A stretch of DNA of 64,000 bases from Shewanella seohaensis (lineage in GTDB: Bacteria > Pseudomonadota > Gammaproteobacteria > Enterobacterales > Shewanellaceae): the NCBI RefSeq assembly GCF_025449215.1, contig NZ_CP104900.1, positions 1,116,001-1,180,000 of the forward strand, read 5' to 3'. Positions 1 to 64,000 of the stretch are shown here, in pieces. Under the pieces are notes generated by a model. The model saw only the letters and a program-made list of their open reading frames with translations, made no database searches and was not told the DNA's origin. A program made the translations under genes and the position numbers. The first letter of the stretch is position 1. Each line of letters opens with the position of its first letter.

Positions 1-242
1 TCTGTAAGGACACGCGTTTGGCCCGTGGTGAAGAGCCTGCCTGTGTGACTGTGTGTCCGACCGATGCTTTAGTCTTTGGCGATGCCAACGATCCACTGAG
101 TGAGGTGGCTATGCTACTCAACACTAAGATCACTTACCAAGATAAGACCCATTTAGGCACTCAGCCTAGGGTATATCGCGTTCCTACCAAAAGAGGGGGA
201 TTTGATTATGAACAATACTTGGGGCGATATGGCGCAATATGA
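1..242 (+). CDS. psrB: Polysulfide/thiosulfate reductase iron-sulfur subunit PsrB/PhsB (3' end only)
   Basis: This is the C-terminal part of a ferredoxin-like electron-transfer subunit, read in the frame that starts at base 3. The fragment begins Cys-Lys-Asp and contains the late 4Fe-4S motif ACVTVCPTDAL, typical of the B subunit of molybdopterin oxidoreductases (DMSO reductase, Psr, Phs). In this family the subunit carries electrons between the membrane quinol-oxidising NrfD subunit and the periplasmic catalytic A subunit. Its stop codon lies inside the next gene, which starts at 208, a 35-base overlap that points to one operon. The catalytic subunit should lie to the left of the window. The choice of psr over phs or another substrate is inferred from the Shewanella-like context. 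Confidence 0.72.
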   Translation, partial: CKDTRLARGEEPACVTVCPTDALVFGDANDPLSEVAMLLNTKITYQDKTHLGTQPRVYRVPTKRGGFDYEQYLGRYGAI

Positions 243-1151
243 TCCCGTCACTTGGCATTGGATCATCGCCGTGTATCTGTTTATGGCGGGTTTATCCGCC
301 GGAAGTTTGCTGATTGGCATTGGCCTGCGTTGGTTTAATAAGGAGCAAGCGCAGGGGGAGACGAGTATTCTCAAGGCCGCGGCGATTATTGGTCCAGTGG
401 CCATTTGTCTAGGCTTGGCATGTTTAGTGTTTGATTTAACGAAGCCTTTCCACTTCTGGCTGATTTTAATCAACTATAACTTCCAGTCCGTAATGGCGAT
501 TGGGGTGTTAGCACTACTGGCTTACTCCCCTTGGCATTTGCCTACGCGATTCTTGTGTTGCGTGATGAACTGCCAAAGTGGGGCTTAGGTTTCCTCGTGC
601 CTATCGCTAAGCTGCTGATGCCCTTTAGAAAGTTGATTGAAGTACTGCTGTTTATCCTCGCCATTGGCGTGGGGGCTTACACTGGCTTCTTAATTTCGGC
701 TATGAATGCCTATCCGATGTTGAACACTGCGGTATTGCCAGCGCTGTTTTTAGTCTCTGGTTTATCGGCGGGCGCGGCGGCTAATGCGGTGCTGGCGCTG
801 GTGATGTTCAAGACCGATAGCCACGACAAGACCTTAGCCAAAATGCATGGCTTAGAGCTGCCAGTGATGGCAATCGAAATCATGTTCCTGTTTATGTTGT
901 TCTGCGCCTTGTACTTTAAGGGCGGAGCGGCGGCTGCGGCGCTGGCATCACTCACCTCTGGCGTGTGGGCGAGCGTATTTTGGATTGGCGTGGTCGGGAT
1001 TGGTTTTGGTATTCCGCTGTTGTTTATGCTGCTTCCCACCGCGACTCGCCACACTAAGGGCGCGATGATCATGGTGGCCTGCGCCAGCTTAACCGGCGTG
1101 TTAGCACTGAGACACTTTATTGTGTATGCGGGACAAAGCTATCTAAGTTAG
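208..1151 (+). pseudogene. psrC: NrfD-family quinol-oxidising membrane subunit PsrC (frameshifted as read)
   Basis: A multi-spanning NrfD/PsrC-type membrane anchor that would pass quinol electrons to PsrB. The start is ATG 208, nine bases after a strong GAGGGGG ribosome site; the alternative ATG at 229 has none. Reading frame 1 runs to residue LALLAYSP and then goes out of frame. The protein resumes at base 531 with LAFAYAILVLRDELPKWG and runs to the stop at 1151. The break is at the C run 527-530. Five C instead of four would give one continuous protein of about 314 residues, the usual PsrC size, with about eight hydrophobic segments. It is therefore either a sequencing error or a recent one-base loss. 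Confidence 0.75.
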
Positions 1152-1202
1152 AGTGCTGGTTAACGGCAATATCGATGGGATACATCACTTATCCCTGCAA
1201 GC

Positions 1203-1230
1203 AAAAAGCACCGATTAACGGTGCTTTTTT
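1203..1230. terminator. Bidirectional terminator between psrC and the TauE gene
   Basis: The stem AAAAAGCACCG / CGGTGCTTTTTT has a short AT loop and T runs on both strands. It lies between the convergent ends of psrC and the TauE-family gene. Confidence 0.85.
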
Positions 1231-1251
1231 ATGGCTGCGATTAGCAGGATT

Positions 1252-1287
1252 TTATTGCGGTAATTATTGCGGTAATTATTGCGGCAA
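1252..1287. repeat. Three tandem copies of a 12-bp unit over a stop codon
   Basis: TTATTGCGGTAA occurs twice, followed by TTATTGCGGCAA. The third copy contains the stop codon and last three codons of the TauE-family gene on the minus strand. The two outer copies lie just past the stop, so slippage here would not alter the protein. Confidence 0.85.
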
Positions 1288-2019
1288 TAGCTCAATCACA
1301 GATTTCACCGTAAGCACTAAGGCACTGATAGCGCAGAGGGCTAAGGTTGCCATCTTGGTCTTATGTTTATCCACATTCCCCACCAGTTTGCCCGCCACTA
1401 AATAGCCTAAAAACACTGAGGGCAGCAGCATGAGTGATAACCACAAATGCTTGATTTCGAGTAGGCCCGTCACCCCAAGAATGACCAGGGCTATGGTCGA
1501 GCTGAAGATAAAGAAGGCCGACAGTGCGGCGCGAAATTTGGAGGCATCCTTACCCGCCAACAAAATCGCCATCGGTGGGCCACCAATGGCGGCAATATTA
1601 CCAAAGATCCCCGAGACTACGCCCGCGCCAAACAGGGTTGCCTTATTCACGGGAAGAGTCAATTTATACAGGCTCAGCACCACGGCGACTGCCACAATGC
1701 CAGCAATCGCCAGACCAAGAATCGGCTGCGGCGCAAACAGCAGCAGGCTGGCACCGATAAAACCTCCGGGCACTCGACCGATAAGCGCGTATTGCAAGCC
1801 ATTGAATTCTAAATGGCCGCGTTCACGCAGTAGGGTGAGTAGGGCGATGGAAAAACCCATCACAATCACAGGTGCGGGCACTAATTCGGGGTCGACAATA
1901 TACAGCAACGGGCTCGCCACCACGGCAAGACCAAAGCCAATCAGACTCTGGGTGAGGGCACCTAAAAACACAATCACAGACGCAATGGCGAGCGTTTGTG
2001 GATCTATCAAGGAGAACAT
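1276..2019 (-). CDS. TauE/SafE (DUF81) family sulfite/sulfonate exporter-like permease
   Basis: A 247-residue membrane protein with about eight hydrophobic segments and glycine-rich helices, including GALTQSLIGFGLAVVASPL near the N terminus and a second half containing GGPPMAILLAGKD. These are the hallmarks of the TauE/SafE family, in which many members are thought to export sulfite, sulfoacetate or other sulfur anions, though the substrate of this one cannot be read from sequence. It lies downstream of metJ on the same strand but beyond a strong hairpin, so it is probably separately transcribed. The sulfur-reductase and methionine genes around it make a sulfur-linked role plausible but unproven. 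Confidence 0.8.
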   Translation of the reverse strand: MFSLIDPQTLAIASVIVFLGALTQSLIGFGLAVVASPLLYIVDPELVPAPVIVMGFSIALLTLLRERGHLEFNGLQYALIGRVPGGFIGASLLLFAPQPILGLAIAGIVAVAVVLSLYKLTLPVNKATLFGAGVVSGIFGNIAAIGGPPMAILLAGKDASKFRAALSAFFIFSSTIALVILGVTGLLEIKHLWLSLMLLPSVFLGYLVAGKLVGNVDKHKTKMATLALCAISALVLTVKSVIELLPQ

Positions 2020-2029
2020 AGGATTCCAT

Positions 2030-2090
2030 CAAAACAAAATAGGGATCGTTACTCTAACCCATCAGGCAAGATGAGCATTAACGATCCCTA
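2030..2090 (-). terminator. metJ terminator
   Basis: A perfect 12-bp inverted repeat, TAGGGATCGTTA (2040-2051) and TAACGATCCCTA (2079-2090), is followed on the minus strand by ATTTTGTTTT. It ends the metJ transcript ahead of the TauE-family gene. Confidence 0.7.
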
Positions 2091-2120
2091 ATGATAAGTA
2101 GGATATTGGACGCTTAAGCG

Positions 2121-2435
2121 TTACTCCATATCTTCCCACTCGATCCCCATTTCGTCCATCAACCGTTTCGCTTCGGCGGGAATGCTGTCTGGGCTATCTT
2201 TCGACAGATCGGCATCATCAGGCAGAGGCTGGCCGGTGTAGGCATGCAAAAATGCTTCACACAAGAGTTCGCTATTGGTGGCGTGGCGCAGGTTGTTCAC
2301 CTGACGACGGGTACGTTCATCCGTGAGGACTTTTAGCACTTTGAGCGGAATAGAGACAGTGATCTTCTTTACCTGCTCATTCTTCTTACCATGTTCAGCA
2401 TAGGGGCTGATGTATTCGCCATTCCACTCAGTCAT
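2121..2435 (-). CDS. metJ: Methionine repressor MetJ
   Basis: A 104-residue ribbon-helix-helix repressor, the standard MetJ length. The beta ribbon [20 protein letters not shown] and the following helices [20 protein letters not shown] are clearly MetJ. In gammaproteobacteria MetJ dimers bind tandem 8-bp AGACGTCT boxes with S-adenosylmethionine as corepressor. Such boxes lie in the 204-base gap to the divergent metB and upstream of metF, so this protein very likely controls metB-metL, metF and perhaps itself. The start is ATG with a run-in of ACAGGTGAGTCA. Confidence 0.97.
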
Positions 2436-2545
2436 TGACTCACCTGTTATAACGCTAAATTCGGTGCAGATTTTAAACCCTTACAGATAACAGTCAAATT
2501 ATTGCTACTATTTCTTGGTAATTGCAAATAGATTTCTTTATGTTT

Positions 2546-2616
2546 GGACGTCTAAACGTCTTAACGCCTATTGACGATGCCACTGGGCTTAGGTACATTT
2601 AGACGTCCAGACATCT
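2546..2616. promoter_or_regulatory. MetJ operator (met boxes) between metJ and metB
   Basis: Two clusters of tandem 8-bp met boxes are visible. The first is GGACGTCT, AAACGTCT and TAACGCCT at 2546-2569. The second is AGACGTCC and AGACATCT at 2601-2616, close to the metB start. The consensus known from E. coli is AGACGTCT. Two clusters in a divergent gap would allow separate control of metJ and metB. Confidence 0.9.
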
Positions 2617-2639
2617 CTTTGCGAACTTAGGAGTTCCCG

Positions 2640-3821
2640 ATGACCGCAGGCAAATTAGTGACCGAACGTCAATTAGCCACATTAGCAGTGCGTCAGGGTA
2701 TCGAAAGCGATACTCAGTATGGCGCGGTGGTGCCGCCAATTTACCTGTCGACTAATTACGCCTTCGATGGTCATAAAAATCCTCGCGAATTTGATTACAG
2801 CCGTTCCGGCAATCCCACCCGCAGCATCTTAGGTGATGCCTTAGCTAAGCTGGAAAAGGGCGCAACCGGTGTGGTGACTTGCACTGGCATGGCAGCCATT
2901 ACTCTAGTCACTACCTTGCTCGGCCCCGATGACTTGCTGGTGGTGCCCCACGATTGTTACGGCGGTTCTTACCGTTTATTCACTAACTTGGCTAAAAAGG
3001 GCCAATTTAAACTGCTGGTGGTCGATCAAACCGATGCCCAAGCGCTCGAGCAAGCGATTGCCCAGCAACCTAAGATGGTGTGGATTGAAACCCCATCAAA
3101 CCCTCTGCTGCGAGTCGTCGATATCGAAGCTATCGCCAAGGCAAGCCACGCTGTAGGTGCTTTAGTGGTGGTGGACAATACTTTCCTCTCGCCCATTTTG
3201 CAGCAACCGCTGTTACTCGGTGCCGATATCGTTATCCACTCCACCACTAAGTACATCAATGGTCACAGCGATGTGGTGGGCGGCGCGGTGATCGCCAAAG
3301 ATCCTCAACTCGGTGAGACCTTACATTGGTGGTCAAACACCTTAGGCTTAACTGGGTCTGCCTTCGACAGTTATCAAACCCTGCGCGGTCTGCGTACCTT
3401 GGCCGTGCGCATTCGCGAGCATCAAAGCAATGCCCAGCGTATTCTGGACGTGCTGACGAGCAGCGCTGTAGTGAGCAAAGTGTATTACCCAGGCCTTGCG
3501 GATCACCCCGGTCATGCCATTGCCGCCAAGCAGCAAAAAGGCTTTGGCGCTATGCTGAGTTTTGAGCTTAAGGGCGGCGAGGCCGAAGTGGTCGCCTTTT
3601 TAGATGCCTTAAGTTTATTTAGCGTGGCCGAGAGCTTAGGTGGCGTTGAGAGTCTCGTGGCCGTGCCCGCGACTATGACCCACAGGGCGATGGAGCCCCA
3701 AGCGCGTTATGAAGCTGGCATTAAAGACACCCTATTACGTTTGTCGGTTGGTATTGAAGATGCCGAAGACTTAGTTGCAGATATTCAAGCAGGATTGGCC
3801 GCCGTTGCGGCTTGTCAGTAG
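2640..3821 (+). CDS. metB: Cystathionine gamma-synthase MetB
   Basis: A 393-residue PLP enzyme of the Cys/Met metabolism family. MetB joins an O-acylhomoserine (succinyl ester in this group) with cysteine to give cystathionine, the first committed transsulfuration step to methionine. The PLP lysine is K204 in STTKYINGHSDVVGG, and the family motifs YSRSGNPTR and ESLGGVESL are present. Family relatives such as cystathionine gamma-lyase share these motifs, but pairing with metL and met boxes favours MetB. The start ATG 2640 follows CTTAGGAG. The gene ends 11 bases before metL, with which it forms an operon. Confidence 0.95.
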   Translation: MTAGKLVTERQLATLAVRQGIESDTQYGAVVPPIYLSTNYAFDGHKNPREFDYSRSGNPTRSILGDALAKLEKGATGVVTCTGMAAITLVTTLLGPDDLLVVPHDCYGGSYRLFTNLAKKGQFKLLVVDQTDAQALEQAIAQQPKMVWIETPSNPLLRVVDIEAIAKASHAVGALVVVDNTFLSPILQQPLLLGADIVIHSTTKYINGHSDVVGGAVIAKDPQLGETLHWWSNTLGLTGSAFDSYQTLRGLRTLAVRIREHQSNAQRILDVLTSSAVVSKVYYPGLADHPGHAIAAKQQKGFGAMLSFELKGGEAEVVAFLDALSLFSVAESLGGVESLVAVPATMTHRAMEPQARYEAGIKDTLLRLSVGIEDAEDLVADIQAGLAAVAACQ

Positions 3822-3832
3822 AGGAATTCGAG

Positions 3833-6226
3833 ATGGCACGTTGTCACTTACATAAATTTGGTGGTTCCAGCTTAGCCGATGCCGATTGTTATCGCCGAGT
3901 CGCCCATATTCTGTTAACCCATGGTCATAGTGATGATCTGGTGGTGGTGTCTGCCGCGGGTAAAACCACTAACTTTTTATATAAATTATTGTCCCTGCGC
4001 GATAGCAACCAATTATGGCAAGAAGAGTTACAGGTTCTTATCAGCTATCAACAAGGTTTGATTGAGCAGCTGTTATCTAATGAGCAAGCGCGGGATCTAC
4101 GTGAGCGTTTAACCACGGATAAAGCTCAGTTAATCAGTCTATTATCTTTAGATTCCCGCAACGATTACCAAATTAGCCATGTGGTGAGCTTTGGTGAGCG
4201 TTGGTCGGCGCGCTTAATGGCGGCGCTGCTGCGCGAATCGGGTGTGGCCGCAAGTCATGTGGATGCCTGTTCGATTCTTGTGGCCGACGAGGCCGCCGTA
4301 CCGCAAATTCGTGTGCAAGAATCCCGCGCCAAAGTGCAAGCCTTACTGGCCGCGCATCCTAACGAGCGTTTAGTGATCACAGGTTTTATCTGTGCCAACG
4401 AGCGTGGCGATACCTTGCTATTGGGTCGCAATGGCTCTGACTTTAGCGCCAGCTTAATTGCTAGCCTTGCCGACATTGAGCGCGTAACCATTTGGACTGA
4501 CGTTGAAGGGGTATTTAACGCCGATCCGAATAAGATCAACGATGCGAAATTACTCAAGAGCATGTCCCTCGCTGAAGCCGACCGCTTGGCGCGTCTAGGT
4601 TCGCCAGTATTACATTCACGCACTTTGCAGCCGCTGTTTAACACCGAGGTGAGCCTAGCCGTACGTTCAAGCTACGCCTCCCATACCGACTTTACCCTGA
4701 TTGCGCCCCACAGTTCCTCGGCGAGTGCGCCTGTGGTGACTAACCTGAATGCCGTGGTGTTATTTGGCTTTAAGATCGCGGGCGATGTGGCCAGTCTGCT
4801 TGAGCAATTAGTCGAAGCAGGATTAACGCCACTGGCCCATTGGGTATCGGCGCATCAACGACTCGAGCTCGCTTATACCGCTGAAAACCAAAAACAAGTA
4901 CAAAAGTTATTGGATGCGCAGGCCGAAGCCCTCGGCATTAAAGATCTGCAAATTAATACCGAACTCGGTTTAGTGGCGCTTGTGAGTGCCGATGCCGAGC
5001 ATTATCGCCGCAGCTTTGCCCGTTTACTGAGCCGTGACGCTAAGCCCTTGTTCAGTGGTGACTTAAGTTTGGTGACCTTAGTGCCACAGTCGCAGGTTAA
5101 TCTGCTGACGCAAAAAGTGCATCGCCGCTGCGCCGGTCCACGTAAACGCATTGGCGTATTGCTGCTGGGTGTTGGCAATATTGGCGAGGCGTGGGTGAAG
5201 CTATTTAAGTCAGTTTCTCCCTCGTTAAATCAAGAGCTTGAAGCGCGTGTCGAGCTTGTCGGTTTGGTGAGTTCCAGCAAAGCCCTGATCAAGTCTACGG
5301 CTGTGGATTTGGAAAACTGGCAGCAGGAATTCGATGCCGAGGCAACACCTTGGCAATATGAACATTTATTCGAACAATTAGAACAACTTAACTGCGACGA
5401 ACTGATTGCATTAGACATCAGCGCCAGCGCCAGTTTGACTCTACAATACCCAGAGTTTTTCGAGCGTGGCATCCATATGGTCAGCGCGAACAAGCTTGCG
5501 GGTTCTGGCCCGCTGCCGTTCTATCGCGAGCTGAAGGAACAACTCGGTTATCGCCGTCTATTCTGGCGTTATAACGCCAGCTGCGGTGCGGGCTTACCTA
5601 TTCAGCACGCCTTAAACGATTTGCGTAACAGTGGAGATACGGTTGAGGCCGTCGGCGGGATTTTCTCTGGTACCCTGTGTTGGTTATTCGAGAAATACGA
5701 TACCAGCAAACCCTTCTCGGAATTAGTGGTTGAAGCACGTGGCCTAGGGATTACCGAACCCGATCCCCGCGACGATCTCTCTGGGCGCGACATGCAGCGC
5801 AAGCTACTGATTTTGGCCCGTGAAATCGGTCTGGAAATCGAGCTTGAGGATATTGAGCTGCGCTCCCTAGTGCCGGCTCATTTAGCGGATATTCCACTGG
5901 AGCAATTCCTTGCCCGTATCGCTGAGCTGGATGATGAATTGCAGCAACAATACGGTGCGGCGGCGGAGCAAAACAAAGTGCTGAGATATGTCGCCTCCTT
6001 GGACAATAGCGGCGCGGCCCTGAAAGCTGAGGTGGGATTACAGTGGATTGATGCGAATCATCCCTACGCTAACCTGACGCCTGGGGACAATGTGTTTGTG
6101 ATCCGCTCTGCTTTCTACCAAGGTAATCCGCTGATTATCCGTGGGCCGGGTGCGGGGCGTGAGGTAACTGCCGCAGCGGTGCAATCGGATCTGACGCAGA
6201 TCTGTCGCGATCTGCTGCAAGAGTAG
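3833..6226 (+). CDS. metL: Bifunctional aspartokinase II / homoserine dehydrogenase II MetL
   Basis: A 797-residue fusion enzyme. The N-terminal aspartokinase shows KFGGSSLAD near residue 6 and GRNGSDFSASLIA near 200. The C-terminal homoserine dehydrogenase begins near residue 435 with the NAD(P) motif GVGNIGEAW and contains NKLAGSGPLPFY. It catalyses the first and third steps from aspartate to homoserine, feeding MetB. The ATG at 3833 is preferred over the upstream TTG at 3812, because AGAGGAATTCGAG lies directly before it and the TTG would overlap metB. It is intact, without the frameshifts seen in many neighbours. Confidence 0.96.
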   Translation: MARCHLHKFGGSSLADADCYRRVAHILLTHGHSDDLVVVSAAGKTTNFLYKLLSLRDSNQLWQEELQVLISYQQGLIEQLLSNEQARDLRERLTTDKAQLISLLSLDSRNDYQISHVVSFGERWSARLMAALLRESGVAASHVDACSILVADEAAVPQIRVQESRAKVQALLAAHPNERLVITGFICANERGDTLLLGRNGSDFSASLIASLADIERVTIWTDVEGVFNADPNKINDAKLLKSMSLAEADRLARLGSPVLHSRTLQPLFNTEVSLAVRSSYASHTDFTLIAPHSSSASAPVVTNLNAVVLFGFKIAGDVASLLEQLVEAGLTPLAHWVSAHQRLELAYTAENQKQVQKLLDAQAEALGIKDLQINTELGLVALVSADAEHYRRSFARLLSRDAKPLFSGDLSLVTLVPQSQVNLLTQKVHRRCAGPRKRIGVLLLGVGNIGEAWVKLFKSVSPSLNQELEARVELVGLVSSSKALIKSTAVDLENWQQEFDAEATPWQYEHLFEQLEQLNCDELIALDISASASLTLQYPEFFERGIHMVSANKLAGSGPLPFYRELKEQLGYRRLFWRYNASCGAGLPIQHALNDLRNSGDTVEAVGGIFSGTLCWLFEKYDTSKPFSELVVEARGLGITEPDPRDDLSGRDMQRKLLILAREIGLEIELEDIELRSLVPAHLADIPLEQFLARIAELDDELQQQYGAAAEQNKVLRYVASLDNSGAALKAEVGLQWIDANHPYANLTPGDNVFVIRSAFYQGNPLIIRGPGAGREVTAAAVQSDLTQICRDLLQE

Positions 6227-6241
6227 TCATAAACCCAGACA

Positions 6242-6325
6242 CTTGAAGAACTTAGCCCCCGTATCTTCAAGCTGATTCGGGCAATATTCATAGACGTAAA
6301 GGACTCATTCGAGTCCTTTTTTTAT
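6242..6325 (+). terminator. Terminators after metL
   Basis: Two hairpins follow metL. CTTGAAGA / TCTTCAAG spans 6242-6271. A strong intrinsic terminator, AAAGGACTC ATTC GAGTCCTTTTTTT, spans 6298-6323. The rest of the 303-base gap to metF holds the metF met boxes. Confidence 0.85.
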
Positions 6326-6428
6326 TGGCGAAGATCAGGACTAAAATCAAGGTGGTCAACGAGGGATAAGAAAATGCCAAAAAGGGGGATTTTTTGGCTT
6401 GACTTAACGGCCAGTTTCTCTAGTATAT

Positions 6429-6460
6429 GGACATATAGACGTCCAAACGTCCATATGGAT
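6429..6460 (+). promoter_or_regulatory. MetJ operator upstream of metF
   Basis: Tandem 8-bp boxes GGACATAT, AGACGTCC and AAACGTCC occupy 6429-6452, with a weaker fourth unit to 6460. They lie about 70 bases before the metF start. This places metF in the same MetJ regulon as metBL. Confidence 0.9.
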
Positions 6461-6463
6461 TAA

Positions 6464-7423
<960 letters not shown>

Positions 7424-7442
7424 CGCAGTAAACATCCATAAA

Positions 7443-7474
7443 AAAACGCCGCTATTTAGCGGCGTTTTGTTTTT
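7443..7474. terminator. Terminator between metF and the MCP gene
   Basis: AAAACGCCGCTA TTT AGCGGCGTTTT is followed by GTTTTT on the plus strand. It serves the convergent ends of metF and the chemoreceptor. Confidence 0.9.
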
Positions 7475-7490
7475 GGCTAGTGACTAATTC

Positions 7491-9394
7491 CTAAATCTTA
7501 AATTGGGAGAGCAGAGTCGTTAAGCGCATTGAAAGCTGCGCGAGTTCATCCCCGCCCGCGCGGTTTGCACGGCACTTTCGGTCGCATTGGTCGCAATATC
7601 ATTAATATTATTGACGTTTTTATTAATTTCCGCCGAAACGGCGCACTGCTCATTGGCGGCGCTGGCGATTTGAATGTTCATTTGGCTGATGGTCGATACG
7701 GCTTGGGTAATGGCCTCGAGGGCAGAACCTGCCTCATGCACCAGTGATACACAACTCTGTGTGGTGGCCGTGCTGGTATTCATGCTGCTAACTGTGGCCT
7801 TGGCACTCTGTTGCAACGCCTCAATCATCTGCTGAATTTCTGTGGTTGAAGCCTGAGTTCGGCTGGCGAGGGTGCGTACCTCATCTGCCACTACGGCAAA
7901 GCCACGGCCTTGCTCTCCGGCGCGGGCGGCCTCAATCGCGGCATTGAGGGCGAGTAAATTGGTCTGATCGGCAATATTGCGGATCACCACTAATACCGAA
8001 TCAATTTGCGTGGTATTGCGCTCGAGTTCGTTAATGGCATTGGCGGCTTGGGCAATCTCATCAGCGAGCAAGCTAATGGTCGATATGACTTTTTCGACTA
8101 ATTGTTTACCCTGCTCGGTAGACTCGCTGGCATGGGTTGCAGCATCGGCGGCGTCGGTGGCATTGTGGGCGACCTCTTGCACTGTTGCCGCCATTTCGTT
8201 CATCGCGGTGGCAACCTGTTCGGTTTCGAGGTGTTGCCGATTCGCCATTTGCTGGGTTTCACGGGTGATGGCGGACATTTCCTCGGCCGATGTCGCGAGC
8301 AAACTGGTCGAGTCTGATACTTGGACCACTGTGGCGTGGATTTTCTCAGCGAAGCGGTTAAAGGCCTGAGCAAGTTGGGCCATTTCATCCTTGCTCTTCA
8401 CTTCGATACGACGGGTTAGATCGCCTTCACCTTCGGCAATATCGTTGAGTGCGTCAGTGGTTTCGGCAATTGGGCGGGTAATACTCTTAGCAATAAACCA
8501 CGCGATTGCTGTACCGATTAATAAGGCAATGATTCCTATCATGATGAGTTTTAAACGAATATCGGACATAGCTTGCTCTGAATGACTTCTGTCCAGCGCA
8601 ATATCTAACACCCCGAAGGTTTTGCCCGAATAGTCCTGTATTCCATGGCGGTAGAGTGCAAAGCTCTTGCCATTTAAATCTATGGTGCGGATAACTTCGT
8701 CGCCTTGCATAACGCTCTTAAGTTCGCTGGCGGCGCTGGTGTCTGTGGTAAACGTGCCACCGAAGGGGACAAAGCCGCCATCTTTTGGAAGCAGGAGACT
8801 GATCTCGGCCTGATAAGCATTTTTAAAATGATCGAAGAAGGTTTGGCCAAAGGACATGCCAAACTCCACTGAGCCCATGTGCTGCCCTTCGTAATTCATC
8901 GGGACTAGCCCACGGATCCCTAAGCCTTCCACGCCATATTCTAAGCCGCTAAGCGGTTGTTTTTGCGTGTTAGTTTCGACAATGGTTTTACGGATCGCGG
9001 TGAGGTCGTCGCCATATTTCTCTGGGCGGTGCAGGCGTAAAAACGAAGTGGCTGGCGGGGTGTGGAACTGGAACTGTTGCACGGCAAAATCTTGTTTAAG
9101 GCGAGTAAATAGCGGCAGTGTGCGTTGCAGTAATTCATCACGGTCGCGTGCGGCAAAGCTGCTTTGGATCTCTGGGGTTAAGGAGATTAATGTCGCCATT
9201 GCCTGTGCTCTTTGACCCGATGAGGCGATATTGGCTACTGCGGTTTCGTACAGTTTGTGCAGTTCTCGCTGCTCGGACTCGCGAATTTGGCGACTGAATT
9301 CCGATAGCACCAGTGGCATGATAAAGCTCATCACCGCAAATAGCAGTAGGCTGATCCCTAACACTATCCTAGTGCTAATGTTTAAATTCTTCAC
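7491..9394 (-). CDS. Methyl-accepting chemotaxis protein (C-terminal tail frameshifted as read)
   Basis: A transmembrane chemoreceptor. TM1 is near residues 9-30, then a Cache-like periplasmic sensor, TM2 near 283-303 ([18 protein letters not shown]), a HAMP domain, and a signalling domain with the conserved tip [44 protein letters not shown] stretch split by the hairpin. It would signal to CheA/CheW; the ligand is unknown. As read, the frame stops at 7520 after [13 protein letters not shown]. With one more C in the plus-strand run 7550-7553 it continues as [20 protein letters not shown] and ends FKI at 7491. That restored tail is typical for the family, giving about 634 residues. Confidence 0.88.
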
Positions 9395-9553
9395 AGTTAA
9401 CCTCCAAATATCCGTATGTCTGCCTAATTATCTTTTTGAATATTATAGAGATACTGCTTTTTAGATTTGAGAGCAGCTTAGCCTTTTTCAGTTGTTTTCC
9501 GTTTTTTTGTAGATTTCGTGGCAGCGTGCACAGATCTTTTTTCGTGGCGAATA

Positions 9554-9600
9554 TTTACTTAGCCTGCTAACTAAGTATAATGCTTAGCAGGCTAAGTAAA
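9554..9600. promoter_or_regulatory. Promoter and SlyA-type operator upstream of slyA
   Basis: A perfect 17-bp inverted repeat, TTTACTTAGCCTGCTAA (9554-9570) and TTAGCAGGCTAAGTAAA (9584-9600), surrounds the -10 element TATAAT at 9576-9581. Each arm itself contains a palindrome, TTAGCCTGCTAA or TTAGCAGGCTAA, differing from the published SlyA consensus TTAGCAAGCTAA only at the central bases. Autoregulation by the adjacent SlyA-type protein is the natural inference. Confidence 0.85.
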
Positions 9601-9609
9601 TGGGTAAGC

Positions 9610-10086
9610 ATGATGCAAAAAGAATTAGAGCGACTAAAGGAGTTATCCCTGGCGGAACATTTAGGCCGCTTGCACCGACTATGGCGCACCGTGGCGGATG
9701 TGGAATTAGCGCCACTCGGGTTAACTCATCCTCGTTGGACGGCATTGTGGAAGTTATTGCGTCTGGGCGACAACGTGAGCCAGAAGGTGTTGGCGGATGC
9801 GCTGGAAATTGAATTGGCTTCTTTGATGCGCACGTTAGGGCAGCTTGAGGAACAAGGTTTAGTCGAGCGTCACTGCTGCACTAAAGATAAGCGCGCTCGA
9901 ATCGTATCGCTAACGCCCGCGGGAAAGGATGTATTAAAGCAAGTCGAAGCGCGGATTATTCAAGTGCGCGCAGAGTTGTTGGCTGGGATCAGCGCCAGCG
10001 AGCTTGGTGAGTTTGAACGCATCATTAGCCTAATCAGTGATAACGCCTTAGCCAAGTTGGCTAAGAGCACAGAAATTCTTGAGTGA
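9610..10086 (+). CDS. slyA: SlyA/MarR-family transcriptional regulator
   Basis: A 158-residue winged-helix regulator. It resembles E. coli/Salmonella SlyA throughout, notably ASLMRTLGQLEEQGLVERH in the recognition helix and wing region and RAELLAGISASEL in the dimerisation helix. SlyA-type proteins repress or counter-silence target genes and release DNA on binding aromatic ligands. The start at ATG 9610 (or 9613) is preferred over the TTG at 9580, which lies inside the operator. It sits head-to-tail with an HlyD/DUF2955 export pair, matching the slyA-ydhIJK neighbourhood of enterobacteria, so those genes are the probable targets. Confidence 0.85.
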   Translation: MMQKELERLKELSLAEHLGRLHRLWRTVADVELAPLGLTHPRWTALWKLLRLGDNVSQKVLADALEIELASLMRTLGQLEEQGLVERHCCTKDKRARIVSLTPAGKDVLKQVEARIIQVRAELLAGISASELGEFERIISLISDNALAKLAKSTEILE

Positions 10087-10094
10087 GAAATAAG

Positions 10095-11154
10095 ATGACA
10101 CCGGATCAACAATTTGCCCGCCTTGTAAAAATCGCCATGCTCGGTTTTGTGGCTGTGTTTGGCTATTTTATGTTTGCCGACGCTATGATGCCCTTGACCC
10201 CACAGGCCATGGCAACCCGTGTGGTGACTAAGGTGACTCCGCAGATCAGCGGCAAGATTCAAACCATTAATGTGAAGAATAACCAAGTGGTTGCCAAGGG
10301 CGATTTACTGTTTCAAGTCGACCCTGCGCCCTTTGCGTTAGCCGTGTCTCAGGCAAAATTGGCCCTAGAGCAAGTGCGCCAGGACAATGCCGAGTTAGAT
10401 GCTTCGTTGTTAGCCGCCAAGGCGGAAGTGAATGCCAGTACTACGACGGCTCAATTAAAGCGTCGCGAAGCCAAACGTTTAGATGCACTGTATGCCACCC
10501 ATGGTGTGTCGCAGCAGCAACGGGATCAGGCCGATAGCGATGCGGACGCCGCCGAGGCGAATCTGTTAGCCGCTAATGCTCGCCTCGATAAACTCAAAGT
10601 GAGCCGTGGCCTCTATGGCGAAGAAAACCTAAGAGTTCGCCAAGCGATGAATGCCTTAGAGCAAGCTGAGCTGAACCTGTCTTACACCCAAATTCGTGCC
10701 GACCAAGATGGGGTGGTGACCAACCTGCAACTCGAAGTGGGCAGTTTTGCCGCAGTCGGCCAGCCGCTACTCGCCTTAGTCTCTGATAAATTAGATATTA
10801 TTGCCGATTTTCAGTGAAAAGACCTTACGTGGCGTTAACGCATCTTACCCTGCATTAATCGCCTTCGATGGTGAGCCAGGCCGTTTATACCGCGCCCAAG
10901 TGAGCAGTGTTGATGCTGGTGTGAGTGCGGGGCAGTTTGATGCCAATGGCCGCTTAGCGGCGCCGCAGGAGTCGGACCGTTGGGTGCGCGATGCGCAGCG
11001 CTTAAGACTACATTTAGTGTTAGACGACGATGCGATGAATAATCTGCCAGCAGGTGCGCGTGCCACTGTGCAATTACTGCCTGACAATACGCTGTTTAGC
11101 CTGCTAGCCAAGGTGCAGATTAAGGTCATTAGCCTGCTCCATTACATCTATTAA
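10095..11154 (+). pseudogene. HlyD/EmrA-type membrane fusion protein (frameshifted as read)
   Basis: A periplasmic adaptor with an N-terminal membrane anchor (residues ~12-32, MLGFVAVFGYFMFADAM), biotinyl-lipoyl half motifs around SGKIQTINVKNNQVVAKGDLLF, a coiled-coil hairpin and a beta barrel. It is similar in layout to E. coli YdhJ. The frame breaks in IIADF at the T run 10808-10811. With three T instead of four the protein continues as DFSEKTLRGVNASYPALI to the stop at 11154, about 352 residues. This is the only one of the window's frameshifts that needs a base removed. The start is taken as ATG 10095; a GTG at 10083 overlaps the slyA stop. It forms an operon with the next gene. Confidence 0.75.
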
Positions 11155-11170
11155 TCTCAAGGCCATTCGC

Positions 11171-12199
11171 ATGTTGTTACGCCACAACCCTTTAACCACC
11201 AATGACCTACGCCAGTGTTTGCGCATTGCCACTGGCGGCACCATTGGCTTTACCCTCTGTAAGCTCTTTGGGTGGAGTAATGGGGTGTTTTTTACGGTAA
11301 CCCCGATGCTATTGCTGGGACTCGTCCCTGTGATGAGTGGCCATGCGATGCGGCAGTTGCTGGCTTCATCGGCCATGGCGGGGCTTGAAGTCGGCTTACT
11401 CGGAGGTTTCTTCGGTAGCCACCCCGGATTGATGACGCCGATTGTCTTTTTACTGTTTTTATATCGTTTTGCGGCTATGTCCCGCGGTAGCCTATTTCTG
11501 TTTGGTGCCAATGGCGTGCTGAGTTTGAGCATTATGCTGCACTTTGCCAGCTATCCGGGCACAGATCTCAATGACTTAATCTTCAGTAATTTCTGGGCGA
11601 CGGGATTGTCTGTGGTTATCGCCTATCTGATGACGGCACTCTGGCCGGATGTCGAGCCTCGTCCAGCCTACAAACCCGGCCCTAAGGCGCCGCACCGTAT
11701 GCGGCACGAGGCTTTACTCGGTGCCAGTATTGCCACGCTCTCTTTCTTAGTGTTTCAAATTTTCGATTTGCGCGACTCCATGTCGGCACAGGCGACCACG
11801 CTGTTACTCCTGTTCCCCATGCATTGGAACGGGGCGCTGGATTATGCCCGTAAACGCGCGCTGGGCACCCTGCTTGGGGTGTCGTTTGGGGTGATGGTGC
11901 AACTCTTCCTCTACGACTGGTCTGGATTGTTGATCCTGATTGTGCCGCTGCTGTGGGTTGGACTTATGTTGTTTGCGCAGGCCCATGTAAAGGAGGCGAG
12001 TGGCTCTGGTGTGGGGTTTGGTGCCATGACTACCTTAGGAATTTTGTTTGGCCAATACTTAACCCCTGGCAACGACCTGATTTTTAGTGCGCTGTACCGG
12101 GTGAGCAGTATTTTTGTGGCGATAGTGGCGACGTTATTCCTCTGTTACCTGCTTCATAAGTTATTGAATAGCTTTGAAGCGACTCGATTTGGTTATTAA
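11171..12199 (+). CDS. DUF2955 / FUSC-like inner-membrane transporter
   Basis: A 342-residue integral membrane protein with two hydrophobic halves of about four to five segments each, separated by a short hydrophilic part near residues 155-180 (WPDVEPRPAYKPGPKAPHR). The layout matches the DUF2955/aromatic-acid-exporter-like proteins encoded next to an HlyD adaptor (compare YdhK near slyA). It probably pumps small organic compounds with the adaptor just upstream, only 16 bases away. The true substrate is unknown. It is intact although its partner is frameshifted. Confidence 0.75.
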   Translation: MLLRHNPLTTNDLRQCLRIATGGTIGFTLCKLFGWSNGVFFTVTPMLLLGLVPVMSGHAMRQLLASSAMAGLEVGLLGGFFGSHPGLMTPIVFLLFLYRFAAMSRGSLFLFGANGVLSLSIMLHFASYPGTDLNDLIFSNFWATGLSVVIAYLMTALWPDVEPRPAYKPGPKAPHRMRHEALLGASIATLSFLVFQIFDLRDSMSAQATTLLLLFPMHWNGALDYARKRALGTLLGVSFGVMVQLFLYDWSGLLILIVPLLWVGLMLFAQAHVKEASGSGVGFGAMTTLGILFGQYLTPGNDLIFSALYRVSSIFVAIVATLFLCYLLHKLLNSFEATRFGY

Positions 12200-12385
12200 G
12201 AACTTAATATTAGATTTTTTAATACTTGTTCAGTGGAGATTCGAGGAGTAAGGTACAAACTCGTTTAGTGTGGGCTAAACGTGTGAACGCACCACTCAAT
12301 TATCTCTTTTTAACGACCTAGGTTTAGGACTTGGCTATCACTTGAGCCGTTTAAGTTCTACTCAAGGTATGTTCAAGGATAGAAA

Positions 12386-13012
12386 ATGAATATTAAAATT
12401 AGAACATTAGCCAAAGGCATCGCGCTGATCTACGGCTGTGCCTTGACCTCTGTAGCCATAGCCAATCCAACCGCAGTCCCGCCAGCGGGACAAATCTGCG
12501 TGACCTGTCACGGCGTCGAAGGCGAGGGCATAGAACCCCTCGGCCCCCGACTCGCTGGACTCTCGAAAGAATACATCACCACCCAATTACAACATTTTCA
12601 GGCAGGTGTGCGCCAAAACGCGACCATGATGCCGATGGCGATGACATTGCAAGGTGATGGCATCGAGCAAGTGGCGAGTTACTTCTCCACCAAATCGCCT
12701 AAGACTGAGGTCAAGCCGGTGATCCGTGGTGAGCAGGTGACCTTTAGCGACGATACAGCGCGCTTGGCCTATCAAGGTGATTGGTCTCGCGGCTTACCGG
12801 CTTGCGTGACTTGCCATGGCCCCTCGGGTTTAGGTGGCGGCCTGTTCCCACGTTTAGCGGGTCAACAGGCCAGTTATATCAAGACGCAACTCTTGGCGTG
12901 GCAAGCTGGCACTCGTAAGGGAGATGTGGACGGCATGATGGCCAATGTGGCTAACAAGCTGACCGCCGCCGAGGTGGATGCCTTAGCGAACTACTTTGCG
13001 AATTTGAAATAA
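12386..13012 (+). CDS. Periplasmic diheme cytochrome c (c4/TsdB-like)
   Basis: A 208-residue secreted cytochrome. A signal peptide covers about residues 1-27 (GIALIYGCALTSVAIA), followed by two cytochrome c domains each with a CVTCHG heme site. Methionine-rich stretches (NATMMPMAM and GDVDGMMANVANK) offer distal ligands. Tandem-domain proteins of this sort belong to the cytochrome c4 group. Next to a TsdA-like gene, only 10 bases downstream, it probably acts as TsdB, the electron partner of the thiosulfate dehydrogenase/tetrathionate reductase. The assignment to TsdB rests on context. The start ATG follows TCAAGGATAGAAA. Confidence 0.8.
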   Translation: MNIKIRTLAKGIALIYGCALTSVAIANPTAVPPAGQICVTCHGVEGEGIEPLGPRLAGLSKEYITTQLQHFQAGVRQNATMMPMAMTLQGDGIEQVASYFSTKSPKTEVKPVIRGEQVTFSDDTARLAYQGDWSRGLPACVTCHGPSGLGGGLFPRLAGQQASYIKTQLLAWQAGTRKGDVDGMMANVANKLTAAEVDALANYFANLK

Positions 13013-13022
13013 GGAGCCGGCC

Positions 13023-14077
13023 ATGAAATATTCTGCCATCTTACTATTGGCCGCAATGGGCGTGCTAACCGCTCAAGTTCAGGCTGCGAATGAGTTACCC
13101 GACAAACAAGCGCCATTGCCCTCAGTCCCTAAAAATCCTGAGCAAAGTTACTTAACCCCAAGACCCTTAAGTGCGATTCCCGAAGGGCCTTCGGCGATAA
13201 AGTACGCTTGGGTTATCAGCTATTTGTGAATACCCAGCAGCTGAGAGATAAGTATGTGGGTAACGAGCTTAACTGTACCAACTGCCATATGGATGCGGGC
13301 CGTAAGGCGAATGCGTCACCGCTTTGGGGCGCCTATTTTGCGTATCCCGCGTATCGTAAAAAAGACGATAAAGTAAATACCTTTCAAGAGCGGGTACAAG
13401 GCTGTTTTAACTATTCGATGAACGGTAAAGCCCCCGCTGCGGGCAGCCCCGAGCTGGTCGCGCTATCTGCCTACGCCTACTGGTTAGGGATGAGTGGATT
13501 AATGGATGCGGCTAACCTTGATGGCCCTGTGCCAGAACTCAGCGATGCCGAATTGGTAAAAGGCGCCAAACGTGAGGATTTCCCACTGCCTGACACGCTA
13601 GCCAAAGCCATGACAGTGGAGCAACGCGCAAATCTGCCTGGCCGTGGTTATCCTGAGATCCCCAAACCTGAACTCGCGTTCTCACCCGAGCGCGGCAAAG
13701 CCGTGTATACCGCTCACTGCCAAGCATGCCATGGCGCCGATGGTCAAGGCCAAGCGATTGCGGGTGTTTACTCTCTGCCGCCATTATGGGGTCCTAAGAG
13801 CTACAACTGGGGCGCAGGCATGCACAGGGTCAATACGGCCGCATTCTTCATTTATGAAAACATGCCCTTCGCTAAGAGTATTCAGCTGACTAACCAACAG
13901 GCTTGGGACGTTGCGGCTTACATTAACTCCCATGAACGGCCACAGGACCCCCGCAATAAGGGCGATGTGAAACAAGCGCAGGAGAAATACCATAACGACA
14001 ATGACTACTACGGTGTCGAAGTCGATGGCAAAGTGCTTGGCACCGCCTCTTATCCGGTGTTTCCGAAAAAGTCTTAG
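13023..14077 (+). pseudogene. tsdA: TsdA-like diheme cytochrome, thiosulfate dehydrogenase/tetrathionate reductase (frameshifted as read)
   Basis: A signal peptide (KYSAILLLAAMGVLTAQVQA) is followed by a domain with the heme site CTNCH in LNCTNCHMDAGRKANASP and by VQGCFNYSMNG. The cysteine of the latter motif matches the region that supplies the unusual His/Cys heme ligation of TsdA. A second heme site is CQACHGADGQG. The family interconverts thiosulfate and tetrathionate in the periplasm. The frame breaks at the T pair 13190-13191. A third T gives ...IPEGPFGDKVRLGYQLFVN and a continuous protein of about 351 residues. The ribosome site is AAGGAGCCGGCC. It follows the c4-type cytochrome as an operon. 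Confidence 0.78.
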
Positions 14078-14808
14078 TTGAGTCGCTCTCATTCAGTGCT
14101 CGTGTAATGAAGTAAAGCGAGTCACTGGATGGGAGGTTTATAAAATCGCCTTTTGGTGTTCAGTGAATATGTGAGTCATAGCGGCCTTACGGCCGAGGTG
14201 AATCAAAGTCGTGGGGCTTCACCCCACACCCGACCAAGGAGGACTGCTCGTCCTATCCTCCTTGGATTCTCCAAGACGCCCCTAGCGAAGTTACATGCAT
14301 TGGTTAGTGGCTTCGTGCTTATTCAAAAATCGCTAACGCTTCCGATGGGGCGTCCCTTCCCCCGAAAGCTACGCAGACTTCCTGTCTGCGTCACGCGATT
14401 TTCTTCAACGCCCTTCAGCAACTTCGCAGGGTAGGGTGAACTTCTGCTGCCTTGGTGTTAGCTGTTAGTCCTAAATATTTGTGCCTGTCGTCTCATCTTT
14501 CTGGGAAATTTATAAACTAACTTTAAAGTGAGCCTATAAAGGTATCGGTTTTTGCTTGGATGTTTGTGCAATTAACGGAAATTATTGTCATTTAACTTTG
14601 CTTAATACTATTTACCGCGCCAAAATACTTCTCGGTAAATAAAGTCTAGATTTTCCTGGATGAAAAATGTTGATAGCCCACTGATGCAGATGTTAACTTA
14701 TTGGCATAATTGAATTATTTGTTTGTGTCATTTCAATGTCAAACTCTATGCTGTTTGGGTTTTATTAGAAGTACAGGCAAAAGATTGTTAAATTAATAGG
14801 AGTTTCTT
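14078..14808. other. Gene-free interval: structured element then AT-rich DNA
   Basis: This 731-base gap holds the multi-hairpin element described separately (14182-14440) and then about 350 bases of AT-rich sequence with no convincing ORF. The open frame at 14153-14434 has a proline/arginine-rich translation, overlaps the hairpins and is not believed. The base composition changes sharply at about 14460 and stays AT-rich into the next gene. Confidence 0.7.
14182..14440. repeat. Multi-hairpin non-coding element, probably an interspersed repeat
   Basis: Successive inverted repeats are packed in about 210 bases: CGGCC/GGCCG at 14182-14195, GTGGGG/CCCCAC at 14211-14227, CCAAGGAGGA/TCCTCCTTGG at 14234-14265, CGAAG/CTTCG at 14286-14315 and CGCAGAC/GTCTGCG at 14372-14390. 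The style, short GC-rich hairpins joined by CACCCGACC-like linkers, resembles dispersed intergenic repeats I have seen in Shewanella and Vibrio genomes. Only one copy is in this window, so the repeat status is inference. Confidence 0.6.
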
Positions 14809-15441
14809 TTGGGCATAGAAAATGAAGACGTCAAGTACACAGAAAATAAGTTACTAATCTCTTTTTATTATAAAAACAAGTCAAAAAAATTCTTTAAACA
14901 TCCGAATATTGTTCAAGGTGAGCCCTTTTCATGGGGAGTACAAATCGAAAATATCGATGATAAGCCTAGCTCTTCATTCAAGATTATTGATGCAGGTTTC
15001 CATGACCTCGATGAAAAGTACTTTGACCAATCCGAAAAAACAATCTTTGTAAGGTCATTAAATCCAGGTGAAAGCACATACATAGAAATAGACCATTCTA
15101 CTATTTATCTGGAAGGGGTACTTTGGGTATACATTGAACTTGAGCCTGAACTTTCTAATGTGAAGTATATAACCTTTCAAAAAGACTCTAAAACTGGGAT
15201 TGTTAACAAATACCATTCAGGGGAAAATGATGATAATAGATGGATGGATGAAATTTATGTTCAAAAAAGGATGGAGTTACTTCAAGCAAGAACGAATAAC
15301 TACATCCTTTTACTGACGATAGTTACTGTCTGGCAATCCATTTTTGGCCTTAAAGAAACAATTACCTCGTTGTTTAGTTTTGTCTCTCACCTTTTTATGT
15401 GGTTATCCGACTTCTTCTCTTGGCTTAAGGGATTCATCTAA
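14809..15441 (+). CDS. Orphan AT-rich protein: soluble N domain plus C-terminal membrane helices
   Basis: I do not recognise this 210-residue protein. The TTG start at 14809 has AGGAG six bases upstream. Residues ~1-125 look like a soluble, beta-rich domain (EPFSWGVQIENIDDKPSSSFKI, NPGESTYIEID), possibly an immunoglobulin-like fold. A charged helix follows, then two hydrophobic stretches at about 164-180 and 186-208 (LFSFVSHLFMWLSDFFSWL). Codon use is strongly AT-rich, unlike every neighbour, and it sits alone between a hairpin-rich element and an AT-rich gap. It is likely laterally acquired. A soluble sensor joined to a membrane segment is a layout seen in many defence or toxin proteins, but nothing here proves that. 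Confidence 0.55.
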   Translation: MGIENEDVKYTENKLLISFYYKNKSKKFFKHPNIVQGEPFSWGVQIENIDDKPSSSFKIIDAGFHDLDEKYFDQSEKTIFVRSLNPGESTYIEIDHSTIYLEGVLWVYIELEPELSNVKYITFQKDSKTGIVNKYHSGENDDNRWMDEIYVQKRMELLQARTNNYILLLTIVTVWQSIFGLKETITSLFSFVSHLFMWLSDFFSWLKGFI

Positions 15442-15831
15442 AAAACATATAATGTGATAGCTGAGAAATTGTAAATCTAAGCGTGGTTATCTTTGTAGAC
15501 GCATCATTCCTAAACTCCTTTAATGTCATATTAAGGTGAATTTAGGAAGTGTTTGAATCAACACTTAATTGACATCATTATGTATGAATCCGTGAATACA
15601 CTTTCCATATCGCAGGAATCCGGCTTACTGAGCTAAATGAATACACTAAATATGATTTTAGTTAGACACCACTTGATGAATACGGTCAACTAAAGGGCAA
15701 TAAATACCTAGATGTTTATTTGCACGCTTAATCGATATGATGAGTGCCTTGATGATGGAATGATTATTCCAATGTTAATGCAAAAACCATTATTATTTCT
15801 GCGTTATCACTCCGATACCATAAGGATTACC
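15442..15831. other. AT-rich interval with a possible gene remnant
   Basis: No intact gene is seen. On the plus strand around 15600-15725 one frame reads LTELNEYTKYDFS, a TAG stop, then TPLDEYGQLKGNKYLDVY, which looks like protein-coding composition interrupted by a stop. It may be the tail of a decayed accessory gene. An inverted repeat around TAAACTCCTTTAATG...CATTAAGGTGAATTTA is weak. The end of the gap carries the ribosome site for the CWC gene. Confidence 0.35.
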
Positions 15832-16188
15832 GTGCCTAAGCACTTACCAGAATCTCATTTAGATACAGCGCAAATTTGCCCTTTATGCCAAGGGGCGAAT
15901 CAGTGCGCAATGACTCTTGGTGCAGATATCAGTGACTGTTGGTGTGCTAAGCAGGCGTTTCCGAAGTTGACTCAATTGTTATCTGGCGATTTGGCGGCAG
16001 GCTTATCGACAGGCGATACAACGGGGCTGAGTGCCGATAAGTTAGCGAAATTATTATCGCAGCCTGCGACGGCTTGCATTTGTGAGACTTGTTTAAGCCG
16101 GATAAAGCGCGAGCTAACAGTTTCTGCTTCAGAAGATAAAAACAGCCCATCGGGATTAGTCGATGGGCTGGGATATGAGGTGAAATAG
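15832..16188 (+). CDS. Cysteine-rich CWC-family protein
   Basis: A small protein of about 118 residues with the CPLCQGANQCAM...DCWC pattern that defines the CWC family, plus a second pair CICETC near the C terminus. The pattern suggests a zinc or other metal site, but no function is established. An open frame extends upstream to ATG 15712. I prefer GTG 15832 because TAAGGATTACC precedes it and the upstream part is AT-rich and unlike the family. Its last codons contain a hairpin that acts as terminator for the opposite gene. Confidence 0.65.
   Translation: MPKHLPESHLDTAQICPLCQGANQCAMTLGADISDCWCAKQAFPKLTQLLSGDLAAGLSTGDTTGLSADKLAKLLSQPATACICETCLSRIKRELTVSASEDKNSPSGLVDGLGYEVK
16138..16169 (-). 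terminator. Terminator of the TPR/TonB-C gene, inside the CWC coding end
   Basis: The stem AGCCCATCG (16144-16152) / CGATGGGCT (16161-16169) is followed on the minus strand by GTTTTTATC. It lies just past the stop of the minus-strand gene yet inside the last 20 codons of the plus-strand CWC gene. Confidence 0.75.
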
Positions 16189-16195
16189 CGGGCTA

Positions 16196-17305
16196 TTAAT
16201 TGATGGTGTAATCCAGTTGTACGCTACTTTGTGCTTCTACGGCTTTACCATTTTCAAATTTGGGTGCGTAACGCCATTTATTTAAGGCTTCGATGCTTTC
16301 TTTTTCAAATAAAGTGCCACCCTTAGAGGCTAAGATTTCAGGATTTTTCACAAAGCCATGTTCATCAACGGTAAATTTAAGTTGAACCCAGCCGCTTTTA
16401 CGTTTTTGGACATAGGATGCAGGGTATTTAGGCGTAGTGCGAAACAGCGGTTGCTGTTCCTGTGCGTCGGCCCAAGGGCGCATCTTGCCGATGGCGATAC
16501 AGTGGGCGGTCGATTCGTCACGCTTTCCTTGGCGCTCATAAAGTTCGACTAGATAAGCATGGGCGCTTAACGCATAAGGGTGGCTGTAGTTAAGGGCTTC
16601 AAACTGCTTCACTACTTCTAAAAGCAGCGGAATCGCCTTGTCATCATGCTTTTCGGCATATTGAACGGCACCGACGACATAGGTAGCTTTGACTCTGTCG
16701 AGGGCATTTTCGGGCAGGATTTCTTTGTAAGTTTCGTAGGCCTCGAAGGCATAGCTTCTTACGCTTCTTGTGTATAGCTCAGTATTGGATAAGCGGTTAA
16801 AAGCGGCCATTTTTACATCGGCGATCAGTTTCTTGTTATCGGATTTTTCAGCAATTGTGATTGCATCAAGCAAATCATTTTTCGCATCTTTGGCTTCGAC
16901 GGCGGTTTGTGCTGCACCAAGTAAGGGATCGATAAGCTCAAGCGCTTCTTTACCATAATGAACTTTATAATTTGTGAGAGCGAGTTGATATAACTCATTC
17001 GCCTTCGCTGTTTTTGGCAAATTATTTTCTGCAAATGGGTAAGGGGCGACTTGCTTCTCTATTGCACCAGCCCAGTTCATGGCGAGGTTAGCTAAGTCGA
17101 CACTGTCCTTAGCATATTGAGCTTCACCTAGTTCGAAGGCCCTTTTGGCACTGACTTCTATTTGGGCGTTATCACCTTGTTTGAGTGCGGTTTGGTAGTC
17201 ACTGTAGGCTTGGGAAAATGTGTTTTCCGAGGCATTTATGGGTAACGAAGTACTTAAGGCTAAAGCAAATAGACTGGCTAAGGGTAATATTTTTCCGTCT
17301 AACAT
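16196..17305 (-). CDS. TPR-like periplasmic protein with C-terminal TonB domain
   Basis: A protein of about 369 residues. A signal peptide is at residues 1-26 (LPLASLFALALSTSLPINA). A helical region of TPR-like units follows to about residue 285. The C terminus is a TonB_C fold (GWVQLKFTVDEHGFVKNPEI, EKESIEALNKWRYAPKFENG). Ordinary TonB has an N-terminal membrane anchor and a Pro-rich spacer; here the anchor is a cleavable-looking signal and the spacer is helical. It may bind outer-membrane TonB boxes without energising them, or act as an assembly factor. ATG 17305 is chosen over 17353 because AAGGATATACAAG precedes it. The surrounding genes do not suggest a partner. Confidence 0.7.
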   Translation of the reverse strand: MLDGKILPLASLFALALSTSLPINASENTFSQAYSDYQTALKQGDNAQIEVSAKRAFELGEAQYAKDSVDLANLAMNWAGAIEKQVAPYPFAENNLPKTAKANELYQLALTNYKVHYGKEALELIDPLLGAAQTAVEAKDAKNDLLDAITIAEKSDNKKLIADVKMAAFNRLSNTELYTRSVRSYAFEAYETYKEILPENALDRVKATYVVGAVQYAEKHDDKAIPLLLEVVKQFEALNYSHPYALSAHAYLVELYERQGKRDESTAHCIAIGKMRPWADAQEQQPLFRTTPKYPASYVQKRKSGWVQLKFTVDEHGFVKNPEILASKGGTLFEKESIEALNKWRYAPKFENGKAVEAQSSVQLDYTIN

Positions 17306-17462
17306 CTTGTATATCCTTATATTTAGTTCCATCGGATAGTACAAATGTTTCACTCTTGATACAAGCTTGTTTTCCCTCTGTTGGTCAGTAGGGGATTAGG
17401 AAGGTAAGCATTTGCCTACCTTCTGACTTTGCCGATTGGCTTGGTACTCTTTAGTGCGTGAC

Positions 17463-18272
17463 TTATTTAGCTACGAACTGTAAACCAAATTGACCTAACT
17501 CGCCGTAGTAGAATTGGCAGTGCTGATTGAGCGGCAGATCTAATACCCCCGCATATGAGCCTGTGATCACATACTGTCCACGGGTTAAGCCAATCCCTTG
17601 GGCAGATAAGAAGTTGACCAACCAATAAAGCCCTGCTTTAGGGAAACCGTTGGGATGAACCGCGGCTTTTTGCAGCGTCTCACTTGCTTGCTGTCCGCCA
17701 GCGGCAACGTCAACACTCAGGGCGAAATGGCCTGTTTCAGCCGAGGTTGAGATTTCTGGCCCTAACCACAAGCCTTGATTGACTAAACCATCGGCGAGAG
17801 CATCGAAGTGGTTGGCTTCGCTTGGGTTTTGATAACGACTTTTGATCAGTTCTAAAGCGAGGCGCGTTTTACCTAGGGCGGCGTCGATTTCGGCTTCCGA
17901 ATAAGGCGTGGCTCGTGGTGGTAAATCGCTGCCAATTTCAAAGGCGAGCTCGGGTTCGACACGGGCAAGCCCTTTGCTCGAAGGATAAAGTGGACACTCG
18001 GCGGTTTCGACATACACATCATGTTGATAGATAGGCGCTACCACGGTTTTTTCTGCGGTTGGGAGTAGGCACTTCCACCCCGCAATCGGGTTGTCTTGGG
18101 CGCTAAACTGCTGCGCAATGGTCTGCTGGATGGCAAAGGCCAAGGGGAAATCTTTCGGTCTTAGCGCTTCTTGCAACAGCGCGCCCGCTTCACCTTTGGC
18201 GCGTCGCTGGGCGAGTTCTTGTGCTGCAGCCTTAATGGACTCAAGCTGTGTTTTAGCGTCTGTCTGTGACAT
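17463..18272 (-). CDS. 2-keto-4-pentenoate hydratase family protein (MhpD-like)
   Basis: A 269-residue member of the fumarylacetoacetase/hydratase superfamily. Visible motifs are AFAIQQTIAQQF, PIAGWKCLLPT, RVEPELAFEIGSDLP (acidic metal ligands) and ALELIKSRYQNP, matching the hydratase/decarboxylase branch. Such enzymes act late in aromatic meta-cleavage pathways, hydrating 2-oxopent-4-enoate. No other catabolic gene is near, so the physiological substrate is uncertain. It is separated from the next minus-strand gene by about 160 bases and is probably a single-gene unit. Confidence 0.75.
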   Translation of the reverse strand: MSQTDAKTQLESIKAAAQELAQRRAKGEAGALLQEALRPKDFPLAFAIQQTIAQQFSAQDNPIAGWKCLLPTAEKTVVAPIYQHDVYVETAECPLYPSSKGLARVEPELAFEIGSDLPPRATPYSEAEIDAALGKTRLALELIKSRYQNPSEANHFDALADGLVNQGLWLGPEISTSAETGHFALSVDVAAGGQQASETLQKAAVHPNGFPKAGLYWLVNFLSAQGIGLTRGQYVITGSYAGVLDLPLNQHCQFYYGELGQFGLQFVAK

Positions 18273-18604
18273 GTTTAATCCTAACTAACTTATTTAAAAG
18301 GACTTATTTAAAGGACTTGTGCAGAGTCGTTTATGTCGCAATCACTGAGCGCATAAGGCATAACTCGACTCTGTAAATCCAATTTGAGCTAAAAGAGAAA
18401 TTGCGCTCAATATACCTTTTTGTGCTGCTAAAGGCTTGATAAAACTTAGCTTGATATGCTCTGCATTTATCGCCAGTTAAGATAGGTTTAGTGTCAGCTT
18501 AACTATCCAATCCGGAGGATAAGTTAATCGCTTTTTAGGCTAGATCTTAGCGCGCCGCGGTGCCAGAATGGCGTTCCTTTCTGCGGTACTACTGGGACTT
18601 TTCC
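18273..18604. other. Intergenic region between hydratase and EamA genes
   Basis: This 332-base divergent gap should carry promoters for both flanking genes. It contains CTTGATAAAACTTAGCTTGATATG (split here for description) around 18436-18459 and AT-rich stretches, but no clear operator, terminator or small gene was found. Confidence 0.4.
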
Positions 18605-19594
18605 GTGAATCAAAGCCACTCTGGATCCTTGGCAACTAACCATGCTCAATTAGGATTGTTGTTTATTTCTGTCGCCGTATTGTTTTGGGGCATGTTACCC
18701 ATAGCGCTTAAGCTATCGGGTAGTTTTATCGATCCTGTGACGTTGACTTGGTTCCGTTTTTTAGTGGCGCTCCTCGTCAGTATTTTGGTGCAGTGGAGTG
18801 CCGGGAGCTTGAAACAGTTTGCGGCGCTCGATGCCAAGGTTTGGCTCAGGCTTATCCTCGCTGGACTGTTTCTAATGCTTAACTATGTGTCATTCGTGTA
18901 TTCCCTCGATTATTTAGCTCCGGGAGCGGCGCAGCTTAATTTTCAAACCTCGCCATTTTTCCTCGCCTTTGGCGGCGTATTGTTTTTTAAAGAACGCTTG
19001 AATGCGGTGCAGCTCAGTTGTTTTGCTACCTTAGCTTTAGGGATGTTGATGTTTTTCCATCCCTATTTAGATTTTTCCGCCACCGATAACCATGAGATCT
19101 GGCTTGGGGTGATGATAGTGCAGTTTTCCGCATTGTCATGGACTACCTATGCGCTGCTGCAAAAGTCACTGTTGAACCGTTTGTCCCCCGCCAACGTACT
19201 CTTAGTCATCTACGCCTTAGGGATCTTTGCGATGGCGCCCTTTAGCGATTTTAGCCAGTTTGCACAAATGGATAGCTTCGACTGGCAAGTGGCGCTGTTT
19301 TGCGCCGCCAATACCTTAATTGCCTACGGCTGCTTCGGACAATCGATGAAGTACTGGCCGACGGCACAGGTGAGCGCCATGCTGGCGTTAACGCCGGTAT
19401 TTAGCTTTAGCGCCACGGCGTTAGTGGTCAGTATAGGTTGGTGGCCTGATGTATTTAAGGCCGATAAATTAGATGCGCTATCGCTCTTTGGCATAGGTGT
19501 GATTATTGTGTCAGTGATGGTGGTGCAGTTACTGCCCATGTATCGCCAGCGCCGCGCACGACGTTTGCAACCCGCTTCACAGACCACTGAATAG
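18605..19594 (+). CDS. EamA (DMT) family transporter
   Basis: A drug/metabolite transporter of about 329 residues with ten hydrophobic segments in two EamA repeats, starting LGLLFISVAVLFWGMLPIALKL and, in the second half, IWLGVMIVQFSALSWTTYALLQKSLL. The family exports amino acids, metabolites or drugs; the substrate is not predictable. The frame is open from 18560, but GTG 18605 is chosen because the family helix begins soon after it and GGGACTTTTCC precedes it. It ends eight bases before the HAD gene, so the two are probably cotranscribed. Confidence 0.75.
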   Translation: MNQSHSGSLATNHAQLGLLFISVAVLFWGMLPIALKLSGSFIDPVTLTWFRFLVALLVSILVQWSAGSLKQFAALDAKVWLRLILAGLFLMLNYVSFVYSLDYLAPGAAQLNFQTSPFFLAFGGVLFFKERLNAVQLSCFATLALGMLMFFHPYLDFSATDNHEIWLGVMIVQFSALSWTTYALLQKSLLNRLSPANVLLVIYALGIFAMAPFSDFSQFAQMDSFDWQVALFCAANTLIAYGCFGQSMKYWPTAQVSAMLALTPVFSFSATALVVSIGWWPDVFKADKLDALSLFGIGVIIVSVMVVQLLPMYRQRRARRLQPASQTTE

Positions 19595-19602
19595 GTACCC
19601 GA

Positions 19603-20223
19603 GTGATAACACGCCTGACCGACATGCAACTTGAACAAATCCGCGGGGTTATCTTTGATCTCGACGGCACGCTTGCCCATTCAAACCCCGATTTTAAAGG
19701 CTTAAGGGCGGCATTAGGTATTGGATCGGGGACCGATATTCTCGAGCATATACATAGCCTTGAGACCACAATGGCTAAGATGCAGGCGCTGGAAATTGTC
19801 CATGACTATGAGCTGGAAAGTTCGCGTCAGGCGAGCTGGATTGAAGGCGCGCAGGCGCTGATTGCCTTTTTAAAGACACGGCAACTACCTCTGGCGATTT
19901 TGACCCGCAATATGCCCGAGGCGGCCAAAATTACCATCGAAAAACTCGGTATTGATATCCCTCTAGTGCTGACCCGTTACGATGCCGAGCCAAAGCCACA
20001 TCCGCAGGGTATCCACTTGATTTGCGAGCAATGGCAGTTGAGTCCGGCGGATATCTTGTATGTGGGGGACTATCTATTCGATCTGCAAACCGCGCAAAAC
20101 GCCGGTAGCCGCTGCGCCCTCTATTGCCCAGAAGAGGTGCCCGACTATGCCCAAGCGGCGGATTTACTCATCGCTAATTATCAGAGCTTTATCGACGCTT
20201 GGGCATTAGAAGTTAAAGGCTAA
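19603..20223 (+). CDS. HAD-superfamily hydrolase (phosphatase-like)
   Basis: A 206-residue haloacid-dehalogenase protein. Motif I is VIFDLDGTLAHSNPDF with both catalytic aspartates, motif II is ILTRNMPEAAK, motif III is the lysine in EPKPHPQGIHL, and motif IV is YVGDYLFDLQTA. All catalytic residues are present, so it should be an active phosphatase such as a phosphoglycolate- or nucleotide-phosphatase relative. The substrate is unknown. The GTG start at 19603 follows GGTACCCGA. It lies eight bases after the EamA stop. Confidence 0.8.
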   Translation: MITRLTDMQLEQIRGVIFDLDGTLAHSNPDFKGLRAALGIGSGTDILEHIHSLETTMAKMQALEIVHDYELESSRQASWIEGAQALIAFLKTRQLPLAILTRNMPEAAKITIEKLGIDIPLVLTRYDAEPKPHPQGIHLICEQWQLSPADILYVGDYLFDLQTAQNAGSRCALYCPEEVPDYAQAADLLIANYQSFIDAWALEVKG

Positions 20224-20239
20224 CTCAAGCGCGGACGGA

Positions 20240-21082
20240 CTAATCCCAATCGGGGGCAAAGTCTGGATCTGCGACCCTGTGATTGCGATCCAGTTGATTG
20301 ATTTGCTCTATTTCTGCAGGCGTTAAGCTAATCCTTGCTGCGGCAAGGTTGCTGCGAACATTCTCTCTTTGGGTTGAGGAGGGAATGGTGGCAAAACCTA
20401 ATTGTCGCAGCCATGCCAACACAATTTGTGCGGGAGTGGCTCGATGCGCCATGGCTAAGTTGACAATGGTTTCATCCTGCAACACTGCGCCATAGGCAAA
20501 TGGCATGTATCCCGTTACTAATACATTGTGTTGTTTACAAAAATCCGTCACTTTGCGATTGATGAGATAGGGATGCACTTCTACTTGATTGGTATAAATA
20601 ACACCTTCGCCTAAGATGGCAATCGCTTGCGCGAGTTGTGCATTGGTAAAGTTTGATACGCCAATCCGACGGGTTAGGCCTTTATCTAATACCGCTTTGA
20701 GTTCTGAAAGATACTCGACCATATTGGGCTCATCGCTGTTTAACGGCCAATGGATGAGTAACAGGTCAAGATACTCGGTTTGCAGCGCCGTTAGACTGTC
20801 GATAACGCTAGTCTCAAAGCGTTCCTTCGTCAGGTTTTCAGTCCAAACTTTGGTCGTGATAAACAGTTCTTGGCGTGGGATCCCTGAGGCGTTAATCGCA
20901 TCCCCGACGGCCGATTCATTACCATAAATTTGTGCCGTATCGATATGGCGTGAACCTTCTTCGAGTGCCATCAACACTGCATCGAACGCAGCTTTATCTT
21001 TAAGCCTGAATGTTCCTGTGCCCAGTATCGGCATCGCTGTCAGAGGCGTTTGGTTAAATGCTGTCGCATTGGTGTGAGTCAT
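20240..21082 (-). CDS. dkgB: Aldo/keto reductase DkgB-like (2,5-diketo-D-gluconate reductase B)
   Basis: A 280-residue AKR enzyme. It tracks E. coli DkgB along its length: LGTGTFRLKDKAAFDAVLMA, HIDTAQIYGNESAVGDAI with catalytic Asp and Tyr, ITTKVWTENL with the catalytic Lys, LLIHWP with the His, and a C terminus ending APDWD. The family reduces 2,5-diketogluconate, methylglyoxal and other carbonyls with NADPH. The ribosome site AAGGGGAAG precedes ATG 21082. In E. coli dkgB neighbours the LysR gene yafC, and here too a LysR gene lies next door. Its promoter region carries an 18-bp motif repeated at the LysR/MFS promoter. Confidence 0.88.
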   Translation of the reverse strand: MTHTNATAFNQTPLTAMPILGTGTFRLKDKAAFDAVLMALEEGSRHIDTAQIYGNESAVGDAINASGIPRQELFITTKVWTENLTKERFETSVIDSLTALQTEYLDLLLIHWPLNSDEPNMVEYLSELKAVLDKGLTRRIGVSNFTNAQLAQAIAILGEGVIYTNQVEVHPYLINRKVTDFCKQHNVLVTGYMPFAYGAVLQDETIVNLAMAHRATPAQIVLAWLRQLGFATIPSSTQRENVRSNLAAARISLTPAEIEQINQLDRNHRVADPDFAPDWD

Positions 21083-21151
21083 ATTCTTCCCCTTATTCTG
21101 TGGATGGGGTAACTGTCACCGATCACGCTTTGTTGATAAAGAGGCTAAAGC

Positions 21152-21169
21152 ACAAATGATTTTTGCTAT
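21152..21169. promoter_or_regulatory. Shared 18-bp motif upstream of dkgB
   Basis: ACAAATGATTTTTGCTAT occurs here, 70 bases before the dkgB start, and again in the opposite orientation at 22129-22146 between the LysR and MFS genes. An exact 18-base match in two promoters flanking one regulator gene suggests a binding site for that regulator. Confidence 0.7.
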
Positions 21170-21214
21170 TACCGCAACAATCTATGGTACTTAACGCCCT
21201 AATCACTTCTAAAT

Positions 21215-22096
21215 TTAAAGGGTTAGCCGAGGTTGAATAAAATCAATAAAGGCGGAGATCCGCCGAGCAACGGTAGAGGTCTTGTAATAGACGGCATTGA
21301 CTTGTTCCCGCTCTATATTCACGACTCGCTCGTTTTCAAGCAAAGGCAATAAACGACCGTTGGCAATATCATCGCTGACCATAAAGCCAGACAGGCAGGC
21401 TATGCCGTTACCCGCGAGGGCTAATTGACGTACGGTTTCGCCATTGCTTGCCCGCATTGTGGGAACAATGGGTTCCAGCCCTTTGAGTGGCCAATGATTC
21501 AAGACCTTAGCGCCCGTAAAACCGATAAGACTGTGGTGGTTTAGCTCGCTGACGCTTTTAGGTAAACCGCGTTTGGCGAGGTATTCCTTAGAGGCCACAA
21601 TATGCAGTTTACTCTTACCTAAGGGTCTAGCGTGCAGGGTTGAGTCGGTGAGTTTTCCTATACGAATCGCCACATCGGTGCGCTTTTCAATCAAGTCGAC
21701 AAAGCCTTCGTTCGAGGTCAGTTCTAGCTCTATCTCGGGGTAAAGCTGTTTAAACTCATGCACTAAGGGGACTATCTGGTGTAGCACAAAAGGGCTGGCA
21801 GCATCGACTCTAAGCTTACCCTTAGGTTGCTCCCCTCGACTCATAAGTTCTTCTTCCGCTAACTGTATGGTTTGCAGCCCAAGCCTAACTGCATCGACAA
21901 ACAGGCGTCCCTCATTGGTTAATTCGACTCGTCGAGTCGTGCGGTTGAGCAGGGTGATTTGCAACTGACTCTCAAGTTTGGTCACAGCTCTTGAAACCCT
22001 AGCAACTTGAATATCGAGCGCTTCGGCCGCTGCGGAAAATCCGCCACTATCGACCACTGTGAGTAGTATCTGTAAGTCATCTGAGCGAGTCAGCAT
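21215..22096 (-). CDS. LysR-family transcriptional regulator (YafC-like)
   Basis: A regulator of about 293 residues. The N-terminal winged helix is DLQILLTVVDSGGFSAAAEALDIQVARVSRAV, followed by a substrate-binding domain. It belongs to the large CrgA/YafC-type LysR clade; E. coli yafC is likewise next to dkgB. The ATG at 22096 is chosen because TTGGAGACTGAC precedes it; the TTG at 22108 is less likely. It is divergent from an MFS gene and upstream of dkgB on the same strand. The 18-bp motif in both promoters suggests it controls dkgB, the MFS gene and itself. The ligand is unknown. Confidence 0.85.
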   Translation of the reverse strand: MLTRSDDLQILLTVVDSGGFSAAAEALDIQVARVSRAVTKLESQLQITLLNRTTRRVELTNEGRLFVDAVRLGLQTIQLAEEELMSRGEQPKGKLRVDAASPFVLHQIVPLVHEFKQLYPEIELELTSNEGFVDLIEKRTDVAIRIGKLTDSTLHARPLGKSKLHIVASKEYLAKRGLPKSVSELNHHSLIGFTGAKVLNHWPLKGLEPIVPTMRASNGETVRQLALAGNGIACLSGFMVSDDIANGRLLPLLENERVVNIEREQVNAVYYKTSTVARRISAFIDFIQPRLTL

Positions 22097-22128
22097 GTCA
22101 GTCTCCAACGAGGTAATTAGTTACGTTT

Positions 22129-22146
22129 ATAGCAAAAATCATTTGT
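22129..22146. promoter_or_regulatory. Shared 18-bp motif between LysR and MFS genes
   Basis: ATAGCAAAAATCATTTGT is the exact reverse complement of the motif at 21152-21169. It lies 33 bases before the LysR start and 133 bases before the MFS start, in the divergent promoter region. Confidence 0.7.
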
Positions 22147-22278
22147 AAAAATCACTCTTTTTGACAATAAACTTTATCGTCAAGATAGCGCCATCTGAAG
22201 TTATGTGAACAGGTTTAACTTCAGCTCTATTAGCCCTTATCGAGCTTGTCGCTCGTTTAATACAGGATGGACGCCATC

Positions 22279-23475
22279 ATGCCTTTAGCTTTACTCGCAT
22301 TGACGCTAAGCGCCTTTGCTATTGGAACAACTGAGTTTGTCATCGTGGGATTAATTCCCACTATGGCGCAGGACTTACAGGTTTCTCTCCCCTCGGCGGG
22401 ATTATTAGTCAGCCTCTATGCCCTTGGGGTAGCCGTTGGCGCCCCAGTATTAACGGCGTTAACGGGGCATTGGAATCGTAAACATGTGTTATTAGCGGTA
22501 ATGACGCTATTCGTCGCGGGGAATGTGCTCGCGTGGCAAGCCCCGAGTTATGAAACTCTGATTGCAGCGCGGGTGATCACTGGTTTAGCCCATGGGGTGT
22601 TCTTTTCGATTGGCTCAACCATTGCAACTGGACTGGTACCAAAGGAAAAAGCGGCCAGTGCCATTGCGATTATGTTTACAGGACTGACCGTCGCACTGGT
22701 AACAGGAGTGCCCCTAGGGACTTATATCGGCCAGAGTTTTGGTTGGCAATCGACATTTTTAGCCGTTGCTCTGCTTGGTCTTATCGCCTTGATAGGCAGT
22801 GCATTCTTAGTGCCGAACAACCTTAAGCAGACCCGTGCTGCCAGTTTACTGACCCAAGCTAAAGTGTTGACTGAGCCAAGATTACTGCTGGTATTTGCCA
22901 TTACTGCAATTGGGTATGGCGGTACTTTTGTCGCCTTTACCTTTCTCGCGCCGATTTTACAGCAGATCAGTGGCTTCGATGCGAGTGCGATAGGGATGAT
23001 CATGTTGGTGTATGGTGTCTCGGTTGCCATAGGTAACATCTGGGGCGGTAAGATGGCCGATAACATGGGGCCAATCAAAGCCCTCAGTTATATTTTTACT
23101 GGTTTAGCTGCGGTGTTGTTTATCTTCCATTTTACGGCGTTAAACCCTATTACCGCTGTGTTAACCATACTCGTTTGGGGCGCTTTCGCCTTTGGCAATG
23201 TTCCTGGATTACAGGTCTATGTTGTCAAACTGGCTGAAACCTATGCTCCAACCGCAGTAGATGTAGCGTCGGGATTAAATATCGCCGCCTTCAACATTGG
23301 AATTGCCTTAGGTGCTTGGGGCGGCGGACTCATTGTCGAGCAGATGGGATTAATGCAAACCCCATTGATTGGTGCGCTAGTGGTGATTGCGGCGCTGCTA
23401 TTAACTCGCCTGAGTGGTTATTTGGATACTCGAACTGAGCCTGTTAATGCGTCAGTCGATGGAGTTAAGCAATAG
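22279..23475 (+). CDS. MFS transporter, AraJ/YdhP-like (DHA1 family)
   Basis: A twelve-helix major-facilitator protein of about 398 residues. The start LALTLSAFAIGTTEFVIVGL and the conserved GHWNRKHVLL loop and GLAHGVFFSIGSTIA helix are characteristic of AraJ/YdhP-type exporters of sugars, arabinose analogues or drugs. ATG 22279 is chosen since CAGGATGG lies upstream at suitable spacing. It is divergent from the LysR gene and probably under its control. A hairpin, TGGGCTTGC/GCAAGCCCA at 23491-23522, follows. Confidence 0.85.
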   Translation: MPLALLALTLSAFAIGTTEFVIVGLIPTMAQDLQVSLPSAGLLVSLYALGVAVGAPVLTALTGHWNRKHVLLAVMTLFVAGNVLAWQAPSYETLIAARVITGLAHGVFFSIGSTIATGLVPKEKAASAIAIMFTGLTVALVTGVPLGTYIGQSFGWQSTFLAVALLGLIALIGSAFLVPNNLKQTRAASLLTQAKVLTEPRLLLVFAITAIGYGGTFVAFTFLAPILQQISGFDASAIGMIMLVYGVSVAIGNIWGGKMADNMGPIKALSYIFTGLAAVLFIFHFTALNPITAVLTILVWGAFAFGNVPGLQVYVVKLAETYAPTAVDVASGLNIAAFNIGIALGAWGGGLIVEQMGLMQTPLIGALVVIAALLLTRLSGYLDTRTEPVNASVDGVKQ

Positions 23476-23490
23476 GTTATCGTTGCAATA

Positions 23491-23522
23491 TGGGCTTGCT
23501 AACCACTGTGTTTGCAAGCCCA
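23491..23522. terminator. Hairpin between convergent MFS and small membrane protein genes
   Basis: The inverted repeat TGGGCTTGC (23491-23499) / GCAAGCCCA (23514-23522) has no clear T run, so it is a weak terminator candidate serving two convergent genes. Confidence 0.5.
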
Positions 23523-23535
23523 TTAAAGTCTAAAT

Positions 23536-23907
23536 CTACTGCCCAGTTGTACTCGTGGTTAAGGCATCTTGTTTATCTTGCTTAAGCCCCAGCCGAATAC
23601 TGTCGAGCAATGCCACTAACCAGCAGAGCAAAAAGCCATAGAGCAGTTCATTGGCATTGGCCATGGTGGTTTGGGTTTGCTGAGTGATTTCGGCGGATAT
23701 CACGCCGACATCTAGGGGTAAGGTGCCATTTTGGATCTCTAAGGCGATCACTTGTGCCACTTGATAGATTTGCATGAGGAGCAGCATCAGGCTGATAACA
23801 GCTAAGCTGAAAAACACCAGCGCCGAACGTTTATGTTTAAGGTAAAAGTGGCCGCTGCCGGGGGCGACAAAAGCGGATAACAGGCCAGCGGTAATGGCTT
23901 TTTTCAT
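23536..23907 (-). CDS. Small membrane protein of unknown function
   Basis: A 123-residue protein starting MKKAITAGLLSAFVAPGSGHFYLKHKRSA, a pattern like the small TM2-type proteins whose first helix is followed by a G-x-G-x-F-Y-L motif. Three hydrophobic stretches lie at about residues 5-20, 28-52 and 87-105. The loop between the last two is polar (EITQQTQTTMANA). I cannot assign a function. It sits alone downstream of deaD on the same strand but behind the deaD terminator. Confidence 0.65.
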   Translation of the reverse strand: MKKAITAGLLSAFVAPGSGHFYLKHKRSALVFFSLAVISLMLLLMQIYQVAQVIALEIQNGTLPLDVGVISAEITQQTQTTMANANELLYGFLLCWLVALLDSIRLGLKQDKQDALTTSTTGQ

Positions 23908-23999
23908 CGAAATACATTAATTGTGTTGCCAAAGACTAAGGCGACACTAATAGACCTATTGGCTTAAGTGCAAGTTAATTCGGAAAAATGATAGACAAC

Positions 24000-24027
24000 A
24001 AAAAAGGAGCCGAGGCTCCTTTTTTAA
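24000..24027 (-). terminator. deaD terminator
   Basis: AAAAAGGAGCC GA GGCTCCTTTTTT is a compact intrinsic terminator, symmetrical in sequence, just past the deaD stop on the minus strand. Confidence 0.88.
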
Positions 24028-24072
24028 TGCGTTTGTTTAAATCTGCTTAACCTAACGACTTAGGTTTGGCGA

Positions 24073-25941
24073 TTACTCTTCGCGTGGTTTACGTGGTCTA
24101 CGCTCGCCTGCTGGCTTATCAGAGCGTGGTTTGCGATCAGCAAATGGCTTGTCGCCAGAGGCTGAACGTGGTTTACGCTCGCCCATTGGACGGTCACCAC
24201 GTGGACGACGGTCGCTACGTGCGCCACGGCCTGAATCTACGAATACCTGATCGCCTGCTTCACGGATGTTCAGTGGCTTGCCACATACGCGCACTTTCTT
24301 CAGGTGCTGCAGCACTTCTTTTGGCATGCCGTCTGGCAGGTCAACGGTAGTCACTGCATCGTATAATTGGATGGCACCGATGTAACGGCTGTCGATGTTA
24401 GCTTCGTTTGCAATAGCGCCAACGATGTTGCCCACACCCACGCCATTGTCACGACCTACGTCGATAACATAACGGCACATCTTCAGATCTGGGTTGTCTT
24501 TTAACGCTTCGGCGCTGCCAAGGCTGGCTGGCAGTGGGCGTGACTCACGGCTGCGACGTTCACCGCGCTCGCCACGTTCAGCACCACGTTCGCTGCGCTC
24601 ATTGCGTTCATCGCGGGTACGCTCTTGAATCGCAGGTAATTGCAGTGGGCGTTCTTGCTGAACTTGGTGCAGCAGGGCTGCGGCCAGCAGATCGGTATCC
24701 ACTTCCAACTGTTGGCATAACTGGGCAACTGCTTCGCGCATAAAGTCCAGATCTTGCGTCATGGTTTGCGCTAACTGCTCACCTAAGCGAGACAGACGAC
24801 GTTCTGCAACCGTCTCTGGGCTTGGTACTTTCATTGGTGAAATACGGCTGTTGGTTGCGCGCTCGATGGTGCGCAGCATACGCATTTCACGGCTGGTAAC
24901 GAACAGAATCGCCATACCCGTACGGCCAGCACGGCCAGTACGACCGATACGGTGTACGTAAGCTTCAGTATCGTAAGGGATATCGTAGTTCACTACGTGG
25001 CCGATACGCTCAACGTCCAGACCACGGGCCGCAACGTCGGTCGCGATCAGAATGTCTAGCTTGCCGCTTTTCAGCTGCTCAACGGCGCGCTCACGGGCTT
25101 GCTGGTTCATATCACCGTGCAGTGGTGATGAAGCGTAGCCGCGGGCTTCGAGTTTTTCTGCTAATTCAACGCATGAGTTACGGGTACGAACGAAGATGAT
25201 GATACCTTCGGTATTTTCAACTTCTAATACGCGTACTAAGGCTTCTAACTTGTTGTGCTGAGACACTTGCACGAAACGTTGCTCGATAGAGTCAACTGTG
25301 GTGTGGCTCGCAGCGATGCTGATGTTAGTCGCATCTTTTAAGTGCTTGTTAGCAACACGCTTGATTTGTTCTGGCATAGTGGCCGAGAACAGTGCCAGTT
25401 GGCGCTGCTCTGGTGTGTGTTCCAGAATCCATTCGATATCGTCGATAAAGCCCATTTTTAACATTTCGTCGGCTTCGTCGAGTACCAGCGCTTGCAGGGT
25501 TTCCAGCTTTAAGGTGCCACGGCGCATATGGTCCATTACACGGCCAGGGGTACCCACGATAACCTGTGGGCCACGCTTCAGGGCGTTTAATTGCTGATGC
25601 ATGCTCTGACCGCCATAGATTGGCAGTACATGGAAACCTTTCATAAATTTCGCGTAGCTGCTGAAAGCTTCTGCTACTTGCACCGCTAATTCGCGGGTTG
25701 GCGCTAATACTAAGATTTGTGGAACAGCTTGGCTGGTCACTTTGTTGAGCAGGGGCAGGGCGAAGGCGCCAGTTTTACCTGTACCGGTTTGTGCCTGGCC
25801 TAAAATATCTTTACCAGCCATTAATGGGTCGATACTAGCTGCTTGAATTGGCGTAGGTTTTTCGTAACCTAGCTCGTCAAGAGCACGCAACAAAGGCTCG
25901 GACAGGCCGAGTTCGCGGAAAGTTTTTTCACTGGATGACAT
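24073..25941 (-). CDS. deaD: ATP-dependent RNA helicase DeaD (CsdA)
   Basis: A 622-residue DEAD-box helicase. The motifs run in order: Q motif YEKPTPIQAASI, Walker A AQTGTGKT, PTRELAVQ, GTPGR, DEAD box VLDEADEML, SAT, and in the second domain RGLDVERIGHVVNYD and HRIGRTGRAGR. The C-terminal part has a DbpA-type RNA-binding domain and a basic Arg/Gly/Pro-rich tail, as in E. coli DeaD. It unwinds RNA in ribosome assembly and cold adaptation. The long 5' region on the minus strand (25942-26136) is typical of cold-regulated deaD genes, but no element could be identified in it. Confidence 0.95.
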   Translation of the reverse strand: MSSSEKTFRELGLSEPLLRALDELGYEKPTPIQAASIDPLMAGKDILGQAQTGTGKTGAFALPLLNKVTSQAVPQILVLAPTRELAVQVAEAFSSYAKFMKGFHVLPIYGGQSMHQQLNALKRGPQVIVGTPGRVMDHMRRGTLKLETLQALVLDEADEMLKMGFIDDIEWILEHTPEQRQLALFSATMPEQIKRVANKHLKDATNISIAASHTTVDSIEQRFVQVSQHNKLEALVRVLEVENTEGIIIFVRTRNSCVELAEKLEARGYASSPLHGDMNQQARERAVEQLKSGKLDILIATDVAARGLDVERIGHVVNYDIPYDTEAYVHRIGRTGRAGRTGMAILFVTSREMRMLRTIERATNSRISPMKVPSPETVAERRLSRLGEQLAQTMTQDLDFMREAVAQLCQQLEVDTDLLAAALLHQVQQERPLQLPAIQERTRDERNERSERGAERGERGERRSRESRPLPASLGSAEALKDNPDLKMCRYVIDVGRDNGVGVGNIVGAIANEANIDSRYIGAIQLYDAVTTVDLPDGMPKEVLQHLKKVRVCGKPLNIREAGDQVFVDSGRGARSDRRPRGDRPMGERKPRSASGDKPFADRKPRSDKPAGERRPRKPREE

Positions 25942-26136
25942 GGGTTGTAGCCTTGTGGATGCGCCCGGATTGGCGCTTAAGTTTCACAGACAGAAAATCA
26001 ACCCCGTGTCGACTTCCCGCACCGAAAACGCCAGATTATAGCAGCATGTGTGCCACTTTACCAATCTGACTGAGGATAAATACAGGGTTTTGCGTATATT
26101 TTTTGCAAAAACTGAGCAAGAAACGCGCCACTTCGA

Positions 26137-27177
26137 TTAATTTTTCAAAAAGTCGCCATTGAGTCGTAGGATTTCGAAGGCGGATTCTGTCACCGCCGCG
26201 AGAAACACATAGTCCAAAGTGTCGGGGGTATCTTCGGGGGTATGGTACTGCGGATGAGTGGGAACGCCAAAGTAGAGCCAAGGGATCTTAGCTTTATGGA
26301 AAGGATAATGATCCGAGGCCCTGAGCCAATCAGTGCTCTGGATGCTTCGTCCCACGGGTTTGGGATGACTCAACTTAATGCAGAGGCGATTATTCGCGTT
26401 TAGCATGGTCCTAAATTGTGGAAACTGATAAAAGTTGCGGCTCCCCTCGAGGTAAATGGCATAGGGGCGACTCGGGTGGCCAATCATATCGAGATTAAGC
26501 ATCAGTTCAAATTGCGCCTCGGGCATGCGCTGCTTGAGTTGTTCGACGAGTGCCGTACTGCCATACAGCCCCGGCTCTTCCGCATCGGTGGCGACAAACA
26601 TTAAGTTAATATTGGGCAGCGAATCGGGGACGGCGCTTAGCTGCGCTTGCCAGTGGGCGGCGAGAGCCAACAGGGCGGCAACACCTGAGGCGTTATCATC
26701 GGCGCCGTGGTAAATCTTGCTGCCACTCATGCCGAGATGATCGTAGTGAGCCACCACAATGCGCCATCGATTGGTGGGCTGGTGTGCGGGAACTAACGCC
26801 ACCATATTGCTTCCCGTCTCTTGGCTAAAAAGCGTGGCATATTCGAAGGGCACCTCGAAAGTCTCTGCCCAAGGAGTAAGCCCAAGTTGTTGATACTGGC
26901 TGTGCAGATAGTTGCGAGTCTTGGCGGCACCTTCCGTTTGGGTTTTACGCCCCATTAATTCTGCGGCGCTGAGTGTTGCTACTGTTTGCTTAAGATCTGC
27001 GGGCACGGCCCAATTCAATCGAATCGCCTCAGGTGAGCAAGTGTATTCGGCGGGTTGATTGGCACAGGCCGTAAGGCCCAAACACAAGCTCAGGATACAC
27101 AAGCGCAATATGCTCAAGCCTATGCGATGAGACTGGGGGCGAGTGATTGCTATGAGTGGGTGCGCCAGATTGCCCAT
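26137..27177 (-). CDS. M28-family zinc aminopeptidase-like lipoprotein
   Basis: A protein of about 346 residues with a basic N terminus, a hydrophobic signal and the lipobox LGLTAC, then an M28 catalytic domain. Expected metal and acid residues are seen in VVAHYDHLG, HGADDNASGVAALL, VATDAEEPGLYGS and LNLDMIGH. These two-zinc exopeptidases trim peptides in the envelope. The ATG at 27177 (behind TTAAGGATAGCC) is preferred to that at 27210. It follows the small membrane-anchored gene below uvrA on the same strand. Confidence 0.82.
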   Translation of the reverse strand: MGNLAHPLIAITRPQSHRIGLSILRLCILSLCLGLTACANQPAEYTCSPEAIRLNWAVPADLKQTVATLSAAELMGRKTQTEGAAKTRNYLHSQYQQLGLTPWAETFEVPFEYATLFSQETGSNMVALVPAHQPTNRWRIVVAHYDHLGMSGSKIYHGADDNASGVAALLALAAHWQAQLSAVPDSLPNINLMFVATDAEEPGLYGSTALVEQLKQRMPEAQFELMLNLDMIGHPSRPYAIYLEGSRNFYQFPQFRTMLNANNRLCIKLSHPKPVGRSIQSTDWLRASDHYPFHKAKIPWLYFGVPTHPQYHTPEDTPDTLDYVFLAAVTESAFEILRLNGDFLKN

Positions 27178-27265
27178 GGCTATCCTTAAGGTTGGCAATA
27201 GGATGATCAATCCTAAGCCTAACAGGGATTTAGCCTGGCTGCATTGGCCGTAATGCTGAATTAGT

Positions 27266-27601
27266 CTAAGACGCGGATCTCGGGGAGAGTGTCGCCTCTT
27301 GATGACGGCTTAAATTAAAGTGCTCCAAGCCAGAGACTAAATGGGTGCGTGAGCAAATAGTGACTTGGGTGTTTTTGGTGAGTCCGCCTTGGGCAAGCGT
27401 AGTGATCCTACCATCGGGTAAGGCGAGCAGGCTGCTATTGGCTGAGCTATCCAACACTGTCACCTGTAAACGTGTGGGTTGACCGATAAGCGGATCGACA
27501 GCGGCAATAACCAATGCCACAAGCGTTAGCCCTAGACAGGTGATGAGTAATAGATTGGCGCGACTTAAGCTCGTCAAACTCGGGCGATGCGTTGGCAACA
27601 T
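27266..27601 (-). CDS. Small single-helix membrane protein of unknown function
   Basis: A protein of about 111 residues. One membrane helix lies at about 20-43 (LLLITCLGLTLVALVIAAVDPL) and a short periplasmic domain of about 65 residues follows. I recognise no family. The ATG at 27601 is supported by ATCGAGGAGAAC; the longer frame from 27688 is less likely. It lies between uvrA and the M28 peptidase on the same strand, with about 90-110 bases on each side, and could be cotranscribed with the peptidase. Confidence 0.6.
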   Translation of the reverse strand: MLPTHRPSLTSLSRANLLLITCLGLTLVALVIAAVDPLIGQPTRLQVTVLDSSANSSLLALPDGRITTLAQGGLTKNTQVTICSRTHLVSGLEHFNLSRHQEATLSPRSAS

Positions 27602-27708
27602 GTTCTCCTCGATTGATAACGGCGAATGGCTTGCCTGAGATGTTTTATACCACGATAGGGTGTAATTACAGCGCCTTGGAGATACCAAGGCACTGCTGAC
27701 ACTTAATA

Positions 27709-30561
27709 TTATGACTGCTTGGCTAGTTTAGCATCCCGCTCCAGCAGCGGCTTTAAGAAGCGCGCGGTATGGGACGTTGGATGCTGCGCCACATCTTCTG
27801 GCGTACCGGTTGCTAGGATAGTACCGCCGCCTCCGCCGCCTTCTGGGCCTAAGTCGATAATCCAGTCTGCGGTTTTAATCACATCCAGATTATGCTCAAT
27901 CACCACAATAGTATTGCCGTGGGATTTGAGGCGATGCAGTACATCGAGCAGCAATTGGATATCGGCAAAGTGCAAGCCAGTTGTCGGTTCATCCAGAATA
28001 TACAAGGTCTTACCCGTATCGCGCTTAGAGAGTTCCTTCGCAAGTTTCACCCTTTGGGCTTCACCGCCCGACAGCGTGGTCGCGCTTTGGCCTAAACGCA
28101 CGTAGGACAAACCTACATCCATCAGGGTTTGCAGTTTACGGGCAATGGCTGGCACGGCATCGAAAAACTCCCGCGCATCTTCCACTGTCATTTGCAGCAC
28201 TTCGTGGATGTTCTTACCTTTATAGCGCACCTCTAAGGTTTCGCGGTTATAGCGTTTCCCCTTACAGGCATCGCAGGGCACATACACATCGGGCAGGAAG
28301 TGCATTTCGACCTTAATTAAGCCATCGCCTTGGCAGGCCTCACAGCGACCGCCTTTCACGTTAAAGGAGAAACGGCCCACCTGATAACCGCGGGTACGGG
28401 ATTCCTGCGTCGCGGCAAAAATCTCCCGAATAGGCGTAAAGATGCCAGTATAAGTGGCGGGGTTAGAGCGCGGTGTGCGGCCAATCGGGCTTTGGTCGAT
28501 ATCGACCACTTTATCGCATTGCTCCATGCCGACGATGCGATCGTATGGCGCAGGCTCATCGACTGTGGCACCGTTGAGTTGCTTATGGGCAATTCTAAAA
28601 AAGGTGTCGTTAATCAGCGTCGATTTACCCGAACCCGATACCCCGGTCACGCAGGTGAATAATCCCACTGGGATGGTTAAATCCACATTGCGCAGGTTAT
28701 TGCCGCGGGCGCCATAAAGCTCAATCACTTGTTTTGGGTCGTAAGGTGTACGTGGGGTGCTGATATGGATATTGCGTTTGCCCGAAATATATTGGCCAGT
28801 GACAGACTCGTCGCAGGCGACAATTTTCTCAATTGGACCGTCGCAAATCACTTCGCCGCCGTGTACACCAGCGCCGGGGCCGATATCGATAATATGATCC
28901 GCAATACGAATCGCATCTTCATCATGCTCCACCACAATCACTGTATTACCTAAATCCCGCAGGTGGATTAAGGTCTGCAATAACCGTTCGTTATCCCGTT
29001 GATGCAAGCCAATAGATGGCTCGTCGAGCACATACATCACACCGACAAGTCCTGCGCCGATTTGGCTGGCGAGACGAATACGCTGCGCTTCACCGCCTGA
29101 AAGCGTTTCGGCCGAACGCGATAGACTTAAATAGTTGAGGCCGACATTAACGAGGAAGCCTAAGCGATCGCGTACTTCCTTCAATACCTTCTCGGCGATC
29201 TGTGCCTTTTGGCCGCTGAACTCGAGTTTGTCGAAGTATTCGAGGGCTTCACCTATCGACCAAACAGTGAGTTTGGGCAGGTTAAGATCGCCAATAAACA
29301 CGTTACGGGCTTCTTCACGTAGGCGCGAGCCGCCACAGCTTTGGCAGGCTTGAGTATTGATAAACTTGGCTAATTCTTCGCGCACCGCGTTGCTTTCGGT
29401 CTCGCGGTAGCGCCGATCCATATTATTTAAGATGCCTTCGAAGGGGTGATTACGCACCACCACATCGCCACGGTCGTTGATGTATTTGAAGGCGATACTG
29501 TCTTTGCCTGAGCCGTAGAGGACGATTTTTCTCACCTTATCCGACAGCTGTTCGAAGGGAACTTCGACATCGAACTTATAGTGGTCGGCGAGCGAACTCA
29601 GCATCTGAAAATAATAAAAGTTACGTCTATCCCAACCACGAATCGCGCCGCCCGCAAGGGATAACTCAGGATTAGTGATCACTCTGTCTGGGTCGAAAAA
29701 TTGTTGTACCCCTAAACCATCACAGGTTGGGCAAGCGCCAGCTGGGTTGTTAAAGGAGAAGATCCGGGGCTCAAGCTCGGCCATCGAATAACCACAGTGC
29801 GGACAGGCAAAATTTGCAGAGAAGATTAATTCTTCTGTGCTGCCTTCATCCATGCTGGCGACCACGGCAATTCCGCCGGAGAGTTCGAGCGCAGTTTCAA
29901 AGGATTCGGCGAGACGCTGCTGAATATCGCTGCGGACTTTAAAGCGGTCGACCACCACTTCGATGGTGTGCTTAACGTGTAAATCGAGTGCTGGTGGGTC
30001 GGTTAAGTCGCAGACTTCACCGTCGATACGGGCGCGGATATAGCCCTGCGCCGATAAGCCTTCGAGTAATTTTACGTGCTCACCCTTACGACCGTTGACC
30101 ACGGGCGCCAGCAGCATCAAGCGGCTGTCTTCGGGCATTTCTAACACTTTATCGACCATCTGACTCACGGTTTGCGCAGCAAGTGGTTGGCCGTGTGTCG
30201 GGCAGCGCGGTTCGCCCACACGGGCAAACAACAGACGCAGATAGTCGTAAATTTCGGTAATAGTCCCGACGGTGGAACGCGGGTTATGGGATGTCGATTT
30301 TTGTTCGATGGAAATCGCCGGGCTCAAGCCTTCGATATGGTCGACATCGGGCTTTTCCATCAAGCTTAAGAATTGGCGGGCATAGGCAGAAAGAGACTCA
30401 ACGTAACGTCGTTGGCCTTCGGCATATAAGGTATCAAATGCTAGGGAAGATTTGCCTGAACCCGATAACCCTGTGATAACGATTAACTTATCCCTTGGGA
30501 TAGTCAGGTTGATATTTTTGAGATTGTGGGTCCGTGCGCCGCGTATTTCAATCTTATCCAT
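27709..30561 (-). CDS. uvrA: Excinuclease ABC subunit A, UvrA
   Basis: A 950-residue DNA-damage recognition ATPase of nucleotide excision repair. It has two ABC ATPase modules with Walker [10 protein letters not shown] (residue ~31) and GVSGSGKST (~640), two ABC signatures ([14 protein letters not shown] and [15 protein letters not shown]) and the zinc-binding clusters CPHCGY...CPTC and CEACQGDG...CDACKGK. All parts are present and in frame. It is divergent from yajR. I found no canonical LexA box in the 409-base upstream gap, unlike E. coli uvrA. Confidence 0.97.
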
Positions 30562-30970
30562 CTATCGCTCAAGTCTTATGCTTAAAAAAATGAGCCTAAG
30601 TATCGCACAGTTCGGCGGCCGAGTTTAGTCGATTCTGTGATCTTGCTGACACGCCCAATGGGCGCGGTTGTGGGGCTGGTATTGCTGATAAAGGTGATAC
30701 AGTTAGCGGATTAACGAAGATTAATCCGTCTATCGGCTTTGAACTTATCCAACTTCTGTAAGCATCGAGTTAACTATTTGTAGCCAATGGGCTTTTAGAT
30801 AAGCCTTAAAAATAAAGGCCTAAGCGTACGCTAACGCGCGAGCATCAGCATTGGTGTGGGGCAAAACCCGCTGTTTTACACTCTTGGCGTGGGCGGTTTT
30901 TCCTTTTGAGCAAACGCTTTTGGGTGTGTTAACATGCGCCCCCTAAAAGACTTCAATCCAGGGCAAAATC
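30562..30970. other. Divergent uvrA-yajR intergenic region
   Basis: A 409-base gap without a convincing gene. It holds the inverted repeat CGGATTAA (30707-30714) / TTAATCCG (30721-30728) and a near-LexA arrangement, CTG with CAG at 12-base rather than 10-base spacing around 30684-30701. No CTG-N10-CAG was found. Promoters for both genes must lie here. Confidence 0.45.
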
Positions 30971-32338
30971 ATGGGTAACAACGGACTTTCAGGAACCGAG
31001 AAAAAAGTCGCGTTTTCTTTAGCCAGCGTATTTGGTTTACGTATGATGGGCTTGTTTATGATCATGCCCGTCTTTGCACTCTATGGTCAGCATTTAGAAG
31101 GTTTTTCTCCCCTTTGGGTGGGGATTGCCATTGGTGCCTATGGCTTGACTCAGGCCGTTTTGCAGATCCCGATGGGGATTTTATCCGACAAGTATGGTCG
31201 CAAACCTGTCATCCTCGCAGGCCTGGTATTGTTCGCCATCGGCAGCTTAATTGCCGCCAATGCCGATACGATTTACGGCGTGGTATTTGGCCGCGCTGTG
31301 CAAGGGATGGGGGCGATTGCCGCCGCCGTGTTGGCCTTAGCGGCGGACTTAACCCGAGATGAGCAGCGCACTAAGGTGATGGCCATTATCGGCATGTGTA
31401 TCGGCGGCTCCTTTGCCCTGTCGTTGCTCGTGGGCCCAATTGTGGCGCAGCATTTAGGCTTATCGGGTTTATTCCTGCTAACCGCTGGCCTTGCGGTACT
31501 TGGCATGTTGATTGTGCAGTTATTAGTGCCAAATCCGATTTCCCATGCACCTAAGGGCGATACCTTAGCCGCGCCCGCCAAGCTCAAGCGTATGTTGACC
31601 GATCCGCAGCTGTTTAGGCTCGATGCGGGTATTTTTATTCTGCACTTAGTGTTAACCGCGGTGTTTGTTGCCTTGCCACTCGATTTAGTCGATGCGGGTC
31701 TGGTGAAAGAAAAACATTGGATGCTGTATTTCCCCGCGTTTGTGGGCGCATTCTTCTTGATGGTGCCGTTAATCATTATCGGGGTGAAGCGTAAGAATAC
31801 CAAGGCGATGTTTCAAATTGCTTTAGTGATCATGATGTTTGCCCTTGCGGCCATGGCGATGTTTTCGAACAACCTCTGGGTATTGAGCGTAGCGGTATTG
31901 CTGTTTTTTACCGGCTTTAACTACCTTGAAGCGTCGCTGCCGAGTTTGATTGCGAAATTCTGCCCCGTGGGTGAAAAAGGCTCGGCCATGGGGGTTTATT
32001 CAACTAGCCAATTCTTAGGCGCCTTCTGTGGCGGTATGCTCGGCGGTGGTGCGTTCCAATTAGTTGGCGCCGTGGGCGTGTTTATCGTCGCGCTGGTATT
32101 GATGGGCGTTTGGTTATTATTGACCCTAGGGATGAAAAATCCTGTGCTGCTTAAGAGTTACACCTTAGAAGCCGCCGTGAAAGATAAGGCCCAAGCGCGG
32201 GATATGGCGTCGCAGCTGTCACAATTGATGGGTGTGGTCGAAGCGATTGTGGTGCTAGACGAAAAAGTGGCCTACTTAAAGGTTGATGAGCATTTCGATT
32301 TAAGAGAAGCCCGAGCTGTGTTAGGCTCTGCTCAATAA
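30971..32338 (+). CDS. yajR: MFS transporter YajR-like with C-terminal YAM domain
   Basis: A 455-residue major-facilitator protein that matches E. coli YajR in length and motifs: SVFGLRMMGLFMIMPVFALYG, GLTQAVLQIPMGILSDKYGRK, GRAVQGMGAIAAAVLALAADL and GVYSTSQFLGAFCGG. A soluble ferredoxin-like YAM domain at residues ~390-455 (LMGVVEAIVVLDEKVAYLKV) marks this subgroup. It is a proton-driven exporter of unknown substrate. It lies upstream of ssb with a 107-base gap holding a nested hairpin. Confidence 0.83.
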   Translation: MGNNGLSGTEKKVAFSLASVFGLRMMGLFMIMPVFALYGQHLEGFSPLWVGIAIGAYGLTQAVLQIPMGILSDKYGRKPVILAGLVLFAIGSLIAANADTIYGVVFGRAVQGMGAIAAAVLALAADLTRDEQRTKVMAIIGMCIGGSFALSLLVGPIVAQHLGLSGLFLLTAGLAVLGMLIVQLLVPNPISHAPKGDTLAAPAKLKRMLTDPQLFRLDAGIFILHLVLTAVFVALPLDLVDAGLVKEKHWMLYFPAFVGAFFLMVPLIIIGVKRKNTKAMFQIALVIMMFALAAMAMFSNNLWVLSVAVLLFFTGFNYLEASLPSLIAKFCPVGEKGSAMGVYSTSQFLGAFCGGMLGGGAFQLVGAVGVFIVALVLMGVWLLLTLGMKNPVLLKSYTLEAAVKDKAQARDMASQLSQLMGVVEAIVVLDEKVAYLKVDEHFDLREARAVLGSAQ

Positions 32339-32347
32339 TATGTTTTA

Positions 32348-32388
32348 TTGCCGCGAGTTTTAGGGAAGCGGATTTTCCCTTGCGGCAA
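32348..32388 (+). terminator. Nested hairpin between yajR and ssb
   Basis: The outer arms TTGCCGC (32348-32354) and GCGGCAA (32382-32388) enclose the inner arms AGGGAA (32362-32367) and TTCCCT (32375-32380). There is no T run, so it could be a weak terminator or a processing or regulatory hairpin in an ssb leader. Confidence 0.5.
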
Positions 32389-32445
32389 CAATTATAAACA
32401 ACATACTGAATTAATAGATTATTTAAAGAATCGCAGGAGATTTCA

Positions 32446-33153
32446 ATGGCCAGTCGTGGTGTTAACAAGGTAATTTTGGTTGGCAATTTGGGACAAGATC
32501 CAGAAGTACGTTACATGCCAAACGGTAACGCAGTCGCTAACATCACAGTAGCGACCAGCGAATCGTGGAAAGACCAACAAGGTCAACAGCAAGAGCGTAC
32601 TGAATGGCACCGTGTGGTTCTGTTTGGCAAGTTGGCTGAAATTACGGGTGAGTACCTGCGTAAAGGTTCACAGGTTTACCTCGAAGGTAAACTGCAGACG
32701 CGTAAGTGGAAAGACCAAAGTGGTCAAGATCGTTACAGCACTGAAGTGGTTATCGACCAAAGCGGTAGCATGCAAATGTTAGGTGGTCGCAATCAAGGCC
32801 AAAGTCAAGGTCAAGGCCAAGGTGCACCTATGGGTGGCATGCAACAAAACGCGGGTTACCAAGCGGCACCGGCTCAAACAGCGCCAGCGCAAAACCAATA
32901 CGCGCCAGCACAGCAAAGTTACCAAGCACCTGCACAGCAGCCACAATCTGGCTACAATCAGCAGCCTGCTCAGCAAAGCTATGGCCAGCAACAGCAATCC
33001 CATGCTCAGCCACAGCAAGGTGGTTATGCGCCTAAGCCTGCTGCACCAGCATATCAAGCTCCAGCGGCACCTGCACAACGTCCAGCGCCACAGCCACAAC
33101 AAAACTTTACCCCAGATTTGGATGATGGTTGGGACGACGATATCCCGTTCTAA
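32446..33153 (+). CDS. ssb: Single-stranded DNA-binding protein SSB
   Basis: A 235-residue SSB. The OB fold covers residues 1-~112 ([40 protein letters not shown]). It is followed by an unusually long disordered linker rich in Gln, Ala, Pro and Gly (residues ~113-220) and the conserved acidic protein-docking tail [10 protein letters not shown]. The linker is longer than that of E. coli SSB (178 residues), as in other Shewanella. It protects ssDNA and recruits repair and replication proteins through the tail. Its ribosome site is CGCAGGAGAT. Confidence 0.97.
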
Positions 33154-33188
33154 GCTTGATTATCTAGCATAGTGCTAAGATTCAAACA

Positions 33189-33217
33189 CAAGGCCCCGTT
33201 TACGGGGCTTTGTTTTA
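33189..33217 (+). terminator. ssb terminator
   Basis: AAGGCCCCGT TTA CGGGGCTTTGTTTT is a GC-rich stem followed by a T-rich run directly after ssb. Confidence 0.9.
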
Positions 33218-33281
33218 ATTGCAATTTTTCCATCGATAGCAAAACGTTGAGTTGCTTTCAAACCATTTACAGGATGTAGAG

Positions 33282-33820
33282 ATGGAACCATTTTTTGAGT
33301 TGGATGCTTTCTATCACAGGGATGTTTATTTTGTGTATTCGGAGCAGAATGAGCAGCCCTATATTGATAGCTTTACTAAGCCTTTGAATGGTGTAACGCC
33401 CCTTTACTATGAGGTGGGCGTGCTTGATGAGGCGATTACCCAGTACGACATTTTGCCCACCATAGGCCTTCCCCTTGTCAGCTCATTATTTGTCGAGTAA
33501 TTTCGTGCAGTTAGCGACAAAGAAGTCCAATTTATCCCTGCTGAAATTCGTGATAACAGCGGAGATATCAATCATCAATTTTATGCGATGAAGGTGCTTA
33601 AACGTTTCGCCTGTATCGATATGAATCGCTCGCAAGTCAGTTATCGCCGCTATGGTGAATGTCAGTCACTCCAAATCCAGACTTTAGTGATTGATGCCAG
33701 CAAGGTGGGGGAGCGTCGATATTTTCGCTACAGGAAAAACTGGCTTATATCATAGTGAATCAAACTATTCGCGATCTGTGTCAGCCGCTTCGGGGCGTAG
33801 AGTGTGTGCCGCTGGACTAG
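33282..33820 (+). pseudogene. Imm11/DUF1629-like immunity protein remnant (one stop, one frameshift)
   Basis: The reading begins at ATG 33282 (MEPFFELDAFYHRDVYFVYS) and meets an in-frame TAA at 33498-33500 within SSLFVE. The same frame continues beyond it with FRAVSDKEVQFIPAEI and FYAMKVLKRFACIDMNRS. It then shifts at the G run 33707-33711, after which another frame gives SIFSLQEKLAYIIV and ends RGVECVPLD. One extra G would join these parts. The pattern (FYAMNVL-like, CIDxxxS, late I-V-N helix) resembles the Imm11/DUF1629 immunity proteins that guard against secreted toxins. No toxin gene is adjacent. Two separate lesions make real decay more likely here than in the other frameshifted genes. 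Confidence 0.6.
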
Positions 33821-34024
33821 GCATTTGGTTCGAGATTTTGGTGAAATAATTTCTAAAGATATTGTGCTAAATATCAAGGTGATAATTGCTTTTGGTACGG
33901 TGTAAGGTATTGATTTTGTGACTTAAAGCCTTTTAGCGGCTATAGTAAAAAGTCAATTTATCAGTACTGAGGTTAGCATTTTCTCCGGTTAATGAACCCA
34001 ATTTGGGGGAGAAAATGAATTTTT

Positions 34025-36856
34025 ATGAATCATTTCAAGCGAATCCAGTTTAAACACCTGTGGCTATGGCTGCTATTTATCAGCGTGGCCTTGCCCTTAA
34101 GAGCGGTTGAAGCGCCTTTGTGGCCAGAGTCGGCCGATTTACCCTTAAGTCAACGGGTGCACACAGGCACCCTGACTAATGGGTTGCACTACCTGTTAGT
34201 GAACAATAAAACTCCCGAACAGGCCGTTATCGTCCGTATGCGGGTCGATGTGGGATCTGTGATGGAAACGGATGCCGAGCAAGGTCTGGTGCATTTTTTA
34301 GAGCATATGGCATTTAATGGCTCTACCGGGCTCGCGGCGGGGGAGATGATCCCGACACTACAGCGTTTAGGTTTAAGTTTTGGGGCCGATACCAATGCGG
34401 TGACTGAATTTCAGCAGACGGTTTATCAGTTTAATTTACCGAGCAATAGCCAAGATAAAGTCGATACCGCTTTGTTTTTAATGCGCGAAATCGCTGGTAA
34501 TCTGCTGCTTGATCCCGCGCTTATCGAGCGTGAAAAGGCGGTGGTCTTGTCTGAACTGCGTGAGCGTAGCAGCGCCGATTTAGAAAACTATCGCCACCAG
34601 TTAGCCTTTTTAATGCCGCAAACAGTGCTGTCGCAGCGCTTCCCCGTGGGGGAGGCGACGAGCATTAAAAATGCGAACCGTGAAAAGTTATTATCCCTCT
34701 ATCAACGTTTTTACACGCCGTCCCGCACCACCTTAATTGTGGTGGGCGATATTGATGTCGGCCGTATCGAGCAAAAGATCAAACAGCAATTTACCGACTG
34801 GCAAGCTGCGCCGCAGGCCGCAGGGGTAAAGGTGCAATCTATCGGTGTGGTGCAAACCAAGTCTAAGGTGGAGGCGAGCGCCTTCTTCGATCCAAGTCTG
34901 CAAACCTCGGTTTCTCTAGGGCTGTTAAAGCCTCAACAGTCTAAAGCCGATACCATTGCCCAGCGTGAGCAGGAGATTTTATTAGAGCTTGCCCATGGCA
35001 TTTTATACCGCCGCCTAGAATCGCAATTACTCCACAGTCAAGGCCTGTACGGCGTTAATCTGCAAATTGGTCCCGAGTATGATATTGCCTACGGCACTCA
35101 AATGACGCTGGGCACGCAGGAAAACAACTGGCAACAGGGTATTGCGCTATTGGAGCAAACCCTGCGTCAGGTGCTTGAATTTGGCTTTAGCCAACAGGAA
35201 ATCGACCAACAACTTAAACGAATGCATAAGGGGTATCAGCTCAATGCCGCTGGTAGCAACACTATTCACAGCGTGAACATTGCCGAAAGCCTAGTGAATG
35301 CCGTAGCGAGCAAGCGGGTGCCCGTCGAGCCTGAGTGGCAATTGGCATTGTTTGAGACACTGATGCCGAGTATCACGCCGCAAAAACTGCAGCAGTTGTT
35401 TAAACAGACTTGGAATGGCACGCCTTATTTGTATTTAACCAGTAATAAGCCCATAGATGATGTTGAAAAACAGCTATTAGCCGCCTACAACGCGAGCCAA
35501 AAGCAAGCGGTAAAAGCGCCTGAAACCAAAGCCATTGCCGAGTTTGCTTATAGTCAATTTGGTGAGCCGGGGCAGATCGTTGCCGATCAGCGTGATGCCA
35601 TAACTGGGATCCGTAAGATACAGTTTGCCAATGGTGTACGCCTTAATATCAAGCCAACGGATTTTAATCAGGGCGTGGCGTTAGTGAGCTTAAACATCGG
35701 CTTTGGCGAGGTGCCATTCCCCGAGTTAGACGGCTTGTCCTATCTGTTTAACAGCGCCTTTGTGCAGGGCGGCTTAGGCTTACATGACTGGGACAGCATG
35801 CGCGATATTTTTGCTGGCCAAGATATCTCGGTGAGTTTGAGTCTGCGTGAGCAGAGTTTTGGTGGCGAGATCAGCAGCAATGCTGCCGAGCTTCGCACTC
35901 AATTAGGCGTGCTGACGGCATACTTAGTCGATCCCGGTATGGATAAGCAAGCAGAGCAGTTATTCCGTGAGCAAGTGATTGCCGAGCAACAGAGTATTCA
36001 TAGCAATCCGCAACTGGAGTTTTCGAACCAGTTTGCCCGTATTGCCCATAATGGTGATAAACGCTATGGCTATGGTAATCCAGAGGAAATCCTCAAGCGT
36101 CAGTTTGCTGAGCTCGCGCCTAGCTTCCATTCTGCCGTTCAGCAGGGGGCGATTGAACTGGCAATTGTGGGTGATGTGAATGAAGACAAAGCGATTGCCG
36201 AAGTGGCGCAAACCTTAGGGGCCATTGCCCGTCAGCCTATCCCTAAGGGGCAGACGATTGTGCCCGTGTTTCCCAAAGTGCCCGCACACATGAGCCTGAT
36301 GCATTATGGTCAGGTCGATATGGCGGCGCTGGCGCAGGTGTGGCCGACCACGGATATGAGTAATCCCCGTGAGCAGGTGGGTTTGGGTTTGCTCGAGCAG
36401 GTACTAAACATCCTACTCACCGAAAATGTGCGTGAAAAAGCCGGCGCGAGTTATTCTCCTTCGGCATTCTCATATAATGATTTAAATCCAACGGGTTATG
36501 GCTATCTTGGCTTATTTAGCGTCACAACTAAGAGCATGTTGCCTGAGGTGGCTCAGTATTACGCTGCCGCGGTGAAGCAAGTCCAAGCGCCAGCGGGGAT
36601 CAGTGAAGATTTACTCAATCGCGCCCGCCAACCTGTGTTGGAGTGGATGCAGATGGCGCCGCAAAGCAATAACTTTTGGCTCGATTTAGCCTCAACCGCT
36701 CAAAGCCAACCGGAGCGTTTTAGCGCCTTTAATCAACGATTGGCGCTGGTGCAACAAATTACGCCTGCGGAGCTAAGCCAGTTGGCGCTGAAATATCTCA
36801 AGGATGATAAGCGTTTAACCATCGAAACCTTACCTGCACCCGCTACGGCGCAGTAA
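34025..36856 (+). CDS. M16-family zinc metallopeptidase (pitrilysin/PqqL-like)
   Basis: A 943-residue two-module insulinase-type peptidase. A signal peptide is at residues ~1-28 (LWLWLLFISVALPLRA). The inverted zinc motif HFLEHM is at residues 90-95, with the third ligand region in EREKAVVLSELRERS about 75 residues later. The second half (from about 520) is the inactive-looking M16 C module. The length and layout match PqqL-type periplasmic M16 peptidases. The substrate is unknown. It is intact at 2.8 kb. A strong hairpin follows. Confidence 0.87.
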   Translation: MNHFKRIQFKHLWLWLLFISVALPLRAVEAPLWPESADLPLSQRVHTGTLTNGLHYLLVNNKTPEQAVIVRMRVDVGSVMETDAEQGLVHFLEHMAFNGSTGLAAGEMIPTLQRLGLSFGADTNAVTEFQQTVYQFNLPSNSQDKVDTALFLMREIAGNLLLDPALIEREKAVVLSELRERSSADLENYRHQLAFLMPQTVLSQRFPVGEATSIKNANREKLLSLYQRFYTPSRTTLIVVGDIDVGRIEQKIKQQFTDWQAAPQAAGVKVQSIGVVQTKSKVEASAFFDPSLQTSVSLGLLKPQQSKADTIAQREQEILLELAHGILYRRLESQLLHSQGLYGVNLQIGPEYDIAYGTQMTLGTQENNWQQGIALLEQTLRQVLEFGFSQQEIDQQLKRMHKGYQLNAAGSNTIHSVNIAESLVNAVASKRVPVEPEWQLALFETLMPSITPQKLQQLFKQTWNGTPYLYLTSNKPIDDVEKQLLAAYNASQKQAVKAPETKAIAEFAYSQFGEPGQIVADQRDAITGIRKIQFANGVRLNIKPTDFNQGVALVSLNIGFGEVPFPELDGLSYLFNSAFVQGGLGLHDWDSMRDIFAGQDISVSLSLREQSFGGEISSNAAELRTQLGVLTAYLVDPGMDKQAEQLFREQVIAEQQSIHSNPQLEFSNQFARIAHNGDKRYGYGNPEEILKRQFAELAPSFHSAVQQGAIELAIVGDVNEDKAIAEVAQTLGAIARQPIPKGQTIVPVFPKVPAHMSLMHYGQVDMAALAQVWPTTDMSNPREQVGLGLLEQVLNILLTENVREKAGASYSPSAFSYNDLNPTGYGYLGLFSVTTKSMLPEVAQYYAAAVKQVQAPAGISEDLLNRARQPVLEWMQMAPQSNNFWLDLASTAQSQPERFSAFNQRLALVQQITPAELSQLALKYLKDDKRLTIETLPAPATAQ

Positions 36857-37325
36857 TGAGCCAAGGTTTGGCGCCATAAAGCCTAAAGACTTTTAGGCGC
36901 TAAACTGCGGCATCTTGTGGTTATCGAATCTAAGTCGCTTCTTAAACTAATCAGCCCCCGTCATCTCAGTATCACGGGGGCTTTTTTATTGAGTCGGTTT
37001 TAGCATCTGCAATATCGATTTGTGTAATTAACATGTCGATGATCAATGCGAGGTGTAGGACAACTTCTTTTGGGAATTTTCGCCTAAATGCGACTCTCGC
37101 CAGCCGATGCGATGGAGGTGAGCTGCAGTGGCGATAGGGGCAATTTGTATCAAAAAATCCTGCTAAAAATGTGATTTGTATCAACTTTGGCCTTGTTGCT
37201 GAAATGTTTGTTAAGTGTTTGAGTTTGTGAAATATTTGTTTGAGTTTTAAGTGGCAATTGCCGTTGTTGTCATTGTATAACTGCGTAGACTGAACTGAAT
37301 TTTTTGTCTGCTAATGAGGGATACG
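36857..37325. other. Intergenic region after the M16 gene
   Basis: A 469-base gap. The terminator lies at 36952-36986. The remainder is AT-rich near the DUF4397 promoter and has no credible gene; a 70-codon frame on the minus strand at 36972-37184 has no family pattern. The final 60 bases carry GAGGGATACG, the ribosome site of the lipoprotein gene. Confidence 0.5.
36952..36986 (+). terminator. M16 gene terminator
   Basis: AGCCCCCGT (36953-36961) and ACGGGGGCT pair over a 13-base loop and are followed by TTTTTT. Confidence 0.9.
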
Positions 37326-38699
37326 ATGCTCAACAATAAACTAAAAGGATTCGCGGTTTTAACCTTCGCCTGTTTGGGCGTGACCGCTTGTGGTGGCTCC
37401 GATAACAACAAAGACGAGGATACCTCGAAGACCGATACCTATGTGCAATTTTACAATGCCTCTGTGGGGAGCACGGCAACTGCACTGAAGATTGGCGATA
37501 AAACCTACGAGAGTGTGAATTACGCCGATGCCATGCCAAGGTTCACGTCGACACCCGGTGTGAGTGCCGTCGAGGTAATGGGTAAAGATGCGTCGAACAA
37601 AGATATCTCGCTCTATAAAGAGGATATCGATTTAAAAACCGCAACTGACCACTTCTTCGTCTTACATGGGGATTTTGCCTCGCCATCGCTGCTGAATATC
37701 AATTACTCCCGCACTGAGTTAGATAAGCAAAATGCCGAAGCGGACAAGAGCAAAATGCAATTATTGATCGCCCATACGGCGATGGATGCGCCCGCCTACG
37801 ATGCCTATATTGCCAAAGCCGATCAAAGCTTTGCCGATGCTGTGATGCTAGGCAGTGTCGCTTACGGTGAAGTTTCGACACCGCAGATTTTGGACACTGG
37901 GGATTACAAGGTTTACCTCGCCCCTGCGGGAACGACCAACGTGAGCTACACCACGGCAAGCATTAACTTTAAGACTAAGGTGCCCTATAAGTTGATTTTA
38001 CGGGAAAGTTTTGGCGCTTCGGATGCCAAAATCAGCTTAGATAGTGTGGATTCGACCACCAATGTGCGTAACCACGTTGCCCTCGAAAGCAGTGTCGATT
38101 TTAGGGTATTCAATGGCTTGGCTGAACATAATGTCGATGTCAAAGTCGTGAGCAACAAGCAAGAAGCCCTATTTAGCAATGTGGCTCCCTTTGGCGTGAC
38201 GGCTTATCAAGGCGCTGAGTTTAATGATTTTGGAGTGAGCGTGTTTGACCATACTAGCCAAGCTAAACTGCTCGATAATGTGCTGATTACCCTTAATCAG
38301 GACGAGATCAAAACCATCTTCATCTACGAACAAGCCACCGAAGAAGGTAGCCAAGTGAAGGCGATGGAGATGAAGCAAACGCAAACGCCGAGTCCCTACA
38401 GCTTCAAGTTTGATATCGTCAGTTTTGCGGACAAGAGTAACCTTACGCTGTACTTCTTAAAGGCGAACGACACCATTGAAACCGCTGCCTATAAGATCAG
38501 TGCGGTTAACCCTACGGCGCCGCAGTCGTTAGTGGTGCCAAAAGGTGAGTATTCTATCAAGGTGATTGCGGTAGAAAATGGCACTAAGACAGTGGTTTAT
38601 GCATCAGAGATGATGGATTTTAATAACGAAGATAATGTCACTATGGTGCTGAATAAGGACGCTTCAACCAGCTTTGGCTATAACCTCGTTAAGCTTTAA
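37326..38699 (+). CDS. DUF4397-domain lipoprotein
   Basis: A protein of about 457 residues with lipobox GVTACGG (Cys near residue 22), a Asp/Glu/Lys-rich linker, then a beta-rich DUF4397-type domain starting YVQFYNASVGSTATALKIG, with repeats of similar sheets along the protein. Such proteins are outer-membrane or surface lipoproteins of unknown role. ATG 37326 is preferred over 37314 because GAGGGATACG precedes it. The gene is single and ends at a bidirectional terminator shared with mltD. Confidence 0.78.
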   Translation: MLNNKLKGFAVLTFACLGVTACGGSDNNKDEDTSKTDTYVQFYNASVGSTATALKIGDKTYESVNYADAMPRFTSTPGVSAVEVMGKDASNKDISLYKEDIDLKTATDHFFVLHGDFASPSLLNINYSRTELDKQNAEADKSKMQLLIAHTAMDAPAYDAYIAKADQSFADAVMLGSVAYGEVSTPQILDTGDYKVYLAPAGTTNVSYTTASINFKTKVPYKLILRESFGASDAKISLDSVDSTTNVRNHVALESSVDFRVFNGLAEHNVDVKVVSNKQEALFSNVAPFGVTAYQGAEFNDFGVSVFDHTSQAKLLDNVLITLNQDEIKTIFIYEQATEEGSQVKAMEMKQTQTPSPYSFKFDIVSFADKSNLTLYFLKANDTIETAAYKISAVNPTAPQSLVVPKGEYSIKVIAVENGTKTVVYASEMMDFNNEDNVTMVLNKDASTSFGYNLVKL

Positions 38700-38718
38700 T
38701 CGCTAAATAGATTGGGCA

Positions 38719-38751
38719 ATAAAAAAGCACTACCTAGGTAGTGCTTTTTCG
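38719..38751. terminator. Bidirectional terminator between DUF4397 and mltD genes
   Basis: AAAAAAGCACTACC TAGG(T) AGTGCTTTTT is a perfect stem with T runs on both strands between convergent genes. Confidence 0.9.
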
Positions 38752-38763
38752 TCTTGACCGTCT

Positions 38764-40187
38764 TTATTCCGACAGTTTTAGCTCTTGGCCTGGCTTAATA
38801 ATGCTCTTGGCATTGAGCTGGTTCCACTTCATTAAATCCGCGAGCTTCACTTTGTTTTTGCGCGCGATTTTATCTAACGAGTCACCGGACTTTACCTTGT
38901 ATGTGCTGGCTTTCGCGGCGGGCTTGTCAGCGGTTTTACTGCTGGTTTTAGCCTTAGCCGATTGAGATGTTGTTTGAGCTTTGCTCTGTTTTGGCGTCTC
39001 GCTCGAGGCGTTATCTTCGCTTGTCATCGGCGTTAACAGGGTTAACTCTTGGCCGATTTTAATTCTATCGGAGCTGAGGTTGTTTGCCTGCTTTAACTCT
39101 TTGACTGAGATATCAAATTTCGCAGCAATTGTGCCTAGGCTATCGCCGGATTTCACAATATAACTTTGGCTGTCGTAATGTTTTTGCGCGGACAGCTGGT
39201 GCTGATTCTCTTGATATTGGCCGATGTTTTCAATCGGCAGGGCGATTTGGTATTTGCCCTTACTTGGGATCACGCTTTGGCGATAACCAGGGTTATAGGT
39301 TTTAAACTCCGCCTTAGTGAGTCCCGCAGCATTGGCGATTTGACTGAGTTCAACGCCGTTAGGAGCAGGTAAACGCTCTAAAAATGGGCGGTTGGCAATC
39401 GGCATCACCTTGAGATTGTAATGGCTAGGTGCGCGGATAATTTGAATAAAGGCGAGCCATTTAGGCACGGTTTGCACTTGGCGAGCCGGAATATTCAGCG
39501 ACCAGAAATCCGTGGGTCTGCCTTTCGCTTTGTTTCTATCGATAGCGGCTTTGATCACTAGCTCGCCACTGTTATAACCCGCAACGGCGTTGATCCAGTC
39601 GTTACCTAAGGTGTCGTGCAAGTGCTGTAAATAGTCGAGCACGGCATCGGTCGAGGCCAGTGCATCTTTACGGCCATCGTAGGCCGAGTTGATGGTTAGG
39701 CCAAAATTACGTCCCGTCGCAGGGATCATTTGCCAGAGCCCGGCGGGGCCATTTGCCTGAGCGAGCGGGTTATAACCACTCTCAACAATCGGCAGGAGTG
39801 CCAGTTCGAGCGGCATATTGCGGGCTTCGAGTTGGCTGACAATATAGTATAAAAATGGCTCGGCGCGCTGGGTCACCTGAGTCATAAACTTTTGCTTATC
39901 ATCGAAAAAGTTACGCTGTTTGCGGACTTCGGCATCGTCATGTACATCAATGGTGCGGGCGTGTTGGATTTTTCCCACACATCGGCGTAACGCTCGTCGA
40001 TAACTTCCGTTTCAACATGCTGAGGTTGTGCTGTTTCTTCACTATTGCCCTGGGCGTCTGGCATGGTTGCAGCGTATTCCGTAGGCGACGTTTGCGCCGA
40101 CGTGGTTGCGCAGCCGCTTAGCTGGCCCATCAAGATGGCGACCACGAGCGCAGCTAAGGCATGGGGTTGGCGAAAGGTTTTCCGCAT
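38764..40187 (-). pseudogene. mltD: Membrane-bound lytic murein transglycosylase D, MltD (frameshifted as read)
   Basis: A lipoprotein signal (ALVVAILMGQLSGC) leads into a lytic transglycosylase domain with the catalytic glutamate in [13 protein letters not shown] and the motif [18 protein letters not shown]. Two C-terminal LysM domains follow ([16 protein letters not shown] and [16 protein letters not shown]), separated by a Ser/Lys-rich linker. It cleaves peptidoglycan glycan strands. The frame breaks in YADVWEK at the plus-strand T run 39969-39973. One more T gives [20 protein letters not shown] and a continuous protein of about 474 residues. ATG 40187 with ACAGGACAATC is the start. Confidence 0.85.
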
Positions 40188-40343
40188 GATTGTCCTGTAA
40201 TCTGTAATGACTTGGTATTCCATGATTTGGCACATGCTAATCTGTTTTCGCATTTGTGAATAGCTTTGCTTAAAATTTGACCGCGTTAGTTACGTTTAGC
40301 TTTAGCGCTAAATACGCTAAGATAGCGGCGGTTTTTTATTGCA

Positions 40344-41684
40344 GTGGATGAGAGTGTGCAGACGTTAGCGCAGTTAAAAGCGGGACAATTACAAGGGGTT
40401 ACCCGTTTACAGTTGGTTGAAAATTTAACCGAGTTTCCGCGGGAGATCTTCGATTTAGCCGATACCCTTGAGATCCTCGACTTATCCAATAACCAGCTCA
40501 GTTCACTGCCCGACGATTTACATCGCTTAACTCAGTTGAAGATTTTATTTGCTTCCAATAACCGCTTTGAAGTGCTGCCCGAAGTGTTAGGTCAGTGCCC
40601 CAAACTGGAGATGATTGGCTTTAAGGCGAATCAAATTCGTTCGGTTCCTGAGGCGTCATTGCCCTTGCATACCCGCTGGTTGATCTTAACGGATAACCAA
40701 ATAACCGCCTTGCCCGAACGTATGGGGCAGTTGTATCGCCTGCAAAAATTAGCCTTAGCGGGCAATCGGTTAACCTCGCTGCCAGCATCCATGGCCCAAT
40801 GCCATAACCTAGAGCTAGTGCGTTTATCGGCAAATGCTTTAGCCGCGCTGCCGAGTTGGTTGCTTAAGCTGCCTAAACTCACTTGGCTGGCGTTTGCGGG
40901 CAATCCCTTTAGCCATTCGCTAGTCGACCCCCATGCCGATGTGGCCAGTGTACCCAATGTGTCATTAGCGGATATCGCCCTCGGTGACAAATTGGGTGAG
41001 GGCGCCTCGGGTATTATTTATCAGGGGCGTTGGTTAAATTCTGCGATGGTTGCCGCCACGGGGACTGAGCAGATTGCGGTGAAATTATTTAAGGGCGAGG
41101 TGACCAGTGATGGTTACCCTGCCGATGAGTTGGATTGTTGTTTAACCACGGGCGAGCATCCAAATCTCATCAAGGTCTTAGCGCATATCAGTCAGAAGGA
41201 TCAGCTAGGGCTAGTGATGGCGTTAATCCCCCAAGGTTTTTCTAACTTAGGTTTACCGCCCTCACTCGAAACCTGCACCCGCGATACCTTTAAGGCGGGC
41301 ACCGAATTCAGCCTTAAGGGCATAGTTAAGATAGCCTTGCAGTTGGCCGAGACTCTCGCGCATATGCACGCCCAGCAAATCAGCCATGGGGATGTGTATG
41401 CGCACAATATGATGATTAATCGGCAGATGGCGCTATTGTTCGGTGACTTTGGTGCCGCTTCAAACTTGGCCAAGCTATCCCAATCAGAGCGAGAGGCGAT
41501 GGAGGCCATAGAGGTGCGGGCTCTGGGCTGTTTGATTGATGATTTGTTGCCCTTCGCTAATCGTTTTGAGGACGAGGTGCTGCACGCACAGCTGCTGCAG
41601 CTAAAAGAGCAATGTATGCAGGCCGACTTCGCCAGTCGCCCACGTTTTAGTGAGGCGGCCAAGTCATTAGCGGCACTGAGCTAA
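40344..41684 (+). CDS. Leucine-rich-repeat protein kinase
   Basis: A 446-residue fusion of leucine-rich repeats and a Ser/Thr-kinase-like domain. Residues ~20-195 carry about seven LRR units of the form LxxLDLSNNQLSSLP. The kinase follows: glycine loop LGEGASGIIYQG, VAIK-type lysine K247 in IAVKLFKG, catalytic HGD in place of HRD with D350 in HGDVYAHNMM, and DFG with D368 in LFGDFGAAS. All three key residues are present, so activity is plausible. No signal peptide or membrane helix is seen; it is probably cytosolic. It is divergent from mltD and upstream of a 33-aa ORF and a SEL1-repeat protein. Start GTG 40344. Its targets are unknown. Confidence 0.85.
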   Translation: MDESVQTLAQLKAGQLQGVTRLQLVENLTEFPREIFDLADTLEILDLSNNQLSSLPDDLHRLTQLKILFASNNRFEVLPEVLGQCPKLEMIGFKANQIRSVPEASLPLHTRWLILTDNQITALPERMGQLYRLQKLALAGNRLTSLPASMAQCHNLELVRLSANALAALPSWLLKLPKLTWLAFAGNPFSHSLVDPHADVASVPNVSLADIALGDKLGEGASGIIYQGRWLNSAMVAATGTEQIAVKLFKGEVTSDGYPADELDCCLTTGEHPNLIKVLAHISQKDQLGLVMALIPQGFSNLGLPPSLETCTRDTFKAGTEFSLKGIVKIALQLAETLAHMHAQQISHGDVYAHNMMINRQMALLFGDFGAASNLAKLSQSEREAMEAIEVRALGCLIDDLLPFANRFEDEVLHAQLLQLKEQCMQADFASRPRFSEAAKSLAALS

Positions 41685-41699
41685 GCTCACACTGGCATT

Positions 41700-41801
41700 A
41701 TGCCTAAAACAACAAGGGTGGTTCCATTGGTGAAAACCGATGTAGAGACATTAAAGCAAGGGCGATGGTATCTCATCAGCAATGGAGAGCTGGCATTATG
41801 A
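41700..41801 (+). CDS. Small 33-residue ORF between the kinase and SEL1 genes
   Basis: ATG 41700 opens a frame that ends TGA at 41799-41801, overlapping the ATG of the SEL1-repeat gene (41798) as ATGA. The peptide begins MPKTTRVVPLV and ends RWYLISNGELAL. Overlap of stop and start suggests translational coupling: the short ORF could regulate or simply lead into the next gene. The phrase CTGGCATTATG stands at both start codons. Coding status is not proven; no strong ribosome site precedes 41700. Confidence 0.4.
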   Translation: MPKTTRVVPLVKTDVETLKQGRWYLISNGELAL

Positions 41802-43597
41802 GGTTGATTCCTAAAGTAGCAGTGCTCGGGCAGGGCCTTACCCTGAGCCTCATCTTGAGTTTAAGCCTAATGAACTCTGCGCCAGCTTGGGCGGGCTGGT
41901 GGGATAACCTGTGGCTACAGGAGTTACCCGTTGACCAAACTAAGCCGCCAAAGACTGCGCAACGCTTCGAGTTTACGGGAACCTTACCCGCCCACACCCA
42001 GCTCGAATTAGTAGGTTATTACACTTCCTCTGTGTGTACCCGCAAAGAAATCCGTTTCCCAAATGGTGATATTGCCAACCCCTATCGCGCCACGCTGAAT
42101 AAGAGTTCGGTTTTGCGACAGACCCTGGATACGACCGATAATGCCAAACCTTTCAATCTGACGTTAGCCCTACAAGGGGGCGGAGATTGCGATTGGCAAT
42201 TGGAGGATTTAGTCCTCGACCTTACCCTGCAGCCAAGTCATCCCATCTGGCAAAAGATTAAGTCATTAAAAGATGACTATTTACATACGTCACCGCTATT
42301 AACATCAAGCGAACCTGCGACCAAAGCCTCGCCCCATGATGGCTTTTATTTGAGTCAGGAGCTGACTATCGAGCCCGTGCTTGCTGGCAGCGAAGAAGAT
42401 ACCAATCTGGTTGCGCCGTTGCCGCTTAGCCTCAATCCCGTGTATTACCCTGTGGTGATTTACAGCCCCAAGACCGACAGCCCCTTTGAGGTAAAGCTTA
42501 AGAGTAATCTGCAATCGAGCAGCCGTTTATGGTCAAGCGCGGCGACACAAATGGTGCGATTCGATAAACAACCAGTGCTGCGGGTGCAGTTTAATCCTGA
42601 AATTCTGCCAGATTATCAAGTGAATGTGTGGCGTCAGCCTGAGCATATCTCGGTTCATTATCCCGATGGCACTGAGTATCATTATCCGCGCGGGGACGTT
42701 CATCTATATGCCTATGGTAAGCCTGAATCTATGCTCAATACCTTAAGTGAGAGCCGCAAGGCCGAAGATAAGCGATTGTTAGCACACATCTATTGGGCTG
42801 GTCATGCGCTGGCGAAGGATGAAGAAAAAGCACGCAAATACTACCGAGAGGCGGCCGAGGGCGATGACTTGATTGCTATTCAGTGGATGCAATCACAGGC
42901 AGCCTATGTGGGCGAGGTTGAGCAGAGCCGTTATTGGCTACAACGCGCGGCAAGGCTTGGGGATGTCGAGGCCAAGTTGGAACTTATTCGTCAGCCATTT
43001 GAGACCATACTGCAAGGCAAACAGAATACGGCCGAGGCGAAAAGCGTCCAAGACAGCGCTTGGCAACAGTTAAATCAGCTGGTTAATCAAGGTGTTCCCG
43101 AGGCCATGAGTATGATGGCGCTGTACCAAGCATTGCCTTGGTCGCCCTACCATGATGCAACGGCAGCGTTAACTCACTATCGTATGAGTGTGCAGGCTGA
43201 TCCAGCCTTAGCCCATAGCGCCGCCAGTGATTACTATTATTTGCTCGAGGATTTTGAACAAAGCCAAGAGTTTTGGCAGATTGCCGCCGAGCGCGACCTC
43301 TATGTTGTCGCTGAATATGCGGATATTCTGTTAAAACCCGACACGCGTGATGCGCATCAAGCGCGCATCTGGCTCGAAAAAGTGGTTTCGCAGGGCGATA
43401 AACAAGGCATGCAGCGGGATGTGTTGGGGCGTGCCTATTTTCAGCTTGCGAGCCTACTCGATACGGGCGAAGGTGGCGGCGTTGAGCCAGAGCGCGCCCT
43501 TGCGCTCTATCAGCACAGCATTGAACTGGCTAAATCCTTTACGAATGATTACGAAGCTAAGGCCAAGGCAAGAGTACAAGCGCTTGAAAAGCTTTGA
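41798..43597 (+). CDS. Secreted protein with C-terminal SEL1/TPR-like repeats
   Basis: A protein of about 599 residues. A signal peptide is near residues 1-32 (LTLSLILSLSLMNSAPAWA). Residues ~33-300 are a beta-rich domain of no family I recognise. From about residue 310 there are SEL1/TPR-like helical pairs (LAHIYWAGHALAKDEEKARKYYREAAEG, SRYWLQRAARLGDVEAK, ALALYQHSIELAK). Such repeats bind protein partners. ATG 41798 behind GGAGAGCTGGCATT is chosen; the 41765 frame is just run-in. It follows the LRR-kinase and the coupled 33-aa ORF, so the three may be one unit, though kinase and secreted protein would act in different compartments. Confidence 0.75.
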   Translation: MRLIPKVAVLGQGLTLSLILSLSLMNSAPAWAGWWDNLWLQELPVDQTKPPKTAQRFEFTGTLPAHTQLELVGYYTSSVCTRKEIRFPNGDIANPYRATLNKSSVLRQTLDTTDNAKPFNLTLALQGGGDCDWQLEDLVLDLTLQPSHPIWQKIKSLKDDYLHTSPLLTSSEPATKASPHDGFYLSQELTIEPVLAGSEEDTNLVAPLPLSLNPVYYPVVIYSPKTDSPFEVKLKSNLQSSSRLWSSAATQMVRFDKQPVLRVQFNPEILPDYQVNVWRQPEHISVHYPDGTEYHYPRGDVHLYAYGKPESMLNTLSESRKAEDKRLLAHIYWAGHALAKDEEKARKYYREAAEGDDLIAIQWMQSQAAYVGEVEQSRYWLQRAARLGDVEAKLELIRQPFETILQGKQNTAEAKSVQDSAWQQLNQLVNQGVPEAMSMMALYQALPWSPYHDATAALTHYRMSVQADPALAHSAASDYYYLLEDFEQSQEFWQIAAERDLYVVAEYADILLKPDTRDAHQARIWLEKVVSQGDKQGMQRDVLGRAYFQLASLLDTGEGGGVEPERALALYQHSIELAKSFTNDYEAKAKARVQALEKL

Positions 43598-43759
43598 GAG
43601 TCATGCCAGTTTTAGTGTTTGAACTTGGGATAGTCTAGCCCTATCGTGGCTATGATTATCGATTTATCCCCATATCCAACTATGCCTGAAATGGCTGCTA
43701 ACCAGCAGTGAAGACCGCCTTGTTAGCGGCAGTACTCTGTATTCTCCTAGGAGCACGTT

Positions 43760-44757
43760 ATGTCCGAATTACCCCATGATTACACGCATATTTATCTTGA
43801 GCAGCCTGGCGAGCCTGAGGTGATGCAGCTGACACGCTCGCCATTGCCCGTACCGAGTGCTGGCCAAGTCTTGATTCGTAACCGCGCAGCCGGGGTGAAT
43901 GGACCCGATATCAAACAAAGGATGGGAATGTATCCACCACCACCTGGGGCATCGCCGATTATTGGGCTGGAAGTCGCGGGGAGATCTGCGCCTTGGGCGA
44001 CGGCGTGACTCAATGGCAGTTAGGAGATAAGGTTTGTGCTTTAGTGCCCGGCGGTGGCTACGGCGAGTACACCTTAACCTATGCTGAGCATTGTTTACCT
44101 ATTCCACAGGGCTTTTCTGAGGTGCAAGCGGCGGCGCTGCCCGAAACCTTTTTCACTGTGTGGGGCAACCTCTTTATGCGCGCGGGACTCAAGGCGGGTG
44201 AAACCGTGTTGATCCACGGTGGCTCGGGTGGCATTGGCAGCACGGCGATTTCCCTCGCTAAGCATCTTGGTGCGACCGTGATTGCGACCACGGGGCAGGA
44301 TGCCAAGCGCGACTATTGCGCCGGATTAGGCGCCCATTTAGTGGTGAACTACAACACCCAGAACTTCGTGGAAGAAGTCATGGCCTTTACTCAAGGCAAG
44401 GGTGTCAATGTGGTGTTTGATATTGCTGGTGGCGACTTTATCAACTTGAATCTTCAAGCATTAGCGCTAGATGGCCGCATGGTGTCAGTGTCGACCCAAC
44501 GTAGCGGTAAGGCTGAGGTGAACATTCTGCAGTTGATGGCCAAACGTATTGTGTGGACGGGATCGACCTTAAGACCGCAGAGCGTTGCGGCAAAAGCCGA
44601 AATCGCCAAGCAATTACGTGAGCAGGTTTGGCCTTTGCTCGATAGTCAGCAAATCGTGCCGCATATCTGTGCCACCTTTCCACTGGCCGAGGCGGCCAAG
44701 GCCCATGCGCTGATGCAGTCGGGAGAACATAGGGGCAAAGTCGTATTAACCTTGTGA
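43760..44757 (+). pseudogene. Zinc-independent NAD(P)H quinone oxidoreductase, PIG3-like (frameshifted as read)
   Basis: A medium-chain dehydrogenase/reductase lacking zinc ligands. The N part has YIYLEQPGEPEVMQL and GQVLIRNRAAGVNGPDIKQRMGMYPPPPGASP, as in PIG3-type quinone reductases. The Rossmann motif is VLIHGGSGGIGSTAISLAKHLG. The frame breaks after GLEVAG at the G run 43978-43981. A fifth G gives VAGEICALGDGVTQWQLGDKVCAL and a continuous protein of about 332 residues. The start follows CTCCTAGGAGCACGTT. It lies alone, downstream of the SEL1 protein. Confidence 0.82.
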
Positions 44758-45078
44758 TCCTACCTAGCTACATCTGTGTAAACGCACTCGCCTCAATCCT
44801 TTGATGGAGGCGGGCTGCCGAATTAAAACTTGCTGTGATGTTTTTTTAGACTAAAGTCGTTAATGACAAAATTTTTAGAGACTTTGGCCGAAATTAATGC
44901 GTAATAAGTGAAAATTTCATGGTATGAGGCATTGATTATCGGAAATATTCTGTAAAAATACCCAGTTGAAAACGTCAGAGACTTTCCGGCGCGATTCGTG
45001 GATCAAAGCAAGCGACGCTTCGCTTATTCAGACTAAAAAACTCATAGTGTATGTGTTGATTTAAGGGTATTGGCATAT
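44758..45078. other. Intergenic region after the quinone oxidoreductase
   Basis: A 321-base gap. A hairpin CGCCTC/GGAGGCG at 44789-44812 without a T run may end the upstream transcript. The rest is AT-rich and likely carries the promoter of the following acidic-protein gene. No gene is seen. Confidence 0.45.
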
Positions 45079-45485
45079 ATGTATAACACAGCAAAGAAAC
45101 AGGTTTGGTATGGTGAGCTGAGAACATCGAAGGGCACCGCGATTGTCGTCCATGACAACCAGCTGCCAGAGGCTTCCCTGGACGAATCTACCTCTACAAT
45201 ACCGAACGTGATGCTATTGTTGAGTATGTAGAAGACATCGTAAAAGTGAACCTACATGACTTAGATGATGCAGCGGTAAAAGCGGCTGAAGCTAAGTTTA
45301 GCGGCGCATGGAAAGCAGCTCGAGCTCAATTTATGGGCAAGCATCAAGCTCGTATCGACCTGAACAATGTCAAAGATTCAGGCCCTGTTCGTAAAGCTAA
45401 GGCTGAAGTTGAGCCTGAAATTGAAACCGATGCCATTGGCGCCGATTTTGATGAAGATTGGGGCGGCGATGATTTCGACGATTAA
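45079..45485 (+). pseudogene. Conserved-looking small acidic protein (frameshifted as read)
   Basis: ATG 45079 begins MYNTAKKQVWYGELRTSKGT and continues to QLPEAS, where the frame is lost at the C run 45176-45178. With a fourth C it continues SPGRIYLYNTERDAIVEYVEDI and VKVNLHDLDDAAVKAAEAKF to the stop at 45485, about 135 residues. The tail is highly acidic (DFDEDWGGDDFDD). The charged-helical middle and acidic tail suggest a nucleic-acid or protein partner, but I do not recognise a family. The tail only superficially resembles that of SSB. It lies alone ahead of convergent galM. Confidence 0.55.
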
Positions 45486-45594
45486 TACTGAGTTTGCCTA
45501 GGGCAAATTTGGTTAGGGTAAGGAATAAATCACTTTATTCCTTACCAGCTTTTCCTTCCTTTATTCGAAAAACTTATCCCCAAACGCATTCATT

Positions 45595-46626
45595 TTAGCC
45601 TTCAATATCAAATTGATAACGGCTGATATGATGGTAGATTTTCCCCGGTACTAACCAAGCGTCATCACCCAGTTGGGGTTGATTAGGCGAGTCAGGCAAT
45701 TTTTGCGGCTCAATACACACGCCCTGATAGGCGTTCAAACTTTGTTGGTTTCGCCCTAGGGTTCCCGCTAAAAAGTTCGCGCAGTAGAGCTGCACACCGG
45801 GCTGATTGGTAAAGACCGTCATGGCGCGACCACTGACGGGACTCGATAGGCAGCCAAAGCGGCGCAGCGCGCCATCGGGATTGTCCAAGAAATAACAATG
45901 ATCATAACCTTGGGTGCTGGCCAGCGTCGGATCTTGAAGTTTATCCCCAAGAGTAATGCCCTGAGTTAAATCGAAAATACTGTTTTTGACCTCGGCAATT
46001 CCCGTAGGCACGCCCACCTCATTCATGGTGAGGTAGCGCGTAGCATCAATTTGCATCCGATGTTGATGATTATTCGGCAGGCCATCGAGGTTGAAGTAGG
46101 AATGCTGCGTCAGACTGACGGGGCAAGGTTTATCCACCGAGGCGAGGATTTCCACATACAGATTATTGGCTGCGAGGCGATAGTCTAACTGGACAGTGCA
46201 ATTGCCTGGGAAACCCATGTCACCATCTGGGCTGACTAACGATAAACGCACACCGTCGGGAAGTTGACCTAAGTGCCAGTTTTTTCGATTAAAACCTTCG
46301 CGGCCACCGTGCAAGCAGTTGCTGGCCTGATTGATATCCAGTTGGTACTCTTGCCCTTGATATTGCATCTTGCCCATCGCAATACGGTTGGCAAAGCGCC
46401 CTGCAATAGCGCCAAGGTGGGCGTTTTGGGTTAGATAATCTTCGGCACTGTCGCAGCCAAGCACGATATTGGCGCGTTGCCCCTGTTTATCGGGCGTCCA
46501 AAGTGAGCGAATAATGCCACCTAAGCTGAGCACTTCTAAGGCGATGATGCCATTGTCTATCCGCACACGTTCGATTTCACCGCCGCGGGGATCGGTCCAA
46601 GGATCTAGTACACTGAAACGCACCAT
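45595..46626 (-). CDS. galM: Aldose 1-epimerase (galactose mutarotase) GalM
   Basis: A 343-residue mutarotase. Catalytic His regions are seen in NCLHGGREGFNRKNW and VSLTQHSYFNLDG, and the C-terminal catalytic Glu region in NAYQGVCIEPQKLPDSPNQP. It interconverts the alpha and beta anomers of galactose or glucose, supplying alpha-galactose to GalK. It follows galK on the same strand, with an imperfect hairpin (46680-46718) between. No galT or galE is present in the window. Confidence 0.93.
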   Translation of the reverse strand: MVRFSVLDPWTDPRGGEIERVRIDNGIIALEVLSLGGIIRSLWTPDKQGQRANIVLGCDSAEDYLTQNAHLGAIAGRFANRIAMGKMQYQGQEYQLDINQASNCLHGGREGFNRKNWHLGQLPDGVRLSLVSPDGDMGFPGNCTVQLDYRLAANNLYVEILASVDKPCPVSLTQHSYFNLDGLPNNHQHRMQIDATRYLTMNEVGVPTGIAEVKNSIFDLTQGITLGDKLQDPTLASTQGYDHCYFLDNPDGALRRFGCLSSPVSGRAMTVFTNQPGVQLYCANFLAGTLGRNQQSLNAYQGVCIEPQKLPDSPNQPQLGDDAWLVPGKIYHHISRYQFDIEG

Positions 46627-46679
46627 TTAGCTTCCCTCTAATGTGATTTAACCGTTTGATTTTGCCTCTTAAAAACAAC

Positions 46680-46718
46680 AAATGCCATAGGATTCAAGGT
46701 TGAATTCGTATGGTATTT
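46680..46718 (-). terminator. Imperfect hairpin between galK and galM
   Basis: AAATGCCATA-GGATTCAA and TTGAATTCG-TATGGTATTT form a long imperfect stem followed on the minus strand by TGTTGTTTTTAAGAGG. It would partly separate galM from galK transcription. Confidence 0.55.
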
Positions 46719-46751
46719 GTCTGGGAGAATGGATTGAGCGTGATTGACGGA

Positions 46752-47896
46752 CTAGCTGTCGATGCGCCCCGCGCCAGCACTTGCCGAGCAGAGATACACA
46801 GTGGCATCGATTCCGGTCTGCTCATAAAATGCATGCTCTACCGCCGAGACCACGGCATCGGTGAGTTCGTGATCCACTAAGGCGACAACACAACCGTCGG
46901 TCATGCGAATGCCACCACGCTCTCCAATCACTTGGCCGACTATGTCCACCAAAGTGTCAAATTCGGGCAGTGTCACCTCAAAATCATCCCGCAGAGATTG
47001 ATGGGACTGTGCCATTAACAAACTGAATTTAGATAGATTATTTTGCTCTAGCGCCCGAGCTGCACTCTGAGTGCGTTTGTTTTCGGTGACGACGTGTTTG
47101 GCGCGGCGATACAGGGTGTCATCCAATTGATCTTTAGCACTTTCGAGCTGGCGCAGGTCGAGGTGGCGCAGGGCATCGAGACCAAAAAGTCGGCAGCCTG
47201 TACGCATTCTTCACGGCGTTGTTGATTTATCGCCGCCAGACGTTGTTTCTCGATATGGGCATCGATAATGATAAGGCTGAGGTTTTCAGGGATCGCAATA
47301 GGCTCGCTATCCAGATCCAGACAATCGATGAGCAAGGCATGATCCGGTTCGCCCATGGCGCAGATCATATGGTCCATAATGCTGCAAGCCGATGAGACAT
47401 AACGATATTCACCGCGCTGTGCGAGTTGTGCTACTGCCATAGGAGATAAATGCAGTTGACTGCTGTCGCTGATGGCGGTGCCAAAGGCGACGACTAAGGC
47501 GCCGGAGGAAGACAGACCTGCGGCTAATGGCACATCGCCGACAACCGCTAAGTCTAACCCTTTGGCGATAAGCCCAGTGTTGGCCATGGCCACAGTTAGG
47601 CCTTTGAGATAATTGACCCAACCATCTTCGGGATTGATTTCGGTGTCTTTACCGAAACTCCATTCCTTGATTTGCCCCGGAAAGGCGTCGGCAACGGCGC
47701 GAAACTTATTGTCCTCTCGGCGCTTAACGGCAATCACAGTATGAAAATTAATGGCGGCGGGCAACACGAAGCCGTCGTTGTAATCCGTATATTCACCGAT
47801 CAAATTAACCCGACCTGGGGCTTGGTATAAATCATCGGCTTTAGTGCCAAAGGTTTGGACAAATAACTTAGTGGCGCGCTGCGCAGGGTTCGACAT
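46752..47896 (-). pseudogene. galK: Galactokinase GalK (frameshifted as read)
   Basis: A GHMP kinase phosphorylating galactose to galactose 1-phosphate. The galactokinase signature GRVNLIGEYTDYNDGFVLP is near residue 33, the ATP loop is GDVPLAAGLSSSGALVVAFG, and the C-terminal GHMP motif is IGERGGIRMTDGCVVALV. The frame breaks in CVQAADF at the plus-strand A run 47184-47188. One more A (T on the coding strand) gives ADFFGLDALRHLDLRQLE and a continuous protein of about 381 residues, the standard length. ATG 47896 is preferred to 47917. It lies upstream of galM on the same strand. Confidence 0.88.
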
Positions 47897-48111
47897 GCTG
47901 AGAAGACTTCCAAACAAGCTGAGCTAAATTGCGTTCTTGTCTTCGATTTATATCATGACTAACTCGGCCTTGTAACTGAGATTTTGTAGGGTATAGACGA
48001 TAGTCTCGTTAGGGAAAATCGATACAGAACAATCAACCGATTAGTTCTGTCTAGCGAATCATTGCAATTAGTTGATTTTAATTGTTTTTAACATTTTAAG
48101 GGGAGAGGTAA

Positions 48112-48143
48112 GTTGGCTCAGGAGGTTTGATTTCCTGAGCCAA
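48112..48143 (-). terminator. Inverted repeat beyond the CPA2 antiporter gene
   Basis: GTTGGCTCAGGA and TCCTGAGCCAAC pair over an 8-base loop, about 40 bases past the antiporter stop. The T run is weak, so it is a probable terminator only. Confidence 0.55.
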
Positions 48144-48181
48144 CATCAGCCTAAATAAGATGATTTTTATTCAAGGCTAGA

Positions 48182-49830
48182 TTAGACCGAGCCAGAGGTT
48201 GCGTTAGCGTTGATTGGTGACTTGTCGGCATTGACCTCTGCGCGGGTTTCTGAATCGGGTAATAACTCATGGATCACATGGTCGACAAAACCCGCACCCG
48301 CCGCTTCGTACAAGTTATACACGCTGTGTACGCCAGAGGTTCTCAGCGAGGCGGCATCATCGCCGTATTGTACGATGGCGCTGAGTTTACCTTGATAGTT
48401 CAGCTTCTTAAGCTGCTCAACGGCGAACAGGTTCCCCGCATGGTGCGGCATGGCCAGTAGCACTAACTCAAGATTTGGCGCTCTGTCGAGTTTCTCCCAA
48501 AAGTCGGTATCCGCGGCATCGCCTTGCACTACGTTGCGGCCATTGGCACGGTGTAAATCCACCAGTTCTTGCTTGTGTTCAATTCCGAGGATTTCACCAT
48601 CGAAACGTGCGCGCAGCTCATCGTAGGCACCGCTACCAATGCGGCCCATACCTAAGATCAAGAAGCGGGGATTACCAATGGCAATCGGTCTGTCTTCTGG
48701 GTGCAACGGGGGCTTCTCGAGTCGAATCAAACGTTGTTGGAAGCGTTGATAAATATTGCCCACGGTAGCGTTGAGTGGCGCCGCAAATAAGAAGCTGAAA
48801 CTTAAGGCGACCGCGATTATCACCAGCCATTGTGGTGGTAGCCAACCTTTGCTGGTGGCAACGGCGGCCACGATAAGGCCGAACTCAGAGAAGTTACCTA
48901 AGTTGAATGAGGCCAGCATAGAGGTGCGTGAACGCAGCTTGAATCGTGTCAGTAAGTAGACGAATAACAGGATTTTTAACGGCACTAACAGCACTAATAA
49001 GGCCGCGAGTACCACATCGGATACCGTGGGTAAGCCGTTGAGGCCAATGGTTAAGAAGAAGGCGACAAGGAAGAGTTCTTTAAAGTAGAACAAGGATTTA
49101 GCCAGCTCAGAAGCCTTTTTATGCCCCGCGAGTAAAATCCCGATGATCAGTGCGCCGAGATCCGGTTTGAGGCCGACGGATTCAAACAACCAAGCGCCGA
49201 CAACCAGCGCCATCACTAATCCAAATAGCACTAAGAGTTCGCCGTGACCAACACGGTCGAAGGCTTTGTAAATCAGCGGTTTTGCTAGAGGCAACAGCAA
49301 TAATGCCAGCGCCCAGACAGACGGGATAGCGCCCTTAGAAATAGTTAAAAATACGACGGCAAAAATATCCTGCATAATCAGGATACCAATGGCGACACGG
49401 CCATAGAGGGACTGCACATCGCCTTTATCTTCCAATACCTTAATCGCGAATACCGTACTGGAGAAGCTAAGCGCAAAGGCGATTAATGACAGCTGTGCCA
49501 CGCTCAAACCGTCGAGTTGGCTTAAGCCAATCAGGCCGAGGATTTTGAGGATGGGAATAAACAGCACCATGGAGAGCACTAAATGTATGCTCGAGCCCGC
49601 CCAGACTTCGGCCTTAAAGAGGCTACGAATATCGAGTTTAAGACCAATGGCAAACAATAATAAGGTGACACCGAGATTAGCGAGTTCTTGCAGCAGCGGC
49701 AGGCTTTCTTTCTCAATACCAAAAACAAAGAGTACAAAGCCTGCCACTAAGTAGCCGATCAGGGAGGCAGCCCTATGCGGCTAACCAGCATGCCGCAGAT
49801 AAGTGTAATGATGAGAATAGCCGGTTCCAT
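48182..49830 (-). pseudogene. CPA2-family monovalent cation:proton antiporter with TrkA-N domain (frameshifted as read)
   Basis: A Kef/YbaL-type antiporter. The N-terminal membrane domain has about twelve helices, with motifs LGVTLLLFAIGLKLD and LSFSSTVFAIKVLEDKG. The C-terminal NAD-binding TrkA-N domain is FLILGMGRIGSGAYDELRARF. It should exchange potassium or sodium for protons under ligand control. It truly starts at 49830 (MEPAILIITLICGMLVSRIG), but the frame meets a stop after LPP. A fourth base in the plus-strand G run 49762-49764 gives LPPLIGYLVAGFVLFVFG and a continuous protein of about 549 residues. It lies downstream of dsbD but behind that gene's terminator. Confidence 0.83.
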
Positions 49831-49893
49831 AATGCTCCAATCTAAAAAGTCCACGTTAAACAGGGATTGTATAAGAAATCGATGACAGCGTGA

Positions 49894-49926
49894 TAAAAAA
49901 GCGGACTTTTAATGAAAAAGTCCGCT
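49894..49926 (-). terminator. dsbD terminator
   Basis: AGCGGACTTTT (49900-49910) pairs with AAAAGTCCGCT (49916-49926) and is followed by TTTTTTATC on the minus strand, just past the dsbD stop. Confidence 0.88.
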
Positions 49927-49981
49927 CTTTATTGGTTTTACGCTAAAACGGCGCAGTGATAAATTGGCGTTTTAGTTGAGA

Positions 49982-51823
49982 TTATTTCACTAAGTGATCT
50001 AAATGGGCGGCAAATTCCTTCGGTCCCATAAAGCCTGTCACTCTTAGATCTTCCCTCTGCTCACCTTGCTCGTTAAACATCAGCAGCGTGGGTAAACCTA
50101 GTACGTTGTATTTCTCTAGCAGTGCGACATCTATGGCATCGCTCTTAGTCACGTCGGCCTGCAATAACACTATCTTGTTCATCCGTGCTAATACTTCTGC
50201 GTCCTTAAAGGTGATGGCCTCAAACTCTTTACAGGCCACACACCAATCGGCGTAGAGATCCAGCATCACAGGCTTGCCCGCCGCTGTTGCGGCGGCGATT
50301 TCACGGTCTAAATCTTCAATAGATTTAATGTGTTTAAAGCCGTGCTCCTGCTCGGTTGTCGCCACTGTGCCCATTGACGTGTGGGTAAAGCCAAAGTGGC
50401 CCATGACAGCTTGGAAACCGTAGGAGAAGCTGGCCAGCAGCGTGAGTGTTAGTAGCACTGAGCGCACGGTTTGTTTCCAGTTGAAGGCGCTGAGTTTGTT
50501 TTGGTGCATCAGGTAACCGGTGAAGCTAATGCCCCAGAGTGACCAGAGCACATCGGAAACCACACCAGTCCAAATGCGGCCAAGCATCACAATTGATACC
50601 GCAATCAGGAGGAAACCGAACACAGTTTTAATGATGTTCATCCAAGCGCCAGCGCGTGGCAGTAACTTACCACCCGAGGTACCAATGATGAGTAGCGGCA
50701 CACCCATACCCATGCTCAGCACGTAGAGCGCGAGGAAACCTTGCAATAAATCGCCGGTTTGTGCCACATAGACTAAGGCGCCTGAGAGCGGGGCCGTTGT
50801 GCAAGGTGAGGCCACTAATCCCGAGATCACCCCCATCAAAAACACGCCAACTAAATTTCCGCCCTTTTGATTGTTGGAAATCGAGTTCATCTTCTCCTGC
50901 CAACTAGAAGGCAGTTTGAGATCGTACAAGCCAAACATGGATAAACTGAGTACAAAGAACAGGATAGCTAAAAAGATCAGCACAGCGGGATGCTGTAGCG
51001 CCGCTTGGTATTTCATCCCCGCAGAGGCAACCACTAGACCTAAAATCGAGTAGGTGATTGCCATACCTTGCACATAGGCCATCGACAGGGTGAAGGCCTT
51101 GGCGGTCGAGAGTTTTTGCCCTTGGCCAACAATAATGCCCGATAGGATAGGGTACATCGGGAAGACGCAAGGCGTGAGCGCCAGACCAATCCCTAGGCCG
51201 AAGAAGATCACTAAGGTCCAGAGTAAACTGTCGTTAGACAGCATCTGGCTTAGGCTGTCCTGCTGAGTAATAGGTTGGCTTGGGGCGCTGCTAGTTTGCT
51301 TGGCGTCAGCAGAGGCGGCAGGTTCAGTCGTTTCGTTGCTGTCTGCGCCCGTTGCAATATCCCCATCATTGGCCGCGACAGCCTTTAGGGTCACGTCCCG
51401 CTTGGTCGGTGGATAACAGAGTTTACCCTCGGCGCAGCCCATAAAGGTCACGGTTAAGGTGCCGTTATCATCGGCTTGTTTCAGGCCAACGGGAATATCG
51501 ATATAGGTGTAGTAAACCTCTTGCTCACCGAAATATTCGTCGTTGTGGGGCTTACCCTTTGGCAGGTCGATGGTGCCAAGTTCGGCGCCATTGACGCTAA
51601 ATTTGAGTTTATCCCGATACATATAGTAGCCGTCGGCAATGACCCAATTGAGGGTGACCTTATTACCTTCTTGCTTAAAATCGAAGGCAAAGGCTTGGTC
51701 GACAGGCATTAACTCGGGTTCGCTTTTTAGAAAACCAAAGCTATTGGCGAAGGCGTTGCCACTTAGGGTGAGAGGCGTAAAGAGCAGTAACGCGGTGAAA
51801 ACAAGGCTAAGTAGTTTTTTCAT
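49982..51823 (-). CDS. dsbD: Thiol:disulfide interchange protein DsbD
   Basis: A 613-residue inner-membrane reductant conveyor. A signal peptide (LLSLVFTALLLFTPLTLSGNAFA) precedes the periplasmic alpha domain with its Cys pair in GCAEGKLCYPP. The membrane domain has its cysteines in LALTPCVFPMYPILSG and GLVASPCTTAPLSGAL. The C-terminal thioredoxin domain carries CVAC (C528 and C531, in YADWCVACKEFE). All six redox cysteines are present. It passes electrons from cytosolic thioredoxin to DsbC, DsbG and cytochrome c maturation, important for a cytochrome-rich organism. Its start overlaps the cutA stop by 4 bases (ATGA), indicating translational coupling. Confidence 0.96.
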   Translation of the reverse strand: MKKLLSLVFTALLLFTPLTLSGNAFANSFGFLKSEPELMPVDQAFAFDFKQEGNKVTLNWVIADGYYMYRDKLKFSVNGAELGTIDLPKGKPHNDEYFGEQEVYYTYIDIPVGLKQADDNGTLTVTFMGCAEGKLCYPPTKRDVTLKAVAANDGDIATGADSNETTEPAASADAKQTSSAPSQPITQQDSLSQMLSNDSLLWTLVIFFGLGIGLALTPCVFPMYPILSGIIVGQGQKLSTAKAFTLSMAYVQGMAITYSILGLVVASAGMKYQAALQHPAVLIFLAILFFVLSLSMFGLYDLKLPSSWQEKMNSISNNQKGGNLVGVFLMGVISGLVASPCTTAPLSGALVYVAQTGDLLQGFLALYVLSMGMGVPLLIIGTSGGKLLPRAGAWMNIIKTVFGFLLIAVSIVMLGRIWTGVVSDVLWSLWGISFTGYLMHQNKLSAFNWKQTVRSVLLTLTLLASFSYGFQAVMGHFGFTHTSMGTVATTEQEHGFKHIKSIEDLDREIAAATAAGKPVMLDLYADWCVACKEFEAITFKDAEVLARMNKIVLLQADVTKSDAIDVALLEKYNVLGLPTLLMFNEQGEQREDLRVTGFMGPKEFAAHLDHLVK

Positions 51824-52143
51824 GGCTGAGTGTTATCTTTTATCCAATCTAAGTAGGCTGGTAGCCCGTGAGTCACGGGTACGGCAATAATTTCAGGCAC
51901 TTGATAAGGGTGGAGTTGAAGCACAAGCTGTTCTAACTCGGCATAGCGGCTTTGTAAACATTTAATGTGTAAGCTAATTTCTTGCTCCTCACAGATTTTT
52001 CCTTCCCATGCATAAATGGAGCGGATCGGCGCCGAAATATGTACGCAGGCGGCGATGCGCGCTTCCACTAAGGCACGTGCAATGCGCTTTGCTTGAACTT
52101 CATCTGGGCAACTGGTGCTGACCACAAGATATTGAGCTTGCAT
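51820..52143 (-). CDS. cutA: Divalent-cation tolerance protein CutA
   Basis: A 107-residue CutA1-type trimeric protein. Family motifs are CPDEVQAKRIARALVEARIAACVHI, IRSIYAWEGKICEEQEISLHIK, and the C-terminal VPEIIAVPVTHGLPAYLDWI. Mutations in E. coli cutA change copper tolerance, though the biochemical role is unclear. It is the first gene of a cutA-dsbD pair, with a 4-base overlap, the same order as in E. coli. Confidence 0.95.
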   Translation of the reverse strand: MQAQYLVVSTSCPDEVQAKRIARALVEARIAACVHISAPIRSIYAWEGKICEEQEISLHIKCLQSRYAELEQLVLQLHPYQVPEIIAVPVTHGLPAYLDWIKDNTQP

Positions 52144-52366
52144 GGTGTGAGGTATCGTCCCTTAACAATCTTAAACTTCGCTTAAGCCTATTAGGCTAAG
52201 CTACTTTACGTGTTTTTATGGTCTCATACATTAACCGGGTAATAAAAGAGTGAGCTAAATATCAGAAGTTTCACTCCCTTACCGACAGCGCCAGCCAAGA
52301 GACTTGAATTAAGACCGGATAGCCCCCATTTAGTTTTCAAGTAAGCGAGATAAATCTGAGGTCGGT

Positions 52367-52986
52367 ATGTTTTTAATCCTGTTTTTATTATTTGTGCTGA
52401 TCCCAGTTGTCGAACTGTCAGTGTTAATTCGCGTGGGCGAGGTGCTCGGCACTTGGACCACTATTGGTCTGGTGTTATTTACCGCCGTGTTGGGCGTATC
52501 CCTCGTGCGTAGTCAAGGACTGAGCACGCTGATGCAAGTGCAGCAAAAACTCACCCGAGGCGAGGCGCCAGGGCAGGAAATTGTCGAAGGCATGATGCTA
52601 GCCATGGCGGGTGTATTGCTGGTTATTCCAGGCTTTGTGACTGATTTTATTGGCCTATTATTACTCACACCCTTAACGCGCCGCCCGATTGCCGCTTTAG
52701 TGTTTAAGCGTATGCAGCTGCGCGTGGTGTCTGGTTTACAGGGCGGAATGCACGGCGGTTTTGGCGCGGGTCCATTTGGACCTCATTCAGGCTCACAGTC
52801 GAATCCATTTGGCCAATCCCCTTTGAGCAACATACTCACTCCGACGGCAATGTGTATGAAGGGGACTTTGAGCATAAGGCCGATCCGAGCGATAAACGCC
52901 CCGAGAGTCATCAATTGACCGACCAAGACCTTGATGCGAAAGCGAATGAGCCTAAAGACGCTCAGCCAAAGGATCCAAAACCTTAG
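52367..52986 (+). CDS. fxsA: FxsA-family cytoplasmic membrane protein (C-terminal tail frameshifted as read)
   Basis: FxsA-type membrane protein. The N-terminal core has four hydrophobic segments (LILFLLFVLIPVVELSVLI, TIGLVLFTAVLGVSLV, MMLAMAGVLLVIPGFV, DFIGLLLLTPLTRRPI). In E. coli FxsA interferes with phage T7 exclusion by F plasmids. As read the frame ends at 52918 with an implausible tail. A fifth C in the run 52818-52821 gives PFEQHTHSDGNVYEGDFEHK, an acidic His-rich tail ending at 52986, about 206 residues. The core is unaffected. A terminator follows at 53029. Confidence 0.85.
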
Positions 52987-53028
52987 TCATATATCCCGAC
53001 AGCTAAGCTGTACTCAGGCACTATTCTG

Positions 53029-53066
53029 CAAGCTCCCATAGGTAAACCTTTGGGAGCTTGTTTTTA
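53029..53066 (+). terminator. fxsA terminator
   Basis: CAAGCTCCCA (53029-53038) and TGGGAGCTTG (53051-53060) pair and are followed by TTTTTATTTG. Confidence 0.88.
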
Positions 53067-53173
53067 TTTGGGCTTTGTCGCAATAGTCTGCGGTGGATCA
53101 CTTGTCTCACCTTTGCTTCGATTTAGGGGCGTACTATAGTAAACCTCGAACATATTATTCATGGAGGTTGAAT

Positions 53174-53569
53174 ATGCACTTAACTAAGTTAAAGCTGATG
53201 TCGGGATTGTTGTCTGTCGTAACTTGCTCGCTGATCACCTATAGCGCCGTGGCAGGGCCTTTAGATCCAAATTGCGACCCTGAAAAAGTTGCCAAGAATG
53301 CCGCGGTCAAGGCTACTACTGGCGTGAGTGGTCGCTGTACTCCCGAGAAAGCCGCCGAGCGTACGGCGAAAGATGCCAAGGATGCCGTTGGGGATGCTAA
53401 GGATAAAGTGACGGATTCGGTCAGTGATAAGGTCGATGATATTAAACCCGACGATAAGCTATCCGACAAAGCCTCCGATGCGCTAAAGCAAGATAAGCAC
53501 GAACACGACAAGCACGACAAAAAAGAGGGAGTCGATGCTAAGAAAGTCGTGAAAAAGGTCATCAATTAA
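53174..53569 (+). CDS. Secreted Lys/Asp-rich LEA-like protein of unknown function
   Basis: A 131-residue protein with a signal peptide (LMSGLLSVVTCSLITYSAVA) and a mature part rich in Lys, Asp and Ala, arranged as amphipathic 11-residue-like units (DAKDAVGDAKDKVTDSVSDKVDD). This composition resembles LEA, YtxH or apolipoprotein-like coils rather than an enzyme. Two cysteines (NCDPEKVAK and GRCTPEKAA) could form a disulfide, and the tail holds a His/Asp/Lys cluster (DKHEHDKHDKK) suited to metal binding. I recognise no family. ATG 53174 is backed by ATGGAGGTTGAAT. A terminator follows at 53601. Confidence 0.65.
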   Translation: MHLTKLKLMSGLLSVVTCSLITYSAVAGPLDPNCDPEKVAKNAAVKATTGVSGRCTPEKAAERTAKDAKDAVGDAKDKVTDSVSDKVDDIKPDDKLSDKASDALKQDKHEHDKHDKKEGVDAKKVVKKVIN

Positions 53570-53600
53570 CGCCGGGCTCGATAGTCATTCACTCTTACCG

Positions 53601-53644
53601 CGCCTAGATTTTATGCTAACCCAGCTGAAATCTAGGCGTTTTTG
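53601..53644 (+). terminator. Terminator after the LEA-like gene
   Basis: CGCCTAGATTT (53601-53611) and AAATCTAGGCG (53628-53638) form an 11-bp perfect stem followed by TTTTTG. Confidence 0.88.
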
Positions 53645-53744
53645 TATTCGGCTTAAGTGGATAATCGATAAAAGGAAAGGGCCAATCGATGAGCAATACT
53701 ACATCGATCGGCCACGCCGGGAAGCGTTTAGGGAGAGTGGCGTG

Positions 53745-56700
53745 CTAGTTGGTGCTCGCCACTGCATTCGGTTTGATGTTAAAGGCCAAGCTGTACATCA
53801 CTGGTAGCACTATCAGGGTCAGTAATGAGGCAAAACCTAAACCAAAGATGATAGTGATCGCCATCGAGCCGAAAAAAGCGTCGGGGATCAGCGGGATCAT
53901 CCCGAGCATAGTGGTGATTGCCGCCATTAATACGGGGCGCACACGACTCACACTCGAATCGACGAGTGCGGCATAGGCGGGTTTACCTTCATCGAGCTCG
54001 AGGTTGATTTGGTCAACCAACACAATGCCGTTTTTAATCACCATGCCCGAGAGGCTCAGCAGGCCCAGCAGCGCCATAAAGCTAAAGGGGGCATCGAAAA
54101 TCAATAATCCCGCCGAGACACCAATCAAGGCCAGTGGCACGGTAAACCAAATCACTAAGGGCTGGCGCACAGAGTTAAACAGGAACACTGTGATTAAAAA
54201 CATCGCCAAGTAACCCATAGGAATTGAGCTAAATACCGCGGTTTGGGCTTCGCCTGCGGTCTCATACTCGCCGCCCCATTCGAGGTGGTAACCAGCGGGA
54301 AGACTGATGGCTTCAACCTTATCCTTCACTTTACGCAGCACAGAATCGGCTGTCTCATCGCTGCCAAGCTTTGGATCGGCCAAAACCGCTAACATCCGCA
54401 TCCGGTCGCGACGCTTCACCAACGGGTTTTCCCACTGGGTTTCGAACTGGCTCACCACTTGGGTGGCTGGCACGAAGGTGTTGTGCTCGGTACTCCAAAT
54501 TTGCAGTTTCCACAGGCTGTCGGCCTGTAAGCGCTCTTCGGCGGGTGCACGGGCAACGATAGGCAGCAAATGGCTGGTTTCACGGTACAGACCAATCTGT
54601 TTGCCGCTAAAGTTGATGAGCAGTGCGTTATCCAGATCTTGCTTACTGATCCCGGTTTCCCTCGCCTGAGCATTTTGCAGCTGCGGGCGGATCAGCGGCA
54701 CTTGATTGCGCCAGTCATGGCGAACACCGTCCATCGTTGGTTCTGTATGGAAAATCGCTTCGGCCTGCGCGCCTAATGCACGCAGCACTTCGGGGTCATC
54801 ACCGTAGAAACGTGCCTCAATCTTCGCGGCGGGAGACGGGCCGTTTTCCATATTCTTGAATCGATATTGCGCCTGCGGGAATCGTTGATTTAACTGTCCT
54901 TCTAACTCAGACATATAGACTTTGAGCGACGCTAAATCCTCCATCTCGATGATCAACTGGGCAAAGGCGGGGTAGCCTTTCTCGGGTTGATAGGGCAGGA
55001 CGAAACGCTGCGCACCTTGGCCAATCACTGTGGTTAAGTGTTTTAGGCCGCTGTGTTGTTCCTCCGCTTGCTTGAGTAGCATCTGCTCAATATCGGCGGT
55101 AAAGCGTTCTGTACCTTTGATATCCGTGCCTTCTGGCATCCAAATATCCACAAAGAAGATTGGCGTATTTGACGCAGGGAAGAACACATTTTTGATATGC
55201 CCAAAGCCAATTACCGCAGTAACGAGCATGGCACCGACCAAGAGAATACTGGCGAGCCTAAAACGCAGGGCAAAGGTTAAACTCGCGCGGTATAAGCTAA
55301 AGAACCAGCCCTTGTATGGGTCCTGTTCTTCATCGTCTGCTGGCGCATCTTTAAAGAGCAAGTGGCAGAAGAAAGGTGTCAGGGTGATCGCAGTAATCCA
55401 ACTGATAAATAAAGAGATCATTAACACTTGGAACAGGGAGCGACAAAATTCACCGGCGGCATTTTGTGATAAACCAATCGGCGCAAAGGCGATAATCGCG
55501 ATAACGGTGGCGCCAAGTAGCGGCCATTGGGTTTGCGACACAATTTGTTTTGCGGCTTCGAGGCGAGTCTTACCCCGGCGCAGGCCAATCAGAATGCCTT
55601 CCGTCACCACAATGGCGTTATCGACCAGCATACCAAGCGCGATGATCAGGGCGCCGAGGGAGATCAGTTGCAGCTCAATGCCCAGTACTTTCATCACGAT
55701 AAAAGTGCCGAGAATGGTCAGCAGCAGGATTAATCCCATCAGTAAGCCTGAGCGGAGGCCCATAAACAGCAATAGCACGGCAATAACGATGGCAATCGAT
55801 TCTAATAGGTTGATTAAAAATCCATTAACTGTGTCATCTACCGCCAGACTCTGGTTATAAACCGTGTCTAGGTTCATTCCAATCGGGCGCTGTGATTCTA
55901 GCTCGGCAAGGCGCTGGCTAACGCTTTTACCCACTTCAACCACGTTAACGCCGCTTGAGAAGGAAATCCCCAGTGATAAAGCCGTCTCGCCACGGTTGTG
56001 ATAGAGCACACTCGGGGTCTCGTCGTAATCTTTCTCAATATTGGCAATATCCCCTAAATAAATGAGTTCGGTGCTACCCGGTGGGCTGACAATCAGACGC
56101 GCCAGATCTTGCACACTGCTGAATTCACCCGTAGGGTGGATACGAATGCGATTATCGCCAACCACTAAACTGCCCGCATTGGAGACTACGTTTTGGTTGT
56201 TGATAAGACCGTAGATATAGCTTTGATCTAGCCCCAGTGCCGAGAGTTTTTGTTGTGATATTTCAATCACCACTTGCTCGGTCACACTGCCCGCGACTGA
56301 GACTTTTTTCACCCCAGGCACTAGCACTAATTCTCGGCGCAAATAGTCGGCGTAGTTGGTTAATTCGCGGTTGCTATAATCCGGGCCAGAAAGGTTAAAC
56401 AAAATCCCATAGACGTCGCCAAAGTCGTCATAGACTTTGGGCGAGGTGCTGCCGGGGGCAATTGTCCTGCGGTATCGTTAACCTTACGGCGCACTTCATC
56501 CCACACCTGTGGCAGGCTGGTTTTGTCGTAGGTTTCTTTAATCTCAATTTGGATCTGCGACAGACCAGCACTGTTTATTGAGGTCACGTGCTTAACCGCA
56601 TCGAGCTGCTGTAATGCATCTTCGAGGGGCAGGGTCACCTCCTCTTCGACTTGCTCGGGCGATGCGCCCGGGTAAGCGGTGATCACTAGGGCTTCTTTAA

Positions 56701-56824
56701 TGGTAAATTCGGGAAATTCTAATTGCCCAAGGCCCGTAAAACTGACGCCGCCACCCACGAGTAGCAGCAACACAAACATCCAGCTGATGACTTTGTGGCG
56801 GATGGAATACTCAGCAATATTCAT
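53745..56824 (-). pseudogene. RND-family efflux permease (AcrB/MexF-like; frameshifted as read)
   Basis: A full-size inner-membrane RND pump of about 1,026 residues when joined: two halves each with one plus five helices and large periplasmic loops. It begins MNIAEYSIRHKVISWMFVLLLLVGG and contains the proton-relay helix GALIIALGMLVDNAIVVTEG with its two aspartate-region residues. The frame breaks in GQLPP at the plus-strand G run 56454-56458. One more G gives LPPGSTSPKVYDDFGDVYGI and continues LFNLSGPDYSNREL. It is 3 bases from its adaptor gene, and both should be co-regulated by the divergent LysR gene. The substrate is unknown. Confidence 0.87.
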
Positions 56825-56827
56825 GAA

Positions 56828-57910
56828 TTACACTCCGCGCTGCCAGCGTAGTGGTTTGACTTTCATCCCGTCGGATAACTGGGAAACCCCCGCACTCACA
56901 ATCAAGTCTCCCTTGTTGATGCCGCCTAAGACTTCGATGCCTTGAGTGGTGACACGCCCTAAGGTGACGGCTGTGGGTTTCACTTCACCCGACTGAGACT
57001 GATACACCCACACTTGGACTTGGCCGTCTTGGTCGCGTTTATCGATGGCGGTGACTGGCACTATGGCCGATGCGGTTTGGTCTGGCGTCTTTACTAAGGC
57101 GAGGGTTAATTCGGCGCTCATCCCTGGAAGTAATTGAATATCCTTAGGTTGAGGTAAGGAAAACACTACTTCGTAGGCCTGAGTCCCAGGCGTGACTTGG
57201 GTTGAGTATTCCTTGAATTTCGCATCAAACTCCATTCCCGCTAATGCGCTAAAACGCACCTTAGCGGTAAAGTTTTGTTGCTGCACATAGGTATTTAAGC
57301 TCGCGGCCATCGCCTCGGGAACTTGAATACTGACATCGAGCAGGTTGTTATTTTGCAGCGTTAAAATCCCTTGGTTGGCCTGCACGATTTGGTGGTTATC
57401 CACTAAACGTTTCGCCACTGTGCCGCTAAAGGGTGCGATCAGTTGGGTGTAACTTAATTGGTCACGGGCGGCCGCTAAGGCGGCTTTGGCCGATTTTAGT
57501 TGTGCTTGGGCGCTATCAAACTCGGCTTGGGAGATTAATTTGCGCTTGAGTAGCTCGGTTTTACGCTGAAAATCCGCCGCCAGGAGTTCATGCTCGGCTT
57601 CGCGAGTCATCAGATTGTTATGGGCATCCCTGTCATCCAACTTGGCCAGGAGGCTACCTTGGCGAATTTGTTGACCTTCCACTAGGGCTAGTTCTGTCAG
57701 TTCACCTGAAATCCGAAACGACAACTCGGCGCGGCTATTAGCACTGACGCGGGCGGGAAACGTCCTAAAATCTCCCCCTTCGAGTTGCATCACCTCAAAC
57801 AGTTTGACGGGGCGAATGGCACTTGCCTGTACCGAACTTTCCGCGGGTGTACAGGCTGAAAGTAGTGCGGGCAACAAAGCCGCCAAAGGGAGAAGTCGAT
57901 ATGATTTCAT
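56828..57910 (-). CDS. RND efflux periplasmic adaptor (membrane fusion protein)
   Basis: A 360-residue lipoprotein adaptor: lipobox LLSAC with Cys near residue 19, lipoyl half motif ISGELTELALVEGQQIRQGSLLAKLDD, an alpha hairpin and the second half motif SYTQLIAPFSGTVAKRLVDNHQIV. It joins the RND permease downstream (3-base gap) to an outer-membrane channel, which is not encoded here. It is divergent from the LysR gene at 58040, with a palindromic operator candidate between. Confidence 0.9.
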   Translation of the reverse strand: MKSYRLLPLAALLPALLSACTPAESSVQASAIRPVKLFEVMQLEGGDFRTFPARVSANSRAELSFRISGELTELALVEGQQIRQGSLLAKLDDRDAHNNLMTREAEHELLAADFQRKTELLKRKLISQAEFDSAQAQLKSAKAALAAARDQLSYTQLIAPFSGTVAKRLVDNHQIVQANQGILTLQNNNLLDVSIQVPEAMAASLNTYVQQQNFTAKVRFSALAGMEFDAKFKEYSTQVTPGTQAYEVVFSLPQPKDIQLLPGMSAELTLALVKTPDQTASAIVPVTAIDKRDQDGQVQVWVYQSQSGEVKPTAVTLGRVTTQGIEVLGGINKGDLIVSAGVSQLSDGMKVKPLRWQRGV

Positions 57911-57995
57911 GGTGGGGTGTCCTCGGTAACCAATTTATCAGGATTTCAGGGGCGCGAAGATAACAGCTAAATTTGTTGCAATAAACGGGATACTT

Positions 57996-58012
57996 TGGGA
58001 TTATGAATCCCA
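57996..58012. promoter_or_regulatory. Palindrome in the RND adaptor / LysR promoter region
   Basis: TGGGATTATGAATCCCA is a perfect 7+7-bp palindrome over a 3-base centre, with T-N11-A geometry as in LysR boxes. It sits 27 bases before the LysR start and 85 bases before the adaptor start. Confidence 0.65.
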
Positions 58013-58039
58013 TATTATGAGATTGATATTGAGCTAGAG

Positions 58040-59035
58040 ATGAAGACAGAGGACTTAGCGCTATTTCACCGAATAGCCGAAACCGGCAGTTTGATCGAAG
58101 CTGCTGATTTACTTAACTTGCCTAAGTCGACCGTGAGTCGACGTTTGCAAGCCTTAGAAGATGAGCTGAATATCAAGCTATTCCATCGCCAGAGTCGTTC
58201 GATGACGCTCACCTCGGCGGGAAGCCATTTCTATCAGCGTTCCTTGAATATCTTGGCTCAGCTCGATGAAACCCTATTTGAGATGACCAATGATGATGCC
58301 GAGATCAGCGGCCATCTGCGGATCCAAATGTTCCCTATCCACAGCATGAACGTGCTGATGCGGGCGATTTTCCGCTTTATGGATCTGCACCCTAAGTTAA
58401 CCGTTGAAGTGATCAACAGCGCTGAATCCGTGGATATGGTGAAGAATAACCTCGATGTGGCCTTTGTAGTCGAGCCTGCATTGGACACCTTAGATCTAGT
58501 AGTGCGCCCCATCTTCACCACAGATCTGCGTTTTTATGCCAGTCCCCAATACCTCGCCGAGCACGGTACGCCGCGGACGCCGCAGGAGATTGAGTCCCAT
58601 AATGTGGCCTTGTTTAGGCTCTCGAACGGCAAAATCTTCAATGAGCTATGGATTGGTGCCGAAGAAGAAGTCCGGGTCAGAGGCAATTTCTGCTCTAACA
58701 GTGTCGAAGTGGCGGTAGAATTTGCTCTACAAGGCCGAGGCATAGTGTATGCCCCGACCGAAGTGGTGGTCGAGCATGTGTCTAACGGCCAATTAGTCAC
58801 CCTGTTACCCGAGATTGATCCACATCCCGGAGAATGTTATTTGGCTTATCCTTCAAGACGTTATGTCAGTCTTGCCTGTCGCCGTTTTATCGACTTTATC
58901 ATGCAAGAGTTGGCGCCAGAGGGCGTGCCGACCAATATGAGTGCCGAAGGTAATTTGGGGCGTCGCTCCTGCAAACCCTCGGAAGAACCCTTCCCGCCGA
59001 ATGATGTTCGTTTTCGCCTGAAACACGCGGTGTAA
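58040..59035 (+). CDS. LysR-family transcriptional regulator of the RND pump
   Basis: A 331-residue LysR protein. The N-terminal winged helix is DLALFHRIAETGSLIEAADLLNLPKSTVSRRL; the effector domain follows. The last 30 or so residues (SEEPFPPNDVRFRLKH) extend past the usual LysR end. It belongs to the CrgA-type clade by motif appearance. Its divergent position beside an RND operon, with an intervening palindrome, makes it the likely local regulator. The effector is unknown. Confidence 0.87.
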   Translation: MKTEDLALFHRIAETGSLIEAADLLNLPKSTVSRRLQALEDELNIKLFHRQSRSMTLTSAGSHFYQRSLNILAQLDETLFEMTNDDAEISGHLRIQMFPIHSMNVLMRAIFRFMDLHPKLTVEVINSAESVDMVKNNLDVAFVVEPALDTLDLVVRPIFTTDLRFYASPQYLAEHGTPRTPQEIESHNVALFRLSNGKIFNELWIGAEEEVRVRGNFCSNSVEVAVEFALQGRGIVYAPTEVVVEHVSNGQLVTLLPEIDPHPGECYLAYPSRRYVSLACRRFIDFIMQELAPEGVPTNMSAEGNLGRRSCKPSEEPFPPNDVRFRLKHAV

Positions 59036-59162
59036 TCAGGCGTCTCTCAATGGCTAAGTTGCCGAGGATGCAGTAGCTATGTGTGCAGTATGTGTGGCCA
59101 CTTAGCCAGCACCACAGCAAATAGTTGCCGTTTGTGCCTTGATATGAGCCTGTTTTTCTTTA

Positions 59163-59196
59163 ACGGCCGCGACCTTAGTTGCGGCCTTTTTACGAT
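59163..59196. terminator. Hairpin between the LysR and MATE genes
   Basis: The arms AACGGCCGCGAC and GTTGCGGCCTTTTT pair imperfectly over CTTA and are followed by a T run on the plus strand. It lies between the convergent ends of the LysR and MATE genes. Confidence 0.6.
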
Positions 59197-59209
59197 AAAT
59201 CTTGCAGAG

Positions 59210-60568
59210 TTAGATTGCGTCGGCGGTTGTGACCTTGGTCGGCTCGCAAATACGCTGCGCAAGATAGTAACAGGCAATCCCCATCAAGAGATTCGTTATC
59301 GGCAGCGCCAGCAATAAGCCTTTCACGCCATCGATATAGGAGCCCAGCGCCGCCAGCGGCAGCATCAGCAGCACTAAGCGGCACAGGTTAATCACTAACG
59401 AGCTCATGGGTCTGTGGTACGCATTGAGCGCCGTGGCAAAGATAATCACTATGCCCAAGGGGCCGTAAGCGCAGGGCAGCACCAGAATATAAAAGCTTAA
59501 CCACTCTAGTACCTGCGGATCGGTACTGAATAAATGGGCGATAGGCTGAGCCAAAAACGCCAGCGGAATATAGAGTAAGGTTTGGAATACTAAGATAAAT
59601 TTAAGCGATAACAGCAGTGCCTGTTTGGCCCTTTGTGGCTGCCCAGCACCGAGGTTTTGCGCGATAAACGGCATTAAGCTCGACGAGAGCGCCATTACTA
59701 CAATCAAGAGCACCGACTCTAAGCGCGTGCCCGCACCAAAGGCCGCGACGGCGCTGTGGTCGATATGCGCCAGCATCGCCATAATCACCGCATTGGCGAG
59801 TGGGTTGATTAAATTCATCAGAGCCGCTGGCTGGGCGATATGGGCGAGCTTACTCCAGTTGGCACGCATTCTATCGATATCAAATGCCGCCCACTCCAAC
59901 ATATTGCGCTTAATAATCAATAAATAACCCGAGAGCGACAGGGCGACCAGCCAGGAGCACAGTGTCGCTATCGCCGCGCCTTGGATCTCTAAGCGCGGAA
60001 ACGGCCCGATACCGAAGATTAATAAAGGGTCGAGAATTAAGTTGATGATCGCCGCCAGCGCCATAATCATCGCGGGGGAGCGGGTATCTCCGGTCGAGCG
60101 TAATCCCTGATTACCCACCATCAATAACACCAACAGTGGCGCACCCACATACCAATACACCATATAGTCGTGGATCAGCGGCAGACTGGTGTCATTGGCA
60201 CCAAGCAAACTAAACAGTGGCTTAATAAAAATGCTACCGAGCGCGGATAAACTGGCGATCAGGATAAAGGTCAGCAGTAGTGCATCGTGCAAAAACACTT
60301 TGGCACGAGGGGCATTGCCCGAGCCAATCAGTCTGCCAAGGTTGGTCGATACGCCAGCGCCAATCCCAATCGCAATACTGGAAATAATCAAAGTAACAGG
60401 AAAGGTAAAACTGATCGCCGCTAAGGCTTCTGTTCCTAACTGGCTGATAAAAAAAGTGTCAGCGAGGCTGAACCCAAGAATGGTGAGAATACCAATCAGG
60501 TTCGGGAGGCTCATATTTAGCAGTACACGACCGATTGGCGCGCTGAGCAGCCCGTGTCTGTCTTTCAT
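59210..60568 (-). CDS. MATE-family multidrug/Na+ antiporter
   Basis: A 452-residue membrane protein with twelve helices in two MATE bundles. Conserved features are the start PIGRVLLNMSLPNLIGILTILGFSLADTFFISQLG, AIGIGAGVSTNLGRLIG, and the second-half helix AFGAGTRLESVLLIVVMALSSSLMPFIAQNLGAGQ. It exports cationic drugs by Na+ or H+ antiport. It lies alone; a T-rich stretch follows its stop on the minus strand near 59165-59200 with a GCGGCC/GGCCGC stem. Confidence 0.9.
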   Translation of the reverse strand: MKDRHGLLSAPIGRVLLNMSLPNLIGILTILGFSLADTFFISQLGTEALAAISFTFPVTLIISSIAIGIGAGVSTNLGRLIGSGNAPRAKVFLHDALLLTFILIASLSALGSIFIKPLFSLLGANDTSLPLIHDYMVYWYVGAPLLVLLMVGNQGLRSTGDTRSPAMIMALAAIINLILDPLLIFGIGPFPRLEIQGAAIATLCSWLVALSLSGYLLIIKRNMLEWAAFDIDRMRANWSKLAHIAQPAALMNLINPLANAVIMAMLAHIDHSAVAAFGAGTRLESVLLIVVMALSSSLMPFIAQNLGAGQPQRAKQALLLSLKFILVFQTLLYIPLAFLAQPIAHLFSTDPQVLEWLSFYILVLPCAYGPLGIVIIFATALNAYHRPMSSLVINLCRLVLLMLPLAALGSYIDGVKGLLLALPITNLLMGIACYYLAQRICEPTKVTTADAI

Positions 60569-60669
60569 GGGGAAATGGTGCCTTGTTTGCGAGCGGAGGC
60601 GGAATTCTAGCAGGATTGTGCTCGCTTGAAAAAACTGACATCAAAAAAATGAATTTTTTTGTAAAGGCA

Positions 60670-60698
60670 CTTGGATCTGGCAGGGGCTAACCCCATAT
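60670..60698 (+). promoter_or_regulatory. Sigma-32-like heat-shock promoter of groESL
   Basis: The -35 element CTTGGAT (60670-60676) and -10 element CCCCATAT (60691-60698) lie 14 bases apart. This closely follows the known RpoH consensus (CTTGAAA, CCCCATNT). The promoter lies 95 bases before groES. Confidence 0.85.
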
Positions 60699-60792
60699 CA
60701 CAGACATCAAAGGGGACGGCGAATACGCTTCCTCTTTTTCATCACAAAATCGCCTCGATTGTTGGGCATTAAATCATTAGGAGAGTCCGTAG

Positions 60793-61083
60793 ATGAATAT
60801 TCGTCCATTACATGACCGCGTCATTGTTAAGCGTTTAGAAGTTGAATCAACTTCAGCCGGTGGCATTGTATTAACCGGTAGCGCCGCTGAAAAATCGACT
60901 CGCGGAGAAGTACTGGCAGTAGGCAACGGCCGTATTCTCGAAAATGGCACTGTAAGACCACTGGATGTGAAAGTAGGTGATGTAGTGATCTTCAATGAAG
61001 GTTACGGTGTGAAGAAAGAAAAAATCGACGGTCAAGAAGTCTTGATCCTGTCAGAAGCTGACCTGATGGCCATCGTAGGTTAA
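60793..61083 (+). CDS. groES: Co-chaperonin GroES
   Basis: A 96-residue co-chaperonin, the usual length, with [15 protein letters not shown] at the start, the mobile GroEL-binding loop in [17 protein letters not shown], and the roof loop region [10 protein letters not shown]. It caps GroEL folding cages. It is the first gene of the groESL operon behind the sigma-32-like promoter, with ribosome site TAGGAGAGTC. The groEL start is 57 bases downstream. Confidence 0.98.
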
Positions 61084-61128
61084 TCCACGACATCAATTCG
61101 ACATTCCAATTAATCATCAAAAATTTAA

Positions 61129-62784
<1,656 letters not shown>

Positions 62785-62950
62785 TCCTAGCTGGTTAAAA
62801 TCGTTTATAGCTGCGTTACTTTGTTACTCGTGTAGAAAAACGCTACACGTCGCAACAAAAAGCCTTGCTCTAAAACGATTTTTCCTGCGCAAAAACATCT
62901 GCGGTCTTTAGCTTAATCGCTTAACACCCAAATAGTTATAAAAGAAAATG

Positions 62951-62990
62951 AAAACCCCGATACTGGCAACAGTATCGGGGTTTTGTTTTT
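62951..62990 (+). terminator. groESL terminator
   Basis: AAAACCCCGATACTG and CAGTATCGGGGTTTT pair over a short loop and are followed by GTTTTT. Confidence 0.92.
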
Positions 62991-63107
62991 GGCGCTGACT
63001 GCGTCAGAGTGTTGATGTTATCTCGGCAGAGATAGATGCTGCGAATGGACTACAGCAGCGCTTTAAGGATTTGGATTCCCTAATTGCTTGCCGCAGGCTC
63101 TCGCACT

Positions 63108-63187
63108 GTTACACCAGTGACTCGCCGTAGATACATCCCTGTAGGCTCTACTAAAACATCCATGTTTTAGAAGGTCACTGGTGCAAC
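63108..63187. repeat. Hairpin element, probable dispersed intergenic repeat
   Basis: GTTACACCAGTGAC (63108-63121) and GTCACTGGTGCAAC (63174-63187) form a 14-bp inverted repeat with one mismatch. The interior carries TACATCCCTGTAGG and AAAACAT CC ATGTTTT, a second hairpin. The look is that of a dispersed element seen in Shewanella-like intergenic DNA; only one copy is in this window. Confidence 0.6.
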
Positions 63188-63339
63188 AATGCCAGTTTTG
63201 GGGTAACCATTGAGTGAAGAGTTACGCCGGTCTTAGGTGTTCGCATTTGAAGTGGATATAAATTTAGGCTTATATCCACTGATAAACAAAACTGCACGAT
63301 TTAAGTTCACCTGCCCTAGAGGATTACTAACACTCGCTT

Positions 63340-64000
63340 CTATAGCTCATAGTGATTCATTGGTACTTGGCTTAGGTTGTCTAGTCGCCATGCGCCTTGT
63401 TCATAGATAAAGCTTAGGCTCTGTAGATCATCTTTAAAGTCATAGCGCTCGTTGGAAGGACTGAGTCTGTCCTTAAACTCAATTTGGATATTTTTATAAC
63501 CATCGGCCAATTTCTGCTGACCTAAATGATTGGGGAGTGTGATAAGGCGAGAGAGGGCGCTATCCAGTTCCTTATCTTGTATTGGCAACTGTTCTTGTTT
63601 AAAGCGCTCGGTAAAAAGGGCGGAGAACTTTTGTTTATCTTTGCTATGACTGTAGGCGGCTAGTGTCCAGTTGGCGAGCACGAGTTCAAACGTGCTGTAG
63701 GCTTGGTTAAGCGCTGCAAAGGGAGTTTTATCCTTGTTAGACAAATAATCTTGGAAGCGAGGGGATGCATTTCGGTAGCTGTCTTTAAGGATTTTGCTGA
63801 TTTCGTCGAGTTTCGGCTGATTGTAGGTTTTAAACTGTGCGGCCAGCGCGTCGATAGCCTCACCTTTTTGCTCCCAGCTTAAGCCGCCCTCACCAATTAC
63901 GCTTAAATCTTTCTTGTGGGGTGTGACTAGTGGTTTGAGATCGGGGTTTTGATTCATGATGTTGCGGATCTTGTCACCAATCCCCTCTATAAAGGCAGTA
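63340..64000 (-). CDS. Unknown helical protein (5' end outside the window)
   Basis: The stop is at 63340. The visible frame reaches an ATG at 63957 but continues open to base 64000 (AFIEGIGDKIRNI before it), so the true start is probably outside the window. The roughly 220 visible residues are charged and helical (EQKGEAIDALAAQFKTYNQPKLDEI, RNASPRFQDYLSNKDKTPF), with a C-terminal part WRLDNLSQVPMNHYEL. It looks like a small periplasmic or tail domain, but I recognise no family. It lies convergent to groESL. Confidence 0.6.
   Translation of the reverse strand, partial: TAFIEGIGDKIRNIMNQNPDLKPLVTPHKKDLSVIGEGGLSWEQKGEAIDALAAQFKTYNQPKLDEISKILKDSYRNASPRFQDYLSNKDKTPFAALNQAYSTFELVLANWTLAAYSHSKDKQKFSALFTERFKQEQLPIQDKELDSALSRLITLPNHLGQQKLADGYKNIQIEFKDRLSPSNERYDFKDDLQSLSFIYEQGAWRLDNLSQVPMNHYEL

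What the first reader, a model, noticed from the sequence alone, without database searches (positions are those of the whole stretch)
500..56500. Twelve single-base homopolymer frameshifts in one 64-kb window
psrC (527-530), MCP (7550-7553), HlyD (10808-10811), tsdA (13190-13191), Imm11-like (33707-33711), mltD (39969-39973), quinone oxidoreductase (43978-43981), acidic protein (45176-45178), galK (47184-47188), CPA2 antiporter (49762-49764), fxsA (52818-52821) and the RND permease (56454-56458) are each broken by a one-base change at a homopolymer of 2-6. Eleven are too short and one is too long. Adding or removing that base restores a full family-length protein in all but the Imm11-like gene, which also has an in-frame stop. 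About one per 5.3 kb is far above natural pseudogene density in a free-living Shewanella. Long-read or pyrosequencing homopolymer error is the simplest reading. Long conserved genes (uvrA, M16, metL, deaD, dsbD, groEL) happen to be intact.
Basis: partly seen in the sequence, partly recalled or inferred. Interest (0 to 1): 0.7.

Follow-up and report, generated by a model that had tools for sequence, protein, structure and literature searches.

The report
Sequencing errors mimic broken genes
The broken genes in this Shewanella window are almost all missing-base mistakes of genome sequencing and assembly, not real damaged genes, because the same kind of fault also breaks genes that no cell can live without.

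Summary
All 12 listed sites show a frame-changing one-base difference from a 92%-identical complete relative (G015): 11 shorter, 1 longer. Eleven are clean two-frame matches to an open relative's protein. The twelfth, Imm11-like, is only 63% identical with an extra in-frame stop, so probably a true pseudogene.

The error reading is strongly supported. In four compared regions (400,231 aligned bases) there are 55 such interruptions in 49 genes, among them rpoB, rpoC, fusA, secA (three breaks), rplA, mreB and priA, which cannot all be broken in a living cell. In coding runs of four or more bases, this genome is one base shorter 31 times and one base longer never. The rate climbs with run length: G/C runs of 5, 9 of 80; of 6, 5 of 5. 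Ten named relatives give 2 events in 164.6 kb, against 6 in 21.7 kb here. Pooled sequence beyond the breaks shows no decay. mutS and mutL are open.

Best explanation: an under-polished long-read assembly, nanopore-like. Ordinary, but gene-loss claims from it are unsafe.

The parts
202..1151 (+). psrC (NrfD family) read in two frames; frame change near 528-531
   Evidence: NrfD halves; two-frame match, 98% on both sides, to a 316-aa G015 protein
7494..9394 (-). methyl-accepting chemotaxis protein (dCache_3, HAMP, MCPsignal); frame change near the 3' end, 7550
10083..11154 (+). HlyD-family membrane-fusion protein; frame change near 10813, the only listed site where the window is one base longer
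13023..14077 (+). TsdA-like cytochrome c; frame change near 13187
33252..33817 (+). Imm11-like immunity gene; 63% identical to the G015 copy over residues 1-158, with an in-frame stop and a frame change; probably a true pseudogene
38764..40253 (-). MltD-like lytic transglycosylase with LysM; frame change near 39972
43760..44757 (+). quinone oxidoreductase (zinc-type ADH); frame change near 43980
45070..45482 (+). acidic protein, 137 aa in G015, no Pfam match; frame change near 45177
46752..47917 (-). galK, galactokinase; frame change near 47186
48182..49854 (-). CPA2-type antiporter (Na_H_Exchanger, TrkA_N); frame change near 49762
52367..52980 (+). fxsA; frame change near 52820
53745..56824 (-). 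RND (AcrB/D/F family) permease; frame change near 56457

Best explanation
The frame changes are errors of the assembly, not of the organism. The consensus drops one base at homopolymers, above all G/C runs of five or six and A/T runs of six or more, as expected of an under-polished, error-prone long-read assembly, most likely Oxford Nanopore of an older chemistry. The cell very probably carries normal genes at 11 of the 12 sites. The twelfth, the Imm11-like gene, is probably genuinely decayed. Shown here: the faults, their one-sidedness in coding runs, their run-length dependence, their presence in essential genes, and mostly intact relatives. Inferred: the sequencing platform and the lack of short-read polishing.
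For: Essential genes split between frames: rpoC, rpoB, fusA, mreB, priA and a SAICAR synthetase-family gene with 97-100% identity in every piece; secA in four pieces (97.5-98.7%, the 26-residue N-terminal piece 77%); rplA (95.7%, the last 24 residues 83%) (families). Coding runs of 4 or more: 31 one base shorter, 0 one base longer, 2 other. G/C runs of 4, 5, 6: 4 of 598, 9 of 80, 5 of 5. A/T runs of 5, 6, 7, 8 or more: 1 of 511, 8 of 101, 3 of 13, 1 of 1. 48 of 54 one-base losses in broken ORFs abut a run of three or more in the window's genome. Ten relatives give 2 events in 164.6 kb, against 6 in 21.7 kb here. Third-codon-position share of mismatches is 0.824 in intact genes, 0.816 before and 0.809 after breaks, pooled. 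Published nanopore errors are mainly deletions, and run length tends to be underestimated above about five (PMC8486125, passages). Uncorrected nanopore homopolymer indels shift frames and inflate pseudogene counts (PMC8011154, passages).
Against: No reads were available. Six of 54 losses are not at a run of three or more, and six strict events are gains, so run length alone does not explain all. By the strict run count, 29 coding losses and 5 gains fall where G015 has a single base. Over all isolated one-base differences, coding and non-coding, losses lead gains only 132 to 73, part of it ordinary divergence. Density is uneven: 4 events in 57.5 kb of the ftsZ/secA region, against 13 in 77.8 kb of the rpo region. 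The extra regions were picked for essential genes and mutS, not at random. The Imm11-like site does not fit.
Confidence: 0.97

Rival explanations
1. Real mutations from a mismatch-repair mutator: slippage at homopolymers has truly broken hundreds of genes.
For: Mutators do slip at homopolymers (recalled). Most losses here are at homopolymers.
Against: mutS (888 aa) and mutL (665 aa) are open and as long as in G015. rpoB, rpoC, fusA and secA are broken. There are 31 losses and no gains at coding runs of 4 or more. Other repair genes were not tested.
Confidence: 0.01
2. Ordinary pseudogene decay in a genome undergoing reduction.
For: Frame changes are real in the sequence. One gene (Imm11-like) looks truly decayed.
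Against: Pooled sequence after the breaks keeps the codon-position signature of intact genes. Essential genes are hit. The genome, 4.75 Mb, is no smaller than its relative, 4.71 Mb.
Confidence: 0.01
3. Phase variation by homopolymer tracts, or recoding (ribosomal frameshifting or transcriptional slippage) that rescues the shifted frames.
For: Slippage rescue is known in insect endosymbionts (recalled; papers on the theme, PMC3017870 and PMC5009743, were seen only in the search listing with the start of the abstract).
Against: Runs at the losses are short (in broken ORFs mostly 4-5 as written), spread over many gene classes, and most relatives carry open frames at the same places. secA would need three rescues.
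Confidence: 0.005
4. Sequencing error, but from another platform (PacBio continuous long reads, 454 or Ion Torrent).
For: All have homopolymer error (recalled). A single 4.75-Mb contig points to long reads (inference).
Against: Loss bias, and G/C runs failing at shorter length than A/T, fit published nanopore behaviour (mainly deletions, longer runs underestimated, GC-dependent). 454 and Ion Torrent would be expected to give both gains and losses (recalled). No direct test was possible.
Confidence: 0.2

Closest known systems
Nanopore systematic homopolymer indels in unpolished bacterial assemblies (PMC8011154; PMC8486125; passages read)
   Same: Frame shifts in coding genes, mainly one-base losses at homopolymers, an inflated count of broken genes, and relatives that expose the errors.
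   Different: The platform is not documented for this assembly. A few sites are one-base gains at a C-GTGAA context, not homopolymers.
Mutator-driven homopolymer slippage (recalled)
   Same: One-base changes at homopolymers.
   Different: mutS and mutL open; essential genes hit; no one-base gains at coding runs of 4 or more.

Membership tests
Systematic long-read consensus error | Excess of frame-changing indels in coding sequence over related assemblies | tested here: met
   6 in 21.7 kb against 2 in 164.6 kb of ten relatives
Systematic long-read consensus error | Rate rises with homopolymer length and favours loss | tested here: met
Systematic long-read consensus error | Essential genes are not spared | tested here: met
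   rpoB, rpoC, fusA, secA, rplA, mreB, priA interrupted; rates by essentiality class were not compared
Systematic long-read consensus error | Accurate reads disagree with the assembly | not testable with these tools
   no reads available
Mutator genome | Loss of mutS or mutL | tested here: not met
   888-aa and 665-aa open frames, equal to G015; other repair genes not tested
Pseudogene decay | Relaxed selection after the break | tested here: not met
   pooled third-position share 0.809 after breaks, 0.824 in intact genes; exception Imm11-like

The most novel reading that the evidence does not exclude
Some of the non-homopolymer errors may not be random. Four one-base gains in the compared regions share the context GATNNNC followed by GTGAA. 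Genome-wide the form with the extra base is commoner here than in G015 (24 against 11; backward-read control 3 against 5) and the form without it rarer (33 against 46; control 40 against 28). A modified-base motif of a DNA methyltransferase of this strain could be distorting the base calls, so that the assembly errors carry a readable trace of its methylome. The skew to one strand (17 forward, 7 reverse) and the many unaffected sites speak against a simple symmetric methylation motif.
Probability: 0.12. Interest if true: 0.35.

Novelty: not a real feature. Interest (0 to 1): 0.12.

Why it matters
In the compared regions 46 of 318 well-aligned ORFs of at least 100 aa, about one in seven, look broken in this assembly by the strict count, although the organism is very probably intact at nearly all of them. 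Any claim of gene loss, pseudogene content, phase variation or missing pathway from this genome would inherit these false breaks. Checking rpoB, rpoC and secA against a near relative is a quick way to tell such artefacts from real decay in other windows.

Tried and rejected
Considered and rejected: a mutator genome, decay, and phase variation or recoding. A paper search for Shewanella, mutator, mismatch repair, homopolymer and frameshift together gave 0 papers.

An apparent further broken gene, the M28 peptidase at 27286, was dropped because the site falls in a probably over-extended 5' stretch that has its own stop in the window. An in-frame stop in the match at 20243-21181 was set aside as probably an over-extended start in G015; this was not checked further.

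The 'G015 broken' class looked like a counter-result: 9 strict cases. Seven of those are again one-base losses in the window's genome that happen to lengthen or shift an ORF. One is a one-base gain and one a 14-base difference. I did not check each with a third genome, and the strict 55 were not each checked with a third genome either; they include the Imm11-like site and a two-base difference in a stretch where the window's genome and G015 diverge. The strict filter leaves out sites in the first 10% of an ORF, such as CPA2. Another 33 of the 318 ORFs carry a frame-changing difference that the strict count leaves out.

The insertion context was first thought to be a full bipartite methylation motif. 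The genome-wide counts show only a partial excess, skewed to one strand, and the backward-read control for the shorter form differs between the two genomes as well. A plasmid search for the Imm11 area found no match. Literature searches: one search gave 0 papers; two searches were used as listings only (one paper was then read in passages). The middle's printed output was cut; the site list rests.

Full report
What was asked. The finding lists 12 genes in a 64-kb Shewanella window as broken by one-base changes at homopolymers and reads them as sequencing error.

The setting. The window is positions 1116001-1180000 of a 4.75-Mb single-contig genome. Its nearest relative in the held set as searched, G015, is a complete 4.71-Mb genome that is 92% identical over 8.6 kb and collinear on the opposite strand.

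Observation. Aligning 224 kb around and including the window to G015, every one of the 12 sites appears as an isolated frame-changing one-base difference within a G015 ORF: 11 with the window shorter and one, HlyD, with the window longer. tblastn of the G015 proteins against the unaltered window gives two adjacent frames for 11 of the 12. Identity is 94-99% in each piece, except 88% in the mltD N-terminal piece and 87% in the short fxsA tail (seven of the genes also). Of 65 G015 ORFs given, 48 matched by the thresholds used and 13 showed a frame change or stop. These 13 are the 11 genes, the M28 peptidase case and a stop-only case at 20243-21181. The Imm11-like gene is not among the 13, since it falls under the 80% identity threshold of that call. 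On its own it shows 63% identity over residues 1-158, an in-frame stop and a frame change, so it differs from the rest and is probably a genuine pseudogene.

Not confined to the window. Three more regions were compared with G015, chosen for what they hold and not at random: around rpoBC and the ribosomal operons, around ftsZ/secA, and around mutS. Over the four regions, 400,231 bases aligned. Keeping isolated frame-changing differences between 10% and 98% of an ORF, there are 55 in 49 genes of the window's genome: 46 one-base losses, 6 one-base gains and 3 of two bases. Of 349 non-overlapping G015 ORFs of at least 100 aa, 318 are at least 98% covered by the alignment; 46 of these 318 are broken by the strict count, and 33 more carry some other frame-changing difference. 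Density is one per 7.0 kb (window plus flanks), 6.0 kb (rpo), 14.4 kb (ftsZ/secA) and 6.9 kb (mutS). Scaling to the whole genome would give roughly 650 (inference). The opposite class, in which the window's ORF is the longer, has 9 strict cases, but 7 of those are again one-base losses in the window's genome.

Essential genes. rpoC is open for 1411 aa in G015 but 1213 aa here. tblastn of G015 proteins shows rpoC, rpoB, fusA, rplA, mreB and a SAICAR synthetase-family gene each in two frames, priA in three pieces and secA in four (family names). The mreB pieces are 100% identical on both sides. That rpoB, rpoC, fusA and secA are indispensable is established knowledge, recalled. A cell with all of these broken could not have been grown, so the sequence as written cannot be the organism's.

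The error signature. In coding sequence, G/C runs of 4, 5 and 6 are one base shorter in 4 of 598, 9 of 80 and 5 of 5 cases. A/T runs of 5, 6, 7 and 8 or more are shorter in 1 of 511, 8 of 101, 3 of 13 and 1 of 1. At runs of 4 or more there are 31 one-base losses, no one-base gain and two other cases. At G015 single bases there are 29 losses and 5 gains among 143,637; part of these may be run losses in the window's genome at places where the relative has a substitution, but that was judged by eye only. Non-coding runs show the same rise with some gains, as expected where real indels are tolerated. Taken over all isolated one-base differences, coding and not, losses lead gains 132 to 73. Of 54 one-base losses in broken ORFs (loose count), 48 abut a run of three or more in the window's genome. 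Published nanopore data show deletions as the main error, good estimates for runs under about five and a tendency to underestimate above, with dependence on GC content (PMC8486125, passages read). Uncorrected nanopore homopolymer indels cause frame shifts and excess pseudogenes: 151-5298 with one polishing pipeline on R9.4 data against 12-136 in truth genomes (PMC8011154, passages read). The match is good, but the platform remains inferred.

Controls. Ten of the 80 named loci were aligned to G015 over the same stretch. Together they have 2 isolated frame-changing indels inside ORFs in 164.6 kb, both of two bases and one of them at the very end of an ORF; the window's genome has 6 in 21.7 kb. 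Per gene, named loci with one open frame over at least 85% number 36 for the quinone oxidoreductase (1 with frame change or stop), 49 for the acidic protein, 67 for galK, 65 for CPA2 (5 with frame change or stop), 73 for fxsA, 8 for the RND permease and 2 for mltD; further matches were cut by an edge or fell below 45% identity, and loci without a match are not counted. The database search with the galK piece lists six 381-aa proteins at 96-99% identity over 82% of the query, among the best 120 shown.

No decay, no mutator. Pooled mismatches to G015 fall at third codon positions in 0.824 (239 intact genes), 0.816 (before breaks) and 0.809 (after breaks, 55 genes by a looser position filter) of cases; ORFs with other frame-changing differences were dropped from the intact set. 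mutS and mutL are open and of equal length in both genomes.

What is not explained. The six strict one-base gains are not run losses. Four gains in the compared regions lie at GATNNNC-GTGAA. Genome-wide the longer form is commoner here (24 against 11) and the shorter rarer (33 against 46), with a forward-strand skew of the longer form (17 to 7). The backward-read controls are 3 against 5 and 40 against 28, so the second difference is weak evidence. A modification-dependent base-calling fault is possible but unproven. The uneven density was not explained.

Verdict. Eleven of the 12 listed breaks are very probably assembly errors; one is probably a real pseudogene. This is not a biological feature.

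Noticed in passing
G000 whole genome; in the window at 10806-10818: One-base gains at GATNNNC-GTGAA contexts: 24 longer forms here against 11 in G015, 33 shorter forms against 46, with a forward-strand skew. Possible modified-base effect on base calling.
   Followed up: partly
33252-33817: Imm11-like immunity gene at 63% identity to the copy at the same place in G015, with a stop and a frame change; likely true decay of an immunity gene, unlike the other 11.
   Followed up: partly
L044 (Shewanella sp. HN-41): Its quinone oxidoreductase also matches in two frames, with a two-base difference; perhaps an error of that draft assembly.
   Followed up: no
G000:C1:940001-1000000: Lower density of frame breaks (1 per 14.4 kb) than in the other compared regions; cause unknown.
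   Followed up: no
L045, L046, L069, L093, L095: The CPA2 antiporter match shows a stop or frame change in these 5 of 70 named loci; not examined.
   Followed up: no
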